From positions 62,001-126,000 of the forward strand of contig WQZD01000005.1 of assembly GCA_009780915.1 (NCBI GenBank): a DNA stretch of 64,000 nucleotides. Reading direction: 5' to 3'. The stretch comes from Propionibacteriaceae bacterium. Its GTDB lineage: Bacteria > Actinomycetota > Actinomycetes > Propionibacteriales > Propionibacteriaceae. The translations under genes and the position numbers were made by a program. Shown piece after piece: positions 1 to 64,000 of this stretch; positions within the stretch are counted from its first letter, which is position 1, and the number at the start of each line of letters is the position of its first letter. Below the pieces are notes generated by a model that was not told the origin of the DNA, searched no databases, and was given only the letters and a program-made list of their open reading frames with translations.

Positions 1-367
1 CGTACTGCTGGTTGTGGAAGAAGATCGGTGAGGGGATGCGGGTACGGGAATAGACGTCGCCGATGTTGTAGACCGTGCCGAACAAACTGGGCATCTTCAA
101 CGCGGCCCAGCCGTACAAGGTCGCGGACACGTCCGACCTGCTGCGTCGCCGCGGGGCGCTGGCCACGACCTGCGACTCGCCACCGGCTGCGGCGACGAGC
201 TGGTGGCGGCTCTTGGACGCGTCGAGATCTTCGCCACCCCTGTTGACCAGGCGAAACGCGTCAGTGACCTCGCACACATGCCCGTGGGACTCCATGACTT
301 GCTTCAGCGCCAGAGCGACCCGATTGTGCCCCTCGCCAGTGCTGCGCGTCAGAACCAGTGCCTTCAC
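1..367 (-). CDS. MGDG synthase-like glycosyltransferase (partial, N-terminus only)
   Basis: About 122 N-terminal codons are present; the gene runs off the left edge. The opening strand, then TRSTGEGHN and a helix ending GHVCEVTDAF, match the N-terminal domain of the monogalactosyldiacylglycerol synthase / processive diacylglycerol glucosyltransferase family. Those enzymes move sugar from a UDP-sugar to diacylglycerol at the membrane to make glycolipid. GTG at 367 is chosen because a GAAAGG ribosome site (375-380) lies 7 bases upstream; a second in-frame GTG at 373 sits too close to that site. The C-terminal nucleotide-sugar domain is not visible, so donor and product cannot be told. Family call is fairly confident; exact activity is inference. 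Confidence 0.7.
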   Translation of the reverse strand, partial: MKALVLTRSTGEGHNRVALALKQVMESHGHVCEVTDAFRLVNRGGEDLDASKSRHQLVAAAGGESQVVASAPRRRSRSDVSATLYGWAALKMPSLFGTVYNIGDVYSRTRIPSPIFFHNQQY

Positions 368-672
368 CCTCACGCCTTTCTGTCAGGTGCGCGCGGGTGA
401 GCCCAACCGCCCTGCGCACTCGCCCCCTCGGCCAGGAGACTGTCGTGTATCCGGTGTGTGACAGATGCCATGTTTCCATGACACGGCTGCCGTGTCCACC
501 ACCGGCGCGTGGATGGACGCCGATGTCCCATCCCGGGAAGATTCCCACACGGGGGTCTGGACATGAGCTAGTCTCATAGCTGTGGGGGCCGACGACGACC
601 CCCGCTCGACAACAACAGTGGCCCACCCCCGTCACGGGAGCCATCGGGCCACCTCGGACCGACGGAGGTGCC
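368..672. promoter_or_regulatory. Intergenic region with promoter and small palindrome for the ABC export operon
   Basis: This 305-base gap between divergent genes holds no convincing gene. A TAGTCT -10-like box (569-574) would start transcription near 581, leaving a leader of about 90 bases ending in a GGAGG ribosome site at 664-668. The -10 box lies inside a short inverted repeat, ATGAG-CTAGT-CTCAT (563-577), placed where a repressor would block polymerase. No good -35 is visible. Operator function is inference. Confidence 0.35.
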
Positions 673-1551
673 ATGGCGACCCAACCATTGGTGGAGCTGA
701 GGGATGTCCACTTGAGCTACGGGCGCACGGAAGTGCTCCACGGAATCGATATCGACGTCCCTGCCGGGCAGATCACGGGCCTGCTCGGGCCGTCCGGCCA
801 CGGGAAGACCACGCTGGTCAACCTGATCGTCGGCGCCCTGGTCGCCACCTCGGGGGCGATCACCGTCCTCGGCGAGACCGCCCCGCCCCGGAAGGTGAAG
901 CCGTCGATCGGGTACATGCCTCAGTCGGACGCCCTGTACGACGACCTGACCGCCACCCAGAACCTGCGCTTCTTCGGGTCCTTGTACGGGATGAGCCGCA
1001 AGGACATGGACCAGGCCATCCCCACCACCTTGGAGACCGTGTGCCTCCAGGAGGAGATGGGGCGTAAGACAGTCGGCGCGTTCTCGGGGGGCATGAAGCG
1101 GCGATTGTCCCTGGCCATCGCGCTGCTGCATTCCCCACGCCTGTTGGTCCTCGACGAGCCCACGGTCGGGCTCGACCCCGTTCACCGGGTACGTCTATGG
1201 ACGGCGTTCCGCCGCTTGGCGGCGGCGGGCTCCACCCTCCTCATCACCACACACGTCATGGACGAGGCCGTCAATTGCGACGACCTGGTGATGATCCACG
1301 AGGGCAGGGTGATCGCCCAGGGGTCCCCGGCCCAGCTCATCGCGACGGCGGGCACGGCGACCTTGGAGGAGGCGTTCTTGGACTACGAGGCCAGGGCGGA
1401 AGCCGAGGTCCACGCACGGGGTGAGACGCCCGGCGATGGGCCAGCCGTCACGGGCATGGCGAGCGCCCCGGGCACGACGAGCACCACGAGCCCGACGAGC
1501 ACCACGAGCCCGACGAGCAGGAAGACCAAGAAGGGCAAGCATCATGCGTAA
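673..1551 (+). CDS. ABC-2 type transporter ATP-binding protein
   Basis: Cytoplasmic ATPase subunit of an export-type ABC transporter, likely driving drug, lipid or polysaccharide export with the permease that follows. The 292-residue product has Walker A GPSGHGKTT at about residue 39, the signature FSGGMKRR at about 138, Walker B LLVLDEP near 157, and the switch histidine in ITTHVMDEA. The last ~35 residues are a low-complexity Thr/Ser/Pro stretch with TSTTSP repeats and a basic tail, unusual for this family. GGAGG lies 4 bases before the ATG. The stop overlaps the permease start by 8 bases, so the two are translationally coupled. Substrate unknown. Confidence 0.9.
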   Translation: MATQPLVELRDVHLSYGRTEVLHGIDIDVPAGQITGLLGPSGHGKTTLVNLIVGALVATSGAITVLGETAPPRKVKPSIGYMPQSDALYDDLTATQNLRFFGSLYGMSRKDMDQAIPTTLETVCLQEEMGRKTVGAFSGGMKRRLSLAIALLHSPRLLVLDEPTVGLDPVHRVRLWTAFRRLAAAGSTLLITTHVMDEAVNCDDLVMIHEGRVIAQGSPAQLIATAGTATLEEAFLDYEARAEAEVHARGETPGDGPAVTGMASAPGTTSTTSPTSTTSPTSRKTKKGKHHA

Positions 1552-2575
1552 CACTTTCGCCCAAGCCAAGCGTATCTGGCAGCAGTTCTCGCACGATCCG
1601 CGCACCGTGGTCATGTTCATCGTCGCCCCGATCCTGGTGTTGTGGCTCTTCTCGGCCATGCTGTCCACCACCCCCGGCGAGCCGCGCCTGGCCCTGGTGG
1701 GAGTGCCCGGCCCGGTCGCGACAGCCCTGGACGGGGTGGCCGAGGTCACGACCCCCGCCCTCGCTGACGCCGAGTCACAACTGGCGAGCCGTGACATCGA
1801 GGCCATCGTGTCCATGTCCGGCACGACGCTGACCGTCGAGGTCGAGGGCACCAACGCGGGCACCACCGCCCGTACCCTGGCCGCCATCCAATCGGGGCTG
1901 AAGGACATGGCGAGCACCCAGGCGTCGACCATGCCCGCCCTGGACGTGACATACCTCCACGGCTCGTCCTCGTGGACGGGCTTCGATTACCTCGGCCCGG
2001 TCTTCATCGGCATCTTCATCTTCGTCTTCGTGTTCATCACCGCAGGTATGTCCCTGGTGACCGAACGCACGGGCGGGACCATGGAGCGCCTCCTGGTCAC
2101 CCCGATCAAGGCATGGCAACTCGTCGCTGGGTACTGCCTGGGCTTCGGCGTGGTGACCATCATCCAGGCGGGCATCGTCCTGTGGGCCTCGATCACCCTG
2201 ATCGGCTTCCCCAACGAGGGCAACATCGCCATGGTCATCCTGACGACCTTCTCCATGGCCATGGTCTCGATGACCCTGGGCCTGCTCGTCTCCGGCCTGG
2301 CGAGGACCGCCTTCCAGGTGATCCAACTGATGATCCTGCTCGTCGTCCCCCAGATCCTCCTGTCCGGGATCTTCGACCTGACCAACGCGCCGACCTGGAT
2401 GAAGGTCCTGAGCGTGTGCTTCCCCATCAGCCACGGCGCCGACGCCCTGCGAGCCGTCATGCTACGAGGCCAAGGCTTCGCCGACATAGGAGTGAACCTC
2501 GGCATCCTCTGGTGCTTCATCATCGCCTTCTTCGCCCTAGCCTGCCTGAGCTTCCGCTCACGGAGGACACGGTGA
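1544..2575 (+). CDS. ABC-2 type transporter permease
   Basis: Membrane subunit (343 aa) partnering the upstream ATPase. An N-terminal membrane segment (MFIVAPILVLWLFSAML, about residues 24-40) is followed by a ~110-residue extracytoplasmic region and then five C-terminal hydrophobic segments, the usual ABC2_membrane_3 layout seen in YhfN/DrrB-like exporters. The conserved TERTGGTMERLLVTP stretch after the second segment is typical of the family. The start ATG at 1544 overlaps the ATPase stop; an in-frame extension further upstream would only be shadow reading of the ATPase gene. The substrate cannot be read from sequence. Confidence 0.88.
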   Translation: MRNTFAQAKRIWQQFSHDPRTVVMFIVAPILVLWLFSAMLSTTPGEPRLALVGVPGPVATALDGVAEVTTPALADAESQLASRDIEAIVSMSGTTLTVEVEGTNAGTTARTLAAIQSGLKDMASTQASTMPALDVTYLHGSSSWTGFDYLGPVFIGIFIFVFVFITAGMSLVTERTGGTMERLLVTPIKAWQLVAGYCLGFGVVTIIQAGIVLWASITLIGFPNEGNIAMVILTTFSMAMVSMTLGLLVSGLARTAFQVIQLMILLVVPQILLSGIFDLTNAPTWMKVLSVCFPISHGADALRAVMLRGQGFADIGVNLGILWCFIIAFFALACLSFRSRRTR

Positions 2576-2943
2576 GAGTGCCCTCCCCGACACGGGGAAT
2601 GACACGCTCACACCAGATGAGGGGGCGGGCCGCAGCTCTCCTCGTCGGCATTGTCATCCTTGCCTTGTGTTCCGGCTGCGCGCCCAAGCCCCAGACAGAG
2701 GTGAACGCTGACTCACCCCATTTCTCGACGGCACAGGAGCTCCGGGAGGCGTCGGCGTACGTGATGTGGGTCCATGTGGACGCCGGCATGGGGCCTCAGA
2801 CCATCGATGGCACGCCGTTCGTCGTGTTGAGTGTCCACATTGTCGCGAGCGTCCCCGATGTCGCCGGGACGACAGTCGGCCCCAGTCGCGCCGGTCCGTT
2901 CACACCCGGCGACGTGCTGAGTCAACTTGGGCTGCACGAATGA
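2572..2943 (+). CDS. Small putative lipoprotein
   Basis: A 123-residue protein with a basic N-terminus, a hydrophobic stretch (AALLVGIVILA) and a lipobox ending LCSGC, so it is predicted to be exported and lipid-anchored outside the membrane. The mature part has no motif I recognise. GTG at 2572 is chosen because GGAGG (2562-2566) lies 5 bases before it; ATG codons at 2599 and 2617 are alternatives. Its start overlaps the permease stop, so it is the third gene of the ABC operon and may be an accessory of the exporter, which is inference. Confidence 0.65.
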   Translation: MRVPSPTRGMTRSHQMRGRAAALLVGIVILALCSGCAPKPQTEVNADSPHFSTAQELREASAYVMWVHVDAGMGPQTIDGTPFVVLSVHIVASVPDVAGTTVGPSRAGPFTPGDVLSQLGLHE

Positions 2944-3004
2944 GGATCGTCGCCTCACGGCTGCAGCCTGGGCTCGCCCTGCGAGACTGACCGCCCGGGC
3001 CGCC

Positions 3005-3565
3005 TCATGTGTTCCAGGCCAGGACCCCCGGCTCATGCTCGTCGTACCCCAGGATCGAGACTCGGCCAGTATGGATGGGCAGGGCGGATCCCAAGCGTAT
3101 GGGGGCGCCGATCCAGCACAGGGCGATGACGCGCAGGATGTGGCCGTGGCCGAAGCACAGCGCTTGGTCCACGCCCGACGTGCGTACCCTCTCCACGACG
3201 CGCGACGCGCGGGCCATGACGTCCTTCGCCTGCTCGCCGCCGGGGGTCGGATGCGTCCACACCTGCCACTCGGGGTCGATCTGGTGGATCTCCTCGATCG
3301 TCTTGCCCTCGTAGTCGCCGTAGTTCCATTCGGCCAAGTCCTCGTTCACCTCCACCGTGTCGAAACCGGCCAGGTCGGCGGTGGTACGGGCCCGGTGTCG
3401 TGGGGAGGTCATGACCAGGGGGAAGTCGTCATGGCGGAATCGTGACGCCAGGGTGGCCGCCTGCTGGCGACCGATGTCGGTCAACCCGACATCGGTGATG
3501 GACGTGTAGCGTCCCAGACGACTCCATTCGGTCTGCCCGTGGCGCACGAGGTACAGCACAGTCAT
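3005..3565 (-). CDS. Histidine phosphatase family protein (phosphoglycerate mutase-like)
   Basis: Phosphatase or mutase of the histidine phosphatase superfamily, 186 aa, cytoplasmic. The catalytic LVRHGQTEW motif is at residues 5-13; the supporting arginine (SPRHRART), acid/base glutamate region (NEDLAEWNYGDYEGKT) and second histidine (CFGHGHILR) are all present. GDYEG spacing is typical of the SixA/CobC/GpmB-like branch rather than of glycolytic dPGM. A TAGGGT -10-like box (3573-3578) ends 7 bases before the ATG, so the mRNA is probably leaderless. Substrate unknown. Confidence 0.85.
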   Translation of the reverse strand: MTVLYLVRHGQTEWSRLGRYTSITDVGLTDIGRQQAATLASRFRHDDFPLVMTSPRHRARTTADLAGFDTVEVNEDLAEWNYGDYEGKTIEEIHQIDPEWQVWTHPTPGGEQAKDVMARASRVVERVRTSGVDQALCFGHGHILRVIALCWIGAPIRLGSALPIHTGRVSILGYDEHEPGVLAWNT

Positions 3566-3612
3566 GCCTTCGACCCTATCGCACCCGGCGCGAGGTCGGC
3601 CCACTCCTGCGG

Positions 3613-3710
3613 GGTCAGCTCACCCGGCGTGAGGCGACCACACCTGGCGCGAGGCCACCTCACCCGGACCAGGCCACCTCACCCGGCCCAGACTCAGCTC
3701 ACCCAGCCGA
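3613..3710. repeat. Five imperfect 19-20 bp tandem repeats
   Basis: Five units begin at 3613, 3633, 3653, 3672 and 3691 and share the core CAGCTCACCCGG or CCACCTCACCCGG. The array fills the gap between the phosphatase and the binding-protein gene and runs into the last codons of the latter (stop at 3694). It looks like a short degenerating minisatellite. Confidence 0.6.
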
Positions 3711-5565
3711 CCGACTCCCACAGGATCGTGCCCAGTTCGGCGGGACCGTAGTTGGCCAGCCCGTCGCGGGCCATGAACACTTCCGGGACTTCGTACAGCG
3801 GGATCACGGGGGCGTCCCGCCACACGATCGACGCCAGGGAGTTCAGGGTCACAGCCCGCTGGGCCGGATCCAGGGTGCGTACGGCCTGGCGGGCGAGCGC
3901 GTCCACGCCGGCGTCGGAGTACATCCACAGGTTGCCCGTCGCGAAGCGCTCGCCCGACGCCACCGGCGTCCTGTAACGCAGGGTGGACGCGGTCATCTGG
4001 TACTGACCCGACGCCATCATCGCGGGGACGTCGCCCGGATCGACGTAGACGAGACTCACCTCGACGCCCAGAAGCCTCAGTTGGGCCCGCACGCCGAACG
4101 CCTCATTCTCGGTCAGCGAATCTCCTTGTGGGACCAGGAAATCCCATGCCAGGTCGACACCGTCCTTGGAGCGGATCCCGTCGCCGCCCTCGACCCATCC
4201 GGCCGCGTCGAGGCTGGCCCGGGCAGATTTGACGTCCACCACAGGCTTGGCGCCGGCCATGAGATCGTGGTACTCCGGCTGGCCGAGGGCCCAGATCGGG
4301 GAATTGAGGACGGGGGCGACCCCCTTCCATCCCGCGAGATCGGAGGAGGCCAGCTTCTCACGATCCAGACTCGCCATGACCGCGCTGCGGACGACCGGGT
4401 CGGCCAGCGGGCCCGCCGAGCCGTTCATCACGATGAATCGTTGGTCGGCGCCGAGGCTCCGGCGCGCCCCCAGGGCGGTGATGCCCGAGGCCCGGGAGTA
4501 CAGGTTCACATCCTGGACCCAGAAGCCGTCGAGGTCCCCACGCAGGTAGCCCAAGACGACCGAGGAGGGATCGACCACCGACTCCGAGATGGAGTCCAGC
4601 TTGGGGTACGCGCCCCACCACAGGGGGTTCCTCACCAGGGTCACGACCCCGTCCTCCATCGACGAGACGGTGAACGGACCCGAGAAGGCGCCTGCCCTCT
4701 CGGCCGGGGAGTCCCAGGCCTCCGCACGGTTCGCGTCGGTGGACACGAGGTCCGCGCGGAAGGGCCCGCGCGCGAAGGTGTACGGCCACGCCGAGTAGTC
4801 GCCGTCGTAGACGACGAGGATCTGCGAGGGATCGGCCCCCTCACGGATGTCCACGACGTGGTCGAAACCGCGGTCCGCGCACGCGGGGCCGGGCGCCGTG
4901 AGGCACGCCTGCCAGGTGGCGGAGAAATCGTCCACGGTGATAGGCGCGCCGTCCGACCAGACGGCGCGGGGGTTGAGGGAGTACGCCACCGTCATGTCGC
5001 CGTCGGCGGCGTCGGTGCTCTCGTCCTGTCCGGTCGACGCGGTCGACGCGGTCGACGCGGTCGGCACGGTCGAGTCGGGCTGACCGGGGGTCCTGGCGGC
5101 CGGGGCGCCCGTCCACACGGTCCCGCCTGTGCCGTCTGGTCGCGTTCCAGTCGTCACGACAGGCGCCCTCAGCAGCCAGGAGGAGTCCCAGTGGAGGGCG
5201 CCGTCGGCGGCCGTGGCGAAGAAACGGGCAGTCATGGCGTCGAGGGCGGGGTCGAGGGAGAACGGGGACTGGCTCCACGGATTCCAGGACGCCGGGAAAG
5301 CGGTCACGCCGATGGAGAAGGATCCCCCGTTGGCCAGGGAGTCCCGGTCGACCGGGTTGGTCTGCGGCCCCGGCGAGGGGGGCACAGGGGTCTGGGACGG
5401 GACGTCGGTCGGCGAGGAGGCGGATGTGCTGGGCGCTTGCGACGGTGCCGGGGTCGGAGTTGGCGTGCCGCCTGACGTCGGCGTGCACCCGACCAGGCCC
5501 AGGGCGACGACCATGCTCAACGCGAGCCGGGGCATCAGAGCACGGTGGGCGTGTTCTAGATCCAT
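3694..5565 (-). CDS. ABC transporter substrate-binding lipoprotein, family 5 (peptide/nickel type)
   Basis: Extracytoplasmic solute-binding protein of about 620 aa, of the kind that feeds oligopeptide importers. The N-terminus has a short hydrophobic run and lipobox (LGLVGC), then a Pro/Thr/Ser linker. The body carries SBP_bac_5 features (SLNPRAVWSDGAPITVDDF, then VRNPLWWG). A 9-base tandem repeat (about 5036-5062) encodes a Ser-Thr-Ala low-complexity insert. No permease or ATPase genes adjoin, so it is an orphan binding protein. ATG 5565 overlaps the upstream mannosyltransferase stop by 10 bases and suggests coupling; ATG 5535 is an alternative. Neither has a clear ribosome site. Confidence 0.8.
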   Translation of the reverse strand: MDLEHAHRALMPRLALSMVVALGLVGCTPTSGGTPTPTPAPSQAPSTSASSPTDVPSQTPVPPSPGPQTNPVDRDSLANGGSFSIGVTAFPASWNPWSQSPFSLDPALDAMTARFFATAADGALHWDSSWLLRAPVVTTGTRPDGTGGTVWTGAPAARTPGQPDSTVPTASTASTASTGQDESTDAADGDMTVAYSLNPRAVWSDGAPITVDDFSATWQACLTAPGPACADRGFDHVVDIREGADPSQILVVYDGDYSAWPYTFARGPFRADLVSTDANRAEAWDSPAERAGAFSGPFTVSSMEDGVVTLVRNPLWWGAYPKLDSISESVVDPSSVVLGYLRGDLDGFWVQDVNLYSRASGITALGARRSLGADQRFIVMNGSAGPLADPVVRSAVMASLDREKLASSDLAGWKGVAPVLNSPIWALGQPEYHDLMAGAKPVVDVKSARASLDAAGWVEGGDGIRSKDGVDLAWDFLVPQGDSLTENEAFGVRAQLRLLGVEVSLVYVDPGDVPAMMASGQYQMTASTLRYRTPVASGERFATGNLWMYSDAGVDALARQAVRTLDPAQRAVTLNSLASIVWRDAPVIPLYEVPEVFMARDGLANYGPAELGTILWESVGWVS

Positions 5566-7751
5566 CCGGGCAACCACATCCGCCACTGCCATTGCCTCAA
5601 GGTCATGAGCTCGCCCGTGAGGATCGGATAGATGAACGCGAAATCGAGGACGATCAGGGCGACGATCACCCCGACGACGATCGCGCCGTTCCGTCGCCGT
5701 CGTCCCGCTCGGGCCGGACCAAGAACGACACCGAGCGCCATCGCCAGAGCGATCACCATGAAGGGGACCATCGTGATCGCGTAGAAGGAGAACAGGGGTC
5801 GTGTCCCGGCGAACATCCACGGGATCCATGTCGAGCAGTAGCCGAGGACGACCACGCCGAAGCGGTGATCCATGCCAGCCAGCCACCACACCAGGGCCGC
5901 GATCAGGGCGATCGCCCCCAGCCACCACAGCAGGGGCGTGCCGAGGGCGGTGATGATCCTCATGCAGGAACTGCCGGCGGCGACCACGCATCCCTGGTCA
6001 CCAGGCTGGATGTCGTTCTGGGCGTAGATGCCCACAGTACGTCCCATGACCGTCCATTGCCAAGGGTTCGAGGAGTAGGGGTGCGTGGTGGAGGCCATGC
6101 CCGGACCCGTATGGAAATCGTAGGTCACCTGATGCCACTTCCACAGGGTCCCCCAAGCGGAGCCGAAGTGGCGTGTGACCCACGAATCCGGGTCGGCGGC
6201 GCCCCACGACCACTCGTGCGAGGTCGCAGTCCTCAACCACGGGATCCAGGTCGCCAGGTACGTCGCGACGCCGACGACGACCATGGAGACGAAGGCAGGC
6301 ACGGCGTCGGTGAGCAGGCTGAACCAACTCTTCCTGCCGGCCCCGGCCAGGCGGCGGGCCGTGACGCTCCACACGACGACCACCACACCGAAGACGGCCA
6401 CGGGGTAGATGGTGTTCCACTTGGTCCCGCAGCCCAGGCCGAACATCACACCGGCGGCGAGCAGCCAGGGACGGAAGATGAAGGGACCGGCTCGGCCAGC
6501 CAAGGTCTGACCGGGCAGACCCGCGATGTGGTCGGCCAGTCGGCGACGGAAGTAGTCCCGGTCGGCGACGACGCACGACACGGCCGCGAGGATGAAGAAC
6601 GCCTGGAAGATGTCGAGCAGGGCGATGCGCGACATCACGAAGCTCAAACCGTCCACGGTCAGCAGCAGCCCGGCGAGACCTCCGATCAGGGTGGAGCGCG
6701 ACAGGCGGCGGGCCAACCGGATGGTGACGAAGACGAGGAGGGCGCCGAAGATCAGCGCCCCGAAACGCCAGCCGAAGGCGTCGAGCCCGAACATCTTCTC
6801 ACCGAGGGCGATGAGCCACTTGCCGACTTCGGGGTGGACGGCCCACTCGCCCGTGGGCGTCAGCGCCGAGTCGTCGCCGAGGGCGAATTGAGGATTGACG
6901 ACTTTCTCCCCGTCGCCGACCCACGTTCCCTCGTACCCGAACCGCAGCAGGCTCCACGCGTCTTTGGCGTAATAGGTCTCGTCGAACATGATCGTGCTGG
7001 GCTGTCCCAGGCGGAACCAGCGCAGGAAGAACGCCAACCCGGTGATCACCAGGGTCACCACCCAGCCGATCACCCGGTCTGTGGGCGGACCCTGCCGCAG
7101 CAGGTCGACGGCGGCCTGGCCCGTGGACGGCCGCTGGCGCGGCGCGTCGACGAAGCGTGTGAACGTGGTGAGGAGGGTACGCGCGGGAGTGACGGCGCCC
7201 TGAGGGGTCCCCGGGGGCATGTCCGTGGTCGACTGGCTCTCATCGGGTATGCCGACATCAGGTATGTCGACATCAGGGTCTCTGAGATCCACCAGAGGGA
7301 TCGGCTCCGCAGGGGTCGGCTCAGGTGGCGCGGGATCCCATGGTGGAGGCTCATAGGGAGCGGATTCCGACGGGGTGGGCTCGGGTGGAGCAAGGGCCGA
7401 CGGGGTGGGCTCTTCCCCTGGGGTGTGCTCTGATGCGGGGGTCGGCTCTGGTGGACTCTGCAGATCTGTGGGGGTCGGCACAGGTGCGCCCTGCACATCG
7501 GCGACGGTCGGCTCCGGTGGACTCTGCACATCGGCGGCGGTCGGCACAGGCGGAAGCGGCGCAGGCTGCTCGGGGGCCTCCACAGGACTCGGAGGTTCCG
7601 GCGGGGTCAGCTCCACGGGAGCAGCGACGGGGTGGGCTGGCATGTGTCCATCGCCGACCTCGGTGCGCACAGGCCCGGCTCCGGGGTGGACCGAATCTGC
7701 TGCCCCATCCACAGATGGCCCAGCCTGCCCATTCCCAACCGAGTCGCTCAT
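5556..7751 (-). CDS. Dolichyl-phosphate-mannose--protein mannosyltransferase (Pmt family)
   Basis: Membrane enzyme that transfers mannose from polyprenyl-phosphate-mannose to Ser/Thr of secreted proteins (GT39). The 731-residue protein has a ~200-residue cytoplasmic Pro/Glu/Thr-rich N-terminus with repeated PPEPTP-like motifs, then the first membrane segment and the catalytic loop FDETYYAKDAW, with the DE pair needed in Pmt enzymes. Many hydrophobic segments follow and the conserved HPYSSNPWQW loop is present. The disordered head is longer than usual for actinobacterial Pmt. The gene is probably leaderless: TAGACT (7759-7764 on the minus strand) ends 7 bases before ATG 7751. The downstream lipoprotein could be a target, which is a guess. 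Confidence 0.9.
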   Translation of the reverse strand: MSDSVGNGQAGPSVDGAADSVHPGAGPVRTEVGDGHMPAHPVAAPVELTPPEPPSPVEAPEQPAPLPPVPTAADVQSPPEPTVADVQGAPVPTPTDLQSPPEPTPASEHTPGEEPTPSALAPPEPTPSESAPYEPPPWDPAPPEPTPAEPIPLVDLRDPDVDIPDVGIPDESQSTTDMPPGTPQGAVTPARTLLTTFTRFVDAPRQRPSTGQAAVDLLRQGPPTDRVIGWVVTLVITGLAFFLRWFRLGQPSTIMFDETYYAKDAWSLLRFGYEGTWVGDGEKVVNPQFALGDDSALTPTGEWAVHPEVGKWLIALGEKMFGLDAFGWRFGALIFGALLVFVTIRLARRLSRSTLIGGLAGLLLTVDGLSFVMSRIALLDIFQAFFILAAVSCVVADRDYFRRRLADHIAGLPGQTLAGRAGPFIFRPWLLAAGVMFGLGCGTKWNTIYPVAVFGVVVVVWSVTARRLAGAGRKSWFSLLTDAVPAFVSMVVVGVATYLATWIPWLRTATSHEWSWGAADPDSWVTRHFGSAWGTLWKWHQVTYDFHTGPGMASTTHPYSSNPWQWTVMGRTVGIYAQNDIQPGDQGCVVAAGSSCMRIITALGTPLLWWLGAIALIAALVWWLAGMDHRFGVVVLGYCSTWIPWMFAGTRPLFSFYAITMVPFMVIALAMALGVVLGPARAGRRRRNGAIVVGVIVALIVLDFAFIYPILTGELMTLRQWQWRMWLPGWI

Positions 7752-7769
7752 TCCAACTAGTCTAGTGGT
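7752..7769. promoter_or_regulatory. 18-bp divergent promoter with overlapping -10 boxes (pmt / rsmI)
   Basis: The whole gap between two divergent start codons is 18 bases. It contains ACTAGTCTAGT, in which TAGTCT (7758-7763, plus strand, 6 bases before GTG 7770) and TAGACT (7759-7764, minus strand, 7 bases before ATG 7751) overlap by five bases. Both genes would make leaderless mRNAs, and polymerase could not occupy both boxes at once. Confidence 0.6.
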
Positions 7770-8675
7770 GTGACTCACCTCCTTGATCCCAGCACTGAGG
7801 TTTCGGCGACGACGTGTCGTGCCCTGAAACCGTCTCCAGACGACGCCGGTCTCCTCATTTTGGCCGGCACCCCCATCGGGGACGCGCGTTATGTGTGCGA
7901 GGCGCTTCGCTCCGCTCTGCTCGCCGCCGACGTCATCGCGGCCGAGGACACGCGCAAGTTCGCCGACCTGTGCCGCCGGGCCGGGGTGGCCCCCACGGCA
8001 CGGGTGGTCTCCTACTTCGAGGGCAACGAGAAAGAACGTACCCCTGACATGATCGCGCGATTGCACGCGGGCGAGACGGTGGTCCTGGTCACCGACGCTG
8101 GCATGCCCTCGGTGTCCGACCCCGGTTTCCGACTGGTCAGCGCGTGCATCGACGCAGGCATCACCGTGTCGGCCGTGCCCGGGCCCTCGGCCGTCCTGAC
8201 CGCCCTCGCCGTGTCGGGGCTGAGCACGGACAGGTTCTGTTTCGAGGGCTTCCTCCCCCGGAAGTCGGGGCCGCGCCGGTCGCGACTGCAGGGCTTGGCG
8301 GCGGAGGAGCGCACGATGGTCTTCTTCGAGGCGCCCCACCGCCTCCACGATTTCCTGTCGGACGCTGTTCCGATCCTCGGCGCCGACCGTCCCGGCGCCA
8401 TCTGCCGGGAGTTGACGAAGACGTACGAGGAGGTGGTACGCGGCCCCCTGGCCGAGTTGGCCGCGTGGGCCGAGGGGCAGGTACGCGGGGAGATCACCCT
8501 CGTGATCGCCGGCGCCACTCCGCGACCGCCGTCCGACACCGACCTCCTCGCCGAGGTCGCCGTGTTGCTCGCCGCAGGAGAGAAGAGCTCCGCCGCCGTC
8601 GCGGCGGTCGCGTCTCGGCACGGCGTGGACCGCCGGGAGCTCTATGACGCCGTGCTGGCCGCCAGAGGGAAGTGA
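7770..8675 (+). CDS. rsmI: 16S rRNA (cytidine1402-2'-O)-methyltransferase
   Basis: Methylates the ribose of C1402 in the 16S rRNA decoding centre using SAM. The 301-residue protein is a tetrapyrrole-methylase-fold enzyme. It has LILAGTPIGDARY (family LVATPIGNL), AAEDTRKF, SYFEGNE, VLVTDAGMPSVSDPG and AVPGPSAVLTALAVSG, all hallmarks of RsmI. The first ~28 residues extend beyond the usual start. GTG 7770 follows TAGTCT by 6 bases, so the start is probably leaderless and correct. Confidence 0.93.
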   Translation: MTHLLDPSTEVSATTCRALKPSPDDAGLLILAGTPIGDARYVCEALRSALLAADVIAAEDTRKFADLCRRAGVAPTARVVSYFEGNEKERTPDMIARLHAGETVVLVTDAGMPSVSDPGFRLVSACIDAGITVSAVPGPSAVLTALAVSGLSTDRFCFEGFLPRKSGPRRSRLQGLAAEERTMVFFEAPHRLHDFLSDAVPILGADRPGAICRELTKTYEEVVRGPLAELAAWAEGQVRGEITLVIAGATPRPPSDTDLLAEVAVLLAAGEKSSAAVAAVASRHGVDRRELYDAVLAARGK

Positions 8676-8697
8676 CGGGTCGCGTCGCGCACAGGCC

Positions 8698-8718
8698 GTC
8701 GGTGGACGGACCGCCGAC
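8698..8718 (+). terminator. Hairpin after rsmI
   Basis: GTCGGTGG pairs with CCGCCGAC (one G-T pair) around a 5-base loop, 22 bases after the rsmI stop and ahead of convergent rlmB. There is no T run, as is common for actinobacterial terminators. Confidence 0.4.
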
Positions 8719-8785
8719 ACGCAGGGACAGGCGGATGAGGTGAGCCGCTGGACGAACTCGGCGCCAGACGACGCCCGGTAAGGGG

Positions 8786-9691
8786 TCAGTCCTCGACGAC
8801 GACCGGCTGACGGGTCAGCTCGTACAGGGCGATGGATGTCGCCACAGAAGCGTTGAGGGACTCGACGGCGCCGCCGATGGGGATGCGAACCAGGGCGTCG
8901 CAGTGCTCCATGACGAGGCGCGACAGGCCCGACCCCTCCGAGCCGACCACGAGCACGACGGGGGAATCGGGGCGTACTTCGCCGATCAGGGACTCCCCTT
9001 CGCCGGCCAGGCCCAGGATCGTGAATCCCGCGTCCTGGAACTGCTCCAGGGCACGGTTGAGGTTGACCACCTGCGAGACCGGGAGGCGAGCCGCGGCCCC
9101 GGCGGAGGACTTCCACGCGGCCGCCGTCATCTTGGCGCTGCGCCTGGAGGGGATGACCACCCCGGACGCCCCGAACGCGGCCGCCGAGCGGATGATCGCC
9201 CCGAGATTGTGGGGGTCGGTGAGCTGGTCGCACGCGACGACGATCCCGTTGTGGTCCAGCGCGTCCTCGAGGACGTCCGTCACGTCGGCGTACTCGTAAC
9301 TGGGCAGCGCCAGGGCCACCGACTGATGGATCGCGCCGCCCGTGAGGCGGTCGAGCTCGGTCTTGGTCGCCTGGAGCATGGGCACGGAGTGGACAGCGGC
9401 GTACTTCAGGATCTCGCGCAACCTGTCGTCCCGCTCGGCGCCTTCGGCGATGTAGGCGCTCTTCACCGGCAACCCGGCGTGCAGGGCTTCGAGCACGGCA
9501 TTGCGTCCGACGACCCATTCGCCGGTCACCTTGGTGTGTTTCTTTTGGCTGGCCTGCTTGCGGTCCGCGTACTGTTTCGCCTTGTGAGCCTTGTGGTATT
9601 CGCGATCCTCCGCCTTCGGCGTGGGTCCACGACCCGTCAGGCCCCTCCTGATACGTCCGCCCGATCCGGCTGTCTTTCGTCCCTTAGTCAC
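8786..9691 (-). CDS. rlmB: 23S rRNA (guanosine2251-2'-O)-methyltransferase, TrmH/SpoU family
   Basis: 301-residue SPOUT-class SAM methyltransferase acting on the 23S rRNA peptidyl-transferase loop. A basic, Lys/Arg-rich N-terminus (~55 residues) precedes the SpoU substrate-binding domain (WVVGRNAVLEAL), then the knot domain with motif 1 DPHNLGAIIRSAAAFG, motif 2 VVGSEGSGLS and motif 3 IPIGGAVESLNASVA. All three match RlmB. The start is GTG; TAGACT (9698-9703 reversed) ends 6 bases upstream, indicating a leaderless mRNA. It lies just downstream of cysS on the same strand, a common actinobacterial pairing. Confidence 0.93.
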   Translation of the reverse strand: MTKGRKTAGSGGRIRRGLTGRGPTPKAEDREYHKAHKAKQYADRKQASQKKHTKVTGEWVVGRNAVLEALHAGLPVKSAYIAEGAERDDRLREILKYAAVHSVPMLQATKTELDRLTGGAIHQSVALALPSYEYADVTDVLEDALDHNGIVVACDQLTDPHNLGAIIRSAAAFGASGVVIPSRRSAKMTAAAWKSSAGAAARLPVSQVVNLNRALEQFQDAGFTILGLAGEGESLIGEVRPDSPVVLVVGSEGSGLSRLVMEHCDALVRIPIGGAVESLNASVATSIALYELTRQPVVVED

Positions 9692-9771
9692 CCGCCAAGT
9701 CTACCGGCGTCACACCAGCGTGTCGGGGCTGGTCTCGTGCCGTCCCCCTGGCGCGAGCTGGCGCGTCACGG

Positions 9772-11169
9772 TCACATGGTCCAGCGGGGGCCTTCGGGGG
9801 TGTCCTCGATGGTCAGGCCGAGGGAGGTCAGCTGGTCGCGGATGGCGTCGGCGGCCATGTAGTCCTTACGGGTGCGCGCGGCGCTTCGCTGCTCCAAGAG
9901 AGCGCCGACGAGCCCGTCCACGACAGGGGTGAGGTCGGACGTGGCGTGCGAGGCCCACGCGACGTCGTCCGCGCGCAGGCCGAAGATGTCCAGCATCCCT
10001 GACACGTCCGCCAGAGCGCTCTGCACATCGGGGAACTCCCCCGCTTCGAGGGCCCTGTTCCCGTCGCGCACGCGCTCGTGCAGGACCGCCAACGCGGCGG
10101 GAGTGCTGAGGTCGTCGTCCATGGCCGCCACGAACTTGGGGGGCAGGACGGCGGAGGGCGTGTGGGGCGCCAGCGCCGAGGCCCGGCTGACGAACGTGTC
10201 GACACGGGACAGAGCCGCCGCCGCCTCGTCGAGAGCCGCGTCGGAGTACTCGATCGTGGAACGATAATGAGGCGCGATCAGGTAGAGCCGCACGGCCCGT
10301 GCCGGCCACCTCTTGACGACCTCGGTGACAGCCAACCCGTTGCCGAGCGACTTGCTCATCTTCTCGCCGGACGCGGTGACCCAGGCGTTGTGCATCCAGT
10401 ACTGGGCGAACGGCCGTCCCGCGGCCTGGGACTGAGCCATCTCGTTCTCATGGTGGGGGAACTTCAGGTCGATCCCACCCCCGTGGATGTCGAAGGCGTC
10501 GCCGAGGTACTTCCCCGCCATCGCCGAGCATTCGAGGTGCCACCCGGGACGACCCCGTCCCCAGGGCGAGGGCCAGGACGCCGTCAACGGCTCGCCCTGC
10601 TTGTAGCCCTTCCACAAGGCGAAATCCCGTGGATCGCGCTTGCCGCGCGGATCGGCGTCCTGGGCTGGCTCCATCTCGGCGAGCTTCTGGCCGGACAACT
10701 GCCCGTAGGTGGGCCAGGAGCGCACGTCGAAGTACACGTCCCCCGATCCGTCCTCGGCGACATACGCGTGCCCACGGTCGATGAGTTGCTGGACCAGTTC
10801 CAGCATCTCCGGGATGTGACCCGTGGCGCGTGGCTCATAGGTGGGCGCCTGCAGCCCGAGCGCCGCGTACGCGTTGTGCAGTTCGCGCTCGAAGGTGTAC
10901 GCGTGGGCGTACCACGGCACACCGGCCTCGGCCGACTTGGCCAGAATCTTGTCGTCGATGTCAGTGACGTTCGTGATGAGGGTCACCTGGTAGCCAGTCG
11001 CCGTCAACCACCGACGAAGGACGTCGAACACAGCTTCTTTCCTGATGTGCCCGAGGTGCGGCGCCGATTGGACGGTCAATCCGCAGCAGTAGATCGAGAC
11101 CTGACCATCCACCAGTGGTACGAAGGGCACTTTCGCGCCCCGGCCCGTGTCATAAATCGTCAGTGTCAT
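9772..11169 (-). CDS. cysS: Cysteine--tRNA ligase
   Basis: Charges tRNA-Cys in the cytoplasm. The 465-residue class I synthetase has the zinc ligand and HIGH-type region ([17 protein letters not shown]), [10 protein letters not shown] with a second zinc Cys, [14 protein letters not shown] with His and Glu ligands, and KMSKS in [10 protein letters not shown]. Full length and the C-terminal helical domain fit CysS rather than the mycothiol ligase MshC, whose 5' motif differs. ATG 11169 is preferred: TAGGAT (11176-11181 reversed) lies 6 bases upstream, so the message is probably leaderless; GTG 11175 is an alternative. Confidence 0.95.
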
Positions 11170-11246
11170 GCGCACATCCTACCTGCTGAGCAGCCCAGGA
11201 GAGGGCGGAGGCTGATTGTCAGACCCTGCCGGTAAACTGTGAATCG

Positions 11247-12932
11247 ATGTCCACACAAATCGCCCTTTCCCCTGAACCCGAAGGTGACGACCTTACGAGT
11301 GAAGTCCCGCGTCGCGACATAGGGAGCAAAGCCCGGGGCGCCGTGTTCACGAAACCGGCGGTGGTCGACTTCATGCTCGATCTGGCGGGATACACCACAG
11401 ATAGAGACCTTGTCGCATCACGTCTTCTCGAGCCAGCATGCGGAGCTGGGAGTTTCCTCATGGCCGCCGCACGACGATTGCTGGAATCCTGGCGTCGGAC
11501 AGGTACGGCTGACACGGTTCTCGATGGGGCCATCCGAGCCGTCGAGGTGGACGCCTCCACGCTTGCCCACACCCGCCAGGCCCTTATCGCTCTGCTCACA
11601 GAAGAAGGGCTATCCGAACTATCTGCCGCACGAATCGCAAAGTCATGGCTGATCCGAGGGGACTTCCTCTCCATCGATCTTGATGGCCCCTTTGACATTG
11701 TCATCGGAAATCCTCCTTATGTTCGGCAGGAACTCCTGCCCCCACACCTGCTCGCCCAGTACAGACGTGACTATTCGACGATGATCGGTCGTGCAGATAT
11801 TTATGTCGCTTTCTTCCAGAAAGGACTCACTGCGCTCGGACAAAACGGCCAGCTGTGCTTCATCTGCGCAGACGCGTGGACCCGCAACGATTACGGGCGA
11901 CATCTGCGTCGCCTGGTGACACGACACTTTGCCCTTCGCGCCTATGTGGACATGTACGGTTCGGACTCGTTCGAGGACAGCGTGGGGGCCTACCCATCGA
12001 TCACACTGATCGCACGGGGGAAGCCGGGAGTGGTCCGCACTGGAGTGGCGTCCTCCACTGATGAGACGACTCTGGCCCACCTCAGGTCCGTCCTGTCGAC
12101 CGACACGTCCACCGCATCTCACCGCCCCAGTCCCCCGGTAGGGGATGGGCCTTGGCTCCTACGGGGGCATTCGGCTCACAGCGCGATCCGTGACTTGGAG
12201 GACTGCTGCCCGACACTCGAAGACGAGGGATGCAAGGTGGGCATCGGAGTCGCCACGGGAGCGGACAAGATCTTCATCGCGCCCTTGTCGGATCTGCCAG
12301 TCGAAGAGGATCGGAAGCTTCCTCTCGCGGTCAACCGAGACATCACACAGGGTTGCTTCGAGTGGCATGGGCTCGGCGTCGTCAACCCATGGACTGCGGC
12401 GGGTGACCTCGTCGACTTGGGTGAGTATCCCCTGCTAGCCGCCTATCTCGAACCCCACCGCACCCGTTTGTCGAGACGCCACACAGCGAGAACCAACCCC
12501 GAGAAACGCTGGCACAAGACAATCGACAAAATATCCGTCGATCTGACCTGGACGCCGAAGCTGTTCATCCCGGACATCCGCCCCGACGGGGACAGTATCG
12601 CGTACGACCCTGGAGGCGCCTACCCGCACCACAACTTGTACCACATCACATCTGACTCCTGGGACTTGAGAGCTCTCCAAACCCTTCTTCGCTCGGGTTT
12701 GGCACGATTGTTCGTGGAGGCGTATTCAGTCAGGATCGGGGGAGGCTATCTCCGCTTCCAGGCCCAGTACTTGCGCCGCATCCGGATCCCTGCCTGGAGA
12801 AGCCTCAGCGCCGATCAACGGACAACATTGGCAGAAGCAGGAACCGCCGGCGCCAAGGTGTCCCCCAGGATGATCGAAGAGATGTGCAACCTGAGCCAGG
12901 GAACCCTCGACATCATCAAGGAGTGGTCATGA
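11247..12932 (+). CDS. Type II adenine-N6 DNA methyltransferase, XhoI/PaeR7I-like
   Basis: Modification half of a restriction-modification pair; 561 aa. It shows the SAM motif LLEPACGAGSFLMAAAR (~residues 60-76) and catalytic DIVIGNPPYVRQELL, so it methylates adenine at N6. A TaqI/Eco57I-like target-recognition C-terminus follows. Its partner is a PaeR7I-type nuclease, so the target is probably CTCGAG; that site occurs in this gene (11427-11432) and elsewhere in the window, so host protection is needed. Third codon positions carry more A/T than flanking genes, suggesting acquisition. TAAACT (11233-11238) ends 8 bases before the ATG. Confidence 0.88.
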   Translation: MSTQIALSPEPEGDDLTSEVPRRDIGSKARGAVFTKPAVVDFMLDLAGYTTDRDLVASRLLEPACGAGSFLMAAARRLLESWRRTGTADTVLDGAIRAVEVDASTLAHTRQALIALLTEEGLSELSAARIAKSWLIRGDFLSIDLDGPFDIVIGNPPYVRQELLPPHLLAQYRRDYSTMIGRADIYVAFFQKGLTALGQNGQLCFICADAWTRNDYGRHLRRLVTRHFALRAYVDMYGSDSFEDSVGAYPSITLIARGKPGVVRTGVASSTDETTLAHLRSVLSTDTSTASHRPSPPVGDGPWLLRGHSAHSAIRDLEDCCPTLEDEGCKVGIGVATGADKIFIAPLSDLPVEEDRKLPLAVNRDITQGCFEWHGLGVVNPWTAAGDLVDLGEYPLLAAYLEPHRTRLSRRHTARTNPEKRWHKTIDKISVDLTWTPKLFIPDIRPDGDSIAYDPGGAYPHHNLYHITSDSWDLRALQTLLRSGLARLFVEAYSVRIGGGYLRFQAQYLRRIRIPAWRSLSADQRTTLAEAGTAGAKVSPRMIEEMCNLSQGTLDIIKEWS

Positions 12933-13681
12933 GCCTCGCCCTCGAACCCTTCGAGACCGGAGCCCCTGCAGCTGTGCGTCACTTTTGGGAGAGCCGTGCG
13001 ATCGCCACCTCCCGGCAACAGGCATCCGGACATGCTGACCATGGCGAACGAGCCGGTGTCACAGCAGGGAAGAACATGGATGGCTTCATTGACATGTTCG
13101 CCGCGCTGGCTCGCGCCAACGGCATGACACATGCACAGGTGTACACGCAACGCGCTGCCGTGACACTGCCCGGCTACTATCGCGCCACGAAGAACTGGGA
13201 CCTGCTCATGTTCAATGGACGACGACTACTCGCCGCCATTGAGCTGAAGAGCCAAGTCGGACCATCCTTCGGCAACAATTTCAACAATCGCGCCGAGGAG
13301 GCGATCGGCACTGCGCACGACTTCTGGACCGCATTCCGCGAGGGTGCTTACGGCGTCGACCAACCTCGCCCTTTCGTGGGATGGGTGATGTTGGTCGAGG
13401 ACACATGGGCCTCACGGGAGCCAGTGCAGCGTGTGGACGCTCCTCACTTCGACGTCCGTCCCGAGTTTCGTGGCACATCGTATCTAGAGCGCTATGAGAT
13501 CTTGTGTCGCAGGCTCATGATGGAGAATCTCTACACCTGCGCGGCTGTGATCACGTCGTCACGCGACGCGGGAGCTGATGGGGGCTACAGTCACGTCAGC
13601 CAAGCAACCAGCCTGCGCACATTCGCCACGACATTCGCGAGCTACGCCGCCGCAGAAGCCACTCGACCGACAGAAGAGTGA
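12929..13681 (+). CDS. Type II restriction endonuclease, PaeR7I/XhoI family
   Basis: Cuts unmodified DNA, probably at CTCGAG as PaeR7I and XhoI do (specificity inferred from family resemblance). The 250-residue protein contains NMDGFIDMFAALARANG, LPGYYRATKNWDLLMFNGR and AIELKSQVGPSFGNNFNNR. The D...ELK pattern (WDLL with IELKSQ) is the PD-(D/E)XK nuclease core. The start overlaps the methyltransferase stop (ATGA), so nuclease is made only with methylase translation. It ends 11 bases from the convergent DUF4032 gene. Composition is less GC-biased than neighbours. Confidence 0.88.
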   Translation: MSLALEPFETGAPAAVRHFWESRAIATSRQQASGHADHGERAGVTAGKNMDGFIDMFAALARANGMTHAQVYTQRAAVTLPGYYRATKNWDLLMFNGRRLLAAIELKSQVGPSFGNNFNNRAEEAIGTAHDFWTAFREGAYGVDQPRPFVGWVMLVEDTWASREPVQRVDAPHFDVRPEFRGTSYLERYEILCRRLMMENLYTCAAVITSSRDAGADGGYSHVSQATSLRTFATTFASYAAAEATRPTEE

Positions 13682-13692
13682 CGACAACCACC

Positions 13693-15072
13693 TCAGTCGC
13701 TCACGGCCTTGGCCCTCAGGGCGGCGATGTCGAGGTAGGTGGAGACTAAGGGGACTTCGTCGATGTCGTCTTCCCAGGGGTCGTGGGGTGGCGCCTCGCC
13801 CTCGTCCATGAAGCCCTGGGAGGGGTCGTACGGGTTGACCAACCGCTGTCCTTCGCTCGCGGGCAACAATCCGTCTTGGCTCATGAACTCGTCGGGCAGT
13901 CTCTGGAGGACGTCATGGACGTACCCCGTGACCGCCTCGACCAGGGGCACATCGCGGTGCTCGCGCTGGGACATGTACCACCGATAGTCGAGCAACTCGT
14001 GGAAGACCTGGGCGGGCTCGCGCTTGTCGCGCAACTCCTCGGGGACCTTCTGCATGACCGGCTCGAAGACTTGTGTCAGCCACTCGTGGGCGACGACCGA
14101 CTCGTCGCAGTGGCCCCGGCCCGCGCGGAACCGGAAGGCGTCCAGGGCGTTGAGCAGCCGCCGTGCCTGGTTCTCCTCGGTGTCGAGCCCGGTCAGTTTC
14201 ATCAGGCGGCGCTGGTGGTGGCCGGCGTCGACCACTTTGGGCTGGATCCTGATCACGGATCCGCCCTCGTCCGTCTCGATGTCCATCTCGGCCACGTCGA
14301 ACCCGAGGGCGTTGAGCCTTCTCACACGTCCTTCGATGCGCTCCATCTCGGATCCGGAGAACTCCTCCACACCCGTCAGCTCCTGCCACAGCTCCTGGTA
14401 GCGGAAGATGATGTTCTCGACCAGTTGTATCGGGTCGAAGGGCTCGAGCAGCATCCCGCCGGCTTGGAGGTCGAGGAAGTCCCCGTACAGGTTCGTACGT
14501 GCCACGTCCAGGTCCTGCTCGCGCTGACCGTCGCTGAGCCGGGCATGGACCTCGCCAGTCTCGGCGTCGACCAGGTAGGCGGCGAACTCCCCGGCGTCGC
14601 GTCGGAAAAGGATGTTCGACAGGGAGACGTCCCCCCACTTGAAGCCCCCCACGTGCAGACGGGCGATCAAGACCACCATCGCGTCGAGGAGGCGCGACAC
14701 CGTCCCCTGCTTGACCCCGGGCGAGAACAGGGATCGGTACGGGAGGGAGAATTCGAGGTGCCGGGTGAGGAGGATGGGGTCCAGCCGCTCCCCTGACGCG
14801 TCCTTGCGGTCGGTGATGATGCCCACCGGCTCGACTGCGGGGATGTTCAGGCGGTTCAGGTCCTGTAGGAGGCGGTACTCGTGATGGGCCAGGTGCTCGA
14901 CGACCTCCTTGGCCGCGTACACACTGTCCCCCACCTGGATGAACCGGACCACATGACGCGACAAACCACGAGGCAGTGCCACGAGCAGATCGACCGGCCA
15001 CTCAGCCAAGGGCGTGTCCCACGGCAGCGGCAGCAAGCGCGAGTCCGGGGTGGCTGAGATGAATTTCGGCAC
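13693..15072 (-). CDS. DUF4032 / lipopolysaccharide-kinase-like protein
   Basis: 459 aa, cytoplasmic. The N-terminal half resembles aminoglycoside/LPS kinases of the protein-kinase fold: AAKEVV supplies the ATP-binding lysine, WGDVSLSNILF is the catalytic-loop equivalent, and LVDAET replaces DFG. The C-terminal half is the DUF4032 region (HEWLTQVFEPVMQKVP, YRWYMSQREHRD). The family is widespread in actinobacteria and its phosphoacceptor is not known to me. GTG 15072 is chosen, with GGAAG about 9 bases upstream. Its upstream region is the repeat cluster at 15119-15560. Confidence 0.8.
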   Translation of the reverse strand: MPKFISATPDSRLLPLPWDTPLAEWPVDLLVALPRGLSRHVVRFIQVGDSVYAAKEVVEHLAHHEYRLLQDLNRLNIPAVEPVGIITDRKDASGERLDPILLTRHLEFSLPYRSLFSPGVKQGTVSRLLDAMVVLIARLHVGGFKWGDVSLSNILFRRDAGEFAAYLVDAETGEVHARLSDGQREQDLDVARTNLYGDFLDLQAGGMLLEPFDPIQLVENIIFRYQELWQELTGVEEFSGSEMERIEGRVRRLNALGFDVAEMDIETDEGGSVIRIQPKVVDAGHHQRRLMKLTGLDTEENQARRLLNALDAFRFRAGRGHCDESVVAHEWLTQVFEPVMQKVPEELRDKREPAQVFHELLDYRWYMSQREHRDVPLVEAVTGYVHDVLQRLPDEFMSQDGLLPASEGQRLVNPYDPSQGFMDEGEAPPHDPWEDDIDEVPLVSTYLDIAALRAKAVSD

Positions 15073-15118
15073 GGACCCATTCTTCCATGGATACCCAAAT
15101 ATCCGGGGGCGTCGGTGC

Positions 15119-15560
15119 GGGCTCCCCTTGCCGAGGGGGCACGAGGGCGACTCGGGCCCGCCGGGGCCGAAGGGCGAGTGGGCTCCCCTTGCCGGGGGGG
15201 CACGAACTGTTCGTTTCACCCTGAAAAAGAACAGTTCGCGCCCCCCCGATTTCTGCGGGGGCACGAACTGTTCGTTTGACCCCGAAAAAGCACGATTCGC
15301 GCCCCCACGAGAAACCACCGATCGCACCCAACAAGAAACCACAATTCGCGCCCGCCGAAAACCACGATTCGCGCCTCCCGAATTCCGCGGGGGCACGAAC
15401 CGTGCATTTCACCCTGAAAAAGAACAGTTCGCGCCCCCCCGATTTCTGCGGGGGCACGAACTGTTCGTTTGACCCCGAAAAAGCACGATTCGCGCCCCCA
15501 CGAGAAACCACGGTCCGCGCCCGCCGAGAAACCACGGATCGCGCCCCCCCGAGAAAGGAG
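15119..15560. repeat. Cluster of GGGGGCACGAAC hairpin repeats with a 105-bp duplication
   Basis: This fills most of the 526-base gap 15073-15598; I see no gene in it. Four full hairpins lie at 15194-15247, 15257-15306, 15389-15440 and 15450-15499. Each starts GGGGGCACGAAC and ends TTCGCGCCCCC with about 16-25 bases between. The best unit pairs GGGGGGGCACGAACTGTTC with its complement over 19 positions with one A-C mismatch. Degenerate right halves (AAACCACnnTTCGCGCCC) repeat every ~25 bases in 15307-15385 and 15500-15560. Bases 15214-15318 recur exactly at 15407-15511. A separate 14-base repeat GGGCTCCCCTTGCC is at 15119 and 15180. Confidence 0.9.
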
Positions 15561-15598
15561 TATCGGGCACACGGGCACATCACCCCGCCCCGCGCGGG

Positions 15599-16615
15599 TC
15601 ACGCCCTCACGGGCGCCGTGGATCCTCGGTCGATCAGGTGGACGGGCAGCACGAGGGATGTCTTACGTGGGGGGCGGCCGGCGAGTTCGTCGAGGAGGAT
15701 GCGTGCGCCCTCCACCCCTTGGTCGAAGGGGCGCTGGGCCAACGTGGTCAGCCCGAAGGGGTCGGCCATGACATGGTTGTCGATGCCGATGACGGAGATG
15801 TCGTCGGGGACGCTCAGTCCGTGGTGGTTCAGCGACAGCATGGCCCCGAACGCCATTTCGTCCGACGCGGCGAAGATGGCGGTGGGAAGCGGTGACCCAG
15901 ACTCCACAAGGTCGTCGACGACGTCGCGGCTGGCCGACATGGAGAACCGGCCCTCCAGCACCCGCCCCGGATCCGGGGGGATCCCCGCGTCGCGAAGCGC
16001 CTGCTCGTACCCCGTCAACCGCCCCTGGGGGACGCGCGAACTGAGCCCCTGCTGCTCCTCCGCGCCGCCGGTGAGGTGCAGGATGTCGCGGTGCCCCAGG
16101 TCGATCAGGTGCTGGGTCGCCTGGTATCCGGCCGCTACCTCGTCGATGCCGACGAAGCGCAGACCCCGCACGGGAGTGCCGACCACGATGACGGGAAGTC
16201 CCAGTTGCCGCAGTTCCTCGCGCTCCTCGTGGGAGAAGTCCACGCACAGCGCGAGGACGGCGTCACCCCGATGCCGCAACAGCGAGCGCTTGAACGCCCG
16301 TTCCCGCTCCACGCCGACGCCCCCCAAGTTGACCAGGGCCATGTCGTAGTCGGCCTGGCGCAGGACGGTGTCGACTCCTTCGATCACTTGGGAGTAGAAC
16401 CAGAGTCCGACAGCGGGGACGACCACGGATATGGCCATGGCACGCCCGGTGACCAGGCCCGACGCGGCGGCGGAACGCACGTACCCGAGACGATCGGCGG
16501 CCGCTCGCACAACTTGTTTCGTCTGTTGCGAGACCAATGGCAGGTCGCGCAAGGCCCGTGAGACCGTCGACGCGGACATGCCGACCTCGCGCGCCACGTC
16601 TTCGATGCCAACCAT
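15599..16615 (-). CDS. LacI family transcriptional regulator (carbohydrate locus)
   Basis: 338-residue repressor. The helix-turn-helix is at residues 4-24 (IEDVAREVGMSASTVSRAL), followed by the hinge helix (RSAAASGLVTGR) and a periplasmic-binding-protein-like effector domain (AIFAASDEMAFGAM, ISVIGIDNH). It is the last gene of a run with two permeases and a binding protein and very probably senses the imported sugar or a derivative. Two LacI-type operator copies are found at 20187-20213 in the divergent promoter. A GGAGG ribosome site precedes the ATG. The permease-to-regulator gap is 26 bases. Confidence 0.9.
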   Translation of the reverse strand: MVGIEDVAREVGMSASTVSRALRDLPLVSQQTKQVVRAAADRLGYVRSAAASGLVTGRAMAISVVVPAVGLWFYSQVIEGVDTVLRQADYDMALVNLGGVGVERERAFKRSLLRHRGDAVLALCVDFSHEEREELRQLGLPVIVVGTPVRGLRFVGIDEVAAGYQATQHLIDLGHRDILHLTGGAEEQQGLSSRVPQGRLTGYEQALRDAGIPPDPGRVLEGRFSMSASRDVVDDLVESGSPLPTAIFAASDEMAFGAMLSLNHHGLSVPDDISVIGIDNHVMADPFGLTTLAQRPFDQGVEGARILLDELAGRPPRKTSLVLPVHLIDRGSTAPVRA

Positions 16616-16641
16616 GACTCCTCCCTTCCTCCTGGAGCGCT

Positions 16642-17574
16642 TTATCCCTTCGTCGCCCCCGCGAGCAGCCCGCGAACAAAGAAGCGTTGCAGCGCGAAGA
16701 ACACGATGAGCGGTACGATGATAGCCAAGAACGTGCCCGCTGTGAGAAGGTACCACTGCTGTCCGTACTTGCCCGACAGGTCGGCGAGGATCTTCGTGAT
16801 CGGCGCGTTGCTGCCCGAGGTGAAGATGGTGGCGATGAGCAGGTCGTTCCACACCCACAGGAACTGGAAGATGGCGTAACTCGCGATCGTGGGCATGGCC
16901 AGGGGGAGGGCCAATCGCAAGAAGATCTGGCCGTGCCCGGCGCCATCGATCTGGGCGGCCTCCATCACCTCACCGGGGATCGTTGCCAGCGCGTTGTGCA
17001 GCATGAACGTCGCCAGGGGCAGGGCCGACATGGTGTGGGTGATCCACACCTGGGCGAACCCCGAGCCCAGCGAGTTGGCGGCAAAACCGGGGAAGATCTG
17101 GGCCCCGAAAGCCGTGACCCCGCCGGTGTACATCTTGAGCAGGGGCACGAGCAGCATCTGGAGGGGCACGATCTGCAGGGCGAAGATCGCCACGAAGACC
17201 ACATGGCGGCCACGGAAGTCGATCCACGCCAGGGCGTACGCCACGAGCAGGGCGAGCACGATGGGGAAGACGGCCGCAGGAATGGTGATCGTCAGGGAGT
17301 TCCACAGCGTCTGCGTGATCGTGATCCCCGAGGAGACGAAGTCCAGCGTCTGGGAGTAGTTGCTCAGCGTGACTTGGGGGTCGCTGAAGAAGGTCCACCA
17401 CCCCGTGGTCGTGATCGACGTGGCGGGACGGAAGGACGAGACGAACAGCCCGAAGGTCGGGAGGGTCCAGACGGCGGCGATGATGATCGCGCCGATCGTC
17501 GCCCAGGGGCTTGACAAGGTACGATGGGTCTTCTTCACCATGCGGGTGGACGCGGAGATGGCGGTGACGGTCAT
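16642..17574 (-). CDS. Carbohydrate ABC transporter permease, MalG type
   Basis: 310-residue inner-membrane subunit with six hydrophobic segments. The EAA loop that docks the ATPase reads EAAQIDGAGHGQIFLRLALP (about residues 211-230), typical of the sugar CUT1 family. The start overlaps the stop of the partner permease by four bases (ATGA). No ATPase gene is in this operon; the MsmK-type protein encoded at 23401-24492 is the likely energiser. Confidence 0.92.
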   Translation of the reverse strand: MTVTAISASTRMVKKTHRTLSSPWATIGAIIIAAVWTLPTFGLFVSSFRPATSITTTGWWTFFSDPQVTLSNYSQTLDFVSSGITITQTLWNSLTITIPAAVFPIVLALLVAYALAWIDFRGRHVVFVAIFALQIVPLQMLLVPLLKMYTGGVTAFGAQIFPGFAANSLGSGFAQVWITHTMSALPLATFMLHNALATIPGEVMEAAQIDGAGHGQIFLRLALPLAMPTIASYAIFQFLWVWNDLLIATIFTSGSNAPITKILADLSGKYGQQWYLLTAGTFLAIIVPLIVFFALQRFFVRGLLAGATKG

Positions 17575-18713
17575 GAGTGGCTCCTCACCAGGGATCGGGC
17601 GTTGTACGCGATGAAGGGGATCACCAAGATGAAGATCAGCATGGCCAACGCCGCCGAGTGTCCCGTCTGCGGGGGGAAGAGCGAGAACTGGCGGACCATC
17701 TCGTACCCCAGCACGGACGTGTTGTTATAACCGGCGGTAGTGACGGCGATGATGTCGTACACCTTCAGGGACGTGATCGAGATCGTGATCCAGACCACGA
17801 CGATGGTCGGGCGGATGGTGGGGATGATCACGTTGACGAACCGGCGCACAGAGGAGGCGCCGTCGATCTGAGCCGCTTCGATCAGCTCGGCCGGCACCGA
17901 CTTGATGGCGGCGGACAGGATCACCATGGCGAAGCCCGTCTGCGACCAGATGAGGATCGCGATCATAAGGAACATGTTCAGCGGATAGCTCTGGAGCCAG
18001 TTGACCGGGGCGCCGCCCAGCGCGATCACGACCTGGTTGAGCAGTCCGATCTGATTGCCCTGCCGGTAGTCGTAGAAGAATTTGAAGATGATCGACGCGC
18101 CGACGAAGGAGATCGACATCGGCATGAAGATGAGCACTTTGAGGAGTTTCTCGGCTCGCGAGCGGTCCACCCACAGGGCGTACACCAAGCCGATCCCGGT
18201 GGCGAACACCGGAGCGACGAGCACCCAGACGATCGTGTTGAGCAGGCTGGTGAGCCCCCCGGATCCGCCCGAGGAGAAGACCCACACGAAGTTGTCGAGA
18301 CCGACGAATTTCGTGCCGGTCTTGTCCATGAACGCGGAGACCATGGTACGGATCGTGGGCCAGACCAGTCCGACCACGAGGAGGGCCAGCGCCGGAGAGA
18401 CGAACAGAGCCAACTGGATCAGCCTGCCCCGTCCCTTGGCGGAGCGGGAGTCGAGCCAGAACAGCCCGCCCCCCAGGACCGCGCCGAGCAGGAAGACCCA
18501 TGCCACCCCGCGTTCCAGCCCGAGCAGGGCCAAGACGGCGACGGGGACGCCGACGGCGATCCCCAGCCTGACCCAGGTGTACGCCCGCCCGGGACGCGGG
18601 GCGATTTCGATGAGGACGATGATCACGCCGACCACGACGAGGAAGGCCGCGAGCACCACAGGTATTTGAAGCAGCTGGGGCAGATGTGCCAGCCAGGAGA
18701 AGAATGCCTGCAT
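17571..18713 (-). CDS. Carbohydrate ABC transporter permease, MalF type
   Basis: 380-residue membrane subunit. It has two or three extra N-terminal hydrophobic segments before the six-segment core and an EAA loop ELIEAAQIDGASSVRRFVNV, as in CUT1 MalF-like permeases. It lies 32 bases after the binding-protein gene and overlaps the MalG-type gene, so the three are one operon. The extended N-terminus (~90 residues with hydrophobic helices) is longer than in many MalF homologues. Confidence 0.9.
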   Translation of the reverse strand: MQAFFSWLAHLPQLLQIPVVLAAFLVVVGVIIVLIEIAPRPGRAYTWVRLGIAVGVPVAVLALLGLERGVAWVFLLGAVLGGGLFWLDSRSAKGRGRLIQLALFVSPALALLVVGLVWPTIRTMVSAFMDKTGTKFVGLDNFVWVFSSGGSGGLTSLLNTIVWVLVAPVFATGIGLVYALWVDRSRAEKLLKVLIFMPMSISFVGASIIFKFFYDYRQGNQIGLLNQVVIALGGAPVNWLQSYPLNMFLMIAILIWSQTGFAMVILSAAIKSVPAELIEAAQIDGASSVRRFVNVIIPTIRPTIVVVWITISITSLKVYDIIAVTTAGYNNTSVLGYEMVRQFSLFPPQTGHSAALAMLIFILVIPFIAYNARSLVRSHS

Positions 18714-18745
18714 GCCGCGCCTTCCTCGTCGTTGGTCAGTCGGGT

Positions 18746-20071
18746 TTAGGCGTCAGCCCAGGACTTCTGGATCTGAGCCAGGACAGTGCCCTGGTCGACT
18801 CCATTGATCCAGTCGACGGTGCCCTTCCACCAGGCCTGCTGCACGACGGACGGCATGGAGTCGCCGGCGCCGAAACGGAAGGTCGTGGTGGGATCTTTGA
18901 GGGTCGTGATGGCCTGGGCCAGCAGCGGGTCGGTCTCCTTGGTCACATCCACGCCCTTGTTGGCGGTGATGAAGGTGGCGTCAGGGACTGTGATGAGGCT
19001 GTTGGCGTAATCGCCGGATGCCAGATAGTTCATGACCTGCTGGACAGCGGGGCTGTTCGTGAAGGCCACGGCGAAGTCGCCGCCGCCGACGACGGACGGG
19101 GTGCCCGCCACGGGAGGCATCATGAAGGCCCACACGTCACCGGTCGGGCCCACGGTCGGGGTGGCGCCGGAGGCGGTCTTGGCTGTGGCGAAGGAGGCTT
19201 CCAGGAAGGTGGCCTGGTTCGTCATCGCGCAGGTGCCGTCGGCCAGGGCGTTGGCCACGTCGCCGAAGGCGGTGGAGTTGATGGACGCCACGTCGCCGAA
19301 ACCAGCGTTGACGTACTTCGGATCGAGCAGGATCTTGCCCATCGCCGTGAAGGCGTCGGCGATCGGCTGATCGGTGAACTTCACGTCGCCGGAGACCCAC
19401 TGGTCGTAGACCTGGCCACCCGAGGCGGACAGGACGTACTCGGCCAGTTGGTCGGTGCCCGGCCACCCGGACGCGTCACCGGAGTTGAAGCCCGCGCACC
19501 ACACCGGCTGGCCCGTCTTCTGCTGGATGGTGTCGGTCAGCGTCATGAGGTCGGCCCAGGTGGTCGGCACGGTGACGCCCCAGGCCGTGAAGGCCGCAGG
19601 CGAGTACCAGATGTAGCCCTTGGCCGACGCGTCCAGGGGCACAGCGTACTGCTGGCCGCTGACCGTCCCATAGGACTGCCAGTCGGTCGAGAAGTTCTGC
19701 TTGACCGTGGCCAGCGTCGTGGCGTCCAGTTGTTGCACCTTGCCCGTCTCGATGACGGACTTCATCAGACCCGGTTGCGGGAAGACGGCGATGTCGGGCA
19801 AGGCGTTGCCCTGGATCTTCGTCGAGATGTTCGTGGTGAAATTCTGATCCCCGGTGTACTGAATGGTGATGTTGTTGGCGGCCGCCCAGGCCTTCCAACT
19901 CGCCTCCCATTGCGTGCCTTCGTTGCCCGTGGGCGTTCCGTAAATGGTGACGATCTGCGGGGCGGAACCGGTTGTGCTCGGCGAGCCCGAGGGCGATTGA
20001 GAGCATCCGGCCAAAGCCATCGAGGCGACTGCCACTCCCACAATGCCATAAGTAATAAAGCGTTTTGCCAT
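18746..20071 (-). CDS. Carbohydrate ABC transporter substrate-binding lipoprotein
   Basis: 441-residue extracytoplasmic sugar-binding protein (SBP family 1). The signal peptide ends in lipobox MALAGC, followed by a Ser/Pro/Gly linker. Aromatic-rich segments (GYIWYSPAAFTAWGV, DASGWPGTDQLAEYVL) are typical of alpha-glucoside binders such as AglE/ThuE. A strong AAAGGAG ribosome site precedes the ATG. As first gene after the operator region it should be the most highly expressed of the operon. Ligand identity is inferred from the linked GH65 phosphorylase. Confidence 0.9.
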   Translation of the reverse strand: MAKRFITYGIVGVAVASMALAGCSQSPSGSPSTTGSAPQIVTIYGTPTGNEGTQWEASWKAWAAANNITIQYTGDQNFTTNISTKIQGNALPDIAVFPQPGLMKSVIETGKVQQLDATTLATVKQNFSTDWQSYGTVSGQQYAVPLDASAKGYIWYSPAAFTAWGVTVPTTWADLMTLTDTIQQKTGQPVWCAGFNSGDASGWPGTDQLAEYVLSASGGQVYDQWVSGDVKFTDQPIADAFTAMGKILLDPKYVNAGFGDVASINSTAFGDVANALADGTCAMTNQATFLEASFATAKTASGATPTVGPTGDVWAFMMPPVAGTPSVVGGGDFAVAFTNSPAVQQVMNYLASGDYANSLITVPDATFITANKGVDVTKETDPLLAQAITTLKDPTTTFRFGAGDSMPSVVQQAWWKGTVDWINGVDQGTVLAQIQKSWADA

Positions 20072-20186
20072 GAAAACTCCTTTGTCATTTCTGCACCACT
20101 GAGGGGTTGGCTCACACGTGGAGCCTCCCGCGAACCATCGTGGCCCACAGCTCGTATTCCCAAGCGTAGGGGCAATCTCTATCCAA

Positions 20187-20226
20187 TTGCAAACGTTGGC
20201 GGCAAACGTTACCATTTCTATATAAA
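20187..20226. promoter_or_regulatory. Divergent promoter with two LacI-type operators
   Basis: GCAAACGTT occurs twice in tandem, 13 bases apart, in TTGCAAACGTTGGC (20187-20200) and GGCAAACGTTACC (20201-20213), matching LacI/CcpA-style half-sites. For the plus strand, TTGGCG (20196-20201) and TATATA (20219-20224) stand 17 bases apart. For the minus strand, TTTGCC and GATAGA can be read over the same bases, also 17 apart. Bound repressor would silence both the transport operon and pgmB-GH65. Confidence 0.65.
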
Positions 20227-20277
20227 AGGAGCTTTCGCAGGTCTGATGATCGGATCGGCCGGACAGATGAGGTGCTC

Positions 20278-21042
20278 ATGGATAGTTTGTGTCCCACTCT
20301 CGCCGGCGCCGAAGCATGCCTCTTCGACCTCGACGGAGTCCTGACCCCGACCGCCGACGTGCATAAACGCGCGTGGACTCAGTTGTTCGGCACAGTCTTC
20401 GGGCAGTACACGGCCAGCCCGCCCTTCACCGACCACGACTACTTCACGTTGGTGGACGGACGTCCTCGGTACGACGGGGTGCGCGCCGTCCTGCTCTCCC
20501 GTGACATCCATCTGCCCGACGGCGACCCGGCGGAGCCTCCCTCCACACGGACGGTGTGCGGGATGGGCAACCTCAAGGACTCCCTCTTCCTGGCCGACCT
20601 CGACAAGGACGGCGTCCAGCCCTACCCCGGATCGGTGCGATTCCTCCAGGTCGCCATGGCCGCGGGCCTCAGCGTCGCCGTGGTGTCGGCGTCGAAGAAC
20701 GCCCGGCACGTCCTGCGGGCGGCGGGTCTCCTGGACTGTTTCGACACCATCGTGGACGGGCGCGTCGCCGCCGACCTGGGCTTGCGCGGCAAGCCCTTCC
20801 CCGACACGTACGTGGAGGCCGCCCGACGCCTCGACGTCGCCCCGAACCGAGCCGTCGTGATCGAGGATGCCCTGGGAGGCGTGGAAGCCGGACGAGTCGG
20901 CGGGTTCGGCCGCGTGATCGGTGTGAATCGTGGCGCCGGCGCCCAACCCTTGCTGTCACACGGGGCGTCCCTGGTCGTCGACGATCTGGCCGAGTTGCTG
21001 GTGGAGGACAGGCCCCGGCGCTGCGCACAGGAGACCACATGA
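20278..21042 (+). CDS. pgmB: Beta-phosphoglucomutase (HAD superfamily)
   Basis: Interconverts beta-glucose-1-phosphate and glucose-6-phosphate. The 254-residue protein has the HAD motif FDLDGVLTPTADVHKRAW (nucleophile and acid/base aspartates, with the His and Trp of the beta-PGM cap), VVSASKN for motif II/III and VIEDALGGVEAGR for the magnesium site. An insertion around residues 55-90 is larger than in lactococcal PgmB. It overlaps the GH65 phosphorylase gene by four bases (ATGA). That enzyme makes its substrate, so the two steps are co-produced. ATG 20278 is preferred, with GAGG 5 bases upstream; GTG 20272 is in frame. Confidence 0.9.
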   Translation: MDSLCPTLAGAEACLFDLDGVLTPTADVHKRAWTQLFGTVFGQYTASPPFTDHDYFTLVDGRPRYDGVRAVLLSRDIHLPDGDPAEPPSTRTVCGMGNLKDSLFLADLDKDGVQPYPGSVRFLQVAMAAGLSVAVVSASKNARHVLRAAGLLDCFDTIVDGRVAADLGLRGKPFPDTYVEAARRLDVAPNRAVVIEDALGGVEAGRVGGFGRVIGVNRGAGAQPLLSHGASLVVDDLAELLVEDRPRRCAQETT

Positions 21043-23342
21043 CCGCCCGTACCACCGCGTGGAGCCTGGTCGACGACTCCGTCGACTCCGGCGGCCACGC
21101 CCAGACCCTCTTCGCCCTCGGCAACGGTTTCCTCGGAGCACGCGGCGCCGTGGAGGAAGATCTGACGAGCACCGGCCAGGTCTTCGCCAACGGGTTCTAC
21201 GAGACCTGGCCCATCGTGTACCCCGAGGACGCGTACGGCTTGGCCCGCACGGGCCAGACCATCCAAGCCGTGCCCGACCCCACCCATGTCGCCCTGATCG
21301 TCGATGGGCATCCGTTCGATCCCGCCACGGCGACGCTGCGGGAGCACCGGCGGTGGCTCGACCTGCGCGCGGGGACCCTGAGACGTCACGCGACCTGGGT
21401 TCTGCCCGGCGGCCTGGTGGTCGAGATCGAGTCGACACGTGTGGTGTCGACCACACGACCCGAGTGCCTGGCCATGGAGTACGCCGTCACGACGTCCGCC
21501 GACGCCCAGGTCGAGATGACGCACTGGATTCTCGTCCCCGGCCGCGCGGCCGGCCACGCCGGGCTCGACCCACGACGCTCCACCGCGCTCGCCGACGCCA
21601 CCCGGGTCACCACCGACGAGGGCGACTGGGCGCGTCACCGGCTCGTCATGCGCACGCGATCCTCCGGGATCGGGGTGGCGTGCTCCGTGCGGCGCACCCT
21701 GCGAGGCGGGGTCCAGGACAGGCTCGACCCCGTCCGGACCGACGCCGGCGTCGGCGTGACGACATCCGTCCGACTGGCCGCCGGCACGCCGCTGACTCTG
21801 CGCGTGAGTGCGGCGTACGCCACGGACGGCCCTTTGCTGACCGACACGCAGGCGCCGACGACAGACCTCGCCCTCGTCGGGAGCGCCGACCGGGTCCTGG
21901 ACGACTGGTCCGCCGTGGACTGGGACGACCTGCTCGCCGACCAGGCCGACGCCCTCGCGCAGTGGTGGTCCACGACCGACGTGGAAGTCGGCGGGGACGA
22001 GGTCGACCAGGGCGCCATCCGCTGGAACCTCTTCCAGACCTTCCAGGCCGTCGCCCACAACCTGGGCCACGGGATCCCGGCCAAAGGGGTCAGCGGCAGC
22101 GGGTACGACGGACACGCCTTCTGGGACACCGAGGCCATGGTCATGCCGATCCTGACGTACACCCATCCCCGGATGGCACGTTCCGCCTTGTCGTACCGCC
22201 ATCGCCTGCTCCCCCGCGCCCGCGAGCGCGCGGCCGAACTGCACCACGCGGGCGCCCTGTTCCCGTGGCGCAGCATCGACGGGCGCGAGGCGTCGGCCTT
22301 CTTCGAGGCGGGCACGGCCCAGTACCACATCGACGCGGACATCGCGTACGCCATCAACCGGTACCTCCGCTCGACCCTGGACCTGGCCTATCTCACAGCC
22401 GAAGGCGCGGAGATCCTCGTGGAAACGGCCCGTATGTGGGCCAGTCTGGGCTTCTTCGACTCCCGCGGCGGCTTCCACATCCACGGGGTCACCGGCCCGG
22501 ACGAGTACTCGGCCATGGTCGACGACAACCTGTTCACCAACGTCATGGCGGCGGCCAATTTCGACGCCGCGGCCTTCTGGTTGGAGTGGCTGCGCGGCCA
22601 GGACCGGACCGCCTGGGCCGAAGCCCGTCGCCGCTTCCGTCTGGACGACGCTGAGATCGCCTCCTGGCGGGCGGCGTCGGCTGCGATGACCATCCCGTAC
22701 GACGAGGCTCTGGGGGTCCATGGACAAGACGCCCATTTCCTGGAGCACGAGGTGTGGGACTTCGCCGGGACCCCGCGCGAGATGTACCCGCTCCTGCTGC
22801 ACTTCCACCCGCTGACCATCTACCGCCATCAGGTCCTCAAGCAGGCGGACGTGGTCTTGGCGCTCATCAACCGCCCGGACCTGTTCACACCCGACCAGAT
22901 GCGCGCCGACTTCGACTACTACGATCCGCTGACCACGGGGGACTCGACGCTGTCAGCCTCCACGCAGGCCATCATGGCCGCCACGGTCGGGCACCTCGAT
23001 TTGGCCGAGCACTATTTCCGATCCAGTCTGCGCATCGACTTGGACGACGCCCACGGCAACACCTCGGACGGGGTCCATGTCGCCGCCGTCGCGTCCGTGT
23101 GGACCACCCTGGTCATGGGCTTCGGCGGCTTCCGCGACTATGGGGGGTACAGCCTGGACCCCCGCCTCCCCGAGGGATGGACGCGCCTGGCCTTCCACCT
23201 GCGCCTGCTGGGCGCCCTGGTGCTCGTGGAGATCGCCGAGCACGGCGTGGGGCTGACGGTGTGCGAGGGCGACGCTGTGGACATGACTGTGTACGGGACG
23301 CCCGTGCGCGTCGAGGGGCAGTGCTTCATCCCTCGTCCGTGA
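21039..23342 (+). CDS. Glycoside hydrolase family 65 disaccharide phosphorylase
   Basis: Cytoplasmic inverting phosphorylase that splits an alpha-glucoside (maltose, trehalose, kojibiose or nigerose) with phosphate into beta-glucose-1-phosphate and glucose. The 767-residue protein has the N-terminal beta-sandwich (LFALGNGFLGARGA) and the (alpha/alpha)6 barrel with KGVSGSGYDGHAFWDTEAM and the catalytic acid in VTGPDEYSAMVDDNLFTN. KQADVV, used to contact phosphate in this family, is also present. Sequence alone does not fix the disaccharide. Linked pgmB and the ABC importer support a disaccharide uptake and phosphorolysis pathway. Confidence 0.9.
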   Translation: MTARTTAWSLVDDSVDSGGHAQTLFALGNGFLGARGAVEEDLTSTGQVFANGFYETWPIVYPEDAYGLARTGQTIQAVPDPTHVALIVDGHPFDPATATLREHRRWLDLRAGTLRRHATWVLPGGLVVEIESTRVVSTTRPECLAMEYAVTTSADAQVEMTHWILVPGRAAGHAGLDPRRSTALADATRVTTDEGDWARHRLVMRTRSSGIGVACSVRRTLRGGVQDRLDPVRTDAGVGVTTSVRLAAGTPLTLRVSAAYATDGPLLTDTQAPTTDLALVGSADRVLDDWSAVDWDDLLADQADALAQWWSTTDVEVGGDEVDQGAIRWNLFQTFQAVAHNLGHGIPAKGVSGSGYDGHAFWDTEAMVMPILTYTHPRMARSALSYRHRLLPRARERAAELHHAGALFPWRSIDGREASAFFEAGTAQYHIDADIAYAINRYLRSTLDLAYLTAEGAEILVETARMWASLGFFDSRGGFHIHGVTGPDEYSAMVDDNLFTNVMAAANFDAAAFWLEWLRGQDRTAWAEARRRFRLDDAEIASWRAASAAMTIPYDEALGVHGQDAHFLEHEVWDFAGTPREMYPLLLHFHPLTIYRHQVLKQADVVLALINRPDLFTPDQMRADFDYYDPLTTGDSTLSASTQAIMAATVGHLDLAEHYFRSSLRIDLDDAHGNTSDGVHVAAVASVWTTLVMGFGGFRDYGGYSLDPRLPEGWTRLAFHLRLLGALVLVEIAEHGVGLTVCEGDAVDMTVYGTPVRVEGQCFIPRP

Positions 23343-23350
23343 ATAAACCA

Positions 23351-23384
23351 ACGGGCCATCCCCCGCGATGGGAGGATGGCCCGT
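23351..23384. terminator. Bidirectional terminator between GH65 and msmK-type genes
   Basis: A perfect 11-bp stem (ACGGGCCATCC / GGATGGCCCGT) with a 12-base loop lies between two convergent stop codons (23342 and 23401). Confidence 0.75.
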
Positions 23385-23400
23385 GTCAGGTCAGGACTTC

Positions 23401-24492
<1,092 letters not shown>

Positions 24493-24780
24493 AGCGGTAT
24501 AACCTTTCCACGGGCGGTACGTGCCCGACGATCCTTTGTGGAGGGTGTGTCCCTTCCGGTCCAGTCTGTCACGTTTCATGGGCACGTCAAGTTATGGGCA
24601 GGCGGATTCGGTGCGCGTCCCCAGGGGGCGGCCCCAGGGCGCGGGCCAGCGCGTGGGCCCATGCGTGGGCCCACGTCCGTCCATGTCCGTCCCAATGCCC
24701 GTCCATTCGTGGCGACCCGTCCTAACAAGGTACGATGGCGGGCAGCGGCGATCAACGACGCAGGAGACGACAGGCACGCC

Positions 24781-25548
24781 ATGGCTGAGACCCCGAACCC
24801 CGACGAGACCCCGGACGAGACCCCGAACCCCGACGAGACCCCGGACGAGACCCCGGACGAGCGACTCGACGACGAGAAGCCCTGGTGGGACGATCCTTCA
24901 CTGCCCTGGCGCCACAAGCCGACCCGCGCCGACCTGGCGTGCTGGGCCTGGATCGCGGTGGTCGGCGTCTACGGTCTGGTGATGATCCCCCTGCGTACCG
25001 TCCTCATCGGCTGGAGCCCGCCCTTCGCCGCCATGATCAGTGGCGGGCGCACGTCGGTGGTGGCCACCGGCGCCTGGGTACGAGTCGGGGGCGGACCGCT
25101 GATCCTGTACTGGCTGGTCGCGGCCCTGTCCCTCGTCAAGTTCTCATGGGTGTACTGGTGGGCCGGAAAACTCTGGGGCACCGGCATCCTCGACATCCTC
25201 GCTGGGAGGTCGGAACGCGCCAAGAAGCGCGCCGACCGCGCCGTCCGCCTGACCAACCGCTATTGGCTCGTGGCCATCTTCCTCACCTTCTTGCCCATCC
25301 CCTTCCCCATGCCGATCGTGTACGCGGCCATCGGCGCCGCCGGGACCCGGCTCATCCGTTTCCTGGTGCCCGTCGTCGTGTGCTCGGCCCTGTTCCAGGC
25401 CGGCTACATGGCCCTGGGGTGGTGGATCGGTGAACCCGCCGTCGCCATCGTCAACCTGTACGCCAAGTACATGTGGTACGTGATGCTGGCCGTCCTCGCC
25501 GGCATGGTCATCGCCTGGCTCTGGCGGCGACGCTCCACAGCGCAGTGA
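24781..25548 (+). CDS. Integral membrane protein, possibly DedA/VTT-like
   Basis: 255-residue membrane protein. The first ~35 residues are acidic and repetitive (ETPNPDETPDETP, encoded by a ~30-base tandem repeat). Four to five hydrophobic segments follow. The loop FLPIPFPMPIVYAAIGAAG and the small-residue-rich helix before it resemble DedA-family half-barrels, but the match is loose. No partner genes adjoin. ATG 24781 is the first start giving a sensible protein. Confidence 0.6.
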   Translation: MAETPNPDETPDETPNPDETPDETPDERLDDEKPWWDDPSLPWRHKPTRADLACWAWIAVVGVYGLVMIPLRTVLIGWSPPFAAMISGGRTSVVATGAWVRVGGGPLILYWLVAALSLVKFSWVYWWAGKLWGTGILDILAGRSERAKKRADRAVRLTNRYWLVAIFLTFLPIPFPMPIVYAAIGAAGTRLIRFLVPVVVCSALFQAGYMALGWWIGEPAVAIVNLYAKYMWYVMLAVLAGMVIAWLWRRRSTAQ

Positions 25549-25558
25549 CGATGTGGGG

Positions 25559-25766
25559 GATGTGGACGTGGTGACTCCCTAGTGGCGCGTCGGTGGCGCG
25601 TCGGTGGCGCGTCGGTGGCGCGTGGGTGGTGCGTGGATGACTCCCGGGTGGTGCGTGGATGACTCCCGGGTGATTCCCGGGTGGCGCGCGGATGGGGCAT
25701 GGATGGGGCGCGCTGATTCCCGGGTGACTCCCAGGCGGGGCGTGGATGAGGCGTGGATGAGGACAC
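25559..25766. repeat. 11-bp minisatellite, about 19 units
   Basis: Units of 11 bases alternate between GGTGGCGCGTC/G-like and GATGACTCCCG-like forms from 25559 to 25766 (one unit, 25713-25722, is 10 long). Three adjacent units from 25592 are nearly identical. The tract starts 10 bases after the membrane-protein stop and is followed directly by hairpin repeats. No plausible gene is encoded. It is part of the 530-base gap 25549-26078. Confidence 0.85.
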
Positions 25767-25785
25767 CTGGACGCACAGGTGGGGC

Positions 25786-25899
25786 GCGGGGGCACGAACT
25801 GTCGGCTTAGAGGCGAAAACGGACAGTTCGTGCCCCCGCAATTTTTGTGGGGGCACGAACTGTGGTTTCTACGCGCGTAGACGAACGGTTCGCGCCCCC
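25786..25899. repeat. Two GGGGGCACGAAC hairpin repeats
   Basis: Unit 25786-25839 has perfect 18-bp arms (GCGGGGGCACGAACTGTC and its complement). Unit 25849-25899 has GGGGGCACGAACTGT facing ACGGTTCGCGCCCCC and contains an inner palindrome TCTACGCGCGTAGA. The left arms are 61 bases apart, matching spacing at other loci. Confidence 0.9.
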
Positions 25900-25941
25900 G
25901 CGGGAAGCTCATGCGTACGTCTCCGGTCTGGGGAAAGGGGG

Positions 25942-25995
25942 GTACGCGTCACGGGGTCCGGGGGCAGGTGTAGTACGCGTCACGGGGTCCGGGGG
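25942..25995. repeat. 23-bp direct repeat pair
   Basis: The 23 bases at 25942-25964 (GTACGCGTCACGGGG...) recur exactly at 25973-25995, 31 bases on; a shorter echo (ACGGGGTCCGG) follows at 26044. Function unknown. Confidence 0.75.
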
Positions 25996-26078
25996 AATGC
26001 ACAGGCGATGAGGACACCGTACGACCCATCGTCCACAGGCATTGACGGGGTCCGGACTCATCGGATCGATCGGATCGC

Positions 26079-26801
26079 TCAGATGGCGATGGCCCGTCCA
26101 CCCTCTCGTCCCCGGTCACGCCAATCATCGGTGACCGGAACCTTGTTCGCCGGGGTCCCCAGGTCGATGGTGCGTACCGTCCGGGCGGCGGTGGGCGCGG
26201 AGATGTAGGTCGCCGGAACCACGGTGATCGGGTCCCACAAGGACATCTGCACGTCGCCGTTCGGCCCGATGATGACGGAGTCCACGGCGGCATCGGTCTT
26301 CGGGTCCAACTGTACGGTCATCGTCTTCTCGTCGTCGCCCAACTCGGTGTCCGCGATGATGGCGGCGAGTTGCTTGTGCGCTCGACGGGCTTCGAACTGG
26401 GAGAACACCGCCCATCCGACCACGACCCCCGCGCCGACGACGGGCACCCACCAGCGCAGTCCCAGTCCGAGGACTGCGAACGGGACTGTGCCCAAGCAGA
26501 TCATGACGAGGGCGGCGAACACCGCGCGGCGTCGCTTCTCGGCTTTCCGTGCGAGACGCATCGCCGCACGTCGACCGGCTCGGCGCATGAGCATCGTGGA
26601 GACCTCGGGCGCCTTCTCATCCTGACTGGCCACGGGGATCCCCGTGTGGACCGTCTTCATCGTCGAGCGGGACGGCGCCGGTTGGTCGATCTCCTCCTGG
26701 GTGGGGATGCGCCAGGTCAAATGCCTCGGCACGAAGTAGAACAGGCATGCCACAACGACCACGGCGAAGATCGGTCCAGAGGCATCCATGCCACTCACCA
26801 T
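26079..26801 (-). CDS. Hypothetical membrane protein
   Basis: About 240 aa; not recognised. A hydrophobic segment at the extreme N-terminus (PIFAVVVVACLFYFVP) is followed by a charged linker, a basic stretch (RRAGRRAAMRLARKAEKRRR), then two adjacent hydrophobic segments (residues ~108-150) and a soluble C-terminal domain ending GREGGRAIAI. The topology suggests a small membrane protein with a cytoplasmic tail. The start could be ATG 26801 (AGGA 10 bases upstream) or ATG 26789. The 3' end faces the repeat-rich gap. Confidence 0.6.
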   Translation of the reverse strand: MVSGMDASGPIFAVVVVACLFYFVPRHLTWRIPTQEEIDQPAPSRSTMKTVHTGIPVASQDEKAPEVSTMLMRRAGRRAAMRLARKAEKRRRAVFAALVMICLGTVPFAVLGLGLRWWVPVVGAGVVVGWAVFSQFEARRAHKQLAAIIADTELGDDEKTMTVQLDPKTDAAVDSVIIGPNGDVQMSLWDPITVVPATYISAPTAARTVRTIDLGTPANKVPVTDDWRDRGREGGRAIAI

Positions 26802-26970
26802 AGGGTATTCATCCTGATAATCCCCAGCGAACTCGCCGCGACCCCGGCAGTTTGAGTAGGTCGGGAGGTATGTGGATGGTCTGGTGGGTGGCAAGATCGG
26901 GGGTCTCCGGTTGTTCGGGTGGGTGGTCGAGAGCAGACACCCATTCGTGAGATTCTCTATGTCGTTAGAT

Positions 26971-26980
26971 CGATATATCG
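26971..26980. promoter_or_regulatory. AT-rich palindrome in a repeat-rich divergent gap
   Basis: CGATATATCG is a perfect 10-base palindrome inside an unusually A+T-rich stretch (26950-26992) of the 663-base gap 26802-27464 between divergent genes. It could be a promoter or operator. The rest of 26802-27019 shows nothing else I can name. Confidence 0.3.
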
Positions 26981-27019
26981 TCATATCGCTCCCGAATGCT
27001 CTCCCCGTCATGCGTTGAC

Positions 27020-27264
27020 ACAGCCGCCGCGGGGGCACGAACCGTTGCCACCAACCCACATCGTAACCGCATCGTGGACCACAGCCGCCGCGGGGGCGCG
27101 AACCGTTGGTATGAAACGTCTCAATGAACGGTTCGTGCCCCCAGGGAAATCGCGGGGGCACGAATCGTGCTTTTCGTGCCGTGGATGGACGGTTCGCGCC
27201 CCCGTGGTTGTGGCGGGGGCACGAGTAGTTGTTATCAGGCTCTGGACGGACAGTTCGCGCCCCC
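27020..27264. repeat. Array of GGGGGCRCGAAC hairpin repeats, ~61-bp period
   Basis: Left arms start at 27031, 27092, 27154 and 27215 (spacings 61, 62, 61). The first is a half unit; full hairpins are 27092-27142, 27154-27203 and 27215-27264. A 29-base block before the first two left arms (27020-27048 and 27080-27108) is the same but for one base. The unit at 27092 has swapped polarity: GCGCG on the left and CGTGC on the right. Confidence 0.9.
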
Positions 27265-27267
27265 GCG

Positions 27268-27444
27268 CGACTGGCCCACCGTCACGGGGCACGCATGGGC
27301 AGACATGAACGGCGCGACTGTCGACGCGACTGGCCCACCGGCGCGGGAGACGCGTAGACATCATGAACATAAACGACCTAAGGTCCGACTGGCCCACCAA
27401 CGCGGGGGGGCACGCATTGTAGACGTCCACCCAGTCGGCGTCCA
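27268..27444. repeat. Three 59-bp tandem repeats
   Basis: CGACTGGCCCACC recurs at 27268, 27327 and 27386, exactly 59 bases apart, each followed by a CGCGGG-like run and CACGC or GACGC with AGACAT nearby. The last unit ends about 20 bases before the FAH-family gene start. Confidence 0.75.
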
Positions 27445-27464
27445 CGCACGAGTACGCTGGTGGT

Positions 27465-28274
27465 ATGCGCATAGCACGATTCACCCATCACGGCGCACCC
27501 ACGTACGGCGTGGTCGAACTCGCCTCCGACGGGGGCTCGCATCCCGACACGGTCGCCATCGTCGCGTCCGACCCACTGGCCGGAGCACCCACGTACACCG
27601 GGGAGCGTGTCGACTTGGCCGACGTCCAGTTGCTCGCGCCGGTGATCCCGCCCACCAAGGTGGCGTGTATCGGCAAGAACTACGCTGACCACATCTCCGA
27701 GCAGGGGGGCACGTCCTTGCCGCCCGAGCCCATCGTGTTCTTCAAGCCCACCACATCAGTCATTGGCACGACTGAAGCCATCGTCCGCCCACACGAGACC
27801 GACCTGTTGCACTATGAGGGGGAACTGGTCGTGGTGTTCAACCAGACCTGCCGCAGGGTCCCGGAAGAACGGGCCGAGGACGTCATCTTCGGATACACCA
27901 TCGCCAACGACGTCACCTGCCGAGACCTCCAGGCCAAAGATGGTCAGTGGTCGAGGGCCAAGGGGTTCGACACGTTCTGCCCCCTCGGCCCGTGGATCGA
28001 GACCGATCTGACCCTGCATGAGGCCGGGAACCTGCACCTGCGCACACGGGTCAACGGCGAGGTGCGCCAGGACGCCGACACGAGCCTCATGCTGCACCCC
28101 ATCGCCCGGTTGATCGCCCATGTGAGCGCATTCACCACCCTGAAACGCGGTGACATCCTGCTCACCGGCACACCTGCCGGGGTCGGTGAGATCCTCCCCG
28201 GCGACACCGTCAGTATCGAGATCGACCGTATCGGCACCCTCACCAACCCCGTCATCCCGGAGCTCATGTCCTGA
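27465..28274 (+). CDS. Fumarylacetoacetate hydrolase (FAH) family protein
   Basis: 269-residue cytoplasmic enzyme of the FAH superfamily, whose members hydrolyse or decarboxylate beta-diketo or 2-keto acids with a divalent metal. It shows KVACIGKNYADH, the metal ligand set around HYEGELVVV, NDVTCRDLQ, KGFDTFCPLGPW and TGTPAGVG. It resembles the YcgM/oxaloacetate-decarboxylase-like branch; the substrate is not determined. TACGCT (27453-27458) ends 6 bases before the ATG, indicating a leaderless mRNA. Confidence 0.9.
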   Translation: MRIARFTHHGAPTYGVVELASDGGSHPDTVAIVASDPLAGAPTYTGERVDLADVQLLAPVIPPTKVACIGKNYADHISEQGGTSLPPEPIVFFKPTTSVIGTTEAIVRPHETDLLHYEGELVVVFNQTCRRVPEERAEDVIFGYTIANDVTCRDLQAKDGQWSRAKGFDTFCPLGPWIETDLTLHEAGNLHLRTRVNGEVRQDADTSLMLHPIARLIAHVSAFTTLKRGDILLTGTPAGVGEILPGDTVSIEIDRIGTLTNPVIPELMS

Positions 28275-28335
28275 GAGCCCGTCGGCGCCTTCTCGTCTCA
28301 TACCGCCCCTTGACCGTACCCCCTCGCATGACCAC

Positions 28336-28552
28336 GGGGGCACGAGCTGTCTGTTTCCACCATCAAACACGACAGTTCACGCCCCCACGACCAGGCCCAC
28401 CGACCAGACCCACGCCCACCCCATCACCACGGGGGCACGAACCGTGCGTTTCCACCGTTAAAACCACGGTTCGCGCCCCCACGGCGGTAGGGCTGGCTTG
28501 GGGGGGCACGAACCCTCGATCCGCAAACAAAAAACGCCCGGTTCACGCCCCC
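28336..28552. repeat. Three GGGGGCACGA hairpin repeats
   Basis: Units 28336-28386, 28431-28480 and 28502-28552 fill most of the 314-base gap 28275-28588 between convergent genes. The second pairs GGGGGCACGAACCGTG with CACGGTTCGCGCCCCC. Loops carry GTTTCCACC then an A-rich run, echoing the loops at 15.2 kb. The third unit shares its right arm with the terminator at 28533-28578. Confidence 0.88.
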
Positions 28553-28578
28553 ACGTGGGGGATCATGAACCGGGCGTT
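28533..28578. terminator. Large bidirectional hairpin between FAH and uracil permease genes
   Basis: A 13-base stem AACGCCCGGTTCA / TGAACCGGGCGTT encloses a second perfect stem CCCCC-ACGT-GGGGG. It lies 10 bases past the permease stop on the minus strand and probably ends both convergent transcripts. Confidence 0.75.
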
Positions 28579-28588
28579 CGACGATTCG

Positions 28589-29950
28589 TCAGTGCTGGAG
28601 TCCGCCGTGCTCGGGCTCGGGGCCGTCATCGTAGACCGCGTACTCGTCCTCCTCGTACTTGCCCGAGGCCGAGGTCGGTGAGGCCGGCTCGTCATGGTCC
28701 GTGCCCCGCCACTTGGCGATCACGTGCATGAGGTGGTAGATCACGATGGCGCCGATCGCGCCAATGGCGATCCCCTCGAAGCTGGCGGTGCCGATGGTGA
28801 AGGAGTAGTTGGCGATGCCGGCGACCAGCGCGACGGCGGCGGTCAGCAGGTTCACCGGGGAGGAGAAGTTCACGTGGTTCTCCACCCAGATGCGCGCGCC
28901 CAGCAGGCCGATCATGCCGTACAGCACCGTGCCCGCCCCACCGAGGACGCCCACGGGGATCGTGTTGATCAGCGCGCCGAACTTGGGGATGAGCGACAGC
29001 GCCAGAGCGAAGAACGCCGCGACCCAGTACACGGCGGTCGAGTAGATCTTGGTCGCCGCCATGACGCCGATGTTCTCGGCGTACGTGGTCGTGCCGGACC
29101 CGCCGCCGAAACCGGCGAAGATCGTCGACAAGCCGTCGGCGAACAGCGCACGACCCATGAGCGGGTTCATGTCGCCACCCGTCATCAGGGCGACCGACTT
29201 CACGTGGCCGACGTTCTCGGCGATGAGGACGAGGACGACCGGCAGGAACAGGCCGAGGATCGACCAGTCGACATGGGGGCCCTGGAAGTGGGGGAGCCCG
29301 ATCCACGCGGCGTCGCCGACCGGCCCGAAGTCGATCTGCCCTTGGATGAGCGCGGCGATGTACCCGATGATGACGCCGATCAGGATGCTCAGCCTCCCGA
29401 TCAGGCCTCGGAAGAGGACGGTGACCAGCAGGATCGCCGCGATGGTGATCACAGCCGTCCACTTAGCTTGTGCAACATTGTTCCATGCCGCTGGCGCCAG
29501 GTTGAAGCCGATGAGCATGACGATGGTGCCGACCACCACCGAGGGCATGAGCTTCTCGATCCAGCCCGCGCCGACGAAGTGGACGAGCAAACCGACCAGG
29601 GCGAGCAGGACACCGGCGACGAGCACGCCGAACAGGGCGGTGCCCATCGAGCCGCCGTCCGAAGCCTTGGCGGCCGCGATCGGAGCGATGAACGCGAAGG
29701 ACGACCCCAGGTAGCTCGGCAGCCGGTTGCCGGTGACCAACAGGAAGGTGATGGTGCCGATCGCCGAGAAGAACAGAGTCGTCGCCGGGGGGAACCCCGT
29801 CAGCAAGGGCACGAGGAAGGTCGCCCCGAACATGGCGACCACGTGCTGCATGCCCAGCCCGACGGTCTTGCCCCATCCCAGTCGTTCATTCGGTTTGACG
29901 ACTTCGCCGGGGGCGAGAGATCCGTCTCCGTGCAATGTCCACAGGGCCAT
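28589..29950 (-). CDS. uraA: Uracil/xanthine permease (NCS2 family)
   Basis: 453-residue nucleobase:proton symporter of the inner membrane. The N-terminus has GLGMQHVVAMFGATFLVP, then ~13 hydrophobic segments. The family signature on the central helices (FAGFGGGSGTTTYAENIGVMAATKIYS) and the conserved LIAENVGHVKSV segment are present, matching UraA more than the xanthine branch. The tail is acidic (~45 residues). An AAGGAG ribosome site precedes the ATG. A TAGAGT -10-like box (30052-30057 reversed) would give a ~95-base leader. The symbol is by family resemblance. Confidence 0.88.
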   Translation of the reverse strand: MALWTLHGDGSLAPGEVVKPNERLGWGKTVGLGMQHVVAMFGATFLVPLLTGFPPATTLFFSAIGTITFLLVTGNRLPSYLGSSFAFIAPIAAAKASDGGSMGTALFGVLVAGVLLALVGLLVHFVGAGWIEKLMPSVVVGTIVMLIGFNLAPAAWNNVAQAKWTAVITIAAILLVTVLFRGLIGRLSILIGVIIGYIAALIQGQIDFGPVGDAAWIGLPHFQGPHVDWSILGLFLPVVLVLIAENVGHVKSVALMTGGDMNPLMGRALFADGLSTIFAGFGGGSGTTTYAENIGVMAATKIYSTAVYWVAAFFALALSLIPKFGALINTIPVGVLGGAGTVLYGMIGLLGARIWVENHVNFSSPVNLLTAAVALVAGIANYSFTIGTASFEGIAIGAIGAIVIYHLMHVIAKWRGTDHDEPASPTSASGKYEEDEYAVYDDGPEPEHGGLQH

Positions 29951-30313
29951 GGCAGCTCCTTCGTTTCAGCAGGTGTGCAGGTGGTCCAGGTGAGAGCGCG
30001 TCCACAGGACGAGCAGTGTGACCCCCAGGAGGCACCTCGTATGTCGAGATGACTCTAACCCAAAGCCCGGACAGAATCGACTCGATACGGCACGACACGT
30101 CGGCCCCGCGTGGGGCAGGGGTACGCGACCAGCGACGCGCCATCATCGCCGACACTGCCGAGTCGACGACCCACACCCGCCTGACAAGCGAGTACAGTGG
30201 TAGTTCAGATTCGTTCGACCACACGACGATCCCCGATGGGCGGCCACGCGCGAACACGCCCGTCCCCCACCTGGTGGGAATCGTCGAGTCGGACACATGA
30301 CCGAAGAAGCTGG
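29951..30313. other. 363-base gap between divergent genes; promoters only
   Basis: No gene seen. For the permease on the minus strand, TAGAGT lies at 30052-30057. For the aminotransferase, TACAGT at 30193-30198 is a possible -10 with a weak CTGACA upstream at 30181. No riboswitch or strong hairpin recognised. Confidence 0.4.
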
Positions 30314-31492
30314 ATGACGAGCACTATGACGTACGATTTCGACACGCTGATCGATCGGCGAGGGACAAACTCGCTGAAGTGGGCCATCGCCGAGGGCGAG
30401 CTGCCCATGTGGGTGGCCGACATGGACTTCCCCACCGCCCCCGCCATCACCCGAGCCGTCCAGGACAAAGCCGCCTCGGGGGTCTTCGGGTACGGGATCG
30501 TCCCCGACTCCTTCGCCGACTCCATCGCCACCTGGTGGCAGACCCGCCACGGCTTCCGGTTCGATCCTGAATGGATCAGCTTCTGCGACGGCATCGTGCC
30601 CGCCATCTCCTCCCTGGTGCGCACCCTGGCCGAGCCCGGCCAAGGGATCATCGTCCAGCCCCCTGTCTACCACTGCTTCTACCACTCGATCGAGAACTCC
30701 TCCCGCCGCGTGGTGCGCTCCGACCTCGTGTACGACCAGGGCCGGTACGACATCGACTGGGCGGGGGTGGAAACCGCCATGGGCGACCCCGCGGCGACGG
30801 TCTTCCTCCTGTGCAACCCCCAGAACCCGACCGGCCAGATCTGGAGCCGTGAGGACTTGGCCCGCCTGGGCGGGATGGCCGCCGCCCATGGGCTGGTCGT
30901 GATCTCGGACGAGATCCACTGCGATATCACCGCCCCGGGAACCTCGTACACCCCCTTCGCGGCGGTGGACGAGACCTGCGCGCGCGTCTCGATCACGCTG
31001 GTGTCCCCCACGAAGTCCTTCAACATCCCTGGGCTGCAGACCGCCGCCATGATCATCCCCGACCCGGACCTGCGCAGCCGGGCACGACTCGGCCTCGATC
31101 GCGACGAGATCACCGGCCCCAACTCCTTCGCCGTCGAAGCGGCCATCGCCGCGTACACACATGGCGCGGAGTGGCTCGACGAGCTGAGGGTCCACGTGTG
31201 GAAGAACAAGGAGCGCCTGGCGTCATACCTGGCCGAGCGCCTGCCAAAGCTGACCGTCGTCCCCAGCCAGGCCACGTACCTGTCCTGGATCGACTGCACG
31301 GCTGTCGTGGACGACGACGCCCAGTTCTGTGACTTCCTGCGCGAGACGACCGGTTTGGTCCTGAACACCGGGTCGATCTACGGGGACAACGCCAGAGGTT
31401 TCGTACGCATGAACCTGGCGTGCCCCACGGCACGGCTCGACGACGGCCTGGAACGACTGGCGGCTGGCGTGGCCGCGTGGCAGAGCCGCTGA
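30314..31492 (+). CDS. patB: MalY/PatB-type pyridoxal-phosphate enzyme (cystathionine beta-lyase-like)
   Basis: 392-residue fold-type I PLP enzyme; relatives cleave cystathionine and other C-S bonds. DFDTLIDRRGTNSLKW, MWVADMDFPTAPAI, FGYGIVPDSF, CNPQNPTGQIW, SDEIHCDI and SPTKSFNIPGLQ (PLP lysine at about residue 232) are all MalY/PatB hallmarks. ATG 30314 is used, with AGAAG about 6 bases upstream; ATG 30326 (MTYDFD) is an alternative. It stands alone between divergent and convergent neighbours. Confidence 0.88.
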   Translation: MTSTMTYDFDTLIDRRGTNSLKWAIAEGELPMWVADMDFPTAPAITRAVQDKAASGVFGYGIVPDSFADSIATWWQTRHGFRFDPEWISFCDGIVPAISSLVRTLAEPGQGIIVQPPVYHCFYHSIENSSRRVVRSDLVYDQGRYDIDWAGVETAMGDPAATVFLLCNPQNPTGQIWSREDLARLGGMAAAHGLVVISDEIHCDITAPGTSYTPFAAVDETCARVSITLVSPTKSFNIPGLQTAAMIIPDPDLRSRARLGLDRDEITGPNSFAVEAAIAAYTHGAEWLDELRVHVWKNKERLASYLAERLPKLTVVPSQATYLSWIDCTAVVDDDAQFCDFLRETTGLVLNTGSIYGDNARGFVRMNLACPTARLDDGLERLAAGVAAWQSR

Positions 31493-31531
31493 GCCCCGCG
31501 AGGAACCTGCCCTTCGAGCCCTGTCGCCGCC

Positions 31532-32527
31532 TCAGGACAACGTGGCGACCATGATCGCCTTGATGGAGTGCATCCGGTTCTCGGCCTGGTCGAAGACGAT
31601 GGACGCGCTCGACTCGAAGACCTCGTCGGTGACCTCCAGCCCGTCCTCGATCCCCGCGGTGCGCAGGATCTCCCCTCCCATGGTCGTCTCAAGGTCATGG
31701 AAGGCCGGGAGGCAGTGCATGAACTTCACGTCGGGGTTGCCCGTCTTCTCCAGCAGTTCGCTCGTCACGCGGTACGGCATGAGCATGGGGATGCGCTCCA
31801 GCCACACCTCCTTGGGCTCGCCCATGGAGACCCACACGTCGGTGTAGACGAAGTCCACCCCGCGCACCCCGGCGTCCACGTCGTCGGTGATCGTGATCCT
31901 CGCACCCGTCTGCTCGGCGATCTCGCGCGCCTGCTCCTGGATGTGCGGCCAGTTCTGGAGCCCCTGCGGGGCGACGACGCGTACGTCCATGCCCATGATC
32001 GCCCCCGTGACGAGCAGGGAATTGCCGATGTTGTACCGGGAGTCGCCGATGTACGCCAAGGACATCTGGTTGTAGGGCTTGTCACAGTGCTCGCGCATGG
32101 TCAGGACGTCGCACAGGCTCTGTGTGGGGTGCCACTCGTTGGTCAGGCCGTTCCAGACCGGCACCCCGGCGTACTTCGCCAGTTCCTCGACGATCCGTTG
32201 GCCGTAGCCGCGGTACTCGATCCCATCGTAGAACCGACCCAGGACACGCGCGGTGTCGGCGATCGACTCCTTGTGCCCGATCTGGCTGGACACGGGGTCG
32301 AGGTACGTGACGTGGGCGCCCTGGTCGTACGCCGCCACCTCGAAGGAGCACCGGGTCCGAGTCGAGGTCTTCTCGAAGATCAAGGCGATGTTCTTGCCTG
32401 TCAGATGCTGTTTCTCCGTACCGGCCCTCTTCTGGGCCTTCAGGTCGGCGGCGAGGTCGATCAGCGCCACCCACTCGTCGGCGGTGAAGTCGAGTTCTTT
32501 GAGGAAATGGCGGCCAGTGAAATTCAT
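31532..32527 (-). CDS. argF: Ornithine carbamoyltransferase
   Basis: Joins carbamoyl phosphate and ornithine to citrulline (or the reverse in the arginine deiminase route). 331 aa; carbamoyl-phosphate motif [29 protein letters not shown], the ornithine loop DVWVSMGEP and HCLPAFHD are intact. It resembles the E. coli ArgI/ArcB long form more than short anabolic ArgF. No arc or arg genes adjoin, so direction is open. GAGAGGA precedes the ATG, and TAGACT (32552-32557 reversed) gives a ~20-base leader. Confidence 0.92.
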
Positions 32528-32639
32528 GATGGTCCTCTCTGGAAGGCACCGAGTCTACTCTGCCATCACCCACGGACACCACACATTCGTTGGCGCGGCC
32601 CCTGGTCGGGGTTGCGGGTCCGTGTCAGACTTGAGTCCT

Positions 32640-33167
32640 ATGAACGCCCAGCACGAGACGACCCGGCGGGACTCCTCCCCCGGCGCGACAGACCGCCCCC
32701 TCCACGTGATCTTCGTGTGCCTGGGCAACATCTGCCGGTCGCCCATGGCGGAGAGGATCGCCGAGAAGATGGCTGGGGACGCGGGTCTTCGCGGGGTACG
32801 GTTCACCTCGGCGGGGACATCGTCGGAGGAGGCCGGCAACCCCATCGACCCACGCGCCGCCCAGGTGCTGAGCGAGGACGGCTGCCGGGCCGCACACCAC
32901 CGGGCCCACCAGATCACCGCCGCCGAGATCCGCGACGCCGACCTCGTCGTCGCCATGGAACCGCGGCACGTGCAGGCCATGCGCCGGCTCGTCCCCGACG
33001 CCGAGAACCTGGCCCTCATGACTGATTTCGATCCTGCCGCCACCCCGGGCAGCGGGATCGACGACCCGTGGTACGGCCCGGCGTCCGGCTTCCGTGCCAC
33101 CCATCGCCGCCTGGCCGACGCCATGCCCGGAGTCTTGGCATGGGTACGGGATCACCTGGGCGAGTGA
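32640..33167 (+). CDS. Low molecular weight protein-tyrosine phosphatase
   Basis: 175-residue cytoplasmic phosphatase. The P-loop VCLGNICRSP supplies the nucleophile Cys and the phosphate-binding Arg; SAGTSSEEAGNP and the general-acid aspartate in DDPWYG are present. The first ~20 residues are a polar extension. CAGACT lies 8 bases before the ATG, so the mRNA may be leaderless. Targets unknown. Confidence 0.88.
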   Translation: MNAQHETTRRDSSPGATDRPLHVIFVCLGNICRSPMAERIAEKMAGDAGLRGVRFTSAGTSSEEAGNPIDPRAAQVLSEDGCRAAHHRAHQITAAEIRDADLVVAMEPRHVQAMRRLVPDAENLALMTDFDPAATPGSGIDDPWYGPASGFRATHRRLADAMPGVLAWVRDHLGE

Positions 33168-33239
33168 GCGCTCCCGAACCCTGATGCGAGACGTGCTGTG
33201 GCGTGCCCGTGACCTGTCGCGGACCACAAGTGCGATCGC

Positions 33240-33530
33240 TCAGCCGTCGACCTGGTCGACGGTGACCCCGAAGGTTCCGTTGGGGTCGGCCAAGCACACC
33301 TTCCCCTGTGCTGTGCTCGGGACGTACTCGGGCGAATCGAGCATCTGGGCGAACTCGGCGTCGCTCAATTGGGCCCCGTCCGGCACGTCATGCTCGATGA
33401 AGCACGCGCGGATCTGCATCTGCCGTGACAACCCCGCCGGATTGTCCCGGATGCCCAGGTAAATCGGCTCGATGCGCGCGAGCGTATGCGCCCGAGGGCG
33501 CCTATGCCCCGACAGTACAATGATGTGCAT
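33240..33530 (-). CDS. Small hypothetical protein
   Basis: 96 aa, not recognised. The conserved-looking part is the C-terminal 60 residues (ACFIEHDVPDGAQLSDAEFA, then VCLADPNGTFGVTVDQ). The only ATG that keeps it all is 33530, which shares the CATG at 33528-33531 with the divergent tatD start. CACAGT 5 bases upstream is a poor -10. The opposite strand has no better gene here. Real but uncertain. Confidence 0.5.
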   Translation of the reverse strand: MHIIVLSGHRRPRAHTLARIEPIYLGIRDNPAGLSRQMQIRACFIEHDVPDGAQLSDAEFAQMLDSPEYVPSTAQGKVCLADPNGTFGVTVDQVDG

Positions 33531-34386
33531 GGTTGACTGTGAGGCCCTGGGACTGCCGGGACTGCCCGAGCCGCTGCCCGTGGCGACGGTGGACGCCCAC
33601 ACCCACCTCGATTCCGTACGGGAGCGCACGGGGTTGTCGGTCGAGGACTCCCTCGACCTGGCGGCGCGGGTGGGCATCGGATGGGTGATCCAGGCCGGGG
33701 ACACCGCCGAGGATTCGACGTGGGGGGAGGAGGTGGCCCGTACCCACCCACAGGTGGTGGCGTGCGTGGCCCTGCACCCCAACGAGGTCGCCCGCCATCC
33801 CGAGCGCATGGACGAAGGACTCGCCACCATCACACGACTCGCCCAGGCCGGACCCCACGTGCGCGCCATTGGCGAGACGGGGTTGGACTACTACCGGACC
33901 CTGGACCCCGCCGACCAGGCCCGCCAGCGCGAGGCCTTCGCCCGCCACATCCGGCTGGCATGCGAGACGGGCCTGACCCTCATGATCCACGACCGCGACG
34001 CCCACGACGACGTGCTGGCCGTCCTGGACGAGTCGCCGAAGCCCGAGCGGGTCGTGATGCACGCCTTCTCCGGGGACGCCGACCTGGCGAGCGCCTGCGC
34101 CGAGCGCGGGTACTGGATGAGCTTCCCCGGCGTGACGACGTACAACGCCAACCACCACCTGCGCCGGGCCCTGGCCGTCGCGCCGGACGACAAGATCCTG
34201 GTCGAGACAGACGCCCCGTACCTGACGCCGATGCCCCATCGCGGGCGCCCGAACGGGCCGTACCTGACCCCCCACACCGTCCGCTTCATCGCCGAGCAAC
34301 GCGGGTGGCGTCTGGAGGACGCCTGCGCCCGGCTGCGGGACAACGCTTTCGCGGCGTACGGCGGACCATGGGGGCGTGATGGCTGA
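33529..34386 (+). CDS. tatD: TatD family metal-dependent deoxyribonuclease
   Basis: 285-residue TIM-barrel metallohydrolase with DNase activity in characterised relatives. Metal ligands: DAHTHLD, GETGLDYY, MIHDRDAHDD, HAFSGD and ETDAPYLTP. It precedes rsmA with an 8-base overlap, the usual actinobacterial tatD-rsmA pairing. TACAAT (33516-33521) ends 7 bases before ATG 33529, so this start is taken and the mRNA is probably leaderless; in-frame ATGs at 33520 and 33523 overlap the -10 box. Confidence 0.93.
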   Translation: MVDCEALGLPGLPEPLPVATVDAHTHLDSVRERTGLSVEDSLDLAARVGIGWVIQAGDTAEDSTWGEEVARTHPQVVACVALHPNEVARHPERMDEGLATITRLAQAGPHVRAIGETGLDYYRTLDPADQARQREAFARHIRLACETGLTLMIHDRDAHDDVLAVLDESPKPERVVMHAFSGDADLASACAERGYWMSFPGVTTYNANHHLRRALAVAPDDKILVETDAPYLTPMPHRGRPNGPYLTPHTVRFIAEQRGWRLEDACARLRDNAFAAYGGPWGRDG

Positions 34387-35218
34387 CTACCTCGACGCCA
34401 CTCGTATCCGTGGCTTGGCCAAGCGCCTGGACCTGCGCCCCTCCAAGGGGCGTGGCCAGAACTTCCTGTTCGACGCCAACACCGTGCGCCGCATCGTCGG
34501 GTTGGCCGGGATCGGCGATGACGACGTCGTGCTGGAGATCGGTCCCGGGCTCGGCTCGCTCACCGTGGGCCTGCTCCACACACCGGCCCGCGTCGTGGCC
34601 GTCGAGATCGAGTCGGCGCTGGCTGAGCAGCTTCCGCTGACCATGGCCGACCTGGTCCCCGGCGCGGTCGACCGCTTGACGGTCGTCGAGGCCGACGCCC
34701 TGCGCGTGAGCGCCGACGACCTGCCCGTGGCACCGACGATGCTGGTCGCCAACCTGCCGTACAACATCTCCGTCCCGGTGATCCTGCACATCCTGGCCAC
34801 CTTCCCCAGCATCACCCGGGGGTTGGTCATGGTGCAATTGGAGGTGGCCGATCGTCTGGCCGCGCCCCCCGGGTCGAAGGTGTACGGGGTCCCCTCCGCG
34901 AAGCTGGCCTGGTACGCCTCGGCCTCCCGCGTCGGGATCGTCCCCGCGTCGGTGTTCTGGCCAGCCCCCAATGTGGAGTCGGGCCTGGTGGGGTTCACCT
35001 GCCGGGAGGCGCCGACCGGTGTGGACCGCGAGTCCACCTTCGCCCTGATCGACGCGGCGTTCTCCCAACGCCGGAAGATGTTGCGCTCAGTGCTGACGGG
35101 GAAGTACGGAAAGGGGGTACGCGCCGGACTCGACGAGGCCGGGATCAACCCCGAAGCCCGTGGCGAGACCCTGTCCATCGAGGACTTCGCCCGGCTCGCG
35201 AGGTGTCTCGCGGACTGA
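34379..35218 (+). CDS. rsmA: 16S rRNA (adenine1518/1519-N6)-dimethyltransferase
   Basis: KsgA-type enzyme dimethylating two adjacent adenines at the 3' end of 16S rRNA during small-subunit maturation. 279 aa; it has GRGQNFLFDANTVRRI, SAM motif EIGPGLGSLTVGLL, the acidic VEIES and catalytic motif NLPYNISVPV. GTG 34376 or ATG 34379 both overlap the tatD stop; a GGGG run precedes them. Confidence 0.94.
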   Translation: MADYLDATRIRGLAKRLDLRPSKGRGQNFLFDANTVRRIVGLAGIGDDDVVLEIGPGLGSLTVGLLHTPARVVAVEIESALAEQLPLTMADLVPGAVDRLTVVEADALRVSADDLPVAPTMLVANLPYNISVPVILHILATFPSITRGLVMVQLEVADRLAAPPGSKVYGVPSAKLAWYASASRVGIVPASVFWPAPNVESGLVGFTCREAPTGVDRESTFALIDAAFSQRRKMLRSVLTGKYGKGVRAGLDEAGINPEARGETLSIEDFARLARCLAD

Positions 35219-35283
35219 TCCCGCACGCATCCAGCCGAGGGCGAGTGACTGTGACCGTGAACATACAGTGATTAACTTGATCC

Positions 35284-37167
35284 ATGAGTTCAATGGGTAT
35301 GGGGGGCGGCCGTGGCAGGGCCGCCCGGATCTCGTCGGGGGACGTCGAGGCGCAGCGAGCCATCAACGCGGCTGCGCCGAAAGTCCATGACTTGGGCAGA
35401 CGCATCCTCGCCTTGTTCCGGCCCTACCGGTCGGCGATCATCCTCATGATCGTCCTCGTCATCATCACGGCGGCGATCTCCGTCTTCCCCCCGCTCATCA
35501 CGCAACGGATCTTCGACGACGGGCTCTTCGCGCCCGGCGGGGTCGACATGCCGCTCCTGCTGTTCCTGCTCGCGCTCACCGTCGTCCTGCTCGTCTCGTC
35601 CAACCTGATCGGGATCTGGCAGACCTGGCTCACGTCGAAGACGGGGAACCGCGTCATGGGCGACCTCCGTGTGAAACTCTTCGACCACCTCCAAGAGATG
35701 GAACTGGCCTTCTTCACCAAGACGAAGACCGGCGTCATCCAATCGCGCTTGGCCAATGACGTGGGCGGTGTCGCCACCGTCCTGACCAACACGGTCACCT
35801 CCGTCGTGGGCAACACGGTCACGGTGATCGCCTCCGCCGTCACTATGTTCATCCTCAGCTGGCAGCTGACCCTGATCGCGTTCTGCCTGATGCCGATCCT
35901 CGTCGTGGTCCAGCGACGGGTGGGCACGATACGGGCGCGCATCGCCGGACAGACCCAAGAGTCGCTCTCCGCCATGACCGCCATCACCCAGGAGTCGCTG
36001 TCCGTCTCGGGGATCCTCCTGGCCAAGTCCTTCGGGCGGGCCCAGGACGAGTCGGCCCGTTACTCTGACGAGAACGACAACCAGATCGCGCTGCAAGTCA
36101 AGCAGATGATGACGGGCCAGTGGTTCTTCGCGCTGGTCCAGGTGTTCGTATCCCTGCTCCCGGCCCTGATCTACCTCCTGTCGGGGATCCTGATCACGCG
36201 CGGCCACGCCGGCATCACAGCCGGGACCCTGGTGGCGTTCACCGCCGTCCAGTCCCGCCTGCTCATGCCCATGATGGGACTCCTGCGCGTGACCCTCGAC
36301 CTCCAGACCTCGTCGGCCCTGTTCGCCCGGATCTTCGACTACTTGGACATGACCCCGGCCATCCGCGACGCCCCCGACGCCCGTCCGGTCGACGAGGCAC
36401 GGGTGGGCGAGATCGAGTTCCGGGACGTCGGATTCCACTACCCCGACGCCACCGACCTGGAGCAGCCCATCCTCGACCACGTCAGCTTCCTGATCGCCCC
36501 GGGCGAGTTCGTCGCCTTCGTCGGCCCCTCGGGCGCCGGCAAGACCACCATCGGCTACCTGGTCGCCCGCCTCCACGAGGCCACGTCGGGACAGGTCCTC
36601 TTCGCCGGGGACGATGTGCGGGACCTTCTCCTGGACAGTCTCGTCGACCACATCGGCATCGTCTCCCAGCAGTCGTACCTCTTCCACGACTCGATCGCCG
36701 CCAATCTGAGGTACGCCAAGCCCGACGCGACCGACCAGGAACTGCGCGACGCCTGCGCGAAGGCCAACATCCTCGACGCCATCGACGCCATGCCCTCCGG
36801 GATGGGCACCGTGGTCGGCGAGCAGGGCTACCGCCTCTCGGGCGGCGAACGGCAACGCATCGCCATCGCACGGGTGATCCTCAAGGACTCCCCCGTCCTC
36901 ATCCTGGACGAGGCGACCTCCGCCCTCGACACGGTCTCCGAACGTATCGCCCAAGAGGCCCTCGACGAGGCCAGCAAGAACCGCACCACCCTCGCCATCG
37001 CCCACCGGTTGTCCACCATCCAGAACGCCGACCGCATCATCGTCCTGCGGGACGGACGGATCGCGGAATCCGGCGCCCACGACGAGCTGATCGCCCAAGG
37101 CGGGGTGTACGCCCAGTTGTACACCGAACAGGACTCCTACGAAACCAACCCTGCCTCCACCGACTGA
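35284..37167 (+). CDS. ABC exporter, fused membrane and ATPase domains
   Basis: 627-residue half-transporter that should work as a homodimer or with an unseen partner. Six hydrophobic segments occupy residues ~45-330 (type IV exporter fold, MsbA/LmrA-like). Walker A GPSGAGKTT is near 414, QQSYLFHDS follows the Q-loop, signature LSGGERQR is near 517, Walker B VLILDEATSALD near 537 and the switch AHRLST after it. The N-terminus is Gly/Met/Arg-rich. A TAACTT box 5 bases before the ATG and the lack of a ribosome site hint at a leaderless start. Substrate unknown. Confidence 0.9.
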   Translation: MSSMGMGGGRGRAARISSGDVEAQRAINAAAPKVHDLGRRILALFRPYRSAIILMIVLVIITAAISVFPPLITQRIFDDGLFAPGGVDMPLLLFLLALTVVLLVSSNLIGIWQTWLTSKTGNRVMGDLRVKLFDHLQEMELAFFTKTKTGVIQSRLANDVGGVATVLTNTVTSVVGNTVTVIASAVTMFILSWQLTLIAFCLMPILVVVQRRVGTIRARIAGQTQESLSAMTAITQESLSVSGILLAKSFGRAQDESARYSDENDNQIALQVKQMMTGQWFFALVQVFVSLLPALIYLLSGILITRGHAGITAGTLVAFTAVQSRLLMPMMGLLRVTLDLQTSSALFARIFDYLDMTPAIRDAPDARPVDEARVGEIEFRDVGFHYPDATDLEQPILDHVSFLIAPGEFVAFVGPSGAGKTTIGYLVARLHEATSGQVLFAGDDVRDLLLDSLVDHIGIVSQQSYLFHDSIAANLRYAKPDATDQELRDACAKANILDAIDAMPSGMGTVVGEQGYRLSGGERQRIAIARVILKDSPVLILDEATSALDTVSERIAQEALDEASKNRTTLAIAHRLSTIQNADRIIVLRDGRIAESGAHDELIAQGGVYAQLYTEQDSYETNPASTD

Positions 37168-37210
37168 CAAACCAACGCTGCGGGCCATGAAAGGTCCTAG
37201 ACTGAAAACT

Positions 37211-40200
37211 ATGGTCGCCAAGAATATGAATGCAGCAATCAATCTTCGCCTGGAACTGTTGAACTTGCCGCGCGTCCACGACGAGGAGGTGGACGACACG
37301 GCCGAACTCGTCCATCCCATGCTCGCCAGACAACGCGAACTGTCCCGCCGCCTGGCCGAGCGCCTCTCCCCTGTCGACTCGCGCATCGAGAACTTCCTGA
37401 TCAGCTACCTCGACCTGCCCGCCGGCACGGCGATCCTGCCCCGCCGCACCTTCGTCCTCGACCAGCCAGGACTGGCCCGGGCCATGAGCCTGCCGGCCCA
37501 CGCGGACCGCTTCGCCTCGCCGACGCTGACCAGTTACCGCCTCCACAACGGCGTCCTCCACAACCCGGCGAGCGACAAACGCACCACCGCCGGCGTCTTC
37601 CACATCGCCGAGGGCGGCCTGCCCATCCCGGACGACAAGTACGCAGTGCCCCGCGAGGTGTTCGCCACGATGCTCTCCGCGGCCTTCCAGGCCGACGAGG
37701 CCATGACGACTTTGCCGTACACAGCCGACGAGAACCCGCCCGCCCACTGCTGGGTGTCCATCCTCCTGCGTCCCCTGGTCTGCCCGGCCGTCCAGGGATT
37801 CACCAACGAGAAGTCCCTGGAGGTACGGTTCTTCGCCCCCGCCTCCCTGGTCTCCAACCTCGATTTCGTGGAGAGCGTCTTCGGCAACGGCGGGGACCCG
37901 TACCTCCCGGAGAACGACGCCTCGCTCGACCCAGTGCACTGGACGGGCCACTCCGGCGCGGTGATCCTGGCGCCCCATCTGACCAAGCTGACCAAGAAAC
38001 AGGTCGGCCTGCCCCACATCTCGGCGGCCACCGAGCGCCAGATTCGCGACGGCATGTGCTGGAGCGACCCGCAGGAACGCTACAACGGCGGCCGGGCCTT
38101 CAAGCTCACCGCCCGCGACGAGCACGGGGTGATCGTCACCATCATCGCCGACAACTACTACGGGTACTGCAAGAAAGAGGTCAAGACCTTCATCTCGTAC
38201 TCGGCCAACCTCCTCGGCTCGGCCGAGGAAGAGCACTCCGGCGGCGCGTTGACCTTTCCCAGCTTCCGGCTCTCCCCGGTGCACACCGACACCTCGGCGG
38301 ACTCGACGTACACCCTGGCCGACGCCCTGGCGCGCGACCCCGACCGGTTCTCACTGCGTCCCGAGGGGTACGCCGTCGACACGCGGTTCGACCACATCGT
38401 CCTGCTCCCCTCCCACCCGACGTACAACCTGCGCACCCAACGGGTGACCTGGACCAACCCCAACGGGACCGTCGGAGAGATCAAGCTCAAAGCCGGTCAG
38501 ACCTATATCGGCCCGAACGGGTACCGCGTGGAGCTCAAGCCCCTGGAAGCCGACCCGAAGCAGTGGAACCTCATCGGCACCGACCCGCGCGCGACGATGT
38601 GCCACAAGCCGGCCACCGTCTCCGGCGGCGGGAAGTCCGAGATCTCGAAGGACATCACGGCGGCGTTCATCTACGGCAACGTCTACGTCTCCGATTTCGA
38701 GGAGGACATGGACGCCGTCGCGACCGTTCTGAACCGTGACTACTCGGACCGTTTCCGCGACCCGGCGCACAGGAGCGCGGACAGCCGCTCGATCCTGTCG
38801 GCCAACCGGTCGGACGGGTCGGTCATCAAACTGCTCACCGCGTCCCCGGAATTCACCGACGAGCACAACACGTGGGTCGGCTCCCTGCCCACCCACGTCA
38901 AGCAACTGGTCTATGTCGTCAAGCGCTTCTACGAGCCCTCCTGGGGCGAGGACTGGCTGTCCCATTTCTCGGTGGGCATCATCAACGGCCGCCCCGGCAA
39001 CGCGCTACGCCTGGACGGGGTCACCATCGTCACCAACACCGTGCGCGTGGGCTTCGAGCCCGACGGATCGTGGCGCATCTTCTCGTTGAGGTACGACTAC
39101 TCGCCGGCGGTCAAGGTCCAGACCGAGGACGACATCACCGCGTCCGTGGTCGCCCCGGGCCACCTGCTGGAAGGGTACGAGGGTCGATCGCGCAAGTTCG
39201 TCCAGAACTGCGAGTTGCTGCTGTTCCAGCGTCCGGACGACGCTGTGATCCCCGGGTACGACAAGCAGGCGGAGGCCGACATCGCCACGGCGAACACGTT
39301 CTTGTCGAACTTCGAGCCGCTGACAAGCGCCGACGCCCAGGAGATGGTGGACGACGCGATCAGGTTCAACCAGTTCACAGCCCCCATGAGGGACGTGATC
39401 CGCGACGCCGCGACCTGCGACGACCCGGCGTACTTCGTCTGCTCGGCCAGTTCCCGCCTCGTCGACGGCGCTCCCTCCAAGAACCCGCGCTACCTCCAGC
39501 CACGTCCCGACCTGGCCAACCCGCGCGCCACCGCGTCCGCCGACGTGGCCTCCCGGCTCTTCCACCGCGTGTCCATGTCCGAGCCCTTCGCCCTGCCCGT
39601 GGACATCGTCGCCGCCGGGCGGAGGAACAACGTCCGTGACGCCGACATGCCGAGCCTGTGCTGCTACAACCCTCTGCACTTCATGGAGCTGCCGGAATTG
39701 TTCATGGAGTTCATCGCCTCCATGACCGGCAAGTCGCCGTCCACGACAGGCGCGGGCTCGGAGGGCGCGATGACCAAGGGGCCGTTCAACGCCCTTCCGG
39801 CGATCTTCGATCTGAACGCCGCCTTCGTCGGCTTCGCCCTGTGCGGGTACGACGGGTGGCTGTCCTCGGCCGGCGTGATCGGACCGACGGTACGTGTCGA
39901 CCACGACATCTCCCTCCTCATCCCCGAAGTCTTCTCGCGGATGAGCGAGACCGAGAGGGACGCCCGCCACCTGATCGAGGAGGGCTGCCTGGAGGCCGTC
40001 GCCGACCTCGACTACCAGGGCGAGAGGATTCTGGCGTCCCGGCTGGGGTACCGCATGACCGACCAGTTCGCCTCCCAGTACTTCGGGCGCATCTTCATGC
40101 ACCCCGAGGTCGTCTTCACGCAGGGGATGCTGCGTCCCGAGACCCAGGACCTGGAGCAGTTCGTGGACTCGGTGCGTACGATCGTCGCCACCCACGCCCG

Positions 40201-40588
40201 CGTGGCGCAGGCGTACATCGACGACGACACGATCCGGTACGCGTGCCCGCCGCTCAGGGCACTGTTGCAGATCATGGCCGACGGCGCCTCCGAGGAGGGG
40301 TGGACCCTGTCCAGCCCCGAGTTCCGTGGCTTGTTCACGGCCGACTCGGTCCTGGCGTCCCCGTGGTACGCCGCCCGCCTGAACGCCAAGCAGAACCTCG
40401 ACGTGCGTCGGGCCCAATTCGCCCTGGCCTCCCTCGACCACTTCATGTCCCAGCCCAACAACGCGGAGGTGGTCGCCCGTCTCGACATGGTCCACCGCCG
40501 TATCGAAGCCCAGGGCTGGCACGACCGTTGGGCCTCACAAACCTATCGCGACTACCTCGTCGGCACCCTCGGCGTGCAGCCCCTGTGA
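37211..40588 (+). CDS. Giant PPi-type phosphoenolpyruvate carboxykinase-like protein
   Basis: About 1125 residues, soluble. It resembles the diphosphate-dependent PEP carboxykinases (EC 4.1.1.38) described from Entamoeba and Propionibacterium, which interconvert oxaloacetate + PPi and PEP + CO2 + Pi and are about 1100 residues, twice the GTP/ATP forms. Seen here: a P-loop-like segment CHKPATVSGGGKSEISK (about residues 466-482), the long conserved run MTGKSPSTTGAGSEGAMTKG (~837-856), and LPSHPTYNLRTQRVTWTNP. There is no other recognisable domain. TAGACT (37198-37203) ends 7 bases before ATG 37211, so I prefer that start over ATG 37187. Family call rests on memory of motifs and length. Confidence 0.65.
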   Translation: MVAKNMNAAINLRLELLNLPRVHDEEVDDTAELVHPMLARQRELSRRLAERLSPVDSRIENFLISYLDLPAGTAILPRRTFVLDQPGLARAMSLPAHADRFASPTLTSYRLHNGVLHNPASDKRTTAGVFHIAEGGLPIPDDKYAVPREVFATMLSAAFQADEAMTTLPYTADENPPAHCWVSILLRPLVCPAVQGFTNEKSLEVRFFAPASLVSNLDFVESVFGNGGDPYLPENDASLDPVHWTGHSGAVILAPHLTKLTKKQVGLPHISAATERQIRDGMCWSDPQERYNGGRAFKLTARDEHGVIVTIIADNYYGYCKKEVKTFISYSANLLGSAEEEHSGGALTFPSFRLSPVHTDTSADSTYTLADALARDPDRFSLRPEGYAVDTRFDHIVLLPSHPTYNLRTQRVTWTNPNGTVGEIKLKAGQTYIGPNGYRVELKPLEADPKQWNLIGTDPRATMCHKPATVSGGGKSEISKDITAAFIYGNVYVSDFEEDMDAVATVLNRDYSDRFRDPAHRSADSRSILSANRSDGSVIKLLTASPEFTDEHNTWVGSLPTHVKQLVYVVKRFYEPSWGEDWLSHFSVGIINGRPGNALRLDGVTIVTNTVRVGFEPDGSWRIFSLRYDYSPAVKVQTEDDITASVVAPGHLLEGYEGRSRKFVQNCELLLFQRPDDAVIPGYDKQAEADIATANTFLSNFEPLTSADAQEMVDDAIRFNQFTAPMRDVIRDAATCDDPAYFVCSASSRLVDGAPSKNPRYLQPRPDLANPRATASADVASRLFHRVSMSEPFALPVDIVAAGRRNNVRDADMPSLCCYNPLHFMELPELFMEFIASMTGKSPSTTGAGSEGAMTKGPFNALPAIFDLNAAFVGFALCGYDGWLSSAGVIGPTVRVDHDISLLIPEVFSRMSETERDARHLIEEGCLEAVADLDYQGERILASRLGYRMTDQFASQYFGRIFMHPEVVFTQGMLRPETQDLEQFVDSVRTIVATHARVAQAYIDDDTIRYACPPLRALLQIMADGASEEGWTLSSPEFRGLFTADSVLASPWYAARLNAKQNLDVRRAQFALASLDHFMSQPNNAEVVARLDMVHRRIEAQGWHDRWASQTYRDYLVGTLGVQPL

Positions 40589-40663
40589 GGCGGGGCACGT
40601 ACGCCAGATGTATACCCGAGTTTCGTAAGTGGCGTCGCTTCCCGCTAAAGTTGTCCCGTGAAT

Positions 40664-40757
40664 GGAGGCGTCGCCTAGTTAGGTCTATGGCGCCCGCCTG
40701 CTAAGCGGGTTGAGGGCTTCAACCCTCTCGTGGGTTCAAATCCCACCGCCTCCGCCA
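40664..40757 (+). tRNA. tRNA-Ser (GCT anticodon)
   Basis: A perfect acceptor stem GGAGGCG / CGCCTCC, discriminator G and an encoded CCA end (40755-40757). The anticodon loop CTGCTAA gives GCT, and there is a long variable arm with its own stem, as in serine tRNAs. TAAAGT at 40646-40651 is the likely -10 box. Confidence 0.95.
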
Positions 40758-40764
40758 AGCACCT

Positions 40765-40790
40765 CGAGAGCCGACGAAAGTCGGCTCTCG
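40765..40790 (+). terminator. tRNA-Ser terminator
   Basis: An 11-bp perfect stem CGAGAGCCGAC / GTCGGCTCTCG with a GAAA tetraloop, starting 7 bases after the tRNA. Confidence 0.8.
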
Positions 40791-40850
40791 CCATGTGGGC
40801 GGGCATGCCCCAGACGAGCGAGCTCGGCTGGGGCATGTCCGCCCACATGG
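40791..40850. repeat. Long hairpin, 22-bp arms
   Basis: Arms 40791-40812 and 40829-40850 are complementary at 21 of 22 positions around a 16-base loop. It abuts the tRNA terminator. No gene is seen in 40758-40950. It could be a second terminator or a mobile-element remnant. Confidence 0.7.
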
Positions 40851-40950
40851 TCACGGACCTCCCAAGGAGGTTCGTGAATGGTGCGCGAAGGAGTCAGCGG
40901 TAGCAGGGAGCGAAGCGACCGAATACCGCCTCCGCCCCGGCGCATCGACC

Positions 40951-41505
40951 TCAGTCATCCTCCCCGAGTAGGGGCACATCGGCCAGCGCCGTGTACAACG
41001 GATGTCCTCCGACGCCCTCGCCTAGGTCGGAGCGGAACAGCCCGATGCTGTCCACCGTCCACATCGGCCCGCGATAGACGGCCAGGGCGGCCATGACATC
41101 AGCCAGACCCGCCTGACGCCCGGCACGTGACACGGTGAGATGGAAACGGTGGTGGGAGTGTTGGTCGCGGATGGCGTACCCCTGACGCACCCTGTCAGCC
41201 AGGGGTTCGAGGGATCCGCTGGGGTCGTCCACGCCCACCCAGCACACGTCGTGGCGGAAGATCCCAGCGCCAGCCAGGCCGATGTCGAACGCCGAGGTCC
41301 GGCGGGCGACGCCCCGCACGTGCTCGACCATGGCGTCCACGGACCCTTCCGGCTTCTCTCCGAAGAAACCCAGCGTGACATGCCAGTTCATCGTCGGCGA
41401 CCATGGGTTGCGCGTGGCGTGCTGAGGCGGGGACACCATCGCCAACGCACTGGCGAGATGATCGCGAATGTGGACGGGAAGCGGGATCGCGACGAATACT
41501 CTCAT
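40951..41505 (-). CDS. thpR: RNA 2',3'-cyclic phosphodiesterase (2'-5' RNA ligase family)
   Basis: 184-residue two-histidine phosphoesterase that opens 2',3'-cyclic phosphates on RNA. The two HxT motifs are HVTLGFF and HLTVSRA, and the start MRVFVAIPLP is typical of ThpR. The CATGAT box ending 6 bases before ATG 41505 may be its -10. Confidence 0.88.
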   Translation of the reverse strand: MRVFVAIPLPVHIRDHLASALAMVSPPQHATRNPWSPTMNWHVTLGFFGEKPEGSVDAMVEHVRGVARRTSAFDIGLAGAGIFRHDVCWVGVDDPSGSLEPLADRVRQGYAIRDQHSHHRFHLTVSRAGRQAGLADVMAALAVYRGPMWTVDSIGLFRSDLGEGVGGHPLYTALADVPLLGEDD

Positions 41506-41642
41506 ACGCCCATCATGCCCTGTCACAGCGACCACGCGCCAGAGCTCACCGTACAAAGTTATACACAATTCACAACAGACACGTCTCACATGCGGCGCCA
41601 GGGGCGGGCTTTCCTGAATGCCCGCTTCCTTGAGGAGGAAAC

Positions 41643-42215
41643 ATGTCCGCCACCATCGCCGCCCCGCTCACTCGCGTCCGTGCCGCACGAACGACGCCAT
41701 CAGCCTCGACCTCGACCGTCCGCTCGGCGCAGCCCGTCCACCAGGACGGCCGCTGGGTGCTGGCGGCTCCTTTCCGGGCGCATGTCGTCCACCTGATGAA
41801 CAACGCCCAGGTGCCGTGGCCGGCGATCGCTTACCAGTCGGGAGTCCCCCAGGCGACCCTGCGCACCCTGCTGTTCGGGCGCAACGGGAAGGCGCGGACG
41901 AAGATCGCCCACCACGCCGCATCACAACTGATCGCGTTGCGGCCAGAAGATCTGCGGTGGATGCGCGTGTCCCAGGTGAGCGCCGGACGTGCCGCCGCAC
42001 GCATCCGCATCCTGCGCGGCCGAGGAATCCCGTGGGAGCAGATCTCCGCCTACCTACACCTAGACGTCGAGACCTGTGGCGCCATGGCCCGCGGAGAACG
42101 CACGTCCTGCTCCGCGATGGTGGACATCCTCGCCCAAGCGGCATGCGAGTCCATCGGCATCCATTCGTGGGAGACCGGAACGGGCGCCGCGTCCCTGGCC
42201 ACGCCACAGGCCTGA
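41643..42215 (+). CDS. Putative helix-turn-helix DNA-binding protein
   Basis: 190 aa, not assigned to a named family. A low-complexity Ser/Thr/Ala N-terminus (~30 residues) is followed by two HTH-like segments: WPAIAYQSGVPQATLRTLLF (~residues 59-78) and IPWEQISAYLHLDVETCGAM (~128-147), each with helix-turn-helix spacing. The GAGGAGG ribosome site 5 bases before ATG is the strongest in the window. The leader contains an AT-rich promoter stretch (41555-41580) and a GCGGGC / GCCCGC hairpin near 41607-41630. High expression is suggested; role unknown. Confidence 0.65.
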   Translation: MSATIAAPLTRVRAARTTPSASTSTVRSAQPVHQDGRWVLAAPFRAHVVHLMNNAQVPWPAIAYQSGVPQATLRTLLFGRNGKARTKIAHHAASQLIALRPEDLRWMRVSQVSAGRAAARIRILRGRGIPWEQISAYLHLDVETCGAMARGERTSCSAMVDILAQAACESIGIHSWETGTGAASLATPQA

Positions 42216-42284
42216 GCGGCTAGAGCACAAGGTGGACGACCTTCGTTGCGCTCGCCTCAATCCCTGAGTTCGTGTCTCGTACGC

Positions 42285-42674
42285 TCAGGCGGCTTCGTCC
42301 TCGTCGACGAAGACAAGGTCTTCGACCTGCTTCGGCAGGGTCATCGGGTCGATCGGGTACGGGTGGACGGCGTCGGCGCGCGACCAAGCGGCCAGCCACG
42401 AGTCGGCGGCACGCGCCACGAGGAGCAGCACAGGGGGGCACGTTTGGTACTCGTCGCGAATCTGCTTGGCCAGGCCCATGCCGCCCGACGGGGTCGCCTC
42501 GGCGTCGAACACGCAGCAATCAATATCGCCCTTGTCCAGTTCCGTGATCACGGCGGCCTGCGTGGCCGCCTCGCGAATCTCCAAGGTGAGCCCGCCGAGG
42601 GTCACGCCGAGGGCGTCGCGCACGTCCGCGCGCACATTGCGATCATCCGAGTACACGAGTACGACAACCTGCAT
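42285..42674 (-). CDS. Stand-alone receiver-like (CheY-fold) protein
   Basis: 129 aa. The N-terminal strand and acidic pair (VVVLVYSDDRNVRADV) and a candidate phospho-acceptor Asp in CCVFDAEATPSGGMG resemble response-regulator receivers, but the usual Lys near the C-terminus is not obvious (HPYPIDP takes that place). No output domain and no adjacent kinase. A TAGGAG ribosome site precedes the ATG. Confidence 0.65.
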   Translation of the reverse strand: MQVVVLVYSDDRNVRADVRDALGVTLGGLTLEIREAATQAAVITELDKGDIDCCVFDAEATPSGGMGLAKQIRDEYQTCPPVLLLVARAADSWLAAWSRADAVHPYPIDPMTLPKQVEDLVFVDEDEAA

Positions 42675-42801
42675 AGCAACTCCTAGTCCATCCGACTCCG
42701 CCCCTGGCGCCTGAGAGCAACGTGCGTTGACCAGGAATCTCGCTCGGGTGCGACCAGTGTCGGGGTACCTCCCCATCATAGCGAAGCACGGGGTACGGGC
42801 G

Positions 42802-42807
42802 TATACT
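42802..42807 (+). promoter_or_regulatory. -10 box of the thiamine transporter operon
   Basis: TATACT places the transcript start near 42814, at the 5' edge of the TPP riboswitch. No clear -35. Confidence 0.55.
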
Positions 42808-42814
42808 GGCGATC

Positions 42815-42904
42815 AACACGGGAGCCCGCATGGGGCTGAGAGGAAGGCGAAGCCTTCGACCGCATGAACCTGATCTGGGTAATTCCAGCGAGAGGGATGT
42901 TCTC
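42815..42904 (+). ncRNA. TPP (THI element) riboswitch
   Basis: It carries the conserved thi-box parts: GGGGCTGAGAGG near 42833-42844, a GAAGGC/GCCTTC P3a-like stem, then TGAACCTGATCTGGGTAAT and CCAGCGAGAGGGA near 42865-42897. This is the thiamine-pyrophosphate aptamer. It lies ~40 bases before the ECF transporter start and should lower its expression when TPP is high, probably by hiding the ribosome site. Confidence 0.95.
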
Positions 42905-42945
42905 TGGTGATCACCACCCGTGCCCCACACTCAGGAAGGGCACAC

Positions 42946-43542
42946 ATGACACAACACACCATCACCCGCCGCTGGCGGGTCGTCGACATCGTCGTCGGCG
43001 CGGTCCTCGGGATCGCGATCGGATTCGTCTTCTTCGGCTGGAACTTCGCCGGTGACGCCCTCGGCGGACTCCTCCAACTGATCTATCCGCCCCTGCGGGG
43101 ACTCCTCGGCGGGCTCTGGCTGCTCGGCGGGGTCCTCGGCGGCTTGATCATCCGCAAACCCGGCGCCGCCATCTTCGTCGAACTCGTCGCGGCCCTCGTG
43201 CCCGCCCTGATCGGCAACCAATGGGGGCTGTCCGTCCTCCTCAGCGGCCTCCTCCAGGGACTCGGGGCCGAAGTCGTCTTCCTGCTCTTCTTCTACCGAG
43301 TTTGGAAACTGCCGGTCGCCATGCTGGCAGGCGCCGTGGCAGGCGCCTTCGAGTGGGTCCTGGAGATTTTCTGGTGGTACGCGGGGTGGAGACCCGTCTA
43401 CAAACTCGCCTACCTGCCCTTCCTCGCGATCTCGGGAGCGGTCCTGGCCGGCGTCCTCGGCTGGCTCGTCCAGCGCGGACTCGGGCGCACCGGCGCCCTC
43501 GACCGTTTCGAGTCCGGACGGGAGACAGGCCGCCTCGTATGA
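42946..43542 (+). CDS. ykoE: ECF transporter S component, YkoE family (thiamine precursor)
   Basis: 198-residue membrane substrate-binding subunit of an energy-coupling-factor importer for hydroxymethylpyrimidine or thiamine. Five to six hydrophobic helices; WRVVDIVVGAVLGIAIGFVF and the aromatic loop EIFWWYAGWRPVYKLAY are typical of YkoE. AGGAAGG lies before ATG 42946. It is first in a three-gene run with four-base overlaps and sits under the TPP riboswitch, which supports the ligand. Confidence 0.92.
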   Translation: MTQHTITRRWRVVDIVVGAVLGIAIGFVFFGWNFAGDALGGLLQLIYPPLRGLLGGLWLLGGVLGGLIIRKPGAAIFVELVAALVPALIGNQWGLSVLLSGLLQGLGAEVVFLLFFYRVWKLPVAMLAGAVAGAFEWVLEIFWWYAGWRPVYKLAYLPFLAISGAVLAGVLGWLVQRGLGRTGALDRFESGRETGRLV

Positions 43543-45107
43543 GCGTCGTGGAAGCCGAGGACTGGGGATTCCGACACGCGAGCCGCCGGGCCTGGGCGGT
43601 ACGTGGGCTCAGCTTCCGCATGGACCCCGGCGAGCGTGTGCTGCTCCTCGGCCCCTCCGGGGCTGGGAAGTCGACGCTGCTCGCCGCCGTGGCCGGTGTC
43701 CTGGGCGACGCCGACGCGGGCCACGAGGAGGGACGGCTCACCATCGACGGGCGCCATCCGTCCGCACAATCCGGGCACGCGGCCCTCATGATGCAGGACC
43801 CCCAATCCCAGATCGTGTCAGCGCGGGTGGGAGACGATGTGGCTTTCGGGTGCGAGAACATGTGCGTGCCATCCGACCAGATCTGGGGCAGGGTACGAAA
43901 CAGCTTGTCAGCCGTGGGTCTTCGCCTCCCGCTCGACCACCCGACACAGCATTTGTCCGGCGGGGAACAGCAGCGCCTCGTCCTCGCTGGGGCCCTCGCC
44001 ATGGGCGCCGACCTGTTGGTGCTGGACGAGCCGACCGCCAACCTGGACCCCGCAGGGGTGGTGTTGGTACGAGACGGTGTCGAACAGGTCCTCGACGATC
44101 GCACGCGCTCCCTGATCGTGGTGGAGCACCACTGCGAGGTCTGGGCGCCGCTGGTCGACCGGGTCCTCGTCCTGACCCACGAGGGCATCGTCGCCGACGG
44201 CGCCCCCAACGAGGTCTTCACCGCGATGGGCGATCATCTGGCCGAGATGGGCGTCTGGGTCCCCGCGAGGTCGGGAGCCGGGAGGACGGGGGGCTCGTCG
44301 AGCACCGCGTCCTCGACGGTGGGCGCTGTGGCTCATACCCGGACGACGGGGGTCTCGGCCCACCGCACCCCGCTCGGCCCGCCCCGGCTCGCCGGAGACA
44401 GCACCACCGTACCCCCCGTGCTTCCCGCACCGCCCACACATCCCACACCCCCCCTGCTCACCACTCATGACCTGGTGATCGGGTACGGGAACACGCCCGT
44501 GAACACCGTCGACGATCTGGCCATCCCCACCGGCTGCTCCACGGTCATCACGGGACCCAACGGCGCGGGGAAGACGACGTTGGCGTTGACGCTGGCGGGC
44601 CTGTTGCCGCCGCTGTCCGGCACAGTCGACGCCGCCGTGTCGCTCGCCCCCGCGGGCCGGCCCCATCCCCACACGTGGAAGTCGCGGGAGTTGCTGACCC
44701 GGATCGGGACGGTCTTCCAATCCCCCGACCATCAATTCGTGGCCCGGAGCGTCTTCGACGAGGTCGCCGTGGGCCTGCACGCCGCCAAGACCGACCCCGC
44801 CGTGATCCATGCCGACGTGACCCGCCTGTTGACCCTGCTGCGCTTGGACCACCTCGCCCGGGCGAATCCTTTCACCTTGTCGGGGGGCGAGAAGCGTCGG
44901 CTTTCCGTGGCGACGGTGCTGGTGTGCAACCCGGTGGTCATTGTCCTGGACGAGCCCACCTTCGGCCAGGACCGGCTCACGTGGACGGCCCTGGTGGACC
45001 TGGTCCGCACCCTGTGCGAGGAGGGGACCACCATCATCTCCGTCACGCACGATCCCGCGTACGTCGAGGCACTCGGCGATCACCACATCCGGATGGAGGC
45101 GTCATGA
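43539..45107 (+). CDS. ykoD: ECF transporter ATPase with two fused ATP-binding domains (YkoD type)
   Basis: 522 aa with two complete ATPase halves. Domain 1: Walker A GPSGAGKST (~39), LSGGEQQR, LLVLDEPTANLDP. A Ser/Thr/Pro/Arg-rich linker spans ~250-305. Domain 2: GPNGAGKTT (~335), LSGGEKRR, VIVLDEPTFGQD. This replaces the usual EcfA1/EcfA2 pair. It overlaps its neighbours by ATGA on both sides. Confidence 0.92.
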   Translation: MSVVEAEDWGFRHASRRAWAVRGLSFRMDPGERVLLLGPSGAGKSTLLAAVAGVLGDADAGHEEGRLTIDGRHPSAQSGHAALMMQDPQSQIVSARVGDDVAFGCENMCVPSDQIWGRVRNSLSAVGLRLPLDHPTQHLSGGEQQRLVLAGALAMGADLLVLDEPTANLDPAGVVLVRDGVEQVLDDRTRSLIVVEHHCEVWAPLVDRVLVLTHEGIVADGAPNEVFTAMGDHLAEMGVWVPARSGAGRTGGSSSTASSTVGAVAHTRTTGVSAHRTPLGPPRLAGDSTTVPPVLPAPPTHPTPPLLTTHDLVIGYGNTPVNTVDDLAIPTGCSTVITGPNGAGKTTLALTLAGLLPPLSGTVDAAVSLAPAGRPHPHTWKSRELLTRIGTVFQSPDHQFVARSVFDEVAVGLHAAKTDPAVIHADVTRLLTLLRLDHLARANPFTLSGGEKRRLSVATVLVCNPVVIVLDEPTFGQDRLTWTALVDLVRTLCEEGTTIISVTHDPAYVEALGDHHIRMEAS

Positions 45108-45937
45108 GCCGCGACACCCTGCGTACTGACGACGTCGGCACGCGACCCCGATCCACGGACACGGCGCCGACCTGGACCGACCGGGTCAACCCGGTCACGC
45201 GCCTCGCCGGCGCCATGGTCCTCACCTTCCCGCTGCTGATCACGCTGGACTGGGTGAGCGCCGTCGCAGCGATCTGCGTGGAGGTCGCGGTGTGGTACGC
45301 CCTGGGCCCGTGGGACGCCAGGCGCCTGCGTGTCTTGGCGCTGCGCGCCCTCCCCTTCATGGTCGCCGCGCCGGTGGCGGGGGTCAGCCTGGCGTTGTAC
45401 GGGTCCCCTGGCGGAACCACCTTCTTCTCGTGGGGACTGATCCACGTCTCGGGGCAGTCGGTCAGCTACGGTGCGGCCGTCGCCGCTCGTGTGGTGGCCT
45501 TGGGCGTGGCCTGCCTCGTCACCCTGAGCGGCATCGACCCCACCGACATGGCCGACGGCCTGGCCCAGGTCTGGCGACTGCCGGCCAGGTTCGTCCTGGG
45601 CACTGTGGCGGGGATCCGCCTGATCGCGAGCCTGGCCGAGGACCAGAGGTCCATGCGGATGGCTCGTCGCGCGCGCGGGCTGGGCGATCATCGGGCGGTC
45701 CGGCGCTTCGTCACCGTGGCTTTCGCCCTCCTGGTCTCCGCCATCCGGCGCGGGTCCACCCTGGCCACCGCCATGGAGGCGCGAGGATTCGGGCGCGGCG
45801 CCCGGACCTGGGCGCGACCCTCCCGAGTAGGGGCGCCCGACCTGGTCTACCTTCTGGGAACCGCCGCCATCGTCGTGGCCGCGCTCGTCATCTCCCTGGT
45901 CACCGGGCACTTCCGATGGATCGGGTCGGTCATGTGA
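45104..45937 (+). CDS. ykoC: ECF transporter transmembrane (T) component, YkoC type
   Basis: 277-residue membrane coupling subunit. Four to five hydrophobic segments and the two Arg-bearing coupling helices (MRMARRARGLG and MEARGFGRGAR) that touch the ATPase are present. The ~35-residue N-terminus is polar. Last gene of the TPP-controlled operon. Confidence 0.92.
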   Translation: MSRDTLRTDDVGTRPRSTDTAPTWTDRVNPVTRLAGAMVLTFPLLITLDWVSAVAAICVEVAVWYALGPWDARRLRVLALRALPFMVAAPVAGVSLALYGSPGGTTFFSWGLIHVSGQSVSYGAAVAARVVALGVACLVTLSGIDPTDMADGLAQVWRLPARFVLGTVAGIRLIASLAEDQRSMRMARRARGLGDHRAVRRFVTVAFALLVSAIRRGSTLATAMEARGFGRGARTWARPSRVGAPDLVYLLGTAAIVVAALVISLVTGHFRWIGSVM

Positions 45938-45985
45938 CCAAGCCGACGAGCTGCCGCAGTGGCGCCCGCCGACCTCGTCGAAGCG

Positions 45986-46420
45986 TCACTGTTGGACCAA
46001 GGTGGCGGCTGTGATCAGCCCGATGACCACGACGAGGATGATCACCACGACGCTCACGATGAGCAGGATGGTGCCGATGATGCCGAGGATGCGACCGGCC
46101 GTCAACGGGCCCGTCCGAGTGTACGTCCCCGCTTCGCACTCCTTGATGGCCTTGTTGCCCATGAACCACGCCACCGGACCCAGGACCCCGGCCACCACGA
46201 GACCCAGGATCCCCAGGATCAGGACCGTTGTCGCCTGAGGGTGCTCAGGGCGGGCCATCATGGGCTGTGGGTACGACATGTTCGGGTACGACATGGGCGG
46301 GTACGGCTGGCCCGCGACGGGCACGGGCTGCGTCCCGTATCCGGGCTGCGCCCCGTACGTGGGCTCCGGCTGGGACCCGTTCGGATCCGTCGGCTGATAC
46401 GGCTGATAGGCATTACTCAT
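45986..46420 (-). CDS. DUF4190-domain membrane protein
   Basis: 144 aa. A Pro/Tyr/Gln-rich cytoplasmic head (repeated QPxYP, MSYP) is followed by two hydrophobic segments with the conserved linker GPVAWFMGNKAIKECEAGTY, the DUF4190 pattern. Function of the family is unknown. AGGAAGG stands before the ATG. Confidence 0.8.
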   Translation of the reverse strand: MSNAYQPYQPTDPNGSQPEPTYGAQPGYGTQPVPVAGQPYPPMSYPNMSYPQPMMARPEHPQATTVLILGILGLVVAGVLGPVAWFMGNKAIKECEAGTYTRTGPLTAGRILGIIGTILLIVSVVVIILVVVIGLITAATLVQQ

Positions 46421-46511
46421 GCTGATTCCCTTCCTGTTTCATGGTAGCGGATCGGGACGACACGAGCGTGCACCCACGTCCAGTCCGCCCCGACCGCCAC
46501 CGGGGGGGAGC

Positions 46512-49013
46512 TCAGTGGATGCCGAGCTCCTCGAATGCGGAGTCGGGGATGGTGGCCTTCGGGGTGCCCGCGAAGGTGAACGGCGATTCCGCACCATCCT
46601 CGGCGACGTCGACCAGGACGAGTTGCCCCGACTGGAGCTCCCCGAAGAGGATCTTCTCCGCCAACGGGTCCTCGATGTCGCGCTGGAGGGCGCGGCGCAA
46701 GGGACGGGCGCCGAGTGTGGGGTCGTACCCACGCTCCGCGATACGCCTCTTGGCGGCCTGGGTCAGCTCGATGCCCATGTCGCGGTCGGCCAGTCGGGAT
46801 TCGATCTGCGCGACCAACAGGTCCACGATCTTCTCGATCTCCTCGTGGCTGAGCTGGTGGAAGACGACGATCTCATCCACACGGTTCAAGAACTCGGGGC
46901 GGAAATGCTGCTTGAGCTCATCGGTGACCTTGGCCTTCATCGTCTCGTACGACGCGGCGCCGTCCCCGGCCTGCGAGAAGCCCAGTCCGACCGCCTTGGA
47001 GATGTCACGGGTGCCCAGGTTGGTGGTCATGACGATGACGGTGTTCTTGAAGTCGACCACGCGGCCCTGGGCGTCGGTGAGACGGCCTTCGTCGAGGATC
47101 TGCAGCAAGGAGTTGAAGATGTCCGGATGCGCTTTCTCGACCTCGTCGAAGAGCACCACGGAGAACGGGCGCCGACGTACCTTCTCGGTGAGCTGCCCGC
47201 CCTCTTCGTACCCGACATAGCCGGGAGGCGAGCCGAACAGGCGCGAGGCGGTGTGCTTCTCGGAGTACTCGGACATATCCAGGGTGATCAGGGCGTCCTC
47301 GTCGCCGAACAGGAACTCGGTGAGCGCCTTGGTCAGCTCGGTCTTGCCCACGCCGGAAGGCCCGGCGAAGATGAAGGAGCCCGAGGGACGCTTGGGGTCC
47401 TTGAGCCCGGCGCGGGTACGGCGGATGGAGCGAGCCAGCGCGTGGACCGCGTCGTTCTGGCCGATGATCCGCTTGCCGATCTCGGCTTCCATCTGCAGCA
47501 GACGGGTGCTCTCCTCCTCGGTCAGCTTGAACACGGGAATCCCGGTGGACGAGCTGAGGACCTCGGCGATCTGCTCCTCGTCGACGACGGAGGGCACGGC
47601 TTCGCCGGACGCCTTCCAGTCGGCCTCCAGGCGCTCCCGCTCGTGCAGCAAGGTGACTTCCTGGCTGCGCATGTTCGCCGCGATCTCATAGTCCATGGAC
47701 TCGGCGGCCGACTCGCGCTCACGACGGATCTGTGCGATCTTCTCGTCGATCTCGCGCAAGTTCATCGGGGCCGTCATCAGCTTGATGCGCAACCGGGCGC
47801 CCGCCTCGTCGATCAGGTCGATGGCCTTGTCAGGCAGGAAACGGTCGGCCACGTACCGGTCGGCCAGCTGGGCGGCGGCGGTCAGCGCCGCGTCGGTGAT
47901 CGTGACCCGGTGATGGGTCTCGTACCTGTCCCGCAGCCCCTTGAGGATGTCGATCGTCAGCGCGATGGAGGGCTCGTCCACCTGGATCGGCTGGAAGCGG
48001 CGCTCCAGAGCGGCGTCCTTCTCGATGTACTTGCGGTACTCGTCCAGGGTGGTCGCGCCGATGGTCTGCAACTCCCCGCGAGCCAGCATGGGCTTGAGGA
48101 TCGAGGACGCGTCGATGGCACCTTCGGCCGCTCCCGCGCCCACCAGCGTGTGGATCTCGTCGATGAAGATCATGATGTCGCCGCGTTGTTTGATCTCGGC
48201 CAACACCTTCTTCAGTCGCTCCTCGAAGTCGCCGCGATACCGCGACCCGGCGACCAAGGATCCCATGTCCAGGGTGTAAATCTGCTTGTTGCGCAAGGTT
48301 TCGGGGACGTCGCCGCGGATGATGGCCTCGGCCAGGCCCTCGACGACGGCGGTCTTGCCGACACCCGGCTCGCCGACCAACACAGGGTTGTTCTTGGTAC
48401 GCCGGGACAGGACGGTCATGACCCGCTCGATCTCTTTGAGGCGTCCCACGACCGGATCCAGCTTGCCCTCGCGGGCGGCCTGGGTGAGGTTGCGGCCGAA
48501 CTGGTCGAGGATCTTCGATCCCGTGGTGTTGGCCGACCTTTCGGGGGCGCCGGCCATCGCCGCCTGCTTCGTCTGTTGGAAACCGCTCAAGAGCGACAGC
48601 ACGGTTTCGCGCACCTGGCCCAGATCCGCCCCCATCTTGATCAGGACCTGCGATGCCACGCCTTCACCTTCCCGCAGCAAGCCGAGCAAGATATGTTCCG
48701 TTCCGATGTACGGGTGGTTGAGCTGCAACGCCTCGCGCAGGGACAGCTCCAGCACCCTCTTGGCGCGAGCTGTGAACGGGATGTGGCCGGCTGGCGCCTG
48801 GGGCCCCTTGCCGATGATCTCCTCCACCTCGACGCGCGCCTTCTCCAGCGTGATCCCGAGTTGGCCGAGCGCCTTGGCGGCCACTCCTTCACCCTCGTGG
48901 ATCAGGCCCAGCAGAATATGCTCCGTGCCGACGTAGTTGTGGTTCATCGCCCTGGCCTCGTCCTGTGCCAAAATGACGACCCTACGTGCGCGGTCTGTGA
49001 ATCTCTCGAACAT
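46512..49013 (-). CDS. clpC: ATP-dependent protease ATPase subunit ClpC
   Basis: Hexameric AAA+ unfoldase feeding ClpP. 833 aa: double Clp-N repeats ([17 protein letters not shown]; second repeat ~80-145), D1 Walker A GEPGVGKT (~208), a UVR/M-domain coiled coil (~410-470), D2 Walker A GPSGVGKT (~550) and the ClpP-contact region before the C-terminus. AGGAG lies 5 bases before the ATG. A GGCGGGG palindrome lies in the leader (~49029-49045). ClpP is not in the window. Confidence 0.96.
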
Positions 49014-49153
49014 TCCATCTCCTCATCGGCGGGGGATCCCCGCCTCGTGCGGTATACCATTCTACCAATGACAAGTGAGGCTCACGCCTCCTCGCCGCTC
49101 GTGGACGCCGACACCGGGGTCCAGCGCCCCCGACCATCGGGCGGGCGACCACG

Positions 49154-50173
49154 TCATGCGGCGTTCCGTTCGTACAGGGACGACGCTCGTACCACCAGGT
49201 GCGGCGTGAACCTGACATGAGCGGGAGCCTCCCCCGGATGGAGGAGCATGTCCACCGCCGTCCACCCGAGGTCGTGCATGGGTTGGCGCACCGAACTGAG
49301 GGGGACCGTCATCTCCCCGGCGAAGGTGATGTCGTCGTACCCCACCACCGCGACGTCCGTCGGGACCGTGAGCCCGCGGTCGCGCAGGGCCCGCAACGCC
49401 CCCATGGCCACGAAGTCGTTGACGCAGAAGACGGCGGTCACTGGCGCCTGATCCAAGAGCCGGCCCATGCCCTCGCAGCCGGAGTCGGCGTTGAGCACGC
49501 TCACGGTCGTGGACACGAGGACCTCGTCCACGTCGAGCCCACACCCGGCGATCGCACGAGCCGTGCCCTCGGCACGCTCGCGGCAGGGGAGCAACTCCTG
49601 AGGACCGTTGATGAAGCCGATACGCCGATGCCCCTGGTCCAGCAGGTGACGTACGGCCTGTTCCGCCCCGGCCACGTGGTCCACCCCCACCGAGGACGTC
49701 CCCCCGGAGGAGGAATCCATGAGGACCGTGGGGATGTGGAGAGCCTCCAGCATGGCGATCTGGTCGACGGTGTCGCGGAAGGGGGTGATGAGCATGCCGC
49801 GTACGCCTTGCTCGGCGAAGAGCCGTACGAAACGGGCTTCCCTGCTGGGATCCTCGTCGGAGCTGCACACCATCATCAGGCAGTCGTCCTGGGCGAGCCG
49901 GTCCTCGATGCCCCGGGCCAGTTCGGTGTAGAAAGGATTGGACAGGTCGCGCAGGATCACGCCCACCGTCTGGGACTCGCCCACGCGGAGGTGGCGCGCG
50001 GACGCGTCGCGCACGAAGTTCATCTGCGCTATCACGGCCAAGACATGGTCCCGGGTCGCCTGTGAGACGACCTCGGGATGGTTGAGGACGTTGGACACCG
50101 TCCCAGTGGACATCCCACTGCGCTCGGCCACCTCCCGGATGCGCACACGTTTGCCGCTCACACCTGCCCCCAT
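49154..50173 (-). CDS. LacI family transcriptional regulator
   Basis: 339 aa. HTH IREVAERSGMSTGTVSNVLN (~residues 12-31), hinge ARHLRVGESQTVGV, then an effector domain (TVLMDSSSGGTSSVGVDHVAG, GFINGPQELL). No carbohydrate gene adjoins, so its target lies elsewhere. ATG 50173 is used, though AGAGGA abuts it; ATG 50182 is possible. It lies between clpC and pyrE on the same strand. Confidence 0.88.
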   Translation of the reverse strand: MGAGVSGKRVRIREVAERSGMSTGTVSNVLNHPEVVSQATRDHVLAVIAQMNFVRDASARHLRVGESQTVGVILRDLSNPFYTELARGIEDRLAQDDCLMMVCSSDEDPSREARFVRLFAEQGVRGMLITPFRDTVDQIAMLEALHIPTVLMDSSSGGTSSVGVDHVAGAEQAVRHLLDQGHRRIGFINGPQELLPCRERAEGTARAIAGCGLDVDEVLVSTTVSVLNADSGCEGMGRLLDQAPVTAVFCVNDFVAMGALRALRDRGLTVPTDVAVVGYDDITFAGEMTVPLSSVRQPMHDLGWTAVDMLLHPGEAPAHVRFTPHLVVRASSLYERNAA

Positions 50174-50211
50174 TCCTCTCATCGTCGCCCGCCCCGCCGG
50201 CCGATCACCTG

Positions 50212-50751
50212 TCACAGGCCCAGATCCCTCAGACCCACGGCGTAACGATACGGCAACCCCAGTTCTTCGATCTTCTCTTTCGCGCCGGTCGCGCGGTCGA
50301 CCACCACGGCGACGCCCACGGGGACGCCCCCGGCGCGGCGCACGGCCTCGACGGCTTGGATGACCGACCCGCCGGTCGTCGAGGTGTCCTCGACGACGAG
50401 GACCGGCCTGCCCTGGATGTCGGGCCCCTCGATCTGTCGCTGCATCCCGTGGGCTTTGGCCTCTTTGCGGACCACGAAAGCGTCCAGGCGGTCGCCCCGG
50501 GCCGCCGCGCAATGCAGCATCGCCGTCGCCACGGGATCGGCCCCCAAGGTCAGCCCTCCGACGCACTCGTAGTCCCAGTCGCTCGTTAGATCGCGCATCA
50601 CCCGTCCGACGAGGGGCGAGGCCTGACCGTCCAGGGTCACCCGCCGCATGTCGACGTAGTACTCCGCCTCGCGTCCCGACGCGAGCGTCACCTTGCCCCA
50701 GACGACGCCCTGGGTGACGATAGTTTGAATGAGCTCTTCCCGATCGGACAT
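50212..50751 (-). CDS. pyrE: Orotate phosphoribosyltransferase
   Basis: Makes OMP from orotate and PRPP in pyrimidine synthesis. 179 aa; the PRPP loop VLVVEDTSTTGGS, YYVDMRRVTLDG and FVVRKEAKAHG identify PyrE. TACACT (50758-50763 reversed) ends 6 bases before the ATG, so the mRNA is probably leaderless. No other pyr genes are adjacent. Confidence 0.93.
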   Translation of the reverse strand: MSDREELIQTIVTQGVVWGKVTLASGREAEYYVDMRRVTLDGQASPLVGRVMRDLTSDWDYECVGGLTLGADPVATAMLHCAAARGDRLDAFVVRKEAKAHGMQRQIEGPDIQGRPVLVVEDTSTTGGSVIQAVEAVRRAGGVPVGVAVVVDRATGAKEKIEELGLPYRYAVGLRDLGL

Positions 50752-50794
50752 AGTTACAGTGTAGCCGGGCGCTGTGCGGCCGGGCGCTGGGGCT

Positions 50795-51415
50795 TCACCC
50801 CTGGGTCGCGGTGAGCTCGCCGACCACGACCAGGCGGTCGGGGGACGGCAGGAGGCTGGCCGCCGTGGTCAGGGTGATCATGGCCTTGGTGGGGACGCGG
50901 CCGACACCCCCGGGCACAGCCGCCAGGACGTCTGTCTCGCGCGCCGACACGACAGTGGGGCCGGTGACGACAGTGTAGGTGTACGTGGTCGCGCCGTGGG
51001 TCACCTCGATCTGGTCCCCGACCCGCATGGCGCCCAACTCGGCGAAGGGCTGCCCCCATCCGAGACGATGCCCGGCCAGGGCGAAGTTCCCGACCTGTCC
51101 AGGGGACGCGGTCGACGCGTACCATCCCACGCCGTGGCGCAGATCGCTCAGGCTCGTGCCCGTGACGACCGGCACCTTCTCCCCTCCCAGTCGTTCGACC
51201 GAGATCCAGGTGGCGTCGCTCGACGAGACCTCGTCCGCGTACCGGGACGCGGCCACGGCGTTGGAGACCAGCAAGGCGCCGACGACCCCGCCGACGAGGA
51301 GGATGACGACGATCACCATGACCAGCCACCCCCACGCCTTGCGCGGACGCCTGGGCGTCGCCTTACGCGGGGCGACAGGGATCGGTGAACTCGTCATGCG
51401 TCCATTCTCGCGCAT
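50795..51415 (-). CDS. Sortase-family protein lacking the catalytic cysteine
   Basis: About 206 aa: a cytoplasmic basic N-terminus, one membrane helix (WGWLVMVIVVILLVGGVVGALL) and an extracellular domain of the class E-like sortase fold. The catalytic His is in FALAGHRLGWG (~114) and the Arg in PDRLVVVGEL (~193), but the TLxTC box reads TLTTAA, so the nucleophilic Cys (~183) is Ala. It should be unable to transpeptidate. There is no frameshift, and the frame is otherwise intact. ATG 51415 has AGGGG 8 bases upstream; ATG 51397 is the alternative. Confidence 0.8.
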   Translation of the reverse strand: MRENGRMTSSPIPVAPRKATPRRPRKAWGWLVMVIVVILLVGGVVGALLVSNAVAASRYADEVSSSDATWISVERLGGEKVPVVTGTSLSDLRHGVGWYASTASPGQVGNFALAGHRLGWGQPFAELGAMRVGDQIEVTHGATTYTYTVVTGPTVVSARETDVLAAVPGGVGRVPTKAMITLTTAASLLPSPDRLVVVGELTATQG

Positions 51416-51445
51416 CGGCGCGCCCCTGGCCGACTCGTCCCGAAG

Positions 51446-52267
51446 TCACCGGAACACAGTGGGGCCGCCGGGGGGAGGCGGGGAGCCTCGCGTGTCGGCG
51501 TCGGTGAAGGGCTGGGCCGGCCCGACCCAGCGGTCGAGTTCCGTCCCGTGGAGGAGGCGGTACGGGAAGGGGGCGCCGGCGCCGGCGCGCTCCAGAAGGT
51601 ACGGGTCCACCCTCGGGCCCGTGGCGATGACGAAGTTGCCGAAGCGGCGTCCCTTCCACGTCGAGGGCTCCGCACCGATCACGACGGGACCGAAGGAGGC
51701 GGATATGGCGGCGATCAGGCGACGGGCGTAGTCGAAGGGGGCGTGCCCGGTGAAGTTCATCACCATGACACCGCTGGGGCGCACCACGCGACGCACCTCG
51801 GCGAACCACTCCCGGGTGGCCAGGTCGGCGGGCACTTGGGCGTTGGCGAACGCGTCCACGATCACGAGGTCGGCGTAGTCGTCCGCCAGGTCGAGGATGC
51901 CCGCGCGCCCGTCCACGGGTCGTACTTTGATCCCGGAACAGGGCGGCAACGGGATGGTGTCGCGCACCGCCTGCGTGAGGCTCGTGTCGGGCTCCAAGAC
52001 GATCTGCCCGGAGGTGGGACGGGTGTGAGCGATGTACCGTGGCAGCGTCATCCCCGCGCCGCCGACGTGGACCGCCGTGATCCGCTCACCGGGCTCGAAG
52101 CAGGTGTCGACCACGTGGACGATGCGTTGGACGTAATCGAACTCCAGGTACATCGGGTCCTCGACGTCGACGTACGAGTAGTCGGTCCCATCGATGCGCA
52201 CGATCCATCCGCCTGGCCTGGTCCGATCCGGCACTAAGCGAGGGTCGCGGGGCTGCCTGCGATGCAT
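51446..52267 (-). CDS. Spermidine synthase-like (polyamine aminopropyltransferase-fold) protein
   Basis: 273-residue Rossmann-fold methyltransferase relative. DPMYLEFDYVQRIVHVVD, glycine loop AVHVGGAGMTLPRYIA and DLVIVDAF match spermidine-synthase-like proteins of actinobacteria, many of which are not proven aminopropyltransferases. TACAAT (52274-52279 reversed) ends 6 bases before the ATG, so it is probably leaderless and divergent from lysS, also leaderless. Confidence 0.8.
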   Translation of the reverse strand: MHRRQPRDPRLVPDRTRPGGWIVRIDGTDYSYVDVEDPMYLEFDYVQRIVHVVDTCFEPGERITAVHVGGAGMTLPRYIAHTRPTSGQIVLEPDTSLTQAVRDTIPLPPCSGIKVRPVDGRAGILDLADDYADLVIVDAFANAQVPADLATREWFAEVRRVVRPSGVMVMNFTGHAPFDYARRLIAAISASFGPVVIGAEPSTWKGRRFGNFVIATGPRVDPYLLERAGAGAPFPYRLLHGTELDRWVGPAQPFTDADTRGSPPPPGGPTVFR

Positions 52268-52317
52268 GACGCGATTGTACGCCCGCGTGCCCGGAGGTGG
52301 CGGGGTATTCTTGTCTG

Positions 52318-53841
52318 GTGAACGAATCCCTTGACATCGACGTGTTCGAGCCCAATGACCTGAACGAGCAGATGCGTGTGCGCATGGACAAGCGCGCCCG
52401 CCTGCTGGACCAAGGGACGGCGCCCTATCCCGTCAGCGTGCCCCGTACGATGTCCTTAGTCGACGTCAGGTCCCGATGGGGGCACCTCGAAGCCGGGGAG
52501 GAGACGGACGAGGTCGTCGGCGTCGCCGGTCGTGTCATCTTCCTGCGCAACACAGGCAAACTTTGTTTCGCCACCCTCCAGGGGGGCTTCACCGCCCATA
52601 CGGCGGGCGAACGGCTGCAGGTCATGCTCTCCCTGGGCGAGGTCGGCGAGGACCGCCTGGACGCCTGGAAGTCCGACGTGGACCTAGGAGACTTCATCGA
52701 GGTCACGGGGCGAGTGATCGCCTCCAAGCGCGGGGAGCTGTCCGTGTTGGCCGGCTCCTGGCAGATGGCGTCCAAGGCCCTGCGTCCCCTGCCCGTGCTG
52801 CATAAGGACTTGTCAGAGGAGACACGGGTGCGTCAACGGTACGCCGACCTGGTGGTACGCCCCCAGGCGCGCGACATGGTCCGCACCCGGTCGACGGTGA
52901 TGAAGTCCATCCGTCGCACCCTCGACGAGCAGGGTTTCCTGGAGATCGAGACCCCCGTCCTCCAGCTCATCCATGGCGGCGCGGCGGCCCGCCCCTTCCA
53001 TACCCATCTGAACGCCTTCGACATCAACATGACGTTGCGCATCGCCCTGGAGCTCTACCTGAAGCGCGCCATGGTCGGTGGCGCCGACCGGGTGTACGAG
53101 ATCGGGCGCATCTTCCGCAACGAGGGCATCGACTCCTCGCACTCGGCCGAGTTCTCCATGCTGGAGTTCTACGCCGCGTGGCAGGACCAATTCACCGTCG
53201 CCGAGATCACGCGGGAGATCATCCAGCGGGCCGCCGACGACGCGCTGGGGCGACGGGTCATCACCCTGCACGGTACGGAGATCGACCTGGACGGACAGTG
53301 GAGATGGGCGAAATTCTTCGACCTGCTCTCCGAGGTGATCGGCGAGGAGGTGAGCATCGACACGCCGCTGGAGCGGTTGCGCGCGTACGCCGACAAGCGC
53401 GGGGTCACGTACGACCCCAAGCTCGACCAGGGCAAGATGGCCATGGAACTGTTCGGCGAGTTGGTCGAGCACGACCTGATGCAGCCCGTGTTCGTGTACG
53501 ACTTCCCCGCCATCGCCCAACCCCTGGCCCGCCTGCATCGCGACGACCCGCGCCTGGTCGAGGCATGGGACCTCATCATCGGCGGCGTCGAGCGCGGCAC
53601 GGGGTTCTCCGAACTGATCGATCCCGTGATCCAGCGCGAGCGCCTCACCGAGCAGTCCCTACGCGCCGCCGGGGGCGACCCGGAGGCCATGCGCCTGGAC
53701 GACGACTTCCTGCGCGCCCTGGAGTACGGGGCCCCGCCCATGGGCGGCGTCGGAGTGGGCATCGACAGGCTGATGATGCTCTTCACCGACACCGGCATCC
53801 GCGAGACCATCCTGTTCCCCCTGCTGCGCCCGAGCTCCTGA
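52318..53841 (+). CDS. lysS: Lysine--tRNA ligase, class II
   Basis: 507 aa. The N-terminal OB-fold anticodon domain (GRVIFLRNTGKLCFATLQ) is followed by the catalytic core with motif 2 (EIGRIFRNEGIDSSHSAEF) and motif 3 (GVGVGIDRLMML). GTG 52318 is chosen because TATTCT (52306-52311) ends 6 bases before it (leaderless); GTG 52297 is upstream in frame but has no room for a promoter or ribosome site. Confidence 0.95.
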   Translation: MNESLDIDVFEPNDLNEQMRVRMDKRARLLDQGTAPYPVSVPRTMSLVDVRSRWGHLEAGEETDEVVGVAGRVIFLRNTGKLCFATLQGGFTAHTAGERLQVMLSLGEVGEDRLDAWKSDVDLGDFIEVTGRVIASKRGELSVLAGSWQMASKALRPLPVLHKDLSEETRVRQRYADLVVRPQARDMVRTRSTVMKSIRRTLDEQGFLEIETPVLQLIHGGAAARPFHTHLNAFDINMTLRIALELYLKRAMVGGADRVYEIGRIFRNEGIDSSHSAEFSMLEFYAAWQDQFTVAEITREIIQRAADDALGRRVITLHGTEIDLDGQWRWAKFFDLLSEVIGEEVSIDTPLERLRAYADKRGVTYDPKLDQGKMAMELFGELVEHDLMQPVFVYDFPAIAQPLARLHRDDPRLVEAWDLIIGGVERGTGFSELIDPVIQRERLTEQSLRAAGGDPEAMRLDDDFLRALEYGAPPMGGVGVGIDRLMMLFTDTGIRETILFPLLRPSS

Positions 53842-53850
53842 GTTCGGGCG
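53827..53850 (+). terminator. lysS terminator hairpin
   Basis: CGCCCGA / TCGGGCG stem with a 10-base loop spanning the lysS stop codon. Confidence 0.55.
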
Positions 53851-53879
53851 GCATACGCTAGCATCGTTCACTCGCGTGG

Positions 53880-53949
53880 TCGAGTGACATGTTTTTGCGG
53901 CGATTCTCGCGTGATCACGCCTGCATGGGCTCAAAAGGGTGTCACTCGA
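53880..53949. repeat. 10-bp inverted repeat around 50 bases
   Basis: TCGAGTGACA (53880-53889) and TGTCACTCGA (53940-53949) are perfect complements, upstream of the TAGACT box at 53983 that likely serves the next gene. Possible operator pair. Confidence 0.35.
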
Positions 53950-54014
53950 TGGAGATCGGAGCTCTCGGTCGACGATGAGACCTAGACTGGTCGCATCGGC
54001 GAAGCGAGGTTCCC

Positions 54015-54995
54015 ATGGCACGGTCAGCACCTCAGACCGTCATCCTGACGGTCGATGGGACTGGCACGCGTGCGGGCACACCGAGCAGGTCCGGCGCTGG
54101 CCATGAGCCCCATCCACGTTGGTCCGGCGCGGCCCTTGTCACCCTTGTCGCACTCGTGATCATGGGGATCACCACTGTCAGCCCTCCGGCGGGCAGCTCG
54201 CACGAGCGACCCTCGTACCTGGAACTCGTGGCTCAGGCGTACTACACCTGCATGACGGATGCCGGGCTGCCCATGACGATCCGTCCCGACTACCAAGGGA
54301 AGCCCACGATTGTCGACTTCGTCCTGACGGGCTCATACGCTTGGCGAGACCCCTACGGAGGCGGAGGCAGTGGGATCATGCCAGGCGACGAGGGCAACCC
54401 CGCTCTCACGACGGCGATCAACGATCTGATGGACTTCACGTCCACACGAGTGGGCCTGATCATCGGCGGCGAGGATCGCACGAGCGACTACGCCGCCTGC
54501 CTGAAGAAGACCTCGTACTCCGAACAAGCCACCGTCGACCCGGTCCTGACCACCCCGAACCCGGAATGGCTGGCACGCATGGAGCAATCCACGAGACGTT
54601 GGGCCGCTTGCGCCGAGGACCACGGGTGGCCACAGGTGCGTCTCCAGCGCACCTTCTCGCCTCCCTACACCACCTACACCGCCGCCATCGTCCCCTACAC
54701 CATCACCCCGGATCAGGTGCGACAACTGCTCGACCCATGCCCCGTCTTCGACCCCGTGATGGACGAGATGGTGCGAGGCGTCCCCTACTGGCAGGCAGAC
54801 ACCGCCTTGCCCGACGGGTGGCTCCCCGACCCCGTGGTCGACTTCGGCCCCGTCGGGCTGGAAGCCGCGTACGCCCCCGGATGGATGCCTGCGGACCAAC
54901 AAGACATGATCACCACCGCGAATCGAGAGCTGACCCCGGTGCTCTGGGAAGCCCAGCAGGCCTACCAGAACCAGACCGGCGTCATCATGGACTAG
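54015..54995 (+). CDS. Hypothetical membrane-anchored four-cysteine protein, copy 1
   Basis: 326 aa, not recognised. One hydrophobic segment (ALVTLVALVIMGITTV, ~39-54) should anchor a ~270-residue extracytoplasmic domain. That domain has four blocks shared with the next gene: YYTCMTDAG, SDYAACLKK..YSEQ, WAACAEDHGW and LLDPCPVFDP, each with one Cys, and APGWMPA near the end. Two disulfides are plausible. TAGACT (53983-53988) is the likely -10, and GAGG lies before the ATG. Recent duplication with the neighbour is clear. Confidence 0.65.
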   Translation: MARSAPQTVILTVDGTGTRAGTPSRSGAGHEPHPRWSGAALVTLVALVIMGITTVSPPAGSSHERPSYLELVAQAYYTCMTDAGLPMTIRPDYQGKPTIVDFVLTGSYAWRDPYGGGGSGIMPGDEGNPALTTAINDLMDFTSTRVGLIIGGEDRTSDYAACLKKTSYSEQATVDPVLTTPNPEWLARMEQSTRRWAACAEDHGWPQVRLQRTFSPPYTTYTAAIVPYTITPDQVRQLLDPCPVFDPVMDEMVRGVPYWQADTALPDGWLPDPVVDFGPVGLEAAYAPGWMPADQQDMITTANRELTPVLWEAQQAYQNQTGVIMD

Positions 54996-55132
54996 ACGTC
55001 AGTCGCAGCCCCACCACACCGACCCGGCCCGCGACCACCGCGCACACCCCCTGACATCACACACGCCTTTCATGTCTTTGCCAATTCACATGGACGGGTG
55101 GACACTAGTGGAATCGACTCGAACGGACGACG

Positions 55133-56203
55133 ATGGCAGTTCAGCAGACAGTGACATTGACGCTCAGCGATGCCCCGACTGGCGAGGAGTCGGCACACAC
55201 CATGCCCGTGCCCGCCTGGGTGGTCCGCTTCCGCAGTGTCGGCTTCGTCGTCCTCGCCGTGCTCGTGCTCCTGGGCCTGGTCGTGACCGGCGCCCCGCAC
55301 ATGTCACCGACGCCGATCAAGCCGAGCCAGCTCTCCTCCGGAGGACCGGGGTGGGTCGAGCCGACGGGCCTCTCGACGAATCCCGAATGGCAGTTGGCCT
55401 CTCTCACCTTCTTCCACTGCATGAGCGACGCTGGCTTCAATGCGTTCATGCAGTCCAATGGCCAAGGGCTCATCACGGAGGTGGGCTATGTCTCCGTCAC
55501 GTCAGTCCAGGGGTACGACGGGCAGGGGATCGCTTTCAACTCCCTCTCCTCTCCCGACACAACCTCCTCTCCCGAGATGGCCTCCTCTCCCGATACGACC
55601 TACTCTTTCGAGATGACGACCGACGCCACCCGGGTGGCCAGCGTCTCAGCGAGCATCTTGCACTCGACCCCCACACTCGTGATCGACGGGGCGGACCGCA
55701 GCGACGACTACGCCGCGTGCCTACGCGAGTCCGCGTACACCGAACAGCCCATCTTCGCCATAGACCAGGAACAGGTGGACGCGGCCATGGTCGACGCGGT
55801 CACCCGGGCCAACACGGACTGGGCGCAGTGCGCCCTCGCCCATGGGTGGGCGACGAGCCGCAGCGTCGAGAAACCCTCACAACCCGCCGACCACCTGCCC
55901 ACCATTTACCTGCCGAACTCCATCACGTACCCTCAACTGCGCGCCCTGCTGGCCGTCTGCCCGAACTTCGATCCGGCACAGGAAGCGTCGTTCACGGCTT
56001 GGGAGATGAGCCGCCCCACGAGCTACCCCGCCACGTACACCCCACCGCCGAATATCGACTTCGCCCCATCCAAACTCCAGGGACACTATCCTCCCGGATG
56101 GATGCCGCCCCTGGTGGACCAGGGTCTGTCAGCACGCCTGAGCACGCTGTACGAGATCCTCTCCCAAGCCCGCGCCGCCTACCACGCCTCTATGGGTGAC
56201 TGA
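55133..56203 (+). CDS. Hypothetical membrane-anchored four-cysteine protein, copy 2
   Basis: 356 aa paralogue of the preceding gene, same strand, 137 bases away. Hydrophobic anchor VGFVVLAVLVLLGLVV (~36-51), then FFHCMSDAG, SDDYAACLRESAYTEQ, WAQCALAHGW, LLAVCPNFDP and PPGWMPP. An extra Ser/Pro/Thr insert (~140-165) is coded by three 18-base repeats (about 55553-55606). Function unknown; both probably act at the cell surface. Confidence 0.65.
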   Translation: MAVQQTVTLTLSDAPTGEESAHTMPVPAWVVRFRSVGFVVLAVLVLLGLVVTGAPHMSPTPIKPSQLSSGGPGWVEPTGLSTNPEWQLASLTFFHCMSDAGFNAFMQSNGQGLITEVGYVSVTSVQGYDGQGIAFNSLSSPDTTSSPEMASSPDTTYSFEMTTDATRVASVSASILHSTPTLVIDGADRSDDYAACLRESAYTEQPIFAIDQEQVDAAMVDAVTRANTDWAQCALAHGWATSRSVEKPSQPADHLPTIYLPNSITYPQLRALLAVCPNFDPAQEASFTAWEMSRPTSYPATYTPPPNIDFAPSKLQGHYPPGWMPPLVDQGLSARLSTLYEILSQARAAYHASMGD

Positions 56204-56220
56204 CCCCCACGCACTCGCCG

Positions 56221-57639
56221 CTACTCCCCCTCTTCGGGCTCGACCTCAGGCAGGCGCACAGTGAACTGGGCGCCGCCGGACGCGGCGCGGGAGACCTCGA
56301 CCGTGCCGCCGTGGGCGGTGACCGTGTGGTCGACGATGGACAGCCCGAGGCCCGTGCCGGGGGTGTTGCGCGAGGAGTCCGAACGATAGAAGCGCTCGAA
56401 GACGTGGGGGACGTCGGCGTCGGAGATGCCGGGGCCCTCGTCGCTGATCACCAAGCCGTCGGCAGTGAGCCGTACGGTGATCGTCCCACCGGCGGGGGAG
56501 AACTTGACCGCGTTGTCGAGCAGGTTGGTGATCGCGCGCTCCAAGGTGGTCGTGTCGCCCATGACGTAGATGGGCTCCAGCCCGACGTCGAAGACCAGGG
56601 ACGGCCCACGGCGCTGGGCACGGGCGACCGCCCGGCGCACCACATCGGAGAAGTCGATGACCATCGGGTTGGAGGGGGCGGCGTCCCCGCGGGAGAGCAC
56701 CACCAAGTCGTTGATCAGCGACGTGAACTCGCCGAGCTGCGCGGCCACGTCGGAGAGGATCGCCGACCGGGCGCCCTCGGGTAGCATCTCCGCCGACTCG
56801 TCGGCGATCAACAACTCGATGTTGGTCCGCAGGCTCGTCAGGGGGGTACGGAGCTCGTGCCCGGCATCAGCAATAAGCCGATTCTGTTGTTTTCGAGAGG
56901 CGGCGAGGGTCTCCATCATCATGTTGAAGGACCGTTCCAGATCGGCCACCTCCGAGGCCCCGCGCACCTCGATCGTCGTCAACTCGTCGGTGGAGGTGAT
57001 CCCCGAGACCACCGAGGTGAGCTCCCGGATCGGGTTGAGGGTCGCCCCCGCGACGAAGATCGCGGCGATGATGCACACCAGGACGGCGGCCACGCCGATC
57101 CCCCACTGGAGAGTGGAGAGGTTGGACAGCCCCATCGCCGTGGGGCTGAGATCCCTGGCGATGACAAGGGCGTACGCGTCCTGGCTGGTCGCGTCCACGA
57201 AGGGGACGGCGACGATCCTGTACTCCACCCCAGTGGTCGTCTGGCCATCACGTGCGCTGGACCCGGTCTGGATGCGGGCCACGGCCACCTCGGCGGCGGT
57301 GATCACCAGGGGCGCGTCCCGGTCGCCGAGGAGGGTCTGCTCGTTCTTGTTGGCGCCGACCACCATGACCACGACGTTCTCCGCGTCCAAGGAGGTGGCG
57401 GAGGAGACGGTGTTCTCCTCGAAGTCCACGGCGATCTGGCCCGCCAGGGACTCGGCGATCGACAGCAGTTCGACGTCGAGTTGGCTGTACAGGGAGACCC
57501 GGGCCGCCTGGTACGTGCCCGCCCCGGCGATCATGACGCCCAGAACGATGGTGGCCGCCGTCAGGAGGACCAGGCGGTACCGCAGCGACGTGCGCACAGA
57601 ATGGGCGAAGGAGGAGAAGGCGCCCGCGAAGAATCGCAT
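56221..57639 (-). CDS. Sensor histidine kinase
   Basis: 472 aa membrane kinase paired with the next response regulator. TM1 ~20-40, an extracytoplasmic sensor (~41-175), TM2 ~178-198, HAMP (NPIRELTSVVSGITSTDELT), phospho-acceptor GHELRTPLTSLRTNIE (~260), and the ATPase with N box NLLDNAVKFSP, G1 DEGPGISDADV and G2 GTGLGLSIV. It resembles MprB. The gap to the regulator is one base. Confidence 0.92.
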   Translation of the reverse strand: MRFFAGAFSSFAHSVRTSLRYRLVLLTAATIVLGVMIAGAGTYQAARVSLYSQLDVELLSIAESLAGQIAVDFEENTVSSATSLDAENVVVMVVGANKNEQTLLGDRDAPLVITAAEVAVARIQTGSSARDGQTTTGVEYRIVAVPFVDATSQDAYALVIARDLSPTAMGLSNLSTLQWGIGVAAVLVCIIAAIFVAGATLNPIRELTSVVSGITSTDELTTIEVRGASEVADLERSFNMMMETLAASRKQQNRLIADAGHELRTPLTSLRTNIELLIADESAEMLPEGARSAILSDVAAQLGEFTSLINDLVVLSRGDAAPSNPMVIDFSDVVRRAVARAQRRGPSLVFDVGLEPIYVMGDTTTLERAITNLLDNAVKFSPAGGTITVRLTADGLVISDEGPGISDADVPHVFERFYRSDSSRNTPGTGLGLSIVDHTVTAHGGTVEVSRAASGGAQFTVRLPEVEPEEGE

Positions 57640-57640
57640 C

Positions 57641-58327
57641 TTATGTGGATTCCTTCAGGACGTACCCGACCCCCCGCACGGTGTGGATCAGCCGAGGCTG
57701 GGAATCCGCCTCCATCTTGCGGCGCAGATACCCGATGTAGACCTCCAGGGAGTTGGCCGTGGTGGGGAAGTCGAATCCCCACACCTCGTTGAGCAGCCAG
57801 CCGCGCTCCAAGACGCGACGCGGGTTCTCCATGAACGCCAGCAGCAGGGCGAACTCCGTGCGGGTGAGCGCGATGTGGCGTCCCGCCCGGGTGACCTCCC
57901 TCGTCGCAGGGTCGAGCACCAGATCAGAGAAGGTCAGCGACTGGCTGGGCTCCCCCTCCTCGACGGGATGGACCCGCCGGGTGAGGGCCCGCAACCGGGC
58001 CAAGAGCTCGTCGAGGGCGAAGGGCTTCATCATGTAGTCGTCCGCCCCGGCGTCCAAGCCGTCGACACGGTCCTCGATCGCGTCGCGAGCCGTCAAGATC
58101 AGGATCGGCACGTCGTTGCCCGACGCCCGCAGCATCCGCGTGGCCTCTAGGCCGTCGAGCCTGGGCATCATCACGTCCATGACCACGGCGTCGATCGAGC
58201 CGGACGCCAGCTTCGCCAGCGCCTCGATCCCGTCCTGGGCCGTCGTGACCTGATAACCGGTGTACTGCAACGAGCGTGCGAGAGAATCTCGTACGGCTTG
58301 GTCATCGTCCACGACAAGGATATGCAT
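57641..58327 (-). CDS. Response regulator, OmpR/PhoB family
   Basis: 228 aa. Receiver with VVDDD, phospho-Asp in [10 protein letters not shown] (residue 51), T in LTARD and K in MMKPF; the C-terminal winged helix ends [20 protein letters not shown]. MprA-like. CACAAT lies 6 bases before ATG 58327, so the operon may start leaderless. Regulated genes are not apparent. Confidence 0.93.
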
Positions 58328-58402
58328 GATCCGATTGTGCCATGTTTACGTGAGTCGCGGGTAGCCAACGCGCGGACCCTGACGGTCGCGACGGGCCCGG
58401 GC

Positions 58403-59482
58403 CTACCTCTCGGCGTCTCCAGTGATGAAGCGCTCCACCCACTCGCGGCCCTCGCGGTCCTCGCGCTGGACGGGCGGGGACTTGAACAGGTACGCGCTGG
58501 GGGACGTGATGGGCCCGCCGATGCCACGATCCTGGGCGATCTTGACCGCGCGCACGGCGTCGATGATGATGCCGGCCGAGTTGGGCGAGTCCCACACTTC
58601 GAGCTTGTACTCCAGAGTCAGGGGCACCTCGCCGAAGGCCCGACCCTCCAGGCGAACGAACGCCCACTTGCGGTCGTCGAGCCACTGGACGTAGTCGGAC
58701 GGGCCGATGTGGATGTCCCGCGCCGGCAGTTCGTGGTCGATATTGGAGGTCACGGCCTGGGTCTTGGAGATCTTCTTGGACTCCAGCCGGTCCCTCTCCA
58801 GCATGTTCTTGAAATCCATGTTGCCGCCGACGTTGAGCTGGTAGGTCCGGTCCACGACCACCCCGCGCTCCTCGAAGAGGTGGGCGAGCACCCGGTGGGT
58901 GATGGTCGAGCCGACCTGGCTCTTGATGTCGTCGCCGACGATGGGCACACCGGCGTCCTCGAATTTCTTCGCCCACACAGGGTCGGACGCGATGAAGACC
59001 GGCAGAGCATTGACGAACGCCACCTTCGCGTCGATGGCGCATTGCGCGTAGAACTTGTCAGCTTCCTCGGATCCCACGGGCAGGTACGAGACCAGCACGT
59101 CCACCTTGGCGTCCTTCAACATCTGGACCACGTCGACGGGGGCGGCGTCAGACTCGGTGATGGTCTCGCGATAGTACTTGCCCAGCCCGTCGAGGGTCGG
59201 CCCGCGCTGGACGGTCACGCCCGTATGGGGGACGTCGGAGATCTTGATGGTGTTGTTCTCGGAGGCGAAGATGGCCTCGGACAGATCGAGTCCCACTTTG
59301 GCCTGGTCGACGTCGAAGGCGAGGACGAAGTCGAGGTCCCGCACGTGGTAGGGGCCGAATTGGACGTGCATCAGGCCGGGGACTGTCGTACCTGGGTCTG
59401 CGTCTGAATAGAAATGGACGCCCTGTACTAATGATGAAGCGCAGTTGCCCACGCCCGCGATCGCTACCCGGATTGATGCCAT
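58403..59482 (-). CDS. ino1: Inositol-1-phosphate synthase (actinobacterial type)
   Basis: NAD-dependent isomerisation of glucose-6-phosphate to inositol-1-phosphate, feeding phosphatidylinositol and mycothiol. 359 aa; it shows [54 protein letters not shown] and [19 protein letters not shown] lies 7 bases before ATG 59482, favoured over an upstream in-frame start. TAAACT and TGAACA spaced 16 bases upstream (59540-59570 reversed) look like its promoter. Confidence 0.94.
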
Positions 59483-59593
59483 GATGTTCTCCTCGTCTGC
59501 TGCACTCGACGCTGTTTGCGTCAACCAGCTACCTCAGTGCAGTTTACACTCGCTGAAAACCATGTTCAGCTATCATCGAGAACTAGACGACTT

Positions 59594-59618
59594 GCCCGTC
59601 CCACTGAATGGGACGGGC
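59594..59618 (-). terminator. Terminator of the aldo/keto reductase gene
   Basis: Perfect 10-bp stem GCCCGTCCCA / TGGGACGGGC with a 5-base loop, 22 bases after the reductase stop and upstream of ino1. Confidence 0.7.
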
Positions 59619-59640
59619 GTCGCCGCAAGCGGGAAGGTCC

Positions 59641-60459
59641 TCAGCCGATGGCGTCGAGCTCGGCCATGTCGTCGGCGCTCAACTCGAAATCGATCTGGGT
59701 GTTGGACACGATGTACTCGGGATGGACGGCCTTGGGCAGGGGCAGGCAGCCCTTCTGCAGGGCGTACCGGATGCACAGCTGGGCCACCGACACGCCGTTG
59801 CGTGTGGCCACGGCGGCGACCTGTGGGTCGTCGAGCAGTTTCCCCGTCGCGATCGGCGAGTACGCCTCGACCAGGATGGCATGTTGCTGGCAGTACGCCA
59901 CGAGGTCGGCCTGCGTGTGGCCGACGTGGAGGCGGATCTGGTTCGCCATGGGGGCGGTGGCCGCGTGAACAGTGATGTTCTCGATGTCGGCGATCGAGAA
60001 GTTGGACACGCCGATGGCCCGTACGTCCCCTCGCTGGTAGGCCTCCTCCATGGCCGTCCACACGGCGAGGTTCTCCTCGAAGTACGTCGTGTCGATGCCT
60101 TTGAACATCTCCGGCCACGGCTTGGGCGCGTGGATCAGCAGCAGGTCGATGTACCCCAGGTCCAACTGGGCGAGCGAGGTCTCGATCGAGGTCTTCGCCT
60201 GCTCATAGCTCTTGAACTCCGCCTTGACCTTGGTGGTGATGAACAGGTCCTCCCGGAGCAAGCCGCTGGCCCGCACCCCCTGGCCCACCCCTTCTTCGTT
60301 CTGATAAGCCCGAGCCGTGTCGATGTGGGTGTACCCCGAACGCAGAGCGCCCTGCACCACCTCGGAAGCGACCTCGTTCGGCGTCTGCCAGGTGCCGAAT
60401 CCCAGCTTGGGGATCGACACGCCATTGGACAATGTGAAATGCTCTGATAATACGCCCAT
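59641..60459 (-). CDS. Aldo/keto reductase
   Basis: 272-residue NADPH-dependent TIM-barrel reductase. The tetrad is visible: Asp and Tyr in HIDTARAYQNEEG, Lys in FITTKVK, His in LLIHAPKPWP; then GVSNFS and VEAYSPIATG. It is close to the 2,5-diketo-gluconate reductase group. GGAGGAATC precedes ATG 60459. Substrate unknown. Confidence 0.92.
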   Translation of the reverse strand: MGVLSEHFTLSNGVSIPKLGFGTWQTPNEVASEVVQGALRSGYTHIDTARAYQNEEGVGQGVRASGLLREDLFITTKVKAEFKSYEQAKTSIETSLAQLDLGYIDLLLIHAPKPWPEMFKGIDTTYFEENLAVWTAMEEAYQRGDVRAIGVSNFSIADIENITVHAATAPMANQIRLHVGHTQADLVAYCQQHAILVEAYSPIATGKLLDDPQVAAVATRNGVSVAQLCIRYALQKGCLPLPKAVHPEYIVSNTQIDFELSADDMAELDAIG

Positions 60460-60524
60460 GATTCCTCCATCGATGTCAGGCCATCTCCACCCTAGAACGC
60501 CCAACGGAGATAGTCAATGGTCAC

Positions 60525-60585
60525 GCCGCAGGGGCGCGAACTGCTGGTCCACGGGTGCGAAATCGACAGTTCGCGCCCCCGCGGC
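60525..60585. repeat. Single GGGGCGCGAACTG hairpin repeat
   Basis: GGGGCGCGAACTG and CAGTTCGCGCCCC pair perfectly over 13 bases, extended by GCCGC / GCGGC outside. It belongs to the same family as the elements at 15.2, 25.8, 27.1 and 28.4 kb and lies 8 bases after the bpa stop. Confidence 0.88.
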
Positions 60586-60593
60586 GCATCATC

Positions 60594-61124
60594 TCAGAGG
60601 TACATCCCCGTGCCCATGGACGTGGTCGGCGTGTCCTCGGGGCTGGCCTGGGGGATCGCCGCACGCGTGCCCTCGTTGATGCGGGCTGTGAGGTGCTGGG
60701 CGACCAGCGCGGTCTGCAACCCCTGGAACAGCCCCTCCAACCAGCCCACCAACTGAGCCTGCGCGATGCGGAGCTCGGCGTCCGAGGGGGTCGAGTCGGC
60801 GGCGAAGGGGGAGGTGATCCGGCGCAGTTCCTTGGCGAGGTCTTCGTCCAGGCCCCCGGCCAACTCGTCGATGGACTGCGCGTAGATCTGGCTCAGCCTG
60901 GCCCGGGACGCGTCGTCGAGGGGAGCGTCTTTCACCTCGTCCAGCAGCCGAGAGATCATCCGCCCGATCCGCATCACCTTGGCCGGCTCGGTGATCGACT
61001 CGTCAGCCTCGTCGGTGGCGCCGTCCGGCGTGGACAGGACGTACACCTCCCCGTCCGGCCCTTGTCCCAAGACAACGGCGGACTGGGGTGTGCTCTCGGC
61101 GGCGGGCTGGTTCTCTGCAGTCAT
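60594..61124 (-). CDS. bpa: Bacterial proteasome activator (Bpa/PafE)-like protein
   Basis: 176 aa. In Mycobacterium tuberculosis Bpa (Rv3780) forms a dodecameric ring that opens the 20S proteasome without ATP. Here EPAKVMRIGRMISRLLDEV, SRARLSQIYAQSIDELAGGL and SDAELRIAQAQLVGWLEGLF match that family closely, and the chain ends GTGMYL, resembling the GQYL tail that docks on the proteasome. TAGAAT (61132-61137 reversed) ends 7 bases before ATG 61124 (leaderless). No proteasome genes are in the window. Confidence 0.85.
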   Translation of the reverse strand: MTAENQPAAESTPQSAVVLGQGPDGEVYVLSTPDGATDEADESITEPAKVMRIGRMISRLLDEVKDAPLDDASRARLSQIYAQSIDELAGGLDEDLAKELRRITSPFAADSTPSDAELRIAQAQLVGWLEGLFQGLQTALVAQHLTARINEGTRAAIPQASPEDTPTTSMGTGMYL

Positions 61125-61388
61125 GAATCCCATTCTACTTTCGGTCAACGACATTTCCCCTCCCAGCCATGATCCCACACTCCCCGGGCCGCTGGACGGC
61201 CCACTCACGCCAGGCCCCGTCGGCCGCCGAGACCCGTCCCGATCGCGCGACTCACATGAGACACGAGGCCATCTGCCCAGCCCTGCGGTAAGATCACTGG
61301 CGATAGGAGATGGCCGCTCGGATTTTCTCAGTGGGGGCCGACCAAGTCTGGCCGCGCGGTCCTAGAAAGAGGCTTGCAGAACAACATC

Positions 61389-62720
61389 ATGGGTATTTCG
61401 ATCATGCCAGACCCGGCATTCCTCATGACAATGGGGGACGGGACAATCAAGCAAATCAATCCTTCCACGGGGACACGTGTGTGGACGGTGCCGGGTCGCG
61501 GGGCTCGTGTGCCCATCCAGCCAGACCTCGACCTGCGACCCGTCTCAGACACGGACTGGACCCACGCCTGCGCGTTCTGCTCGGCGCGGTACATGGAGAC
61601 ACCCCCCGAGAAGGCACGCGTCGTCCACGACGACGAGTGGCGCATGATCGAGCGAGTCCCGGCGGAGAACCTGTTCGACACCGTCGCCGAGTTCCGCGTC
61701 GTCCCCAACCTGTTCGAGATCGTCAGCTACGACTATTGGCACCAGAACTATGGGTACGTCCTCCCCCCCCATGTGACAGCCCACAAGCACGAATACCTCT
61801 CCACCGACCAGGGCCGCCGCCACGTCTTCGCCGTCCAAGCCGCCAAGATGCGTCTGGCTGGCAGGACCGTGGAGGAGATCGCCGCCATGGACCAGCGGGA
61901 GATCGCCTGTCAGGCCGACGCTTTCTTCGGCGGCGGGCATGACGTCGTCATCGCCCGTCGGCACTGGGTCGACGGCGCCCAGACCACGGCCGAGCTCGCG
62001 TCCTCGGGGACATTGACCCCGGACGAGCACGAGCAGTACATCCGGCTGACGATCCACGCGATGAAGATGCAGTACGACGCCAACCGGTACACCCGCTATG
62101 TCGCTGTCTTCCAGAACTGGCTCAAGCCCGCCGGCGCGACCTTCGACCACCTCCACAAGCAACTGGTGTCCATCGACGAGCACGGCGCCAACGCCGACCA
62201 GGTCCTGTCCCGGGTACGCGAGAACGTGAACTTCTTCAACGAATGCGGGGTCAACTACGCGAATTACCACAACCTGGTGATCGCGGAGAACGACTCGTCC
62301 ATCGCGTTCGCCGGGTTCGGACACCGCTACCCCACCATCGAGATCTACTCCAAGTCGGCGAAAGTGCACCCCTGGGAGCACTCCGACGCGGAGGTGCGCG
62401 ACATGTCCGATCTGATCCACGCCCTGCACGTGGCCAGCGGCCCGGACGTGCCGTCCAACGAGGAATGGCACCACGTCCCGCTCGACGTCGACGTGCCCAT
62501 GCCCTGGAGGATCAACATCAAGTGGCGCATCTCCACCGTCGCCGGTTTCGAGGGCGACACCAAGATCTACATCAACACGATCTCCCCGCACGAGTTGCAC
62601 GACTCCGTCACATCGCGCCTGCGGGACCTTCGTTCCGCCGGGACCATCGCGGATCTGCGTATCGGCGACGAGTGCTCCGGCGCCCCCAACCCCCTGATGT
62701 ACAACCCGTCGCTGTGGTGA
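61389..62720 (+). CDS. DUF4921 family protein (GalT/HIT-like)
   Basis: 443 aa. It resembles galactose-1-phosphate uridylyltransferases at low level: a zinc-type CAFCSARY near residue 54, and FDHLHKQLVSID near 252 in place of the HIT HxHxH loop. WHQNYGYVLPPHVTAHKHEY and VHPWEHSDAEVRDMSDLI are conserved-looking blocks of DUF4921. Likely a nucleotidyltransferase or phosphorylase, unproven. The start is uncertain: ATG 61389 is used; AAAGAGG is 16 bases upstream and next to a TTG at 61374. Confidence 0.7.
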   Translation: MGISIMPDPAFLMTMGDGTIKQINPSTGTRVWTVPGRGARVPIQPDLDLRPVSDTDWTHACAFCSARYMETPPEKARVVHDDEWRMIERVPAENLFDTVAEFRVVPNLFEIVSYDYWHQNYGYVLPPHVTAHKHEYLSTDQGRRHVFAVQAAKMRLAGRTVEEIAAMDQREIACQADAFFGGGHDVVIARRHWVDGAQTTAELASSGTLTPDEHEQYIRLTIHAMKMQYDANRYTRYVAVFQNWLKPAGATFDHLHKQLVSIDEHGANADQVLSRVRENVNFFNECGVNYANYHNLVIAENDSSIAFAGFGHRYPTIEIYSKSAKVHPWEHSDAEVRDMSDLIHALHVASGPDVPSNEEWHHVPLDVDVPMPWRINIKWRISTVAGFEGDTKIYINTISPHELHDSVTSRLRDLRSAGTIADLRIGDECSGAPNPLMYNPSLW

Positions 62721-62744
62721 CGGGGAGGGGGTGGATCCAAACGG

Positions 62745-62817
62745 AGCCGCCTTGCGGAATCGAACCGCAGACCTGCTCATTACGAGTGAGCCGCTCTACC
62801 GACTGAGCTAAGGCGGC
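62745..62817 (-). tRNA. tRNA-Thr (CGT anticodon)
   Basis: Reverse strand: acceptor GCCGCCT / AGGCGGC, D-arm TAGCTCAGTCGGTAGAGC, anticodon loop TCGTAAT (CGT), T-arm GGTTCGATTCC. CCA is not encoded. TATAGT (62843-62848 reversed) is a good -10. Confidence 0.95.
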
Positions 62818-62914
62818 GTACTTCGAAGAAGTAACCGGGACAACTATAGCGGGTGATCAGCCCAGTCGCCTAGTCGGGCTTCACACCAGGGGGTCGGACG
62901 GGCTCAGCGCCGCG

Positions 62915-63736
62915 TCAGCGCCCGGGTGTGCGGAACTCGTGGACGGTCACAGCCACGGTCACATCCCTCACCGGCGCGAGGTCGAGGTCCGGCCCCACGT
63001 GATAGGCGCTGGGTCCCATGTGGACGATGCCAGCCACCTGGCGAGCGGTCATGGCGGTCTGGTACTCGACGACCCGGGTCGGCCCCGGTTCGAATGCGGC
63101 GAACTGATCGAGAAGGCGTTGATCCTTGTCAGCTTCGATATCGAGCATCGGAAGCGTGGCCCGCAGCTCCCGCAGGTGATTGGCACGAGGGGTGACCACC
63201 AGGCATGCGCCGCCCGGGACGAGGATCCGGGCGATCTCGCCGGGGTTGCGCGGCGCGAAGACCACCACGGCGAGGTCGACACTGGCGGTCCTCAGCGGGA
63301 TCGACTTCCACAGGTCGGTGGTCGCCACGCTCAGCCGGGGATGGGCCCGTACGGCTGCCTTGGCCGCTTGCGCCGAAGCGTCCAGGAGGACCCCGTCCAG
63401 ATCGGGGAATCGGTCGAGGAGCCGGGCGGCGTACCATCCCGTGCCTCCGCCGAGGTCGGCCATGAGCCCTGGCGAGCCCGTGGGCGTCCAGCAGGTCCCC
63501 ACGGCGTCCGCCAGCCCGTCGGCGATGGGCTCGTACACCCCGGACGCGAGCAGGTCGGCGCGCGCCTGGACCATCGCCGCGGTGTCCCCTCGTACCCCGG
63601 AACCCGTGACCAGCGAGACGTACCCCTGCCGGGCGACGTCGAAGCTGTGGCCCCGGTCGCATCGCAGGCACCGCCCGTCTGGCTCCGAGACGAGATCGCC
63701 GGCGCAGACGGGGCAGATGAACAGATCGACACGCAC
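62915..63736 (-). CDS. 23S rRNA (guanine-N1)-methyltransferase, RlmA family
   Basis: 273 aa. The N-terminal zinc finger CPVCAGDL..CLRCDRGHSFDVARQGYV is diagnostic of RlmA; the SAM motif is MADLGGGTGWYAARLL (~91-106) and the NPP-like catalytic region VVVFAPRNPGEIARIL. It modifies G745 or G748 of 23S rRNA in relatives; RlmA-I and RlmA-II cannot be separated by eye. GTG start, with TAGCCT (63743-63748 reversed) 6 bases upstream (leaderless). Confidence 0.88.
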   Translation of the reverse strand: MRVDLFICPVCAGDLVSEPDGRCLRCDRGHSFDVARQGYVSLVTGSGVRGDTAAMVQARADLLASGVYEPIADGLADAVGTCWTPTGSPGLMADLGGGTGWYAARLLDRFPDLDGVLLDASAQAAKAAVRAHPRLSVATTDLWKSIPLRTASVDLAVVVFAPRNPGEIARILVPGGACLVVTPRANHLRELRATLPMLDIEADKDQRLLDQFAAFEPGPTRVVEYQTAMTARQVAGIVHMGPSAYHVGPDLDLAPVRDVTVAVTVHEFRTPGR

Positions 63737-63831
63737 CCGTCCAGGCTACCAAGACCGCCTGATGTCGGCGTCGGATGCAAACCCGTCCACGTTCTATTCA
63801 CTTGTCGCACCACCGTGCATATGAGCGCTCG

Positions 63832-63860
63832 GTGACAGTCCCGGCGGGACAGGGTAGAGT
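63832..63860 (+). promoter_or_regulatory. Promoter of the right-edge gene
   Basis: GTGACA (63832-63837) and TAGAGT (63855-63860) are exactly 17 bases apart, one of the best -35/-10 pairs in the window. It predicts a leader of about 115 bases before the ATG at 63984. Confidence 0.6.
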
Positions 63861-63983
63861 AAGCAGAGGATATAAATGATGTCGGAAACGCTCCTTCGGC
63901 ATCACGGGGTCTGACTACGGGATTGTCACCTTGTGGTTACGACCATGTTCTGGAGCACGGACTCAAGGAGATCGACAGCCACG

Positions 63984-64000
63984 ATGACTGACAAGAAATA
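63984..64000 (+). CDS. Start of an unidentified gene (partial)
   Basis: Only MTDKK and part of the next codon are visible. AAGGAG (63965-63970) lies 13 bases before the ATG, rather far. No function can be assigned. Confidence 0.45.

Follow-up and report, generated by a model that had tools for sequence, protein, structure and literature searches.

The genome of this gut bacterium contains at least 98 copies of a palindromic unit, grouped into 42 clusters in 281 kb, and the family appears to be a new, apparently species-restricted variant of the bacterial palindromic repeats. Each unit consists of two near-invariant 15-nt arms flanking a middle of 20 or 21 nt, giving a total of 50–51 bp. As the best explanation, held with moderate confidence, we propose that these are species-restricted, miniature, non-autonomous palindromic elements that are similar to REPINs and BIMEs in build and apparent spread, without the transposase of those systems. 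They were probably spread in trans by a putative arm-reading enzyme.

An earlier sequence-only reading of the 64,000-nucleotide stretch analysed here (the window) had listed 13 hairpins. All of them are present, and their starts had been placed correctly to within 0–5 nt, the true GGGGGC starts lying 0–5 nt further in (Table 1). The same reading described conserved arms around a variable middle of 16–25 bases. The arms are indeed conserved and the middle does vary in sequence, but its length is set, at 20 nt in 63 units and 21 nt in 35. In the 20-nt middles, TTT at positions 4–6 is kept in 89–90% and AAA at positions 15–17 in 79–90%, and on inspection the middles are themselves partly palindromic. 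Lone arms and degenerate right arms are present besides the full units.

Table 1. Elements in the window (window coordinates; units run from GGGGGC to GCCCCC).
Feature	Position	Strand	
Hairpin unit 1, first dimer	15196..15245	.	
11-bp linker CCGATTTCTGC	15246..15256	.	
Hairpin unit 2, first dimer	15257..15306	.	
Two degenerate right half-arms	15344..15378 (12-nt cores 15344-15355, 15367-15378)	-	
Hairpin unit 1, second dimer, closely resembling first dimer	15389..15438	.	
11-bp linker CCGATTTCTGC, second dimer	15439..15449	.	
Hairpin unit 2, second dimer	15450..15499	.	
Two degenerate right half-arms	15513..15548 (12-nt cores 15513-15524, 15537-15548)	-	
Hairpin unit 1, dimer between convergent genes	25788..25837	.	
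11-bp linker GCAATTTTTGT	25838..25848	.	
Hairpin unit 2, convergent-gene dimer; 21-nt middle same as unlinked copy C32:13424	25849..25899	.	
Lone left arm, next left arm 61 bp on	27031..27045	+	
Hairpin unit 1, trimer between divergent genes	27092..27142	.	
Hairpin unit 2, trimer; 11-bp linker each side	27154..27203	.	
Hairpin unit 3, trimer; left arm degenerate	27215..27264	.	
Single hairpin unit, convergent genes around	28336..28386	.	
Single hairpin unit	28431..28480	.	
Single hairpin unit, more diverged	28502..28552	.	
Single hairpin unit, tandem genes around; stem extends into flanking GCCGC/GCGGC	60530..60580	.	

In the window, the 12-nt arm core, with as many as 2 mismatches allowed, is found 53 times against 33.2 expected, a count reached by none of 100 shuffles. 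Genome-wide, the exact two-arm pattern gave 45 matches and the single exact arm 212 (103 + 109), with no match for either reversed control. Together with a search using a covariance model built from the genome's own units, the two-arm matches exclude the possibility that the elements are confined to the window. Scoring in the model search ended at 150 candidates, and 98 units is therefore a floor. One further unit was seen at C9:83031-83081 and one lone arm at C2:146411. The arms carry 0–1 mismatches in 79 of the 98 units, though up to 6 were permitted; this conservation is partly a matter of sampling, since the units were recruited by arm similarity. Two inverted invariant ends around a set-length, less conserved spacer, the build expected of a REPIN, were found across the 98 units. 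In the compensatory-change test, arm position 13 agreed in 30 of the 40 first units, against 20 expected, and in 22 of the 40 second units, against 16.7 expected, and position 7 was opposite in 31 of 40 first and 27 of 40 second units, while pairing counts for the whole structure did not exceed those of shuffles.

The units form 58 runs: 36 dimers, mostly head-to-tail, 20 singles, and 2 trimers. Two of the singles (C6:109516 and C31:32287) adjoin, at 11 bp, a 60-nt variant unit that falls outside the unit pattern used, and two copies were left out of the covariance-model alignment, namely the C31 unit of 60 nt and one member of an identical C16 pair. The gap between adjacent units is exactly 11 bp and AT-cored in 39 of 40 pairs. 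In 21 of the 58 runs a further arm lies 13–16 nt past one end only, a spacing shared by 16 clusters whose spacer sequences mostly differ. Same-orientation arm pitches peak at 29–31, 42, and 61–62 bp, with half-arm arrays at about 30 and 42. As for orientation within dimers, position 7 is equal in the left arms of 31 of 40 pairs and the right arms of 23 of 40, and the wobble strand of the two units agrees in 15 dimers, disagrees in 3, and is undecided in 18. Dimer direction showed no clear association with GC skew. A CRISPR-like reading, with right arm, linker, and left arm as the repeat, was dropped by inspection because the middles are partly palindromic and 20 of the 58 runs are single units.

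Genes were called with our own codon-bias finder, not a standard program. As had been read, the five loci of the window lie between tandem, convergent, divergent, convergent, and tandem gene pairs, and none of the 13 units overlaps a gene; genome-wide this last claim does not hold, as 2 of the 42 clusters lie in frame inside predicted genes, an ABC exporter ORF and a GCV_T-domain ORF. Both in-frame copies occupy variable loops of conserved genes, where the aligned relatives have no such sequence (ABC alignment, 13 of 18 relatives, with G004, G006, G007, G016, and G018 left out; YgfZ alignment, 9 of 18, with 16 loci tried, 7 absent from the alignment, and G007 and G010 outside it). In-frame presence within protein genes, which these two clusters display, recalls the Rickettsia palindromic elements (RPE) as outlined in PMC3733652; the RPE host is unrelated, however, intragenic clusters here number only 2 of 42, and the likeness drawn is one of description.

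Intergenic regions with an element are tandem in 19 cases, convergent in 12, and divergent in 4, against 52, 15, and 31 without one (chi-square p 0.014). This relative enrichment of convergent and depletion of divergent pairs, and the ATTTT that the linker places about 3 nt after the first hairpin on one strand of the dimer, would suit transcription terminators or mRNA 3'-end stabilisers working as RNA hairpins. However, of the 22 dimers that could be scored, 12 have the linker T running in the direction of transcription, and of the 24 runs that could be scored, 13 have the coding strand as the one on which G.T wobbles preserve the pairing. A simple terminator scan of 15000–29000 (loops of 3–8 nt only) returned one site, away from the elements. 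Copies are also found between divergent genes and within ORFs. We share the earlier view that terminator function alone does not explain them; the evidence does not support a role as terminator or RNA, and we consider it improbable.

Alternatively, a chromosome-structuring or regulatory protein of the host could read the arms, as dsDNA or cruciform, with selection at each site keeping them. In line with this, most arm positions are held while the middles are near saturation: unlinked pairs of the commonest class, those whose middles are 40–60% different, have 0.49 differences per nt in the middles and 0.018 at the 22 least variable arm positions. The fixed 11-bp and ~15-bp spacings and the three arm pitches would also suit arrayed sites, and exact arms are abundant (212 in the genome). 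On the other hand, 18 genus relatives are without a pattern match, two copies are intragenic and in frame, and many clusters arose as local duplications. Moreover, the 74 neighbouring genes contain 167 Pfam families, of which the 25 commonest have at most 4 of 74 members each and none dominates; on this result a regulatory operator was also rejected. Host binding sites are, in our estimate, a rather unlikely account.

The copies also bear marks of local change. The flanks of certain clusters recur at clusters elsewhere, and the elements are surrounded by minisatellite-like intergenic DNA. Middles are more alike within one dimer (0.605) than among unlinked dimers (0.488), which speaks against our favoured explanation and makes some dimers look locally made. 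Likewise, the four closest unlinked pairs have more differences per nt in the arms (0.075) than in the middles (0.012), again contrary to it. Hairpins and G-rich flanks might seed replication slippage, template switches, and ectopic gene conversion, so that the elements would be a mutational by-product with no dedicated enzyme. The half-arm arrays, the duplications of dimer plus flank, the alike middles, the minisatellite-like surroundings, and the flanks common to some distant clusters fit such an origin. It is hard to reconcile with unlinked dispersal with fairly sharp ends (outer pairing beyond the run edges weakens after ~5 bp), the 13–16-nt spacing of the further arm despite mostly differing spacers, and the copies within conserved genes, and we rate it as unlikely.

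The lack of a matching transposase and of a target-site duplication weighs against the non-autonomous, mobile elements that we favour. The REP-associated tyrosine transposase (RAYT) suggested earlier was not found: Y1_Tnp (PF01797) had no match in the genome, while 5 of 14 control genomes were positive, and within the genus only G007 and G015 (2 of 19) have it. As the assembly searched is 99.37% complete in 45 contigs, a RAYT gene could still lie in an assembly gap. Two other movers were rejected. An IS110 transposase had no match in the genome, and the one reverse transcriptase gene found lies alongside the repeats of a diversity-generating retroelement, with no arm in the surrounding 3.6 kb. 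No transposase was present among the 25 commonest Pfam families of the 74 neighbours, nor in 27 neighbour genes scanned singly. No convincing target-site duplication was detected; the best 5-bp direct match, out of 1792 offset/length combinations, is shared by 4 of the 58 runs, against 0.29 expected, and two of these four are local duplicates. The ~112-bp dimers do end in inverted repeats, to which outer-flank pairing adds 4–5 bp, as in a MITE derived from a conventional DDE transposon whose terminal repeats read (GGCCGY)GGGGGCRCGAACYGT. Given the lack of a convincing duplication, the presence of the same inverted arms internally, in every unit, and the absence of a transposase from the neighbour matches seen, a MITE seems very unlikely.

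Outside this genome no element was found: neither in 18 other genomes of the genus by pattern search, nor in 197 other genomes of the family with the covariance model (scoring limited to 30 candidates per genome, strict filters), nor as an exact pattern in GTDB and viral-contig collections, nor by blastn of one dimer with flanks against plasmid and phage collections. The orthologous intergenic regions are short in two relatives, both with genomes lacking an element match. At the gathering score, Rfam returned only tRNA and msiK for the window and 20 of 30 element-bearing stretches, neither at the elements, so that no known small RNA family was recognised there. At E ≤ 1, a search of 24000–29000 gave msiK and a plant microRNA match over the elements at 27087–27209, which we attribute to chance, its E being 0.017 and its score 27.4 bits against a gathering score of 200. 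The earlier reader knew of no described family with this core, and our literature search, conducted without most subscription journals, likewise found no description; two arm 12-mers occur in a pig circovirus capsid study, presumably as primers (PMC3074528).

The REP/BIME-like reading holds for the anatomy (dispersed, mostly extragenic units with conserved inverted arms and a variable middle, dimers, and depletion between divergent genes); no RAYT was found. Bertels and Rainey (2011, PMC3116915) describe REPINs as REP doublets forming hairpins, in which the inverted 16-mers are invariant and the spacer is less conserved, its length and its ability to form a hairpin being what counts; doublets are over-represented. 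Our elements have in common with them near-invariant inverted ends (15 bp, 16 bp there), a less conserved pairable spacer of set length, extragenic location, and many copies; they differ in that no RAYT was found and in their head-to-tail dimers, 11-bp AT-cored linker, and some one-sided further arms. REPs are expected to be of 20–40 bp, in high copy, and mainly extragenic; the 98 units are mostly extragenic but measure 50–51 bp. The GTAG and CGTC REP superfamilies, as summarised by Di Nocera (2013, PMC3733652), are likewise palindromic, often dimeric, and mostly between unidirectional or convergent genes, with some intragenic copies. Here the unit is longer and neither tag is seen, with GTAG within 10 nt at 0 of 116 run ends and a fixed CGTC at no more than 6 of 116 at the best offset. 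BIMEs, as described in PMC2817692, are also composite arrays of regularly spaced palindromic units, but these alternate in orientation, whereas the dimer units here mostly have the same orientation.

Under the explanation that we favour, the replicating unit would most likely be the ~112-bp dimer (arm, middle, arm, 11-bp AT-cored linker, arm, middle, arm), with one more arm in some copies, ~15 nt outside one end. The putative trans-acting enzyme would recognise the arms GGGGGCRYGAAYYGT, which pair into long hairpins, the middle would be constrained mainly in length with some pairing, and local slippage or unequal exchange would have produced the half-arm arrays and duplicated clusters. In support of this explanation stand the anatomy, the copy number, the fixed spacing, the lack of matches in the other genomes searched, the in-frame copies in two genes, the contrast between conserved arms and divergent middles, and sibling copies at unlinked loci; for example, the units at C5:87849 and C32:13424 have middles equal at 21 of 21 positions and arms differing at 2 of 30 bases. 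Enzyme-mediated insertion, the hairpin substrate, and the continued existence of the enzyme are all three what we infer. The analysis covered one strain of the species, and insertion sites were compared with relatives only. More specifically, and doubtfully, a mobile system other than Y1/RAYT may be at work, in which a putative protein family would read the 15-nt arms and move head-to-tail dimers, the one-sided further arm being a mark of polarity and in-frame landing in variable protein loops being tolerated. The genus relative G005 has a distinct, likewise dense family of palindromes whose outer edges bear similar tandem arrays, and it too lacks a Y1 match; the same putative mover could therefore serve several palindrome families.

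As described in PMC3733652, CGTC REPs are apparently without a dedicated transposase, and their mobiliser is left as an open question. The present genome offers a clean test case for such RAYT-less REP-type repeats, with one family, about 100 copies, fairly sharp ends, visible polarity, recent sibling copies, copies in conserved genes, and no enzyme candidate of the usual type. Should several species of the genus turn out to own a family each, comparing the genes that they carry could help to identify the missing enzyme.

All 13 hairpins that the sequence-only reading claimed for the window are present in its sequence as described. In the window's own genome (G000; 2.78 Mb, 45 contigs), the two-arm pattern gave 45 exact matches and the single arm GGGGGCRYGAAYYGT 212 exact occurrences, with none for the reversed control in either case. 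A covariance model of the hairpin (47 units as input) found at least 150 matches in G000, both strands counted and 150 of 1839 candidates scored. Within 280,694 bases, comprising the surroundings of the model matches and the window, 98 units in 42 clusters were counted when up to three substitutions were allowed per arm; one more unit lies on contig C9. No Rfam family matched the elements at gathering score in the window or in 20 of 30 element-bearing stretches, and no description of the family was found in the literature searched for REP repeats and for the arm sequence. Among named genomes, the six best relatives of one window protein (82–87% identity) are from metagenome-assembled "Propionibacteriaceae bacterium" records, whose isolate codes we take to denote termite-gut samples.

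In each unit, two inverted 15-nt arms flank a middle whose length is 20 nt in 63 units and 21 nt in 35; there is at most one arm mismatch in 79 of the 98 units. The hairpin extends past the arms, because TTT at positions 4–6 and AAA at 15–17 of the 20-nt middles are conserved at 79–90%. The units form 58 runs (36 dimers, 20 singles and two trimers), and the gap between neighbouring units is exactly 11 bp in 39 of 40 pairs and 13 bp in the other, with a linker consensus of roughly SSG-ATTTT-CGY or its reverse. Base pairing extends 4–5 bp outside the run ends. A further arm of the same orientation lies 13–16 nt outside one end of 21 runs (right in 11, left in 10, both sides in none); since some runs are local duplicates, these represent 16 clusters. 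As judged from arm position 7 in 40 pairs, both units of a dimer usually have the same orientation: left and right arms of the first unit are opposite in 31 pairs, while across a pair left arms are equal in 31 and right arms in 23. Covariation was mixed, with agreement above expectation at arm position 13 and below it at position 7, patterns that common descent could both produce, and whole-structure counts were not above shuffled controls.

By site, 20 clusters are between tandem, 12 between convergent and four between divergent genes, two are inside genes and four at contig ends. This orientation mix differs from that of element-free gaps of 60–1500 bp in the same stretches (p 0.014), divergent gaps being under-represented among element sites. 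In the relatives G001 and G002, whose genomes gave no element match, the spaces orthologous to window positions 26790–27464 and 28275–28588 were estimated from alignments at ~130–200 bp and <100 bp, respectively. An RNA role was not supported, as the strand that pairs better coincides with the coding strand in 13 of 24 scorable runs and the direction of the linker Ts matches transcription in 12 of 22 dimers. A simple scan of window 15000–29000 found no terminator-like sites at the elements. An msiK cis-regulatory RNA and minisatellite-like G-rich repeats were also noted (table).

Elements and other features in G000 and relatives (C, contigs of G000; L, stretches of DNA taken for study)
Feature	Position	Context
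Element, dimer with extra arms	C1:119709	read through in 1309-aa ORF
Element, unit	C21:43114	in frame, residues 163–180 of ORF with GCV_T domain
Sibling copies, first pair	C5:87849; C32:13424	unlinked sites
Sibling copies, second pair	C5:89092; C17:34679	unlinked sites
msiK RNA (Rfam)	window 24496–24553 (−)	
G-rich tandem repeats, minisatellite-like	L035 3600–3850; window 25600–25780	intergenic, close to elements
Retroelement-like locus	L231:5123–10227 = C10:63122–68226	
~98-bp repeat	L042:3284–3381; L056:11676–11774; L062:1–98; L063:1–98	
229-bp stretch	L040 left flank (~C2:84180–84410); L042 right flank	both adjoin elements
CRISPR-array-like repeat	L171 ~8000–10000	G009

The earlier statement that no unit overlaps a gene does not extend across G000, where two of the 42 clusters are intragenic and in frame. 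The 1309-aa ORF contains two membrane and two ATPase stretches of the ABC-transporter kind. The element sits in the linker that joins the first membrane part to the first ATPase and encodes approximately residues 335–393, with three 10-residue repeats of type DSSCPRDGE. We call this ORF CydDC-type from the preceding cytochrome bd subunit II gene and from its domain order, which we assume to be that of CydDC. The linker ranges from a few residues up to a G000-like length (G012) in 13 aligned relatives, none of which has sequence matching the element there. In G015, the same linker (L205) contains the peptide CHPERSEGSLPADGEILRCAQDD, apparently a translated copy of another widespread palindromic repeat. 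The GCV_T ORF, which we take to be YgfZ-like, is ~40 residues longer at the element site in G000 than in the shortest of nine aligned relatives; the element contributes ~17 of these, much of the remainder being a low-complexity stretch. The G009 counterpart has a stretch of similar length and different sequence. As both sites are variable loops, the exact insertion boundaries are not fixed in either gene.

Most arm positions are conserved while middles drift. In the commonest class of unlinked unit pairs (2453 non-independent comparisons), middles differ by 0.49 per nt and the eight variable arm positions by 0.36, against 0.018 at the 22 least variable arm positions. Sampling on arm similarity exaggerates this contrast, yet mismatches drop off well under the permitted limit. 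The four closest unlinked pairs, two of which touch contig ends, are counter-evidence, their arm difference (0.075) exceeding that of the middles (0.012). Sibling copies at unlinked sites show that spread took the middle along with the arms. Together with the dispersal of copies, their fairly sharp ends, the preference for dimers, the polarity and the presence of copies in conserved genes, they suggest that the family is a non-autonomous mobile element, the arms of which would be recognised in trans by an enzyme, as proposed likewise for REPINs in the available text of PMC3116915. We only infer this mobilising enzyme, because neither Y1_Tnp nor IS110 transposase was found in G000. No convincing target duplication was found around the runs. 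The strongest rival explanation is that a host protein binds the arms. Middle similarity is 0.605 inside a dimer versus 0.488 between unlinked dimers, which suggests that dimers may also be re-formed locally.

The likening to REP/BIME elements stands in part. The family appears to work like a REPIN, but it lacks the defining tags of the two REP superfamilies described in the available text of PMC3733652 and the alternating unit orientation of BIMEs, and the anticipated RAYT was not found in G000; it is therefore not filed as REP, BIME or REPIN proper. Actinomycetota genomes with many palindromes are among those listed in the available text of the RepRanger survey (PMC12306157).

G000 carries other repeats as well. 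At one locus on C10, a reverse transcriptase ORF carries at its upstream end a template-like repeat of 118 nt. A copy with 92% identity lies close to the end of an open frame of 1065 codons; nine of ten differences are at template A positions, and the locus looks like a diversity-generating retroelement. A ~98-bp repeat with CCTGGGG...CCCCAGG ends is 96% identical between C26 and C4/C39/C42; C39 and C42 start with it, and in C4 and C26 it apparently lies between inverted flanks, like a hairpin loop. The 229-bp stretch, 85% identical between its two places, is another dispersed repeat.

Among relatives, no such dispersed palindrome family was seen among the 25 top 13-mers in 100 kb each of G017 and G009, and the G011 sample has one set of repeats at five places. 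In G009, one repeat has 15 same-strand copies in ~2 kb. A different, dense palindrome family with 22 core matches was found in 100 kb sampled from G005 (L179–L183), which gave no Y1_Tnp match; separate inverted pairs of AGGGGACGGGGCGTTTGTCAC occur there as well. These palindromes form REP-like dimers, CGTC-ATTCTGCG...CGCAGAAT-CCA, with the outer edge tandemly repeated in several copies, a form that agrees with what PMC3733652 describes for the CGTC superfamily. The G005 family hints at a broader pattern.
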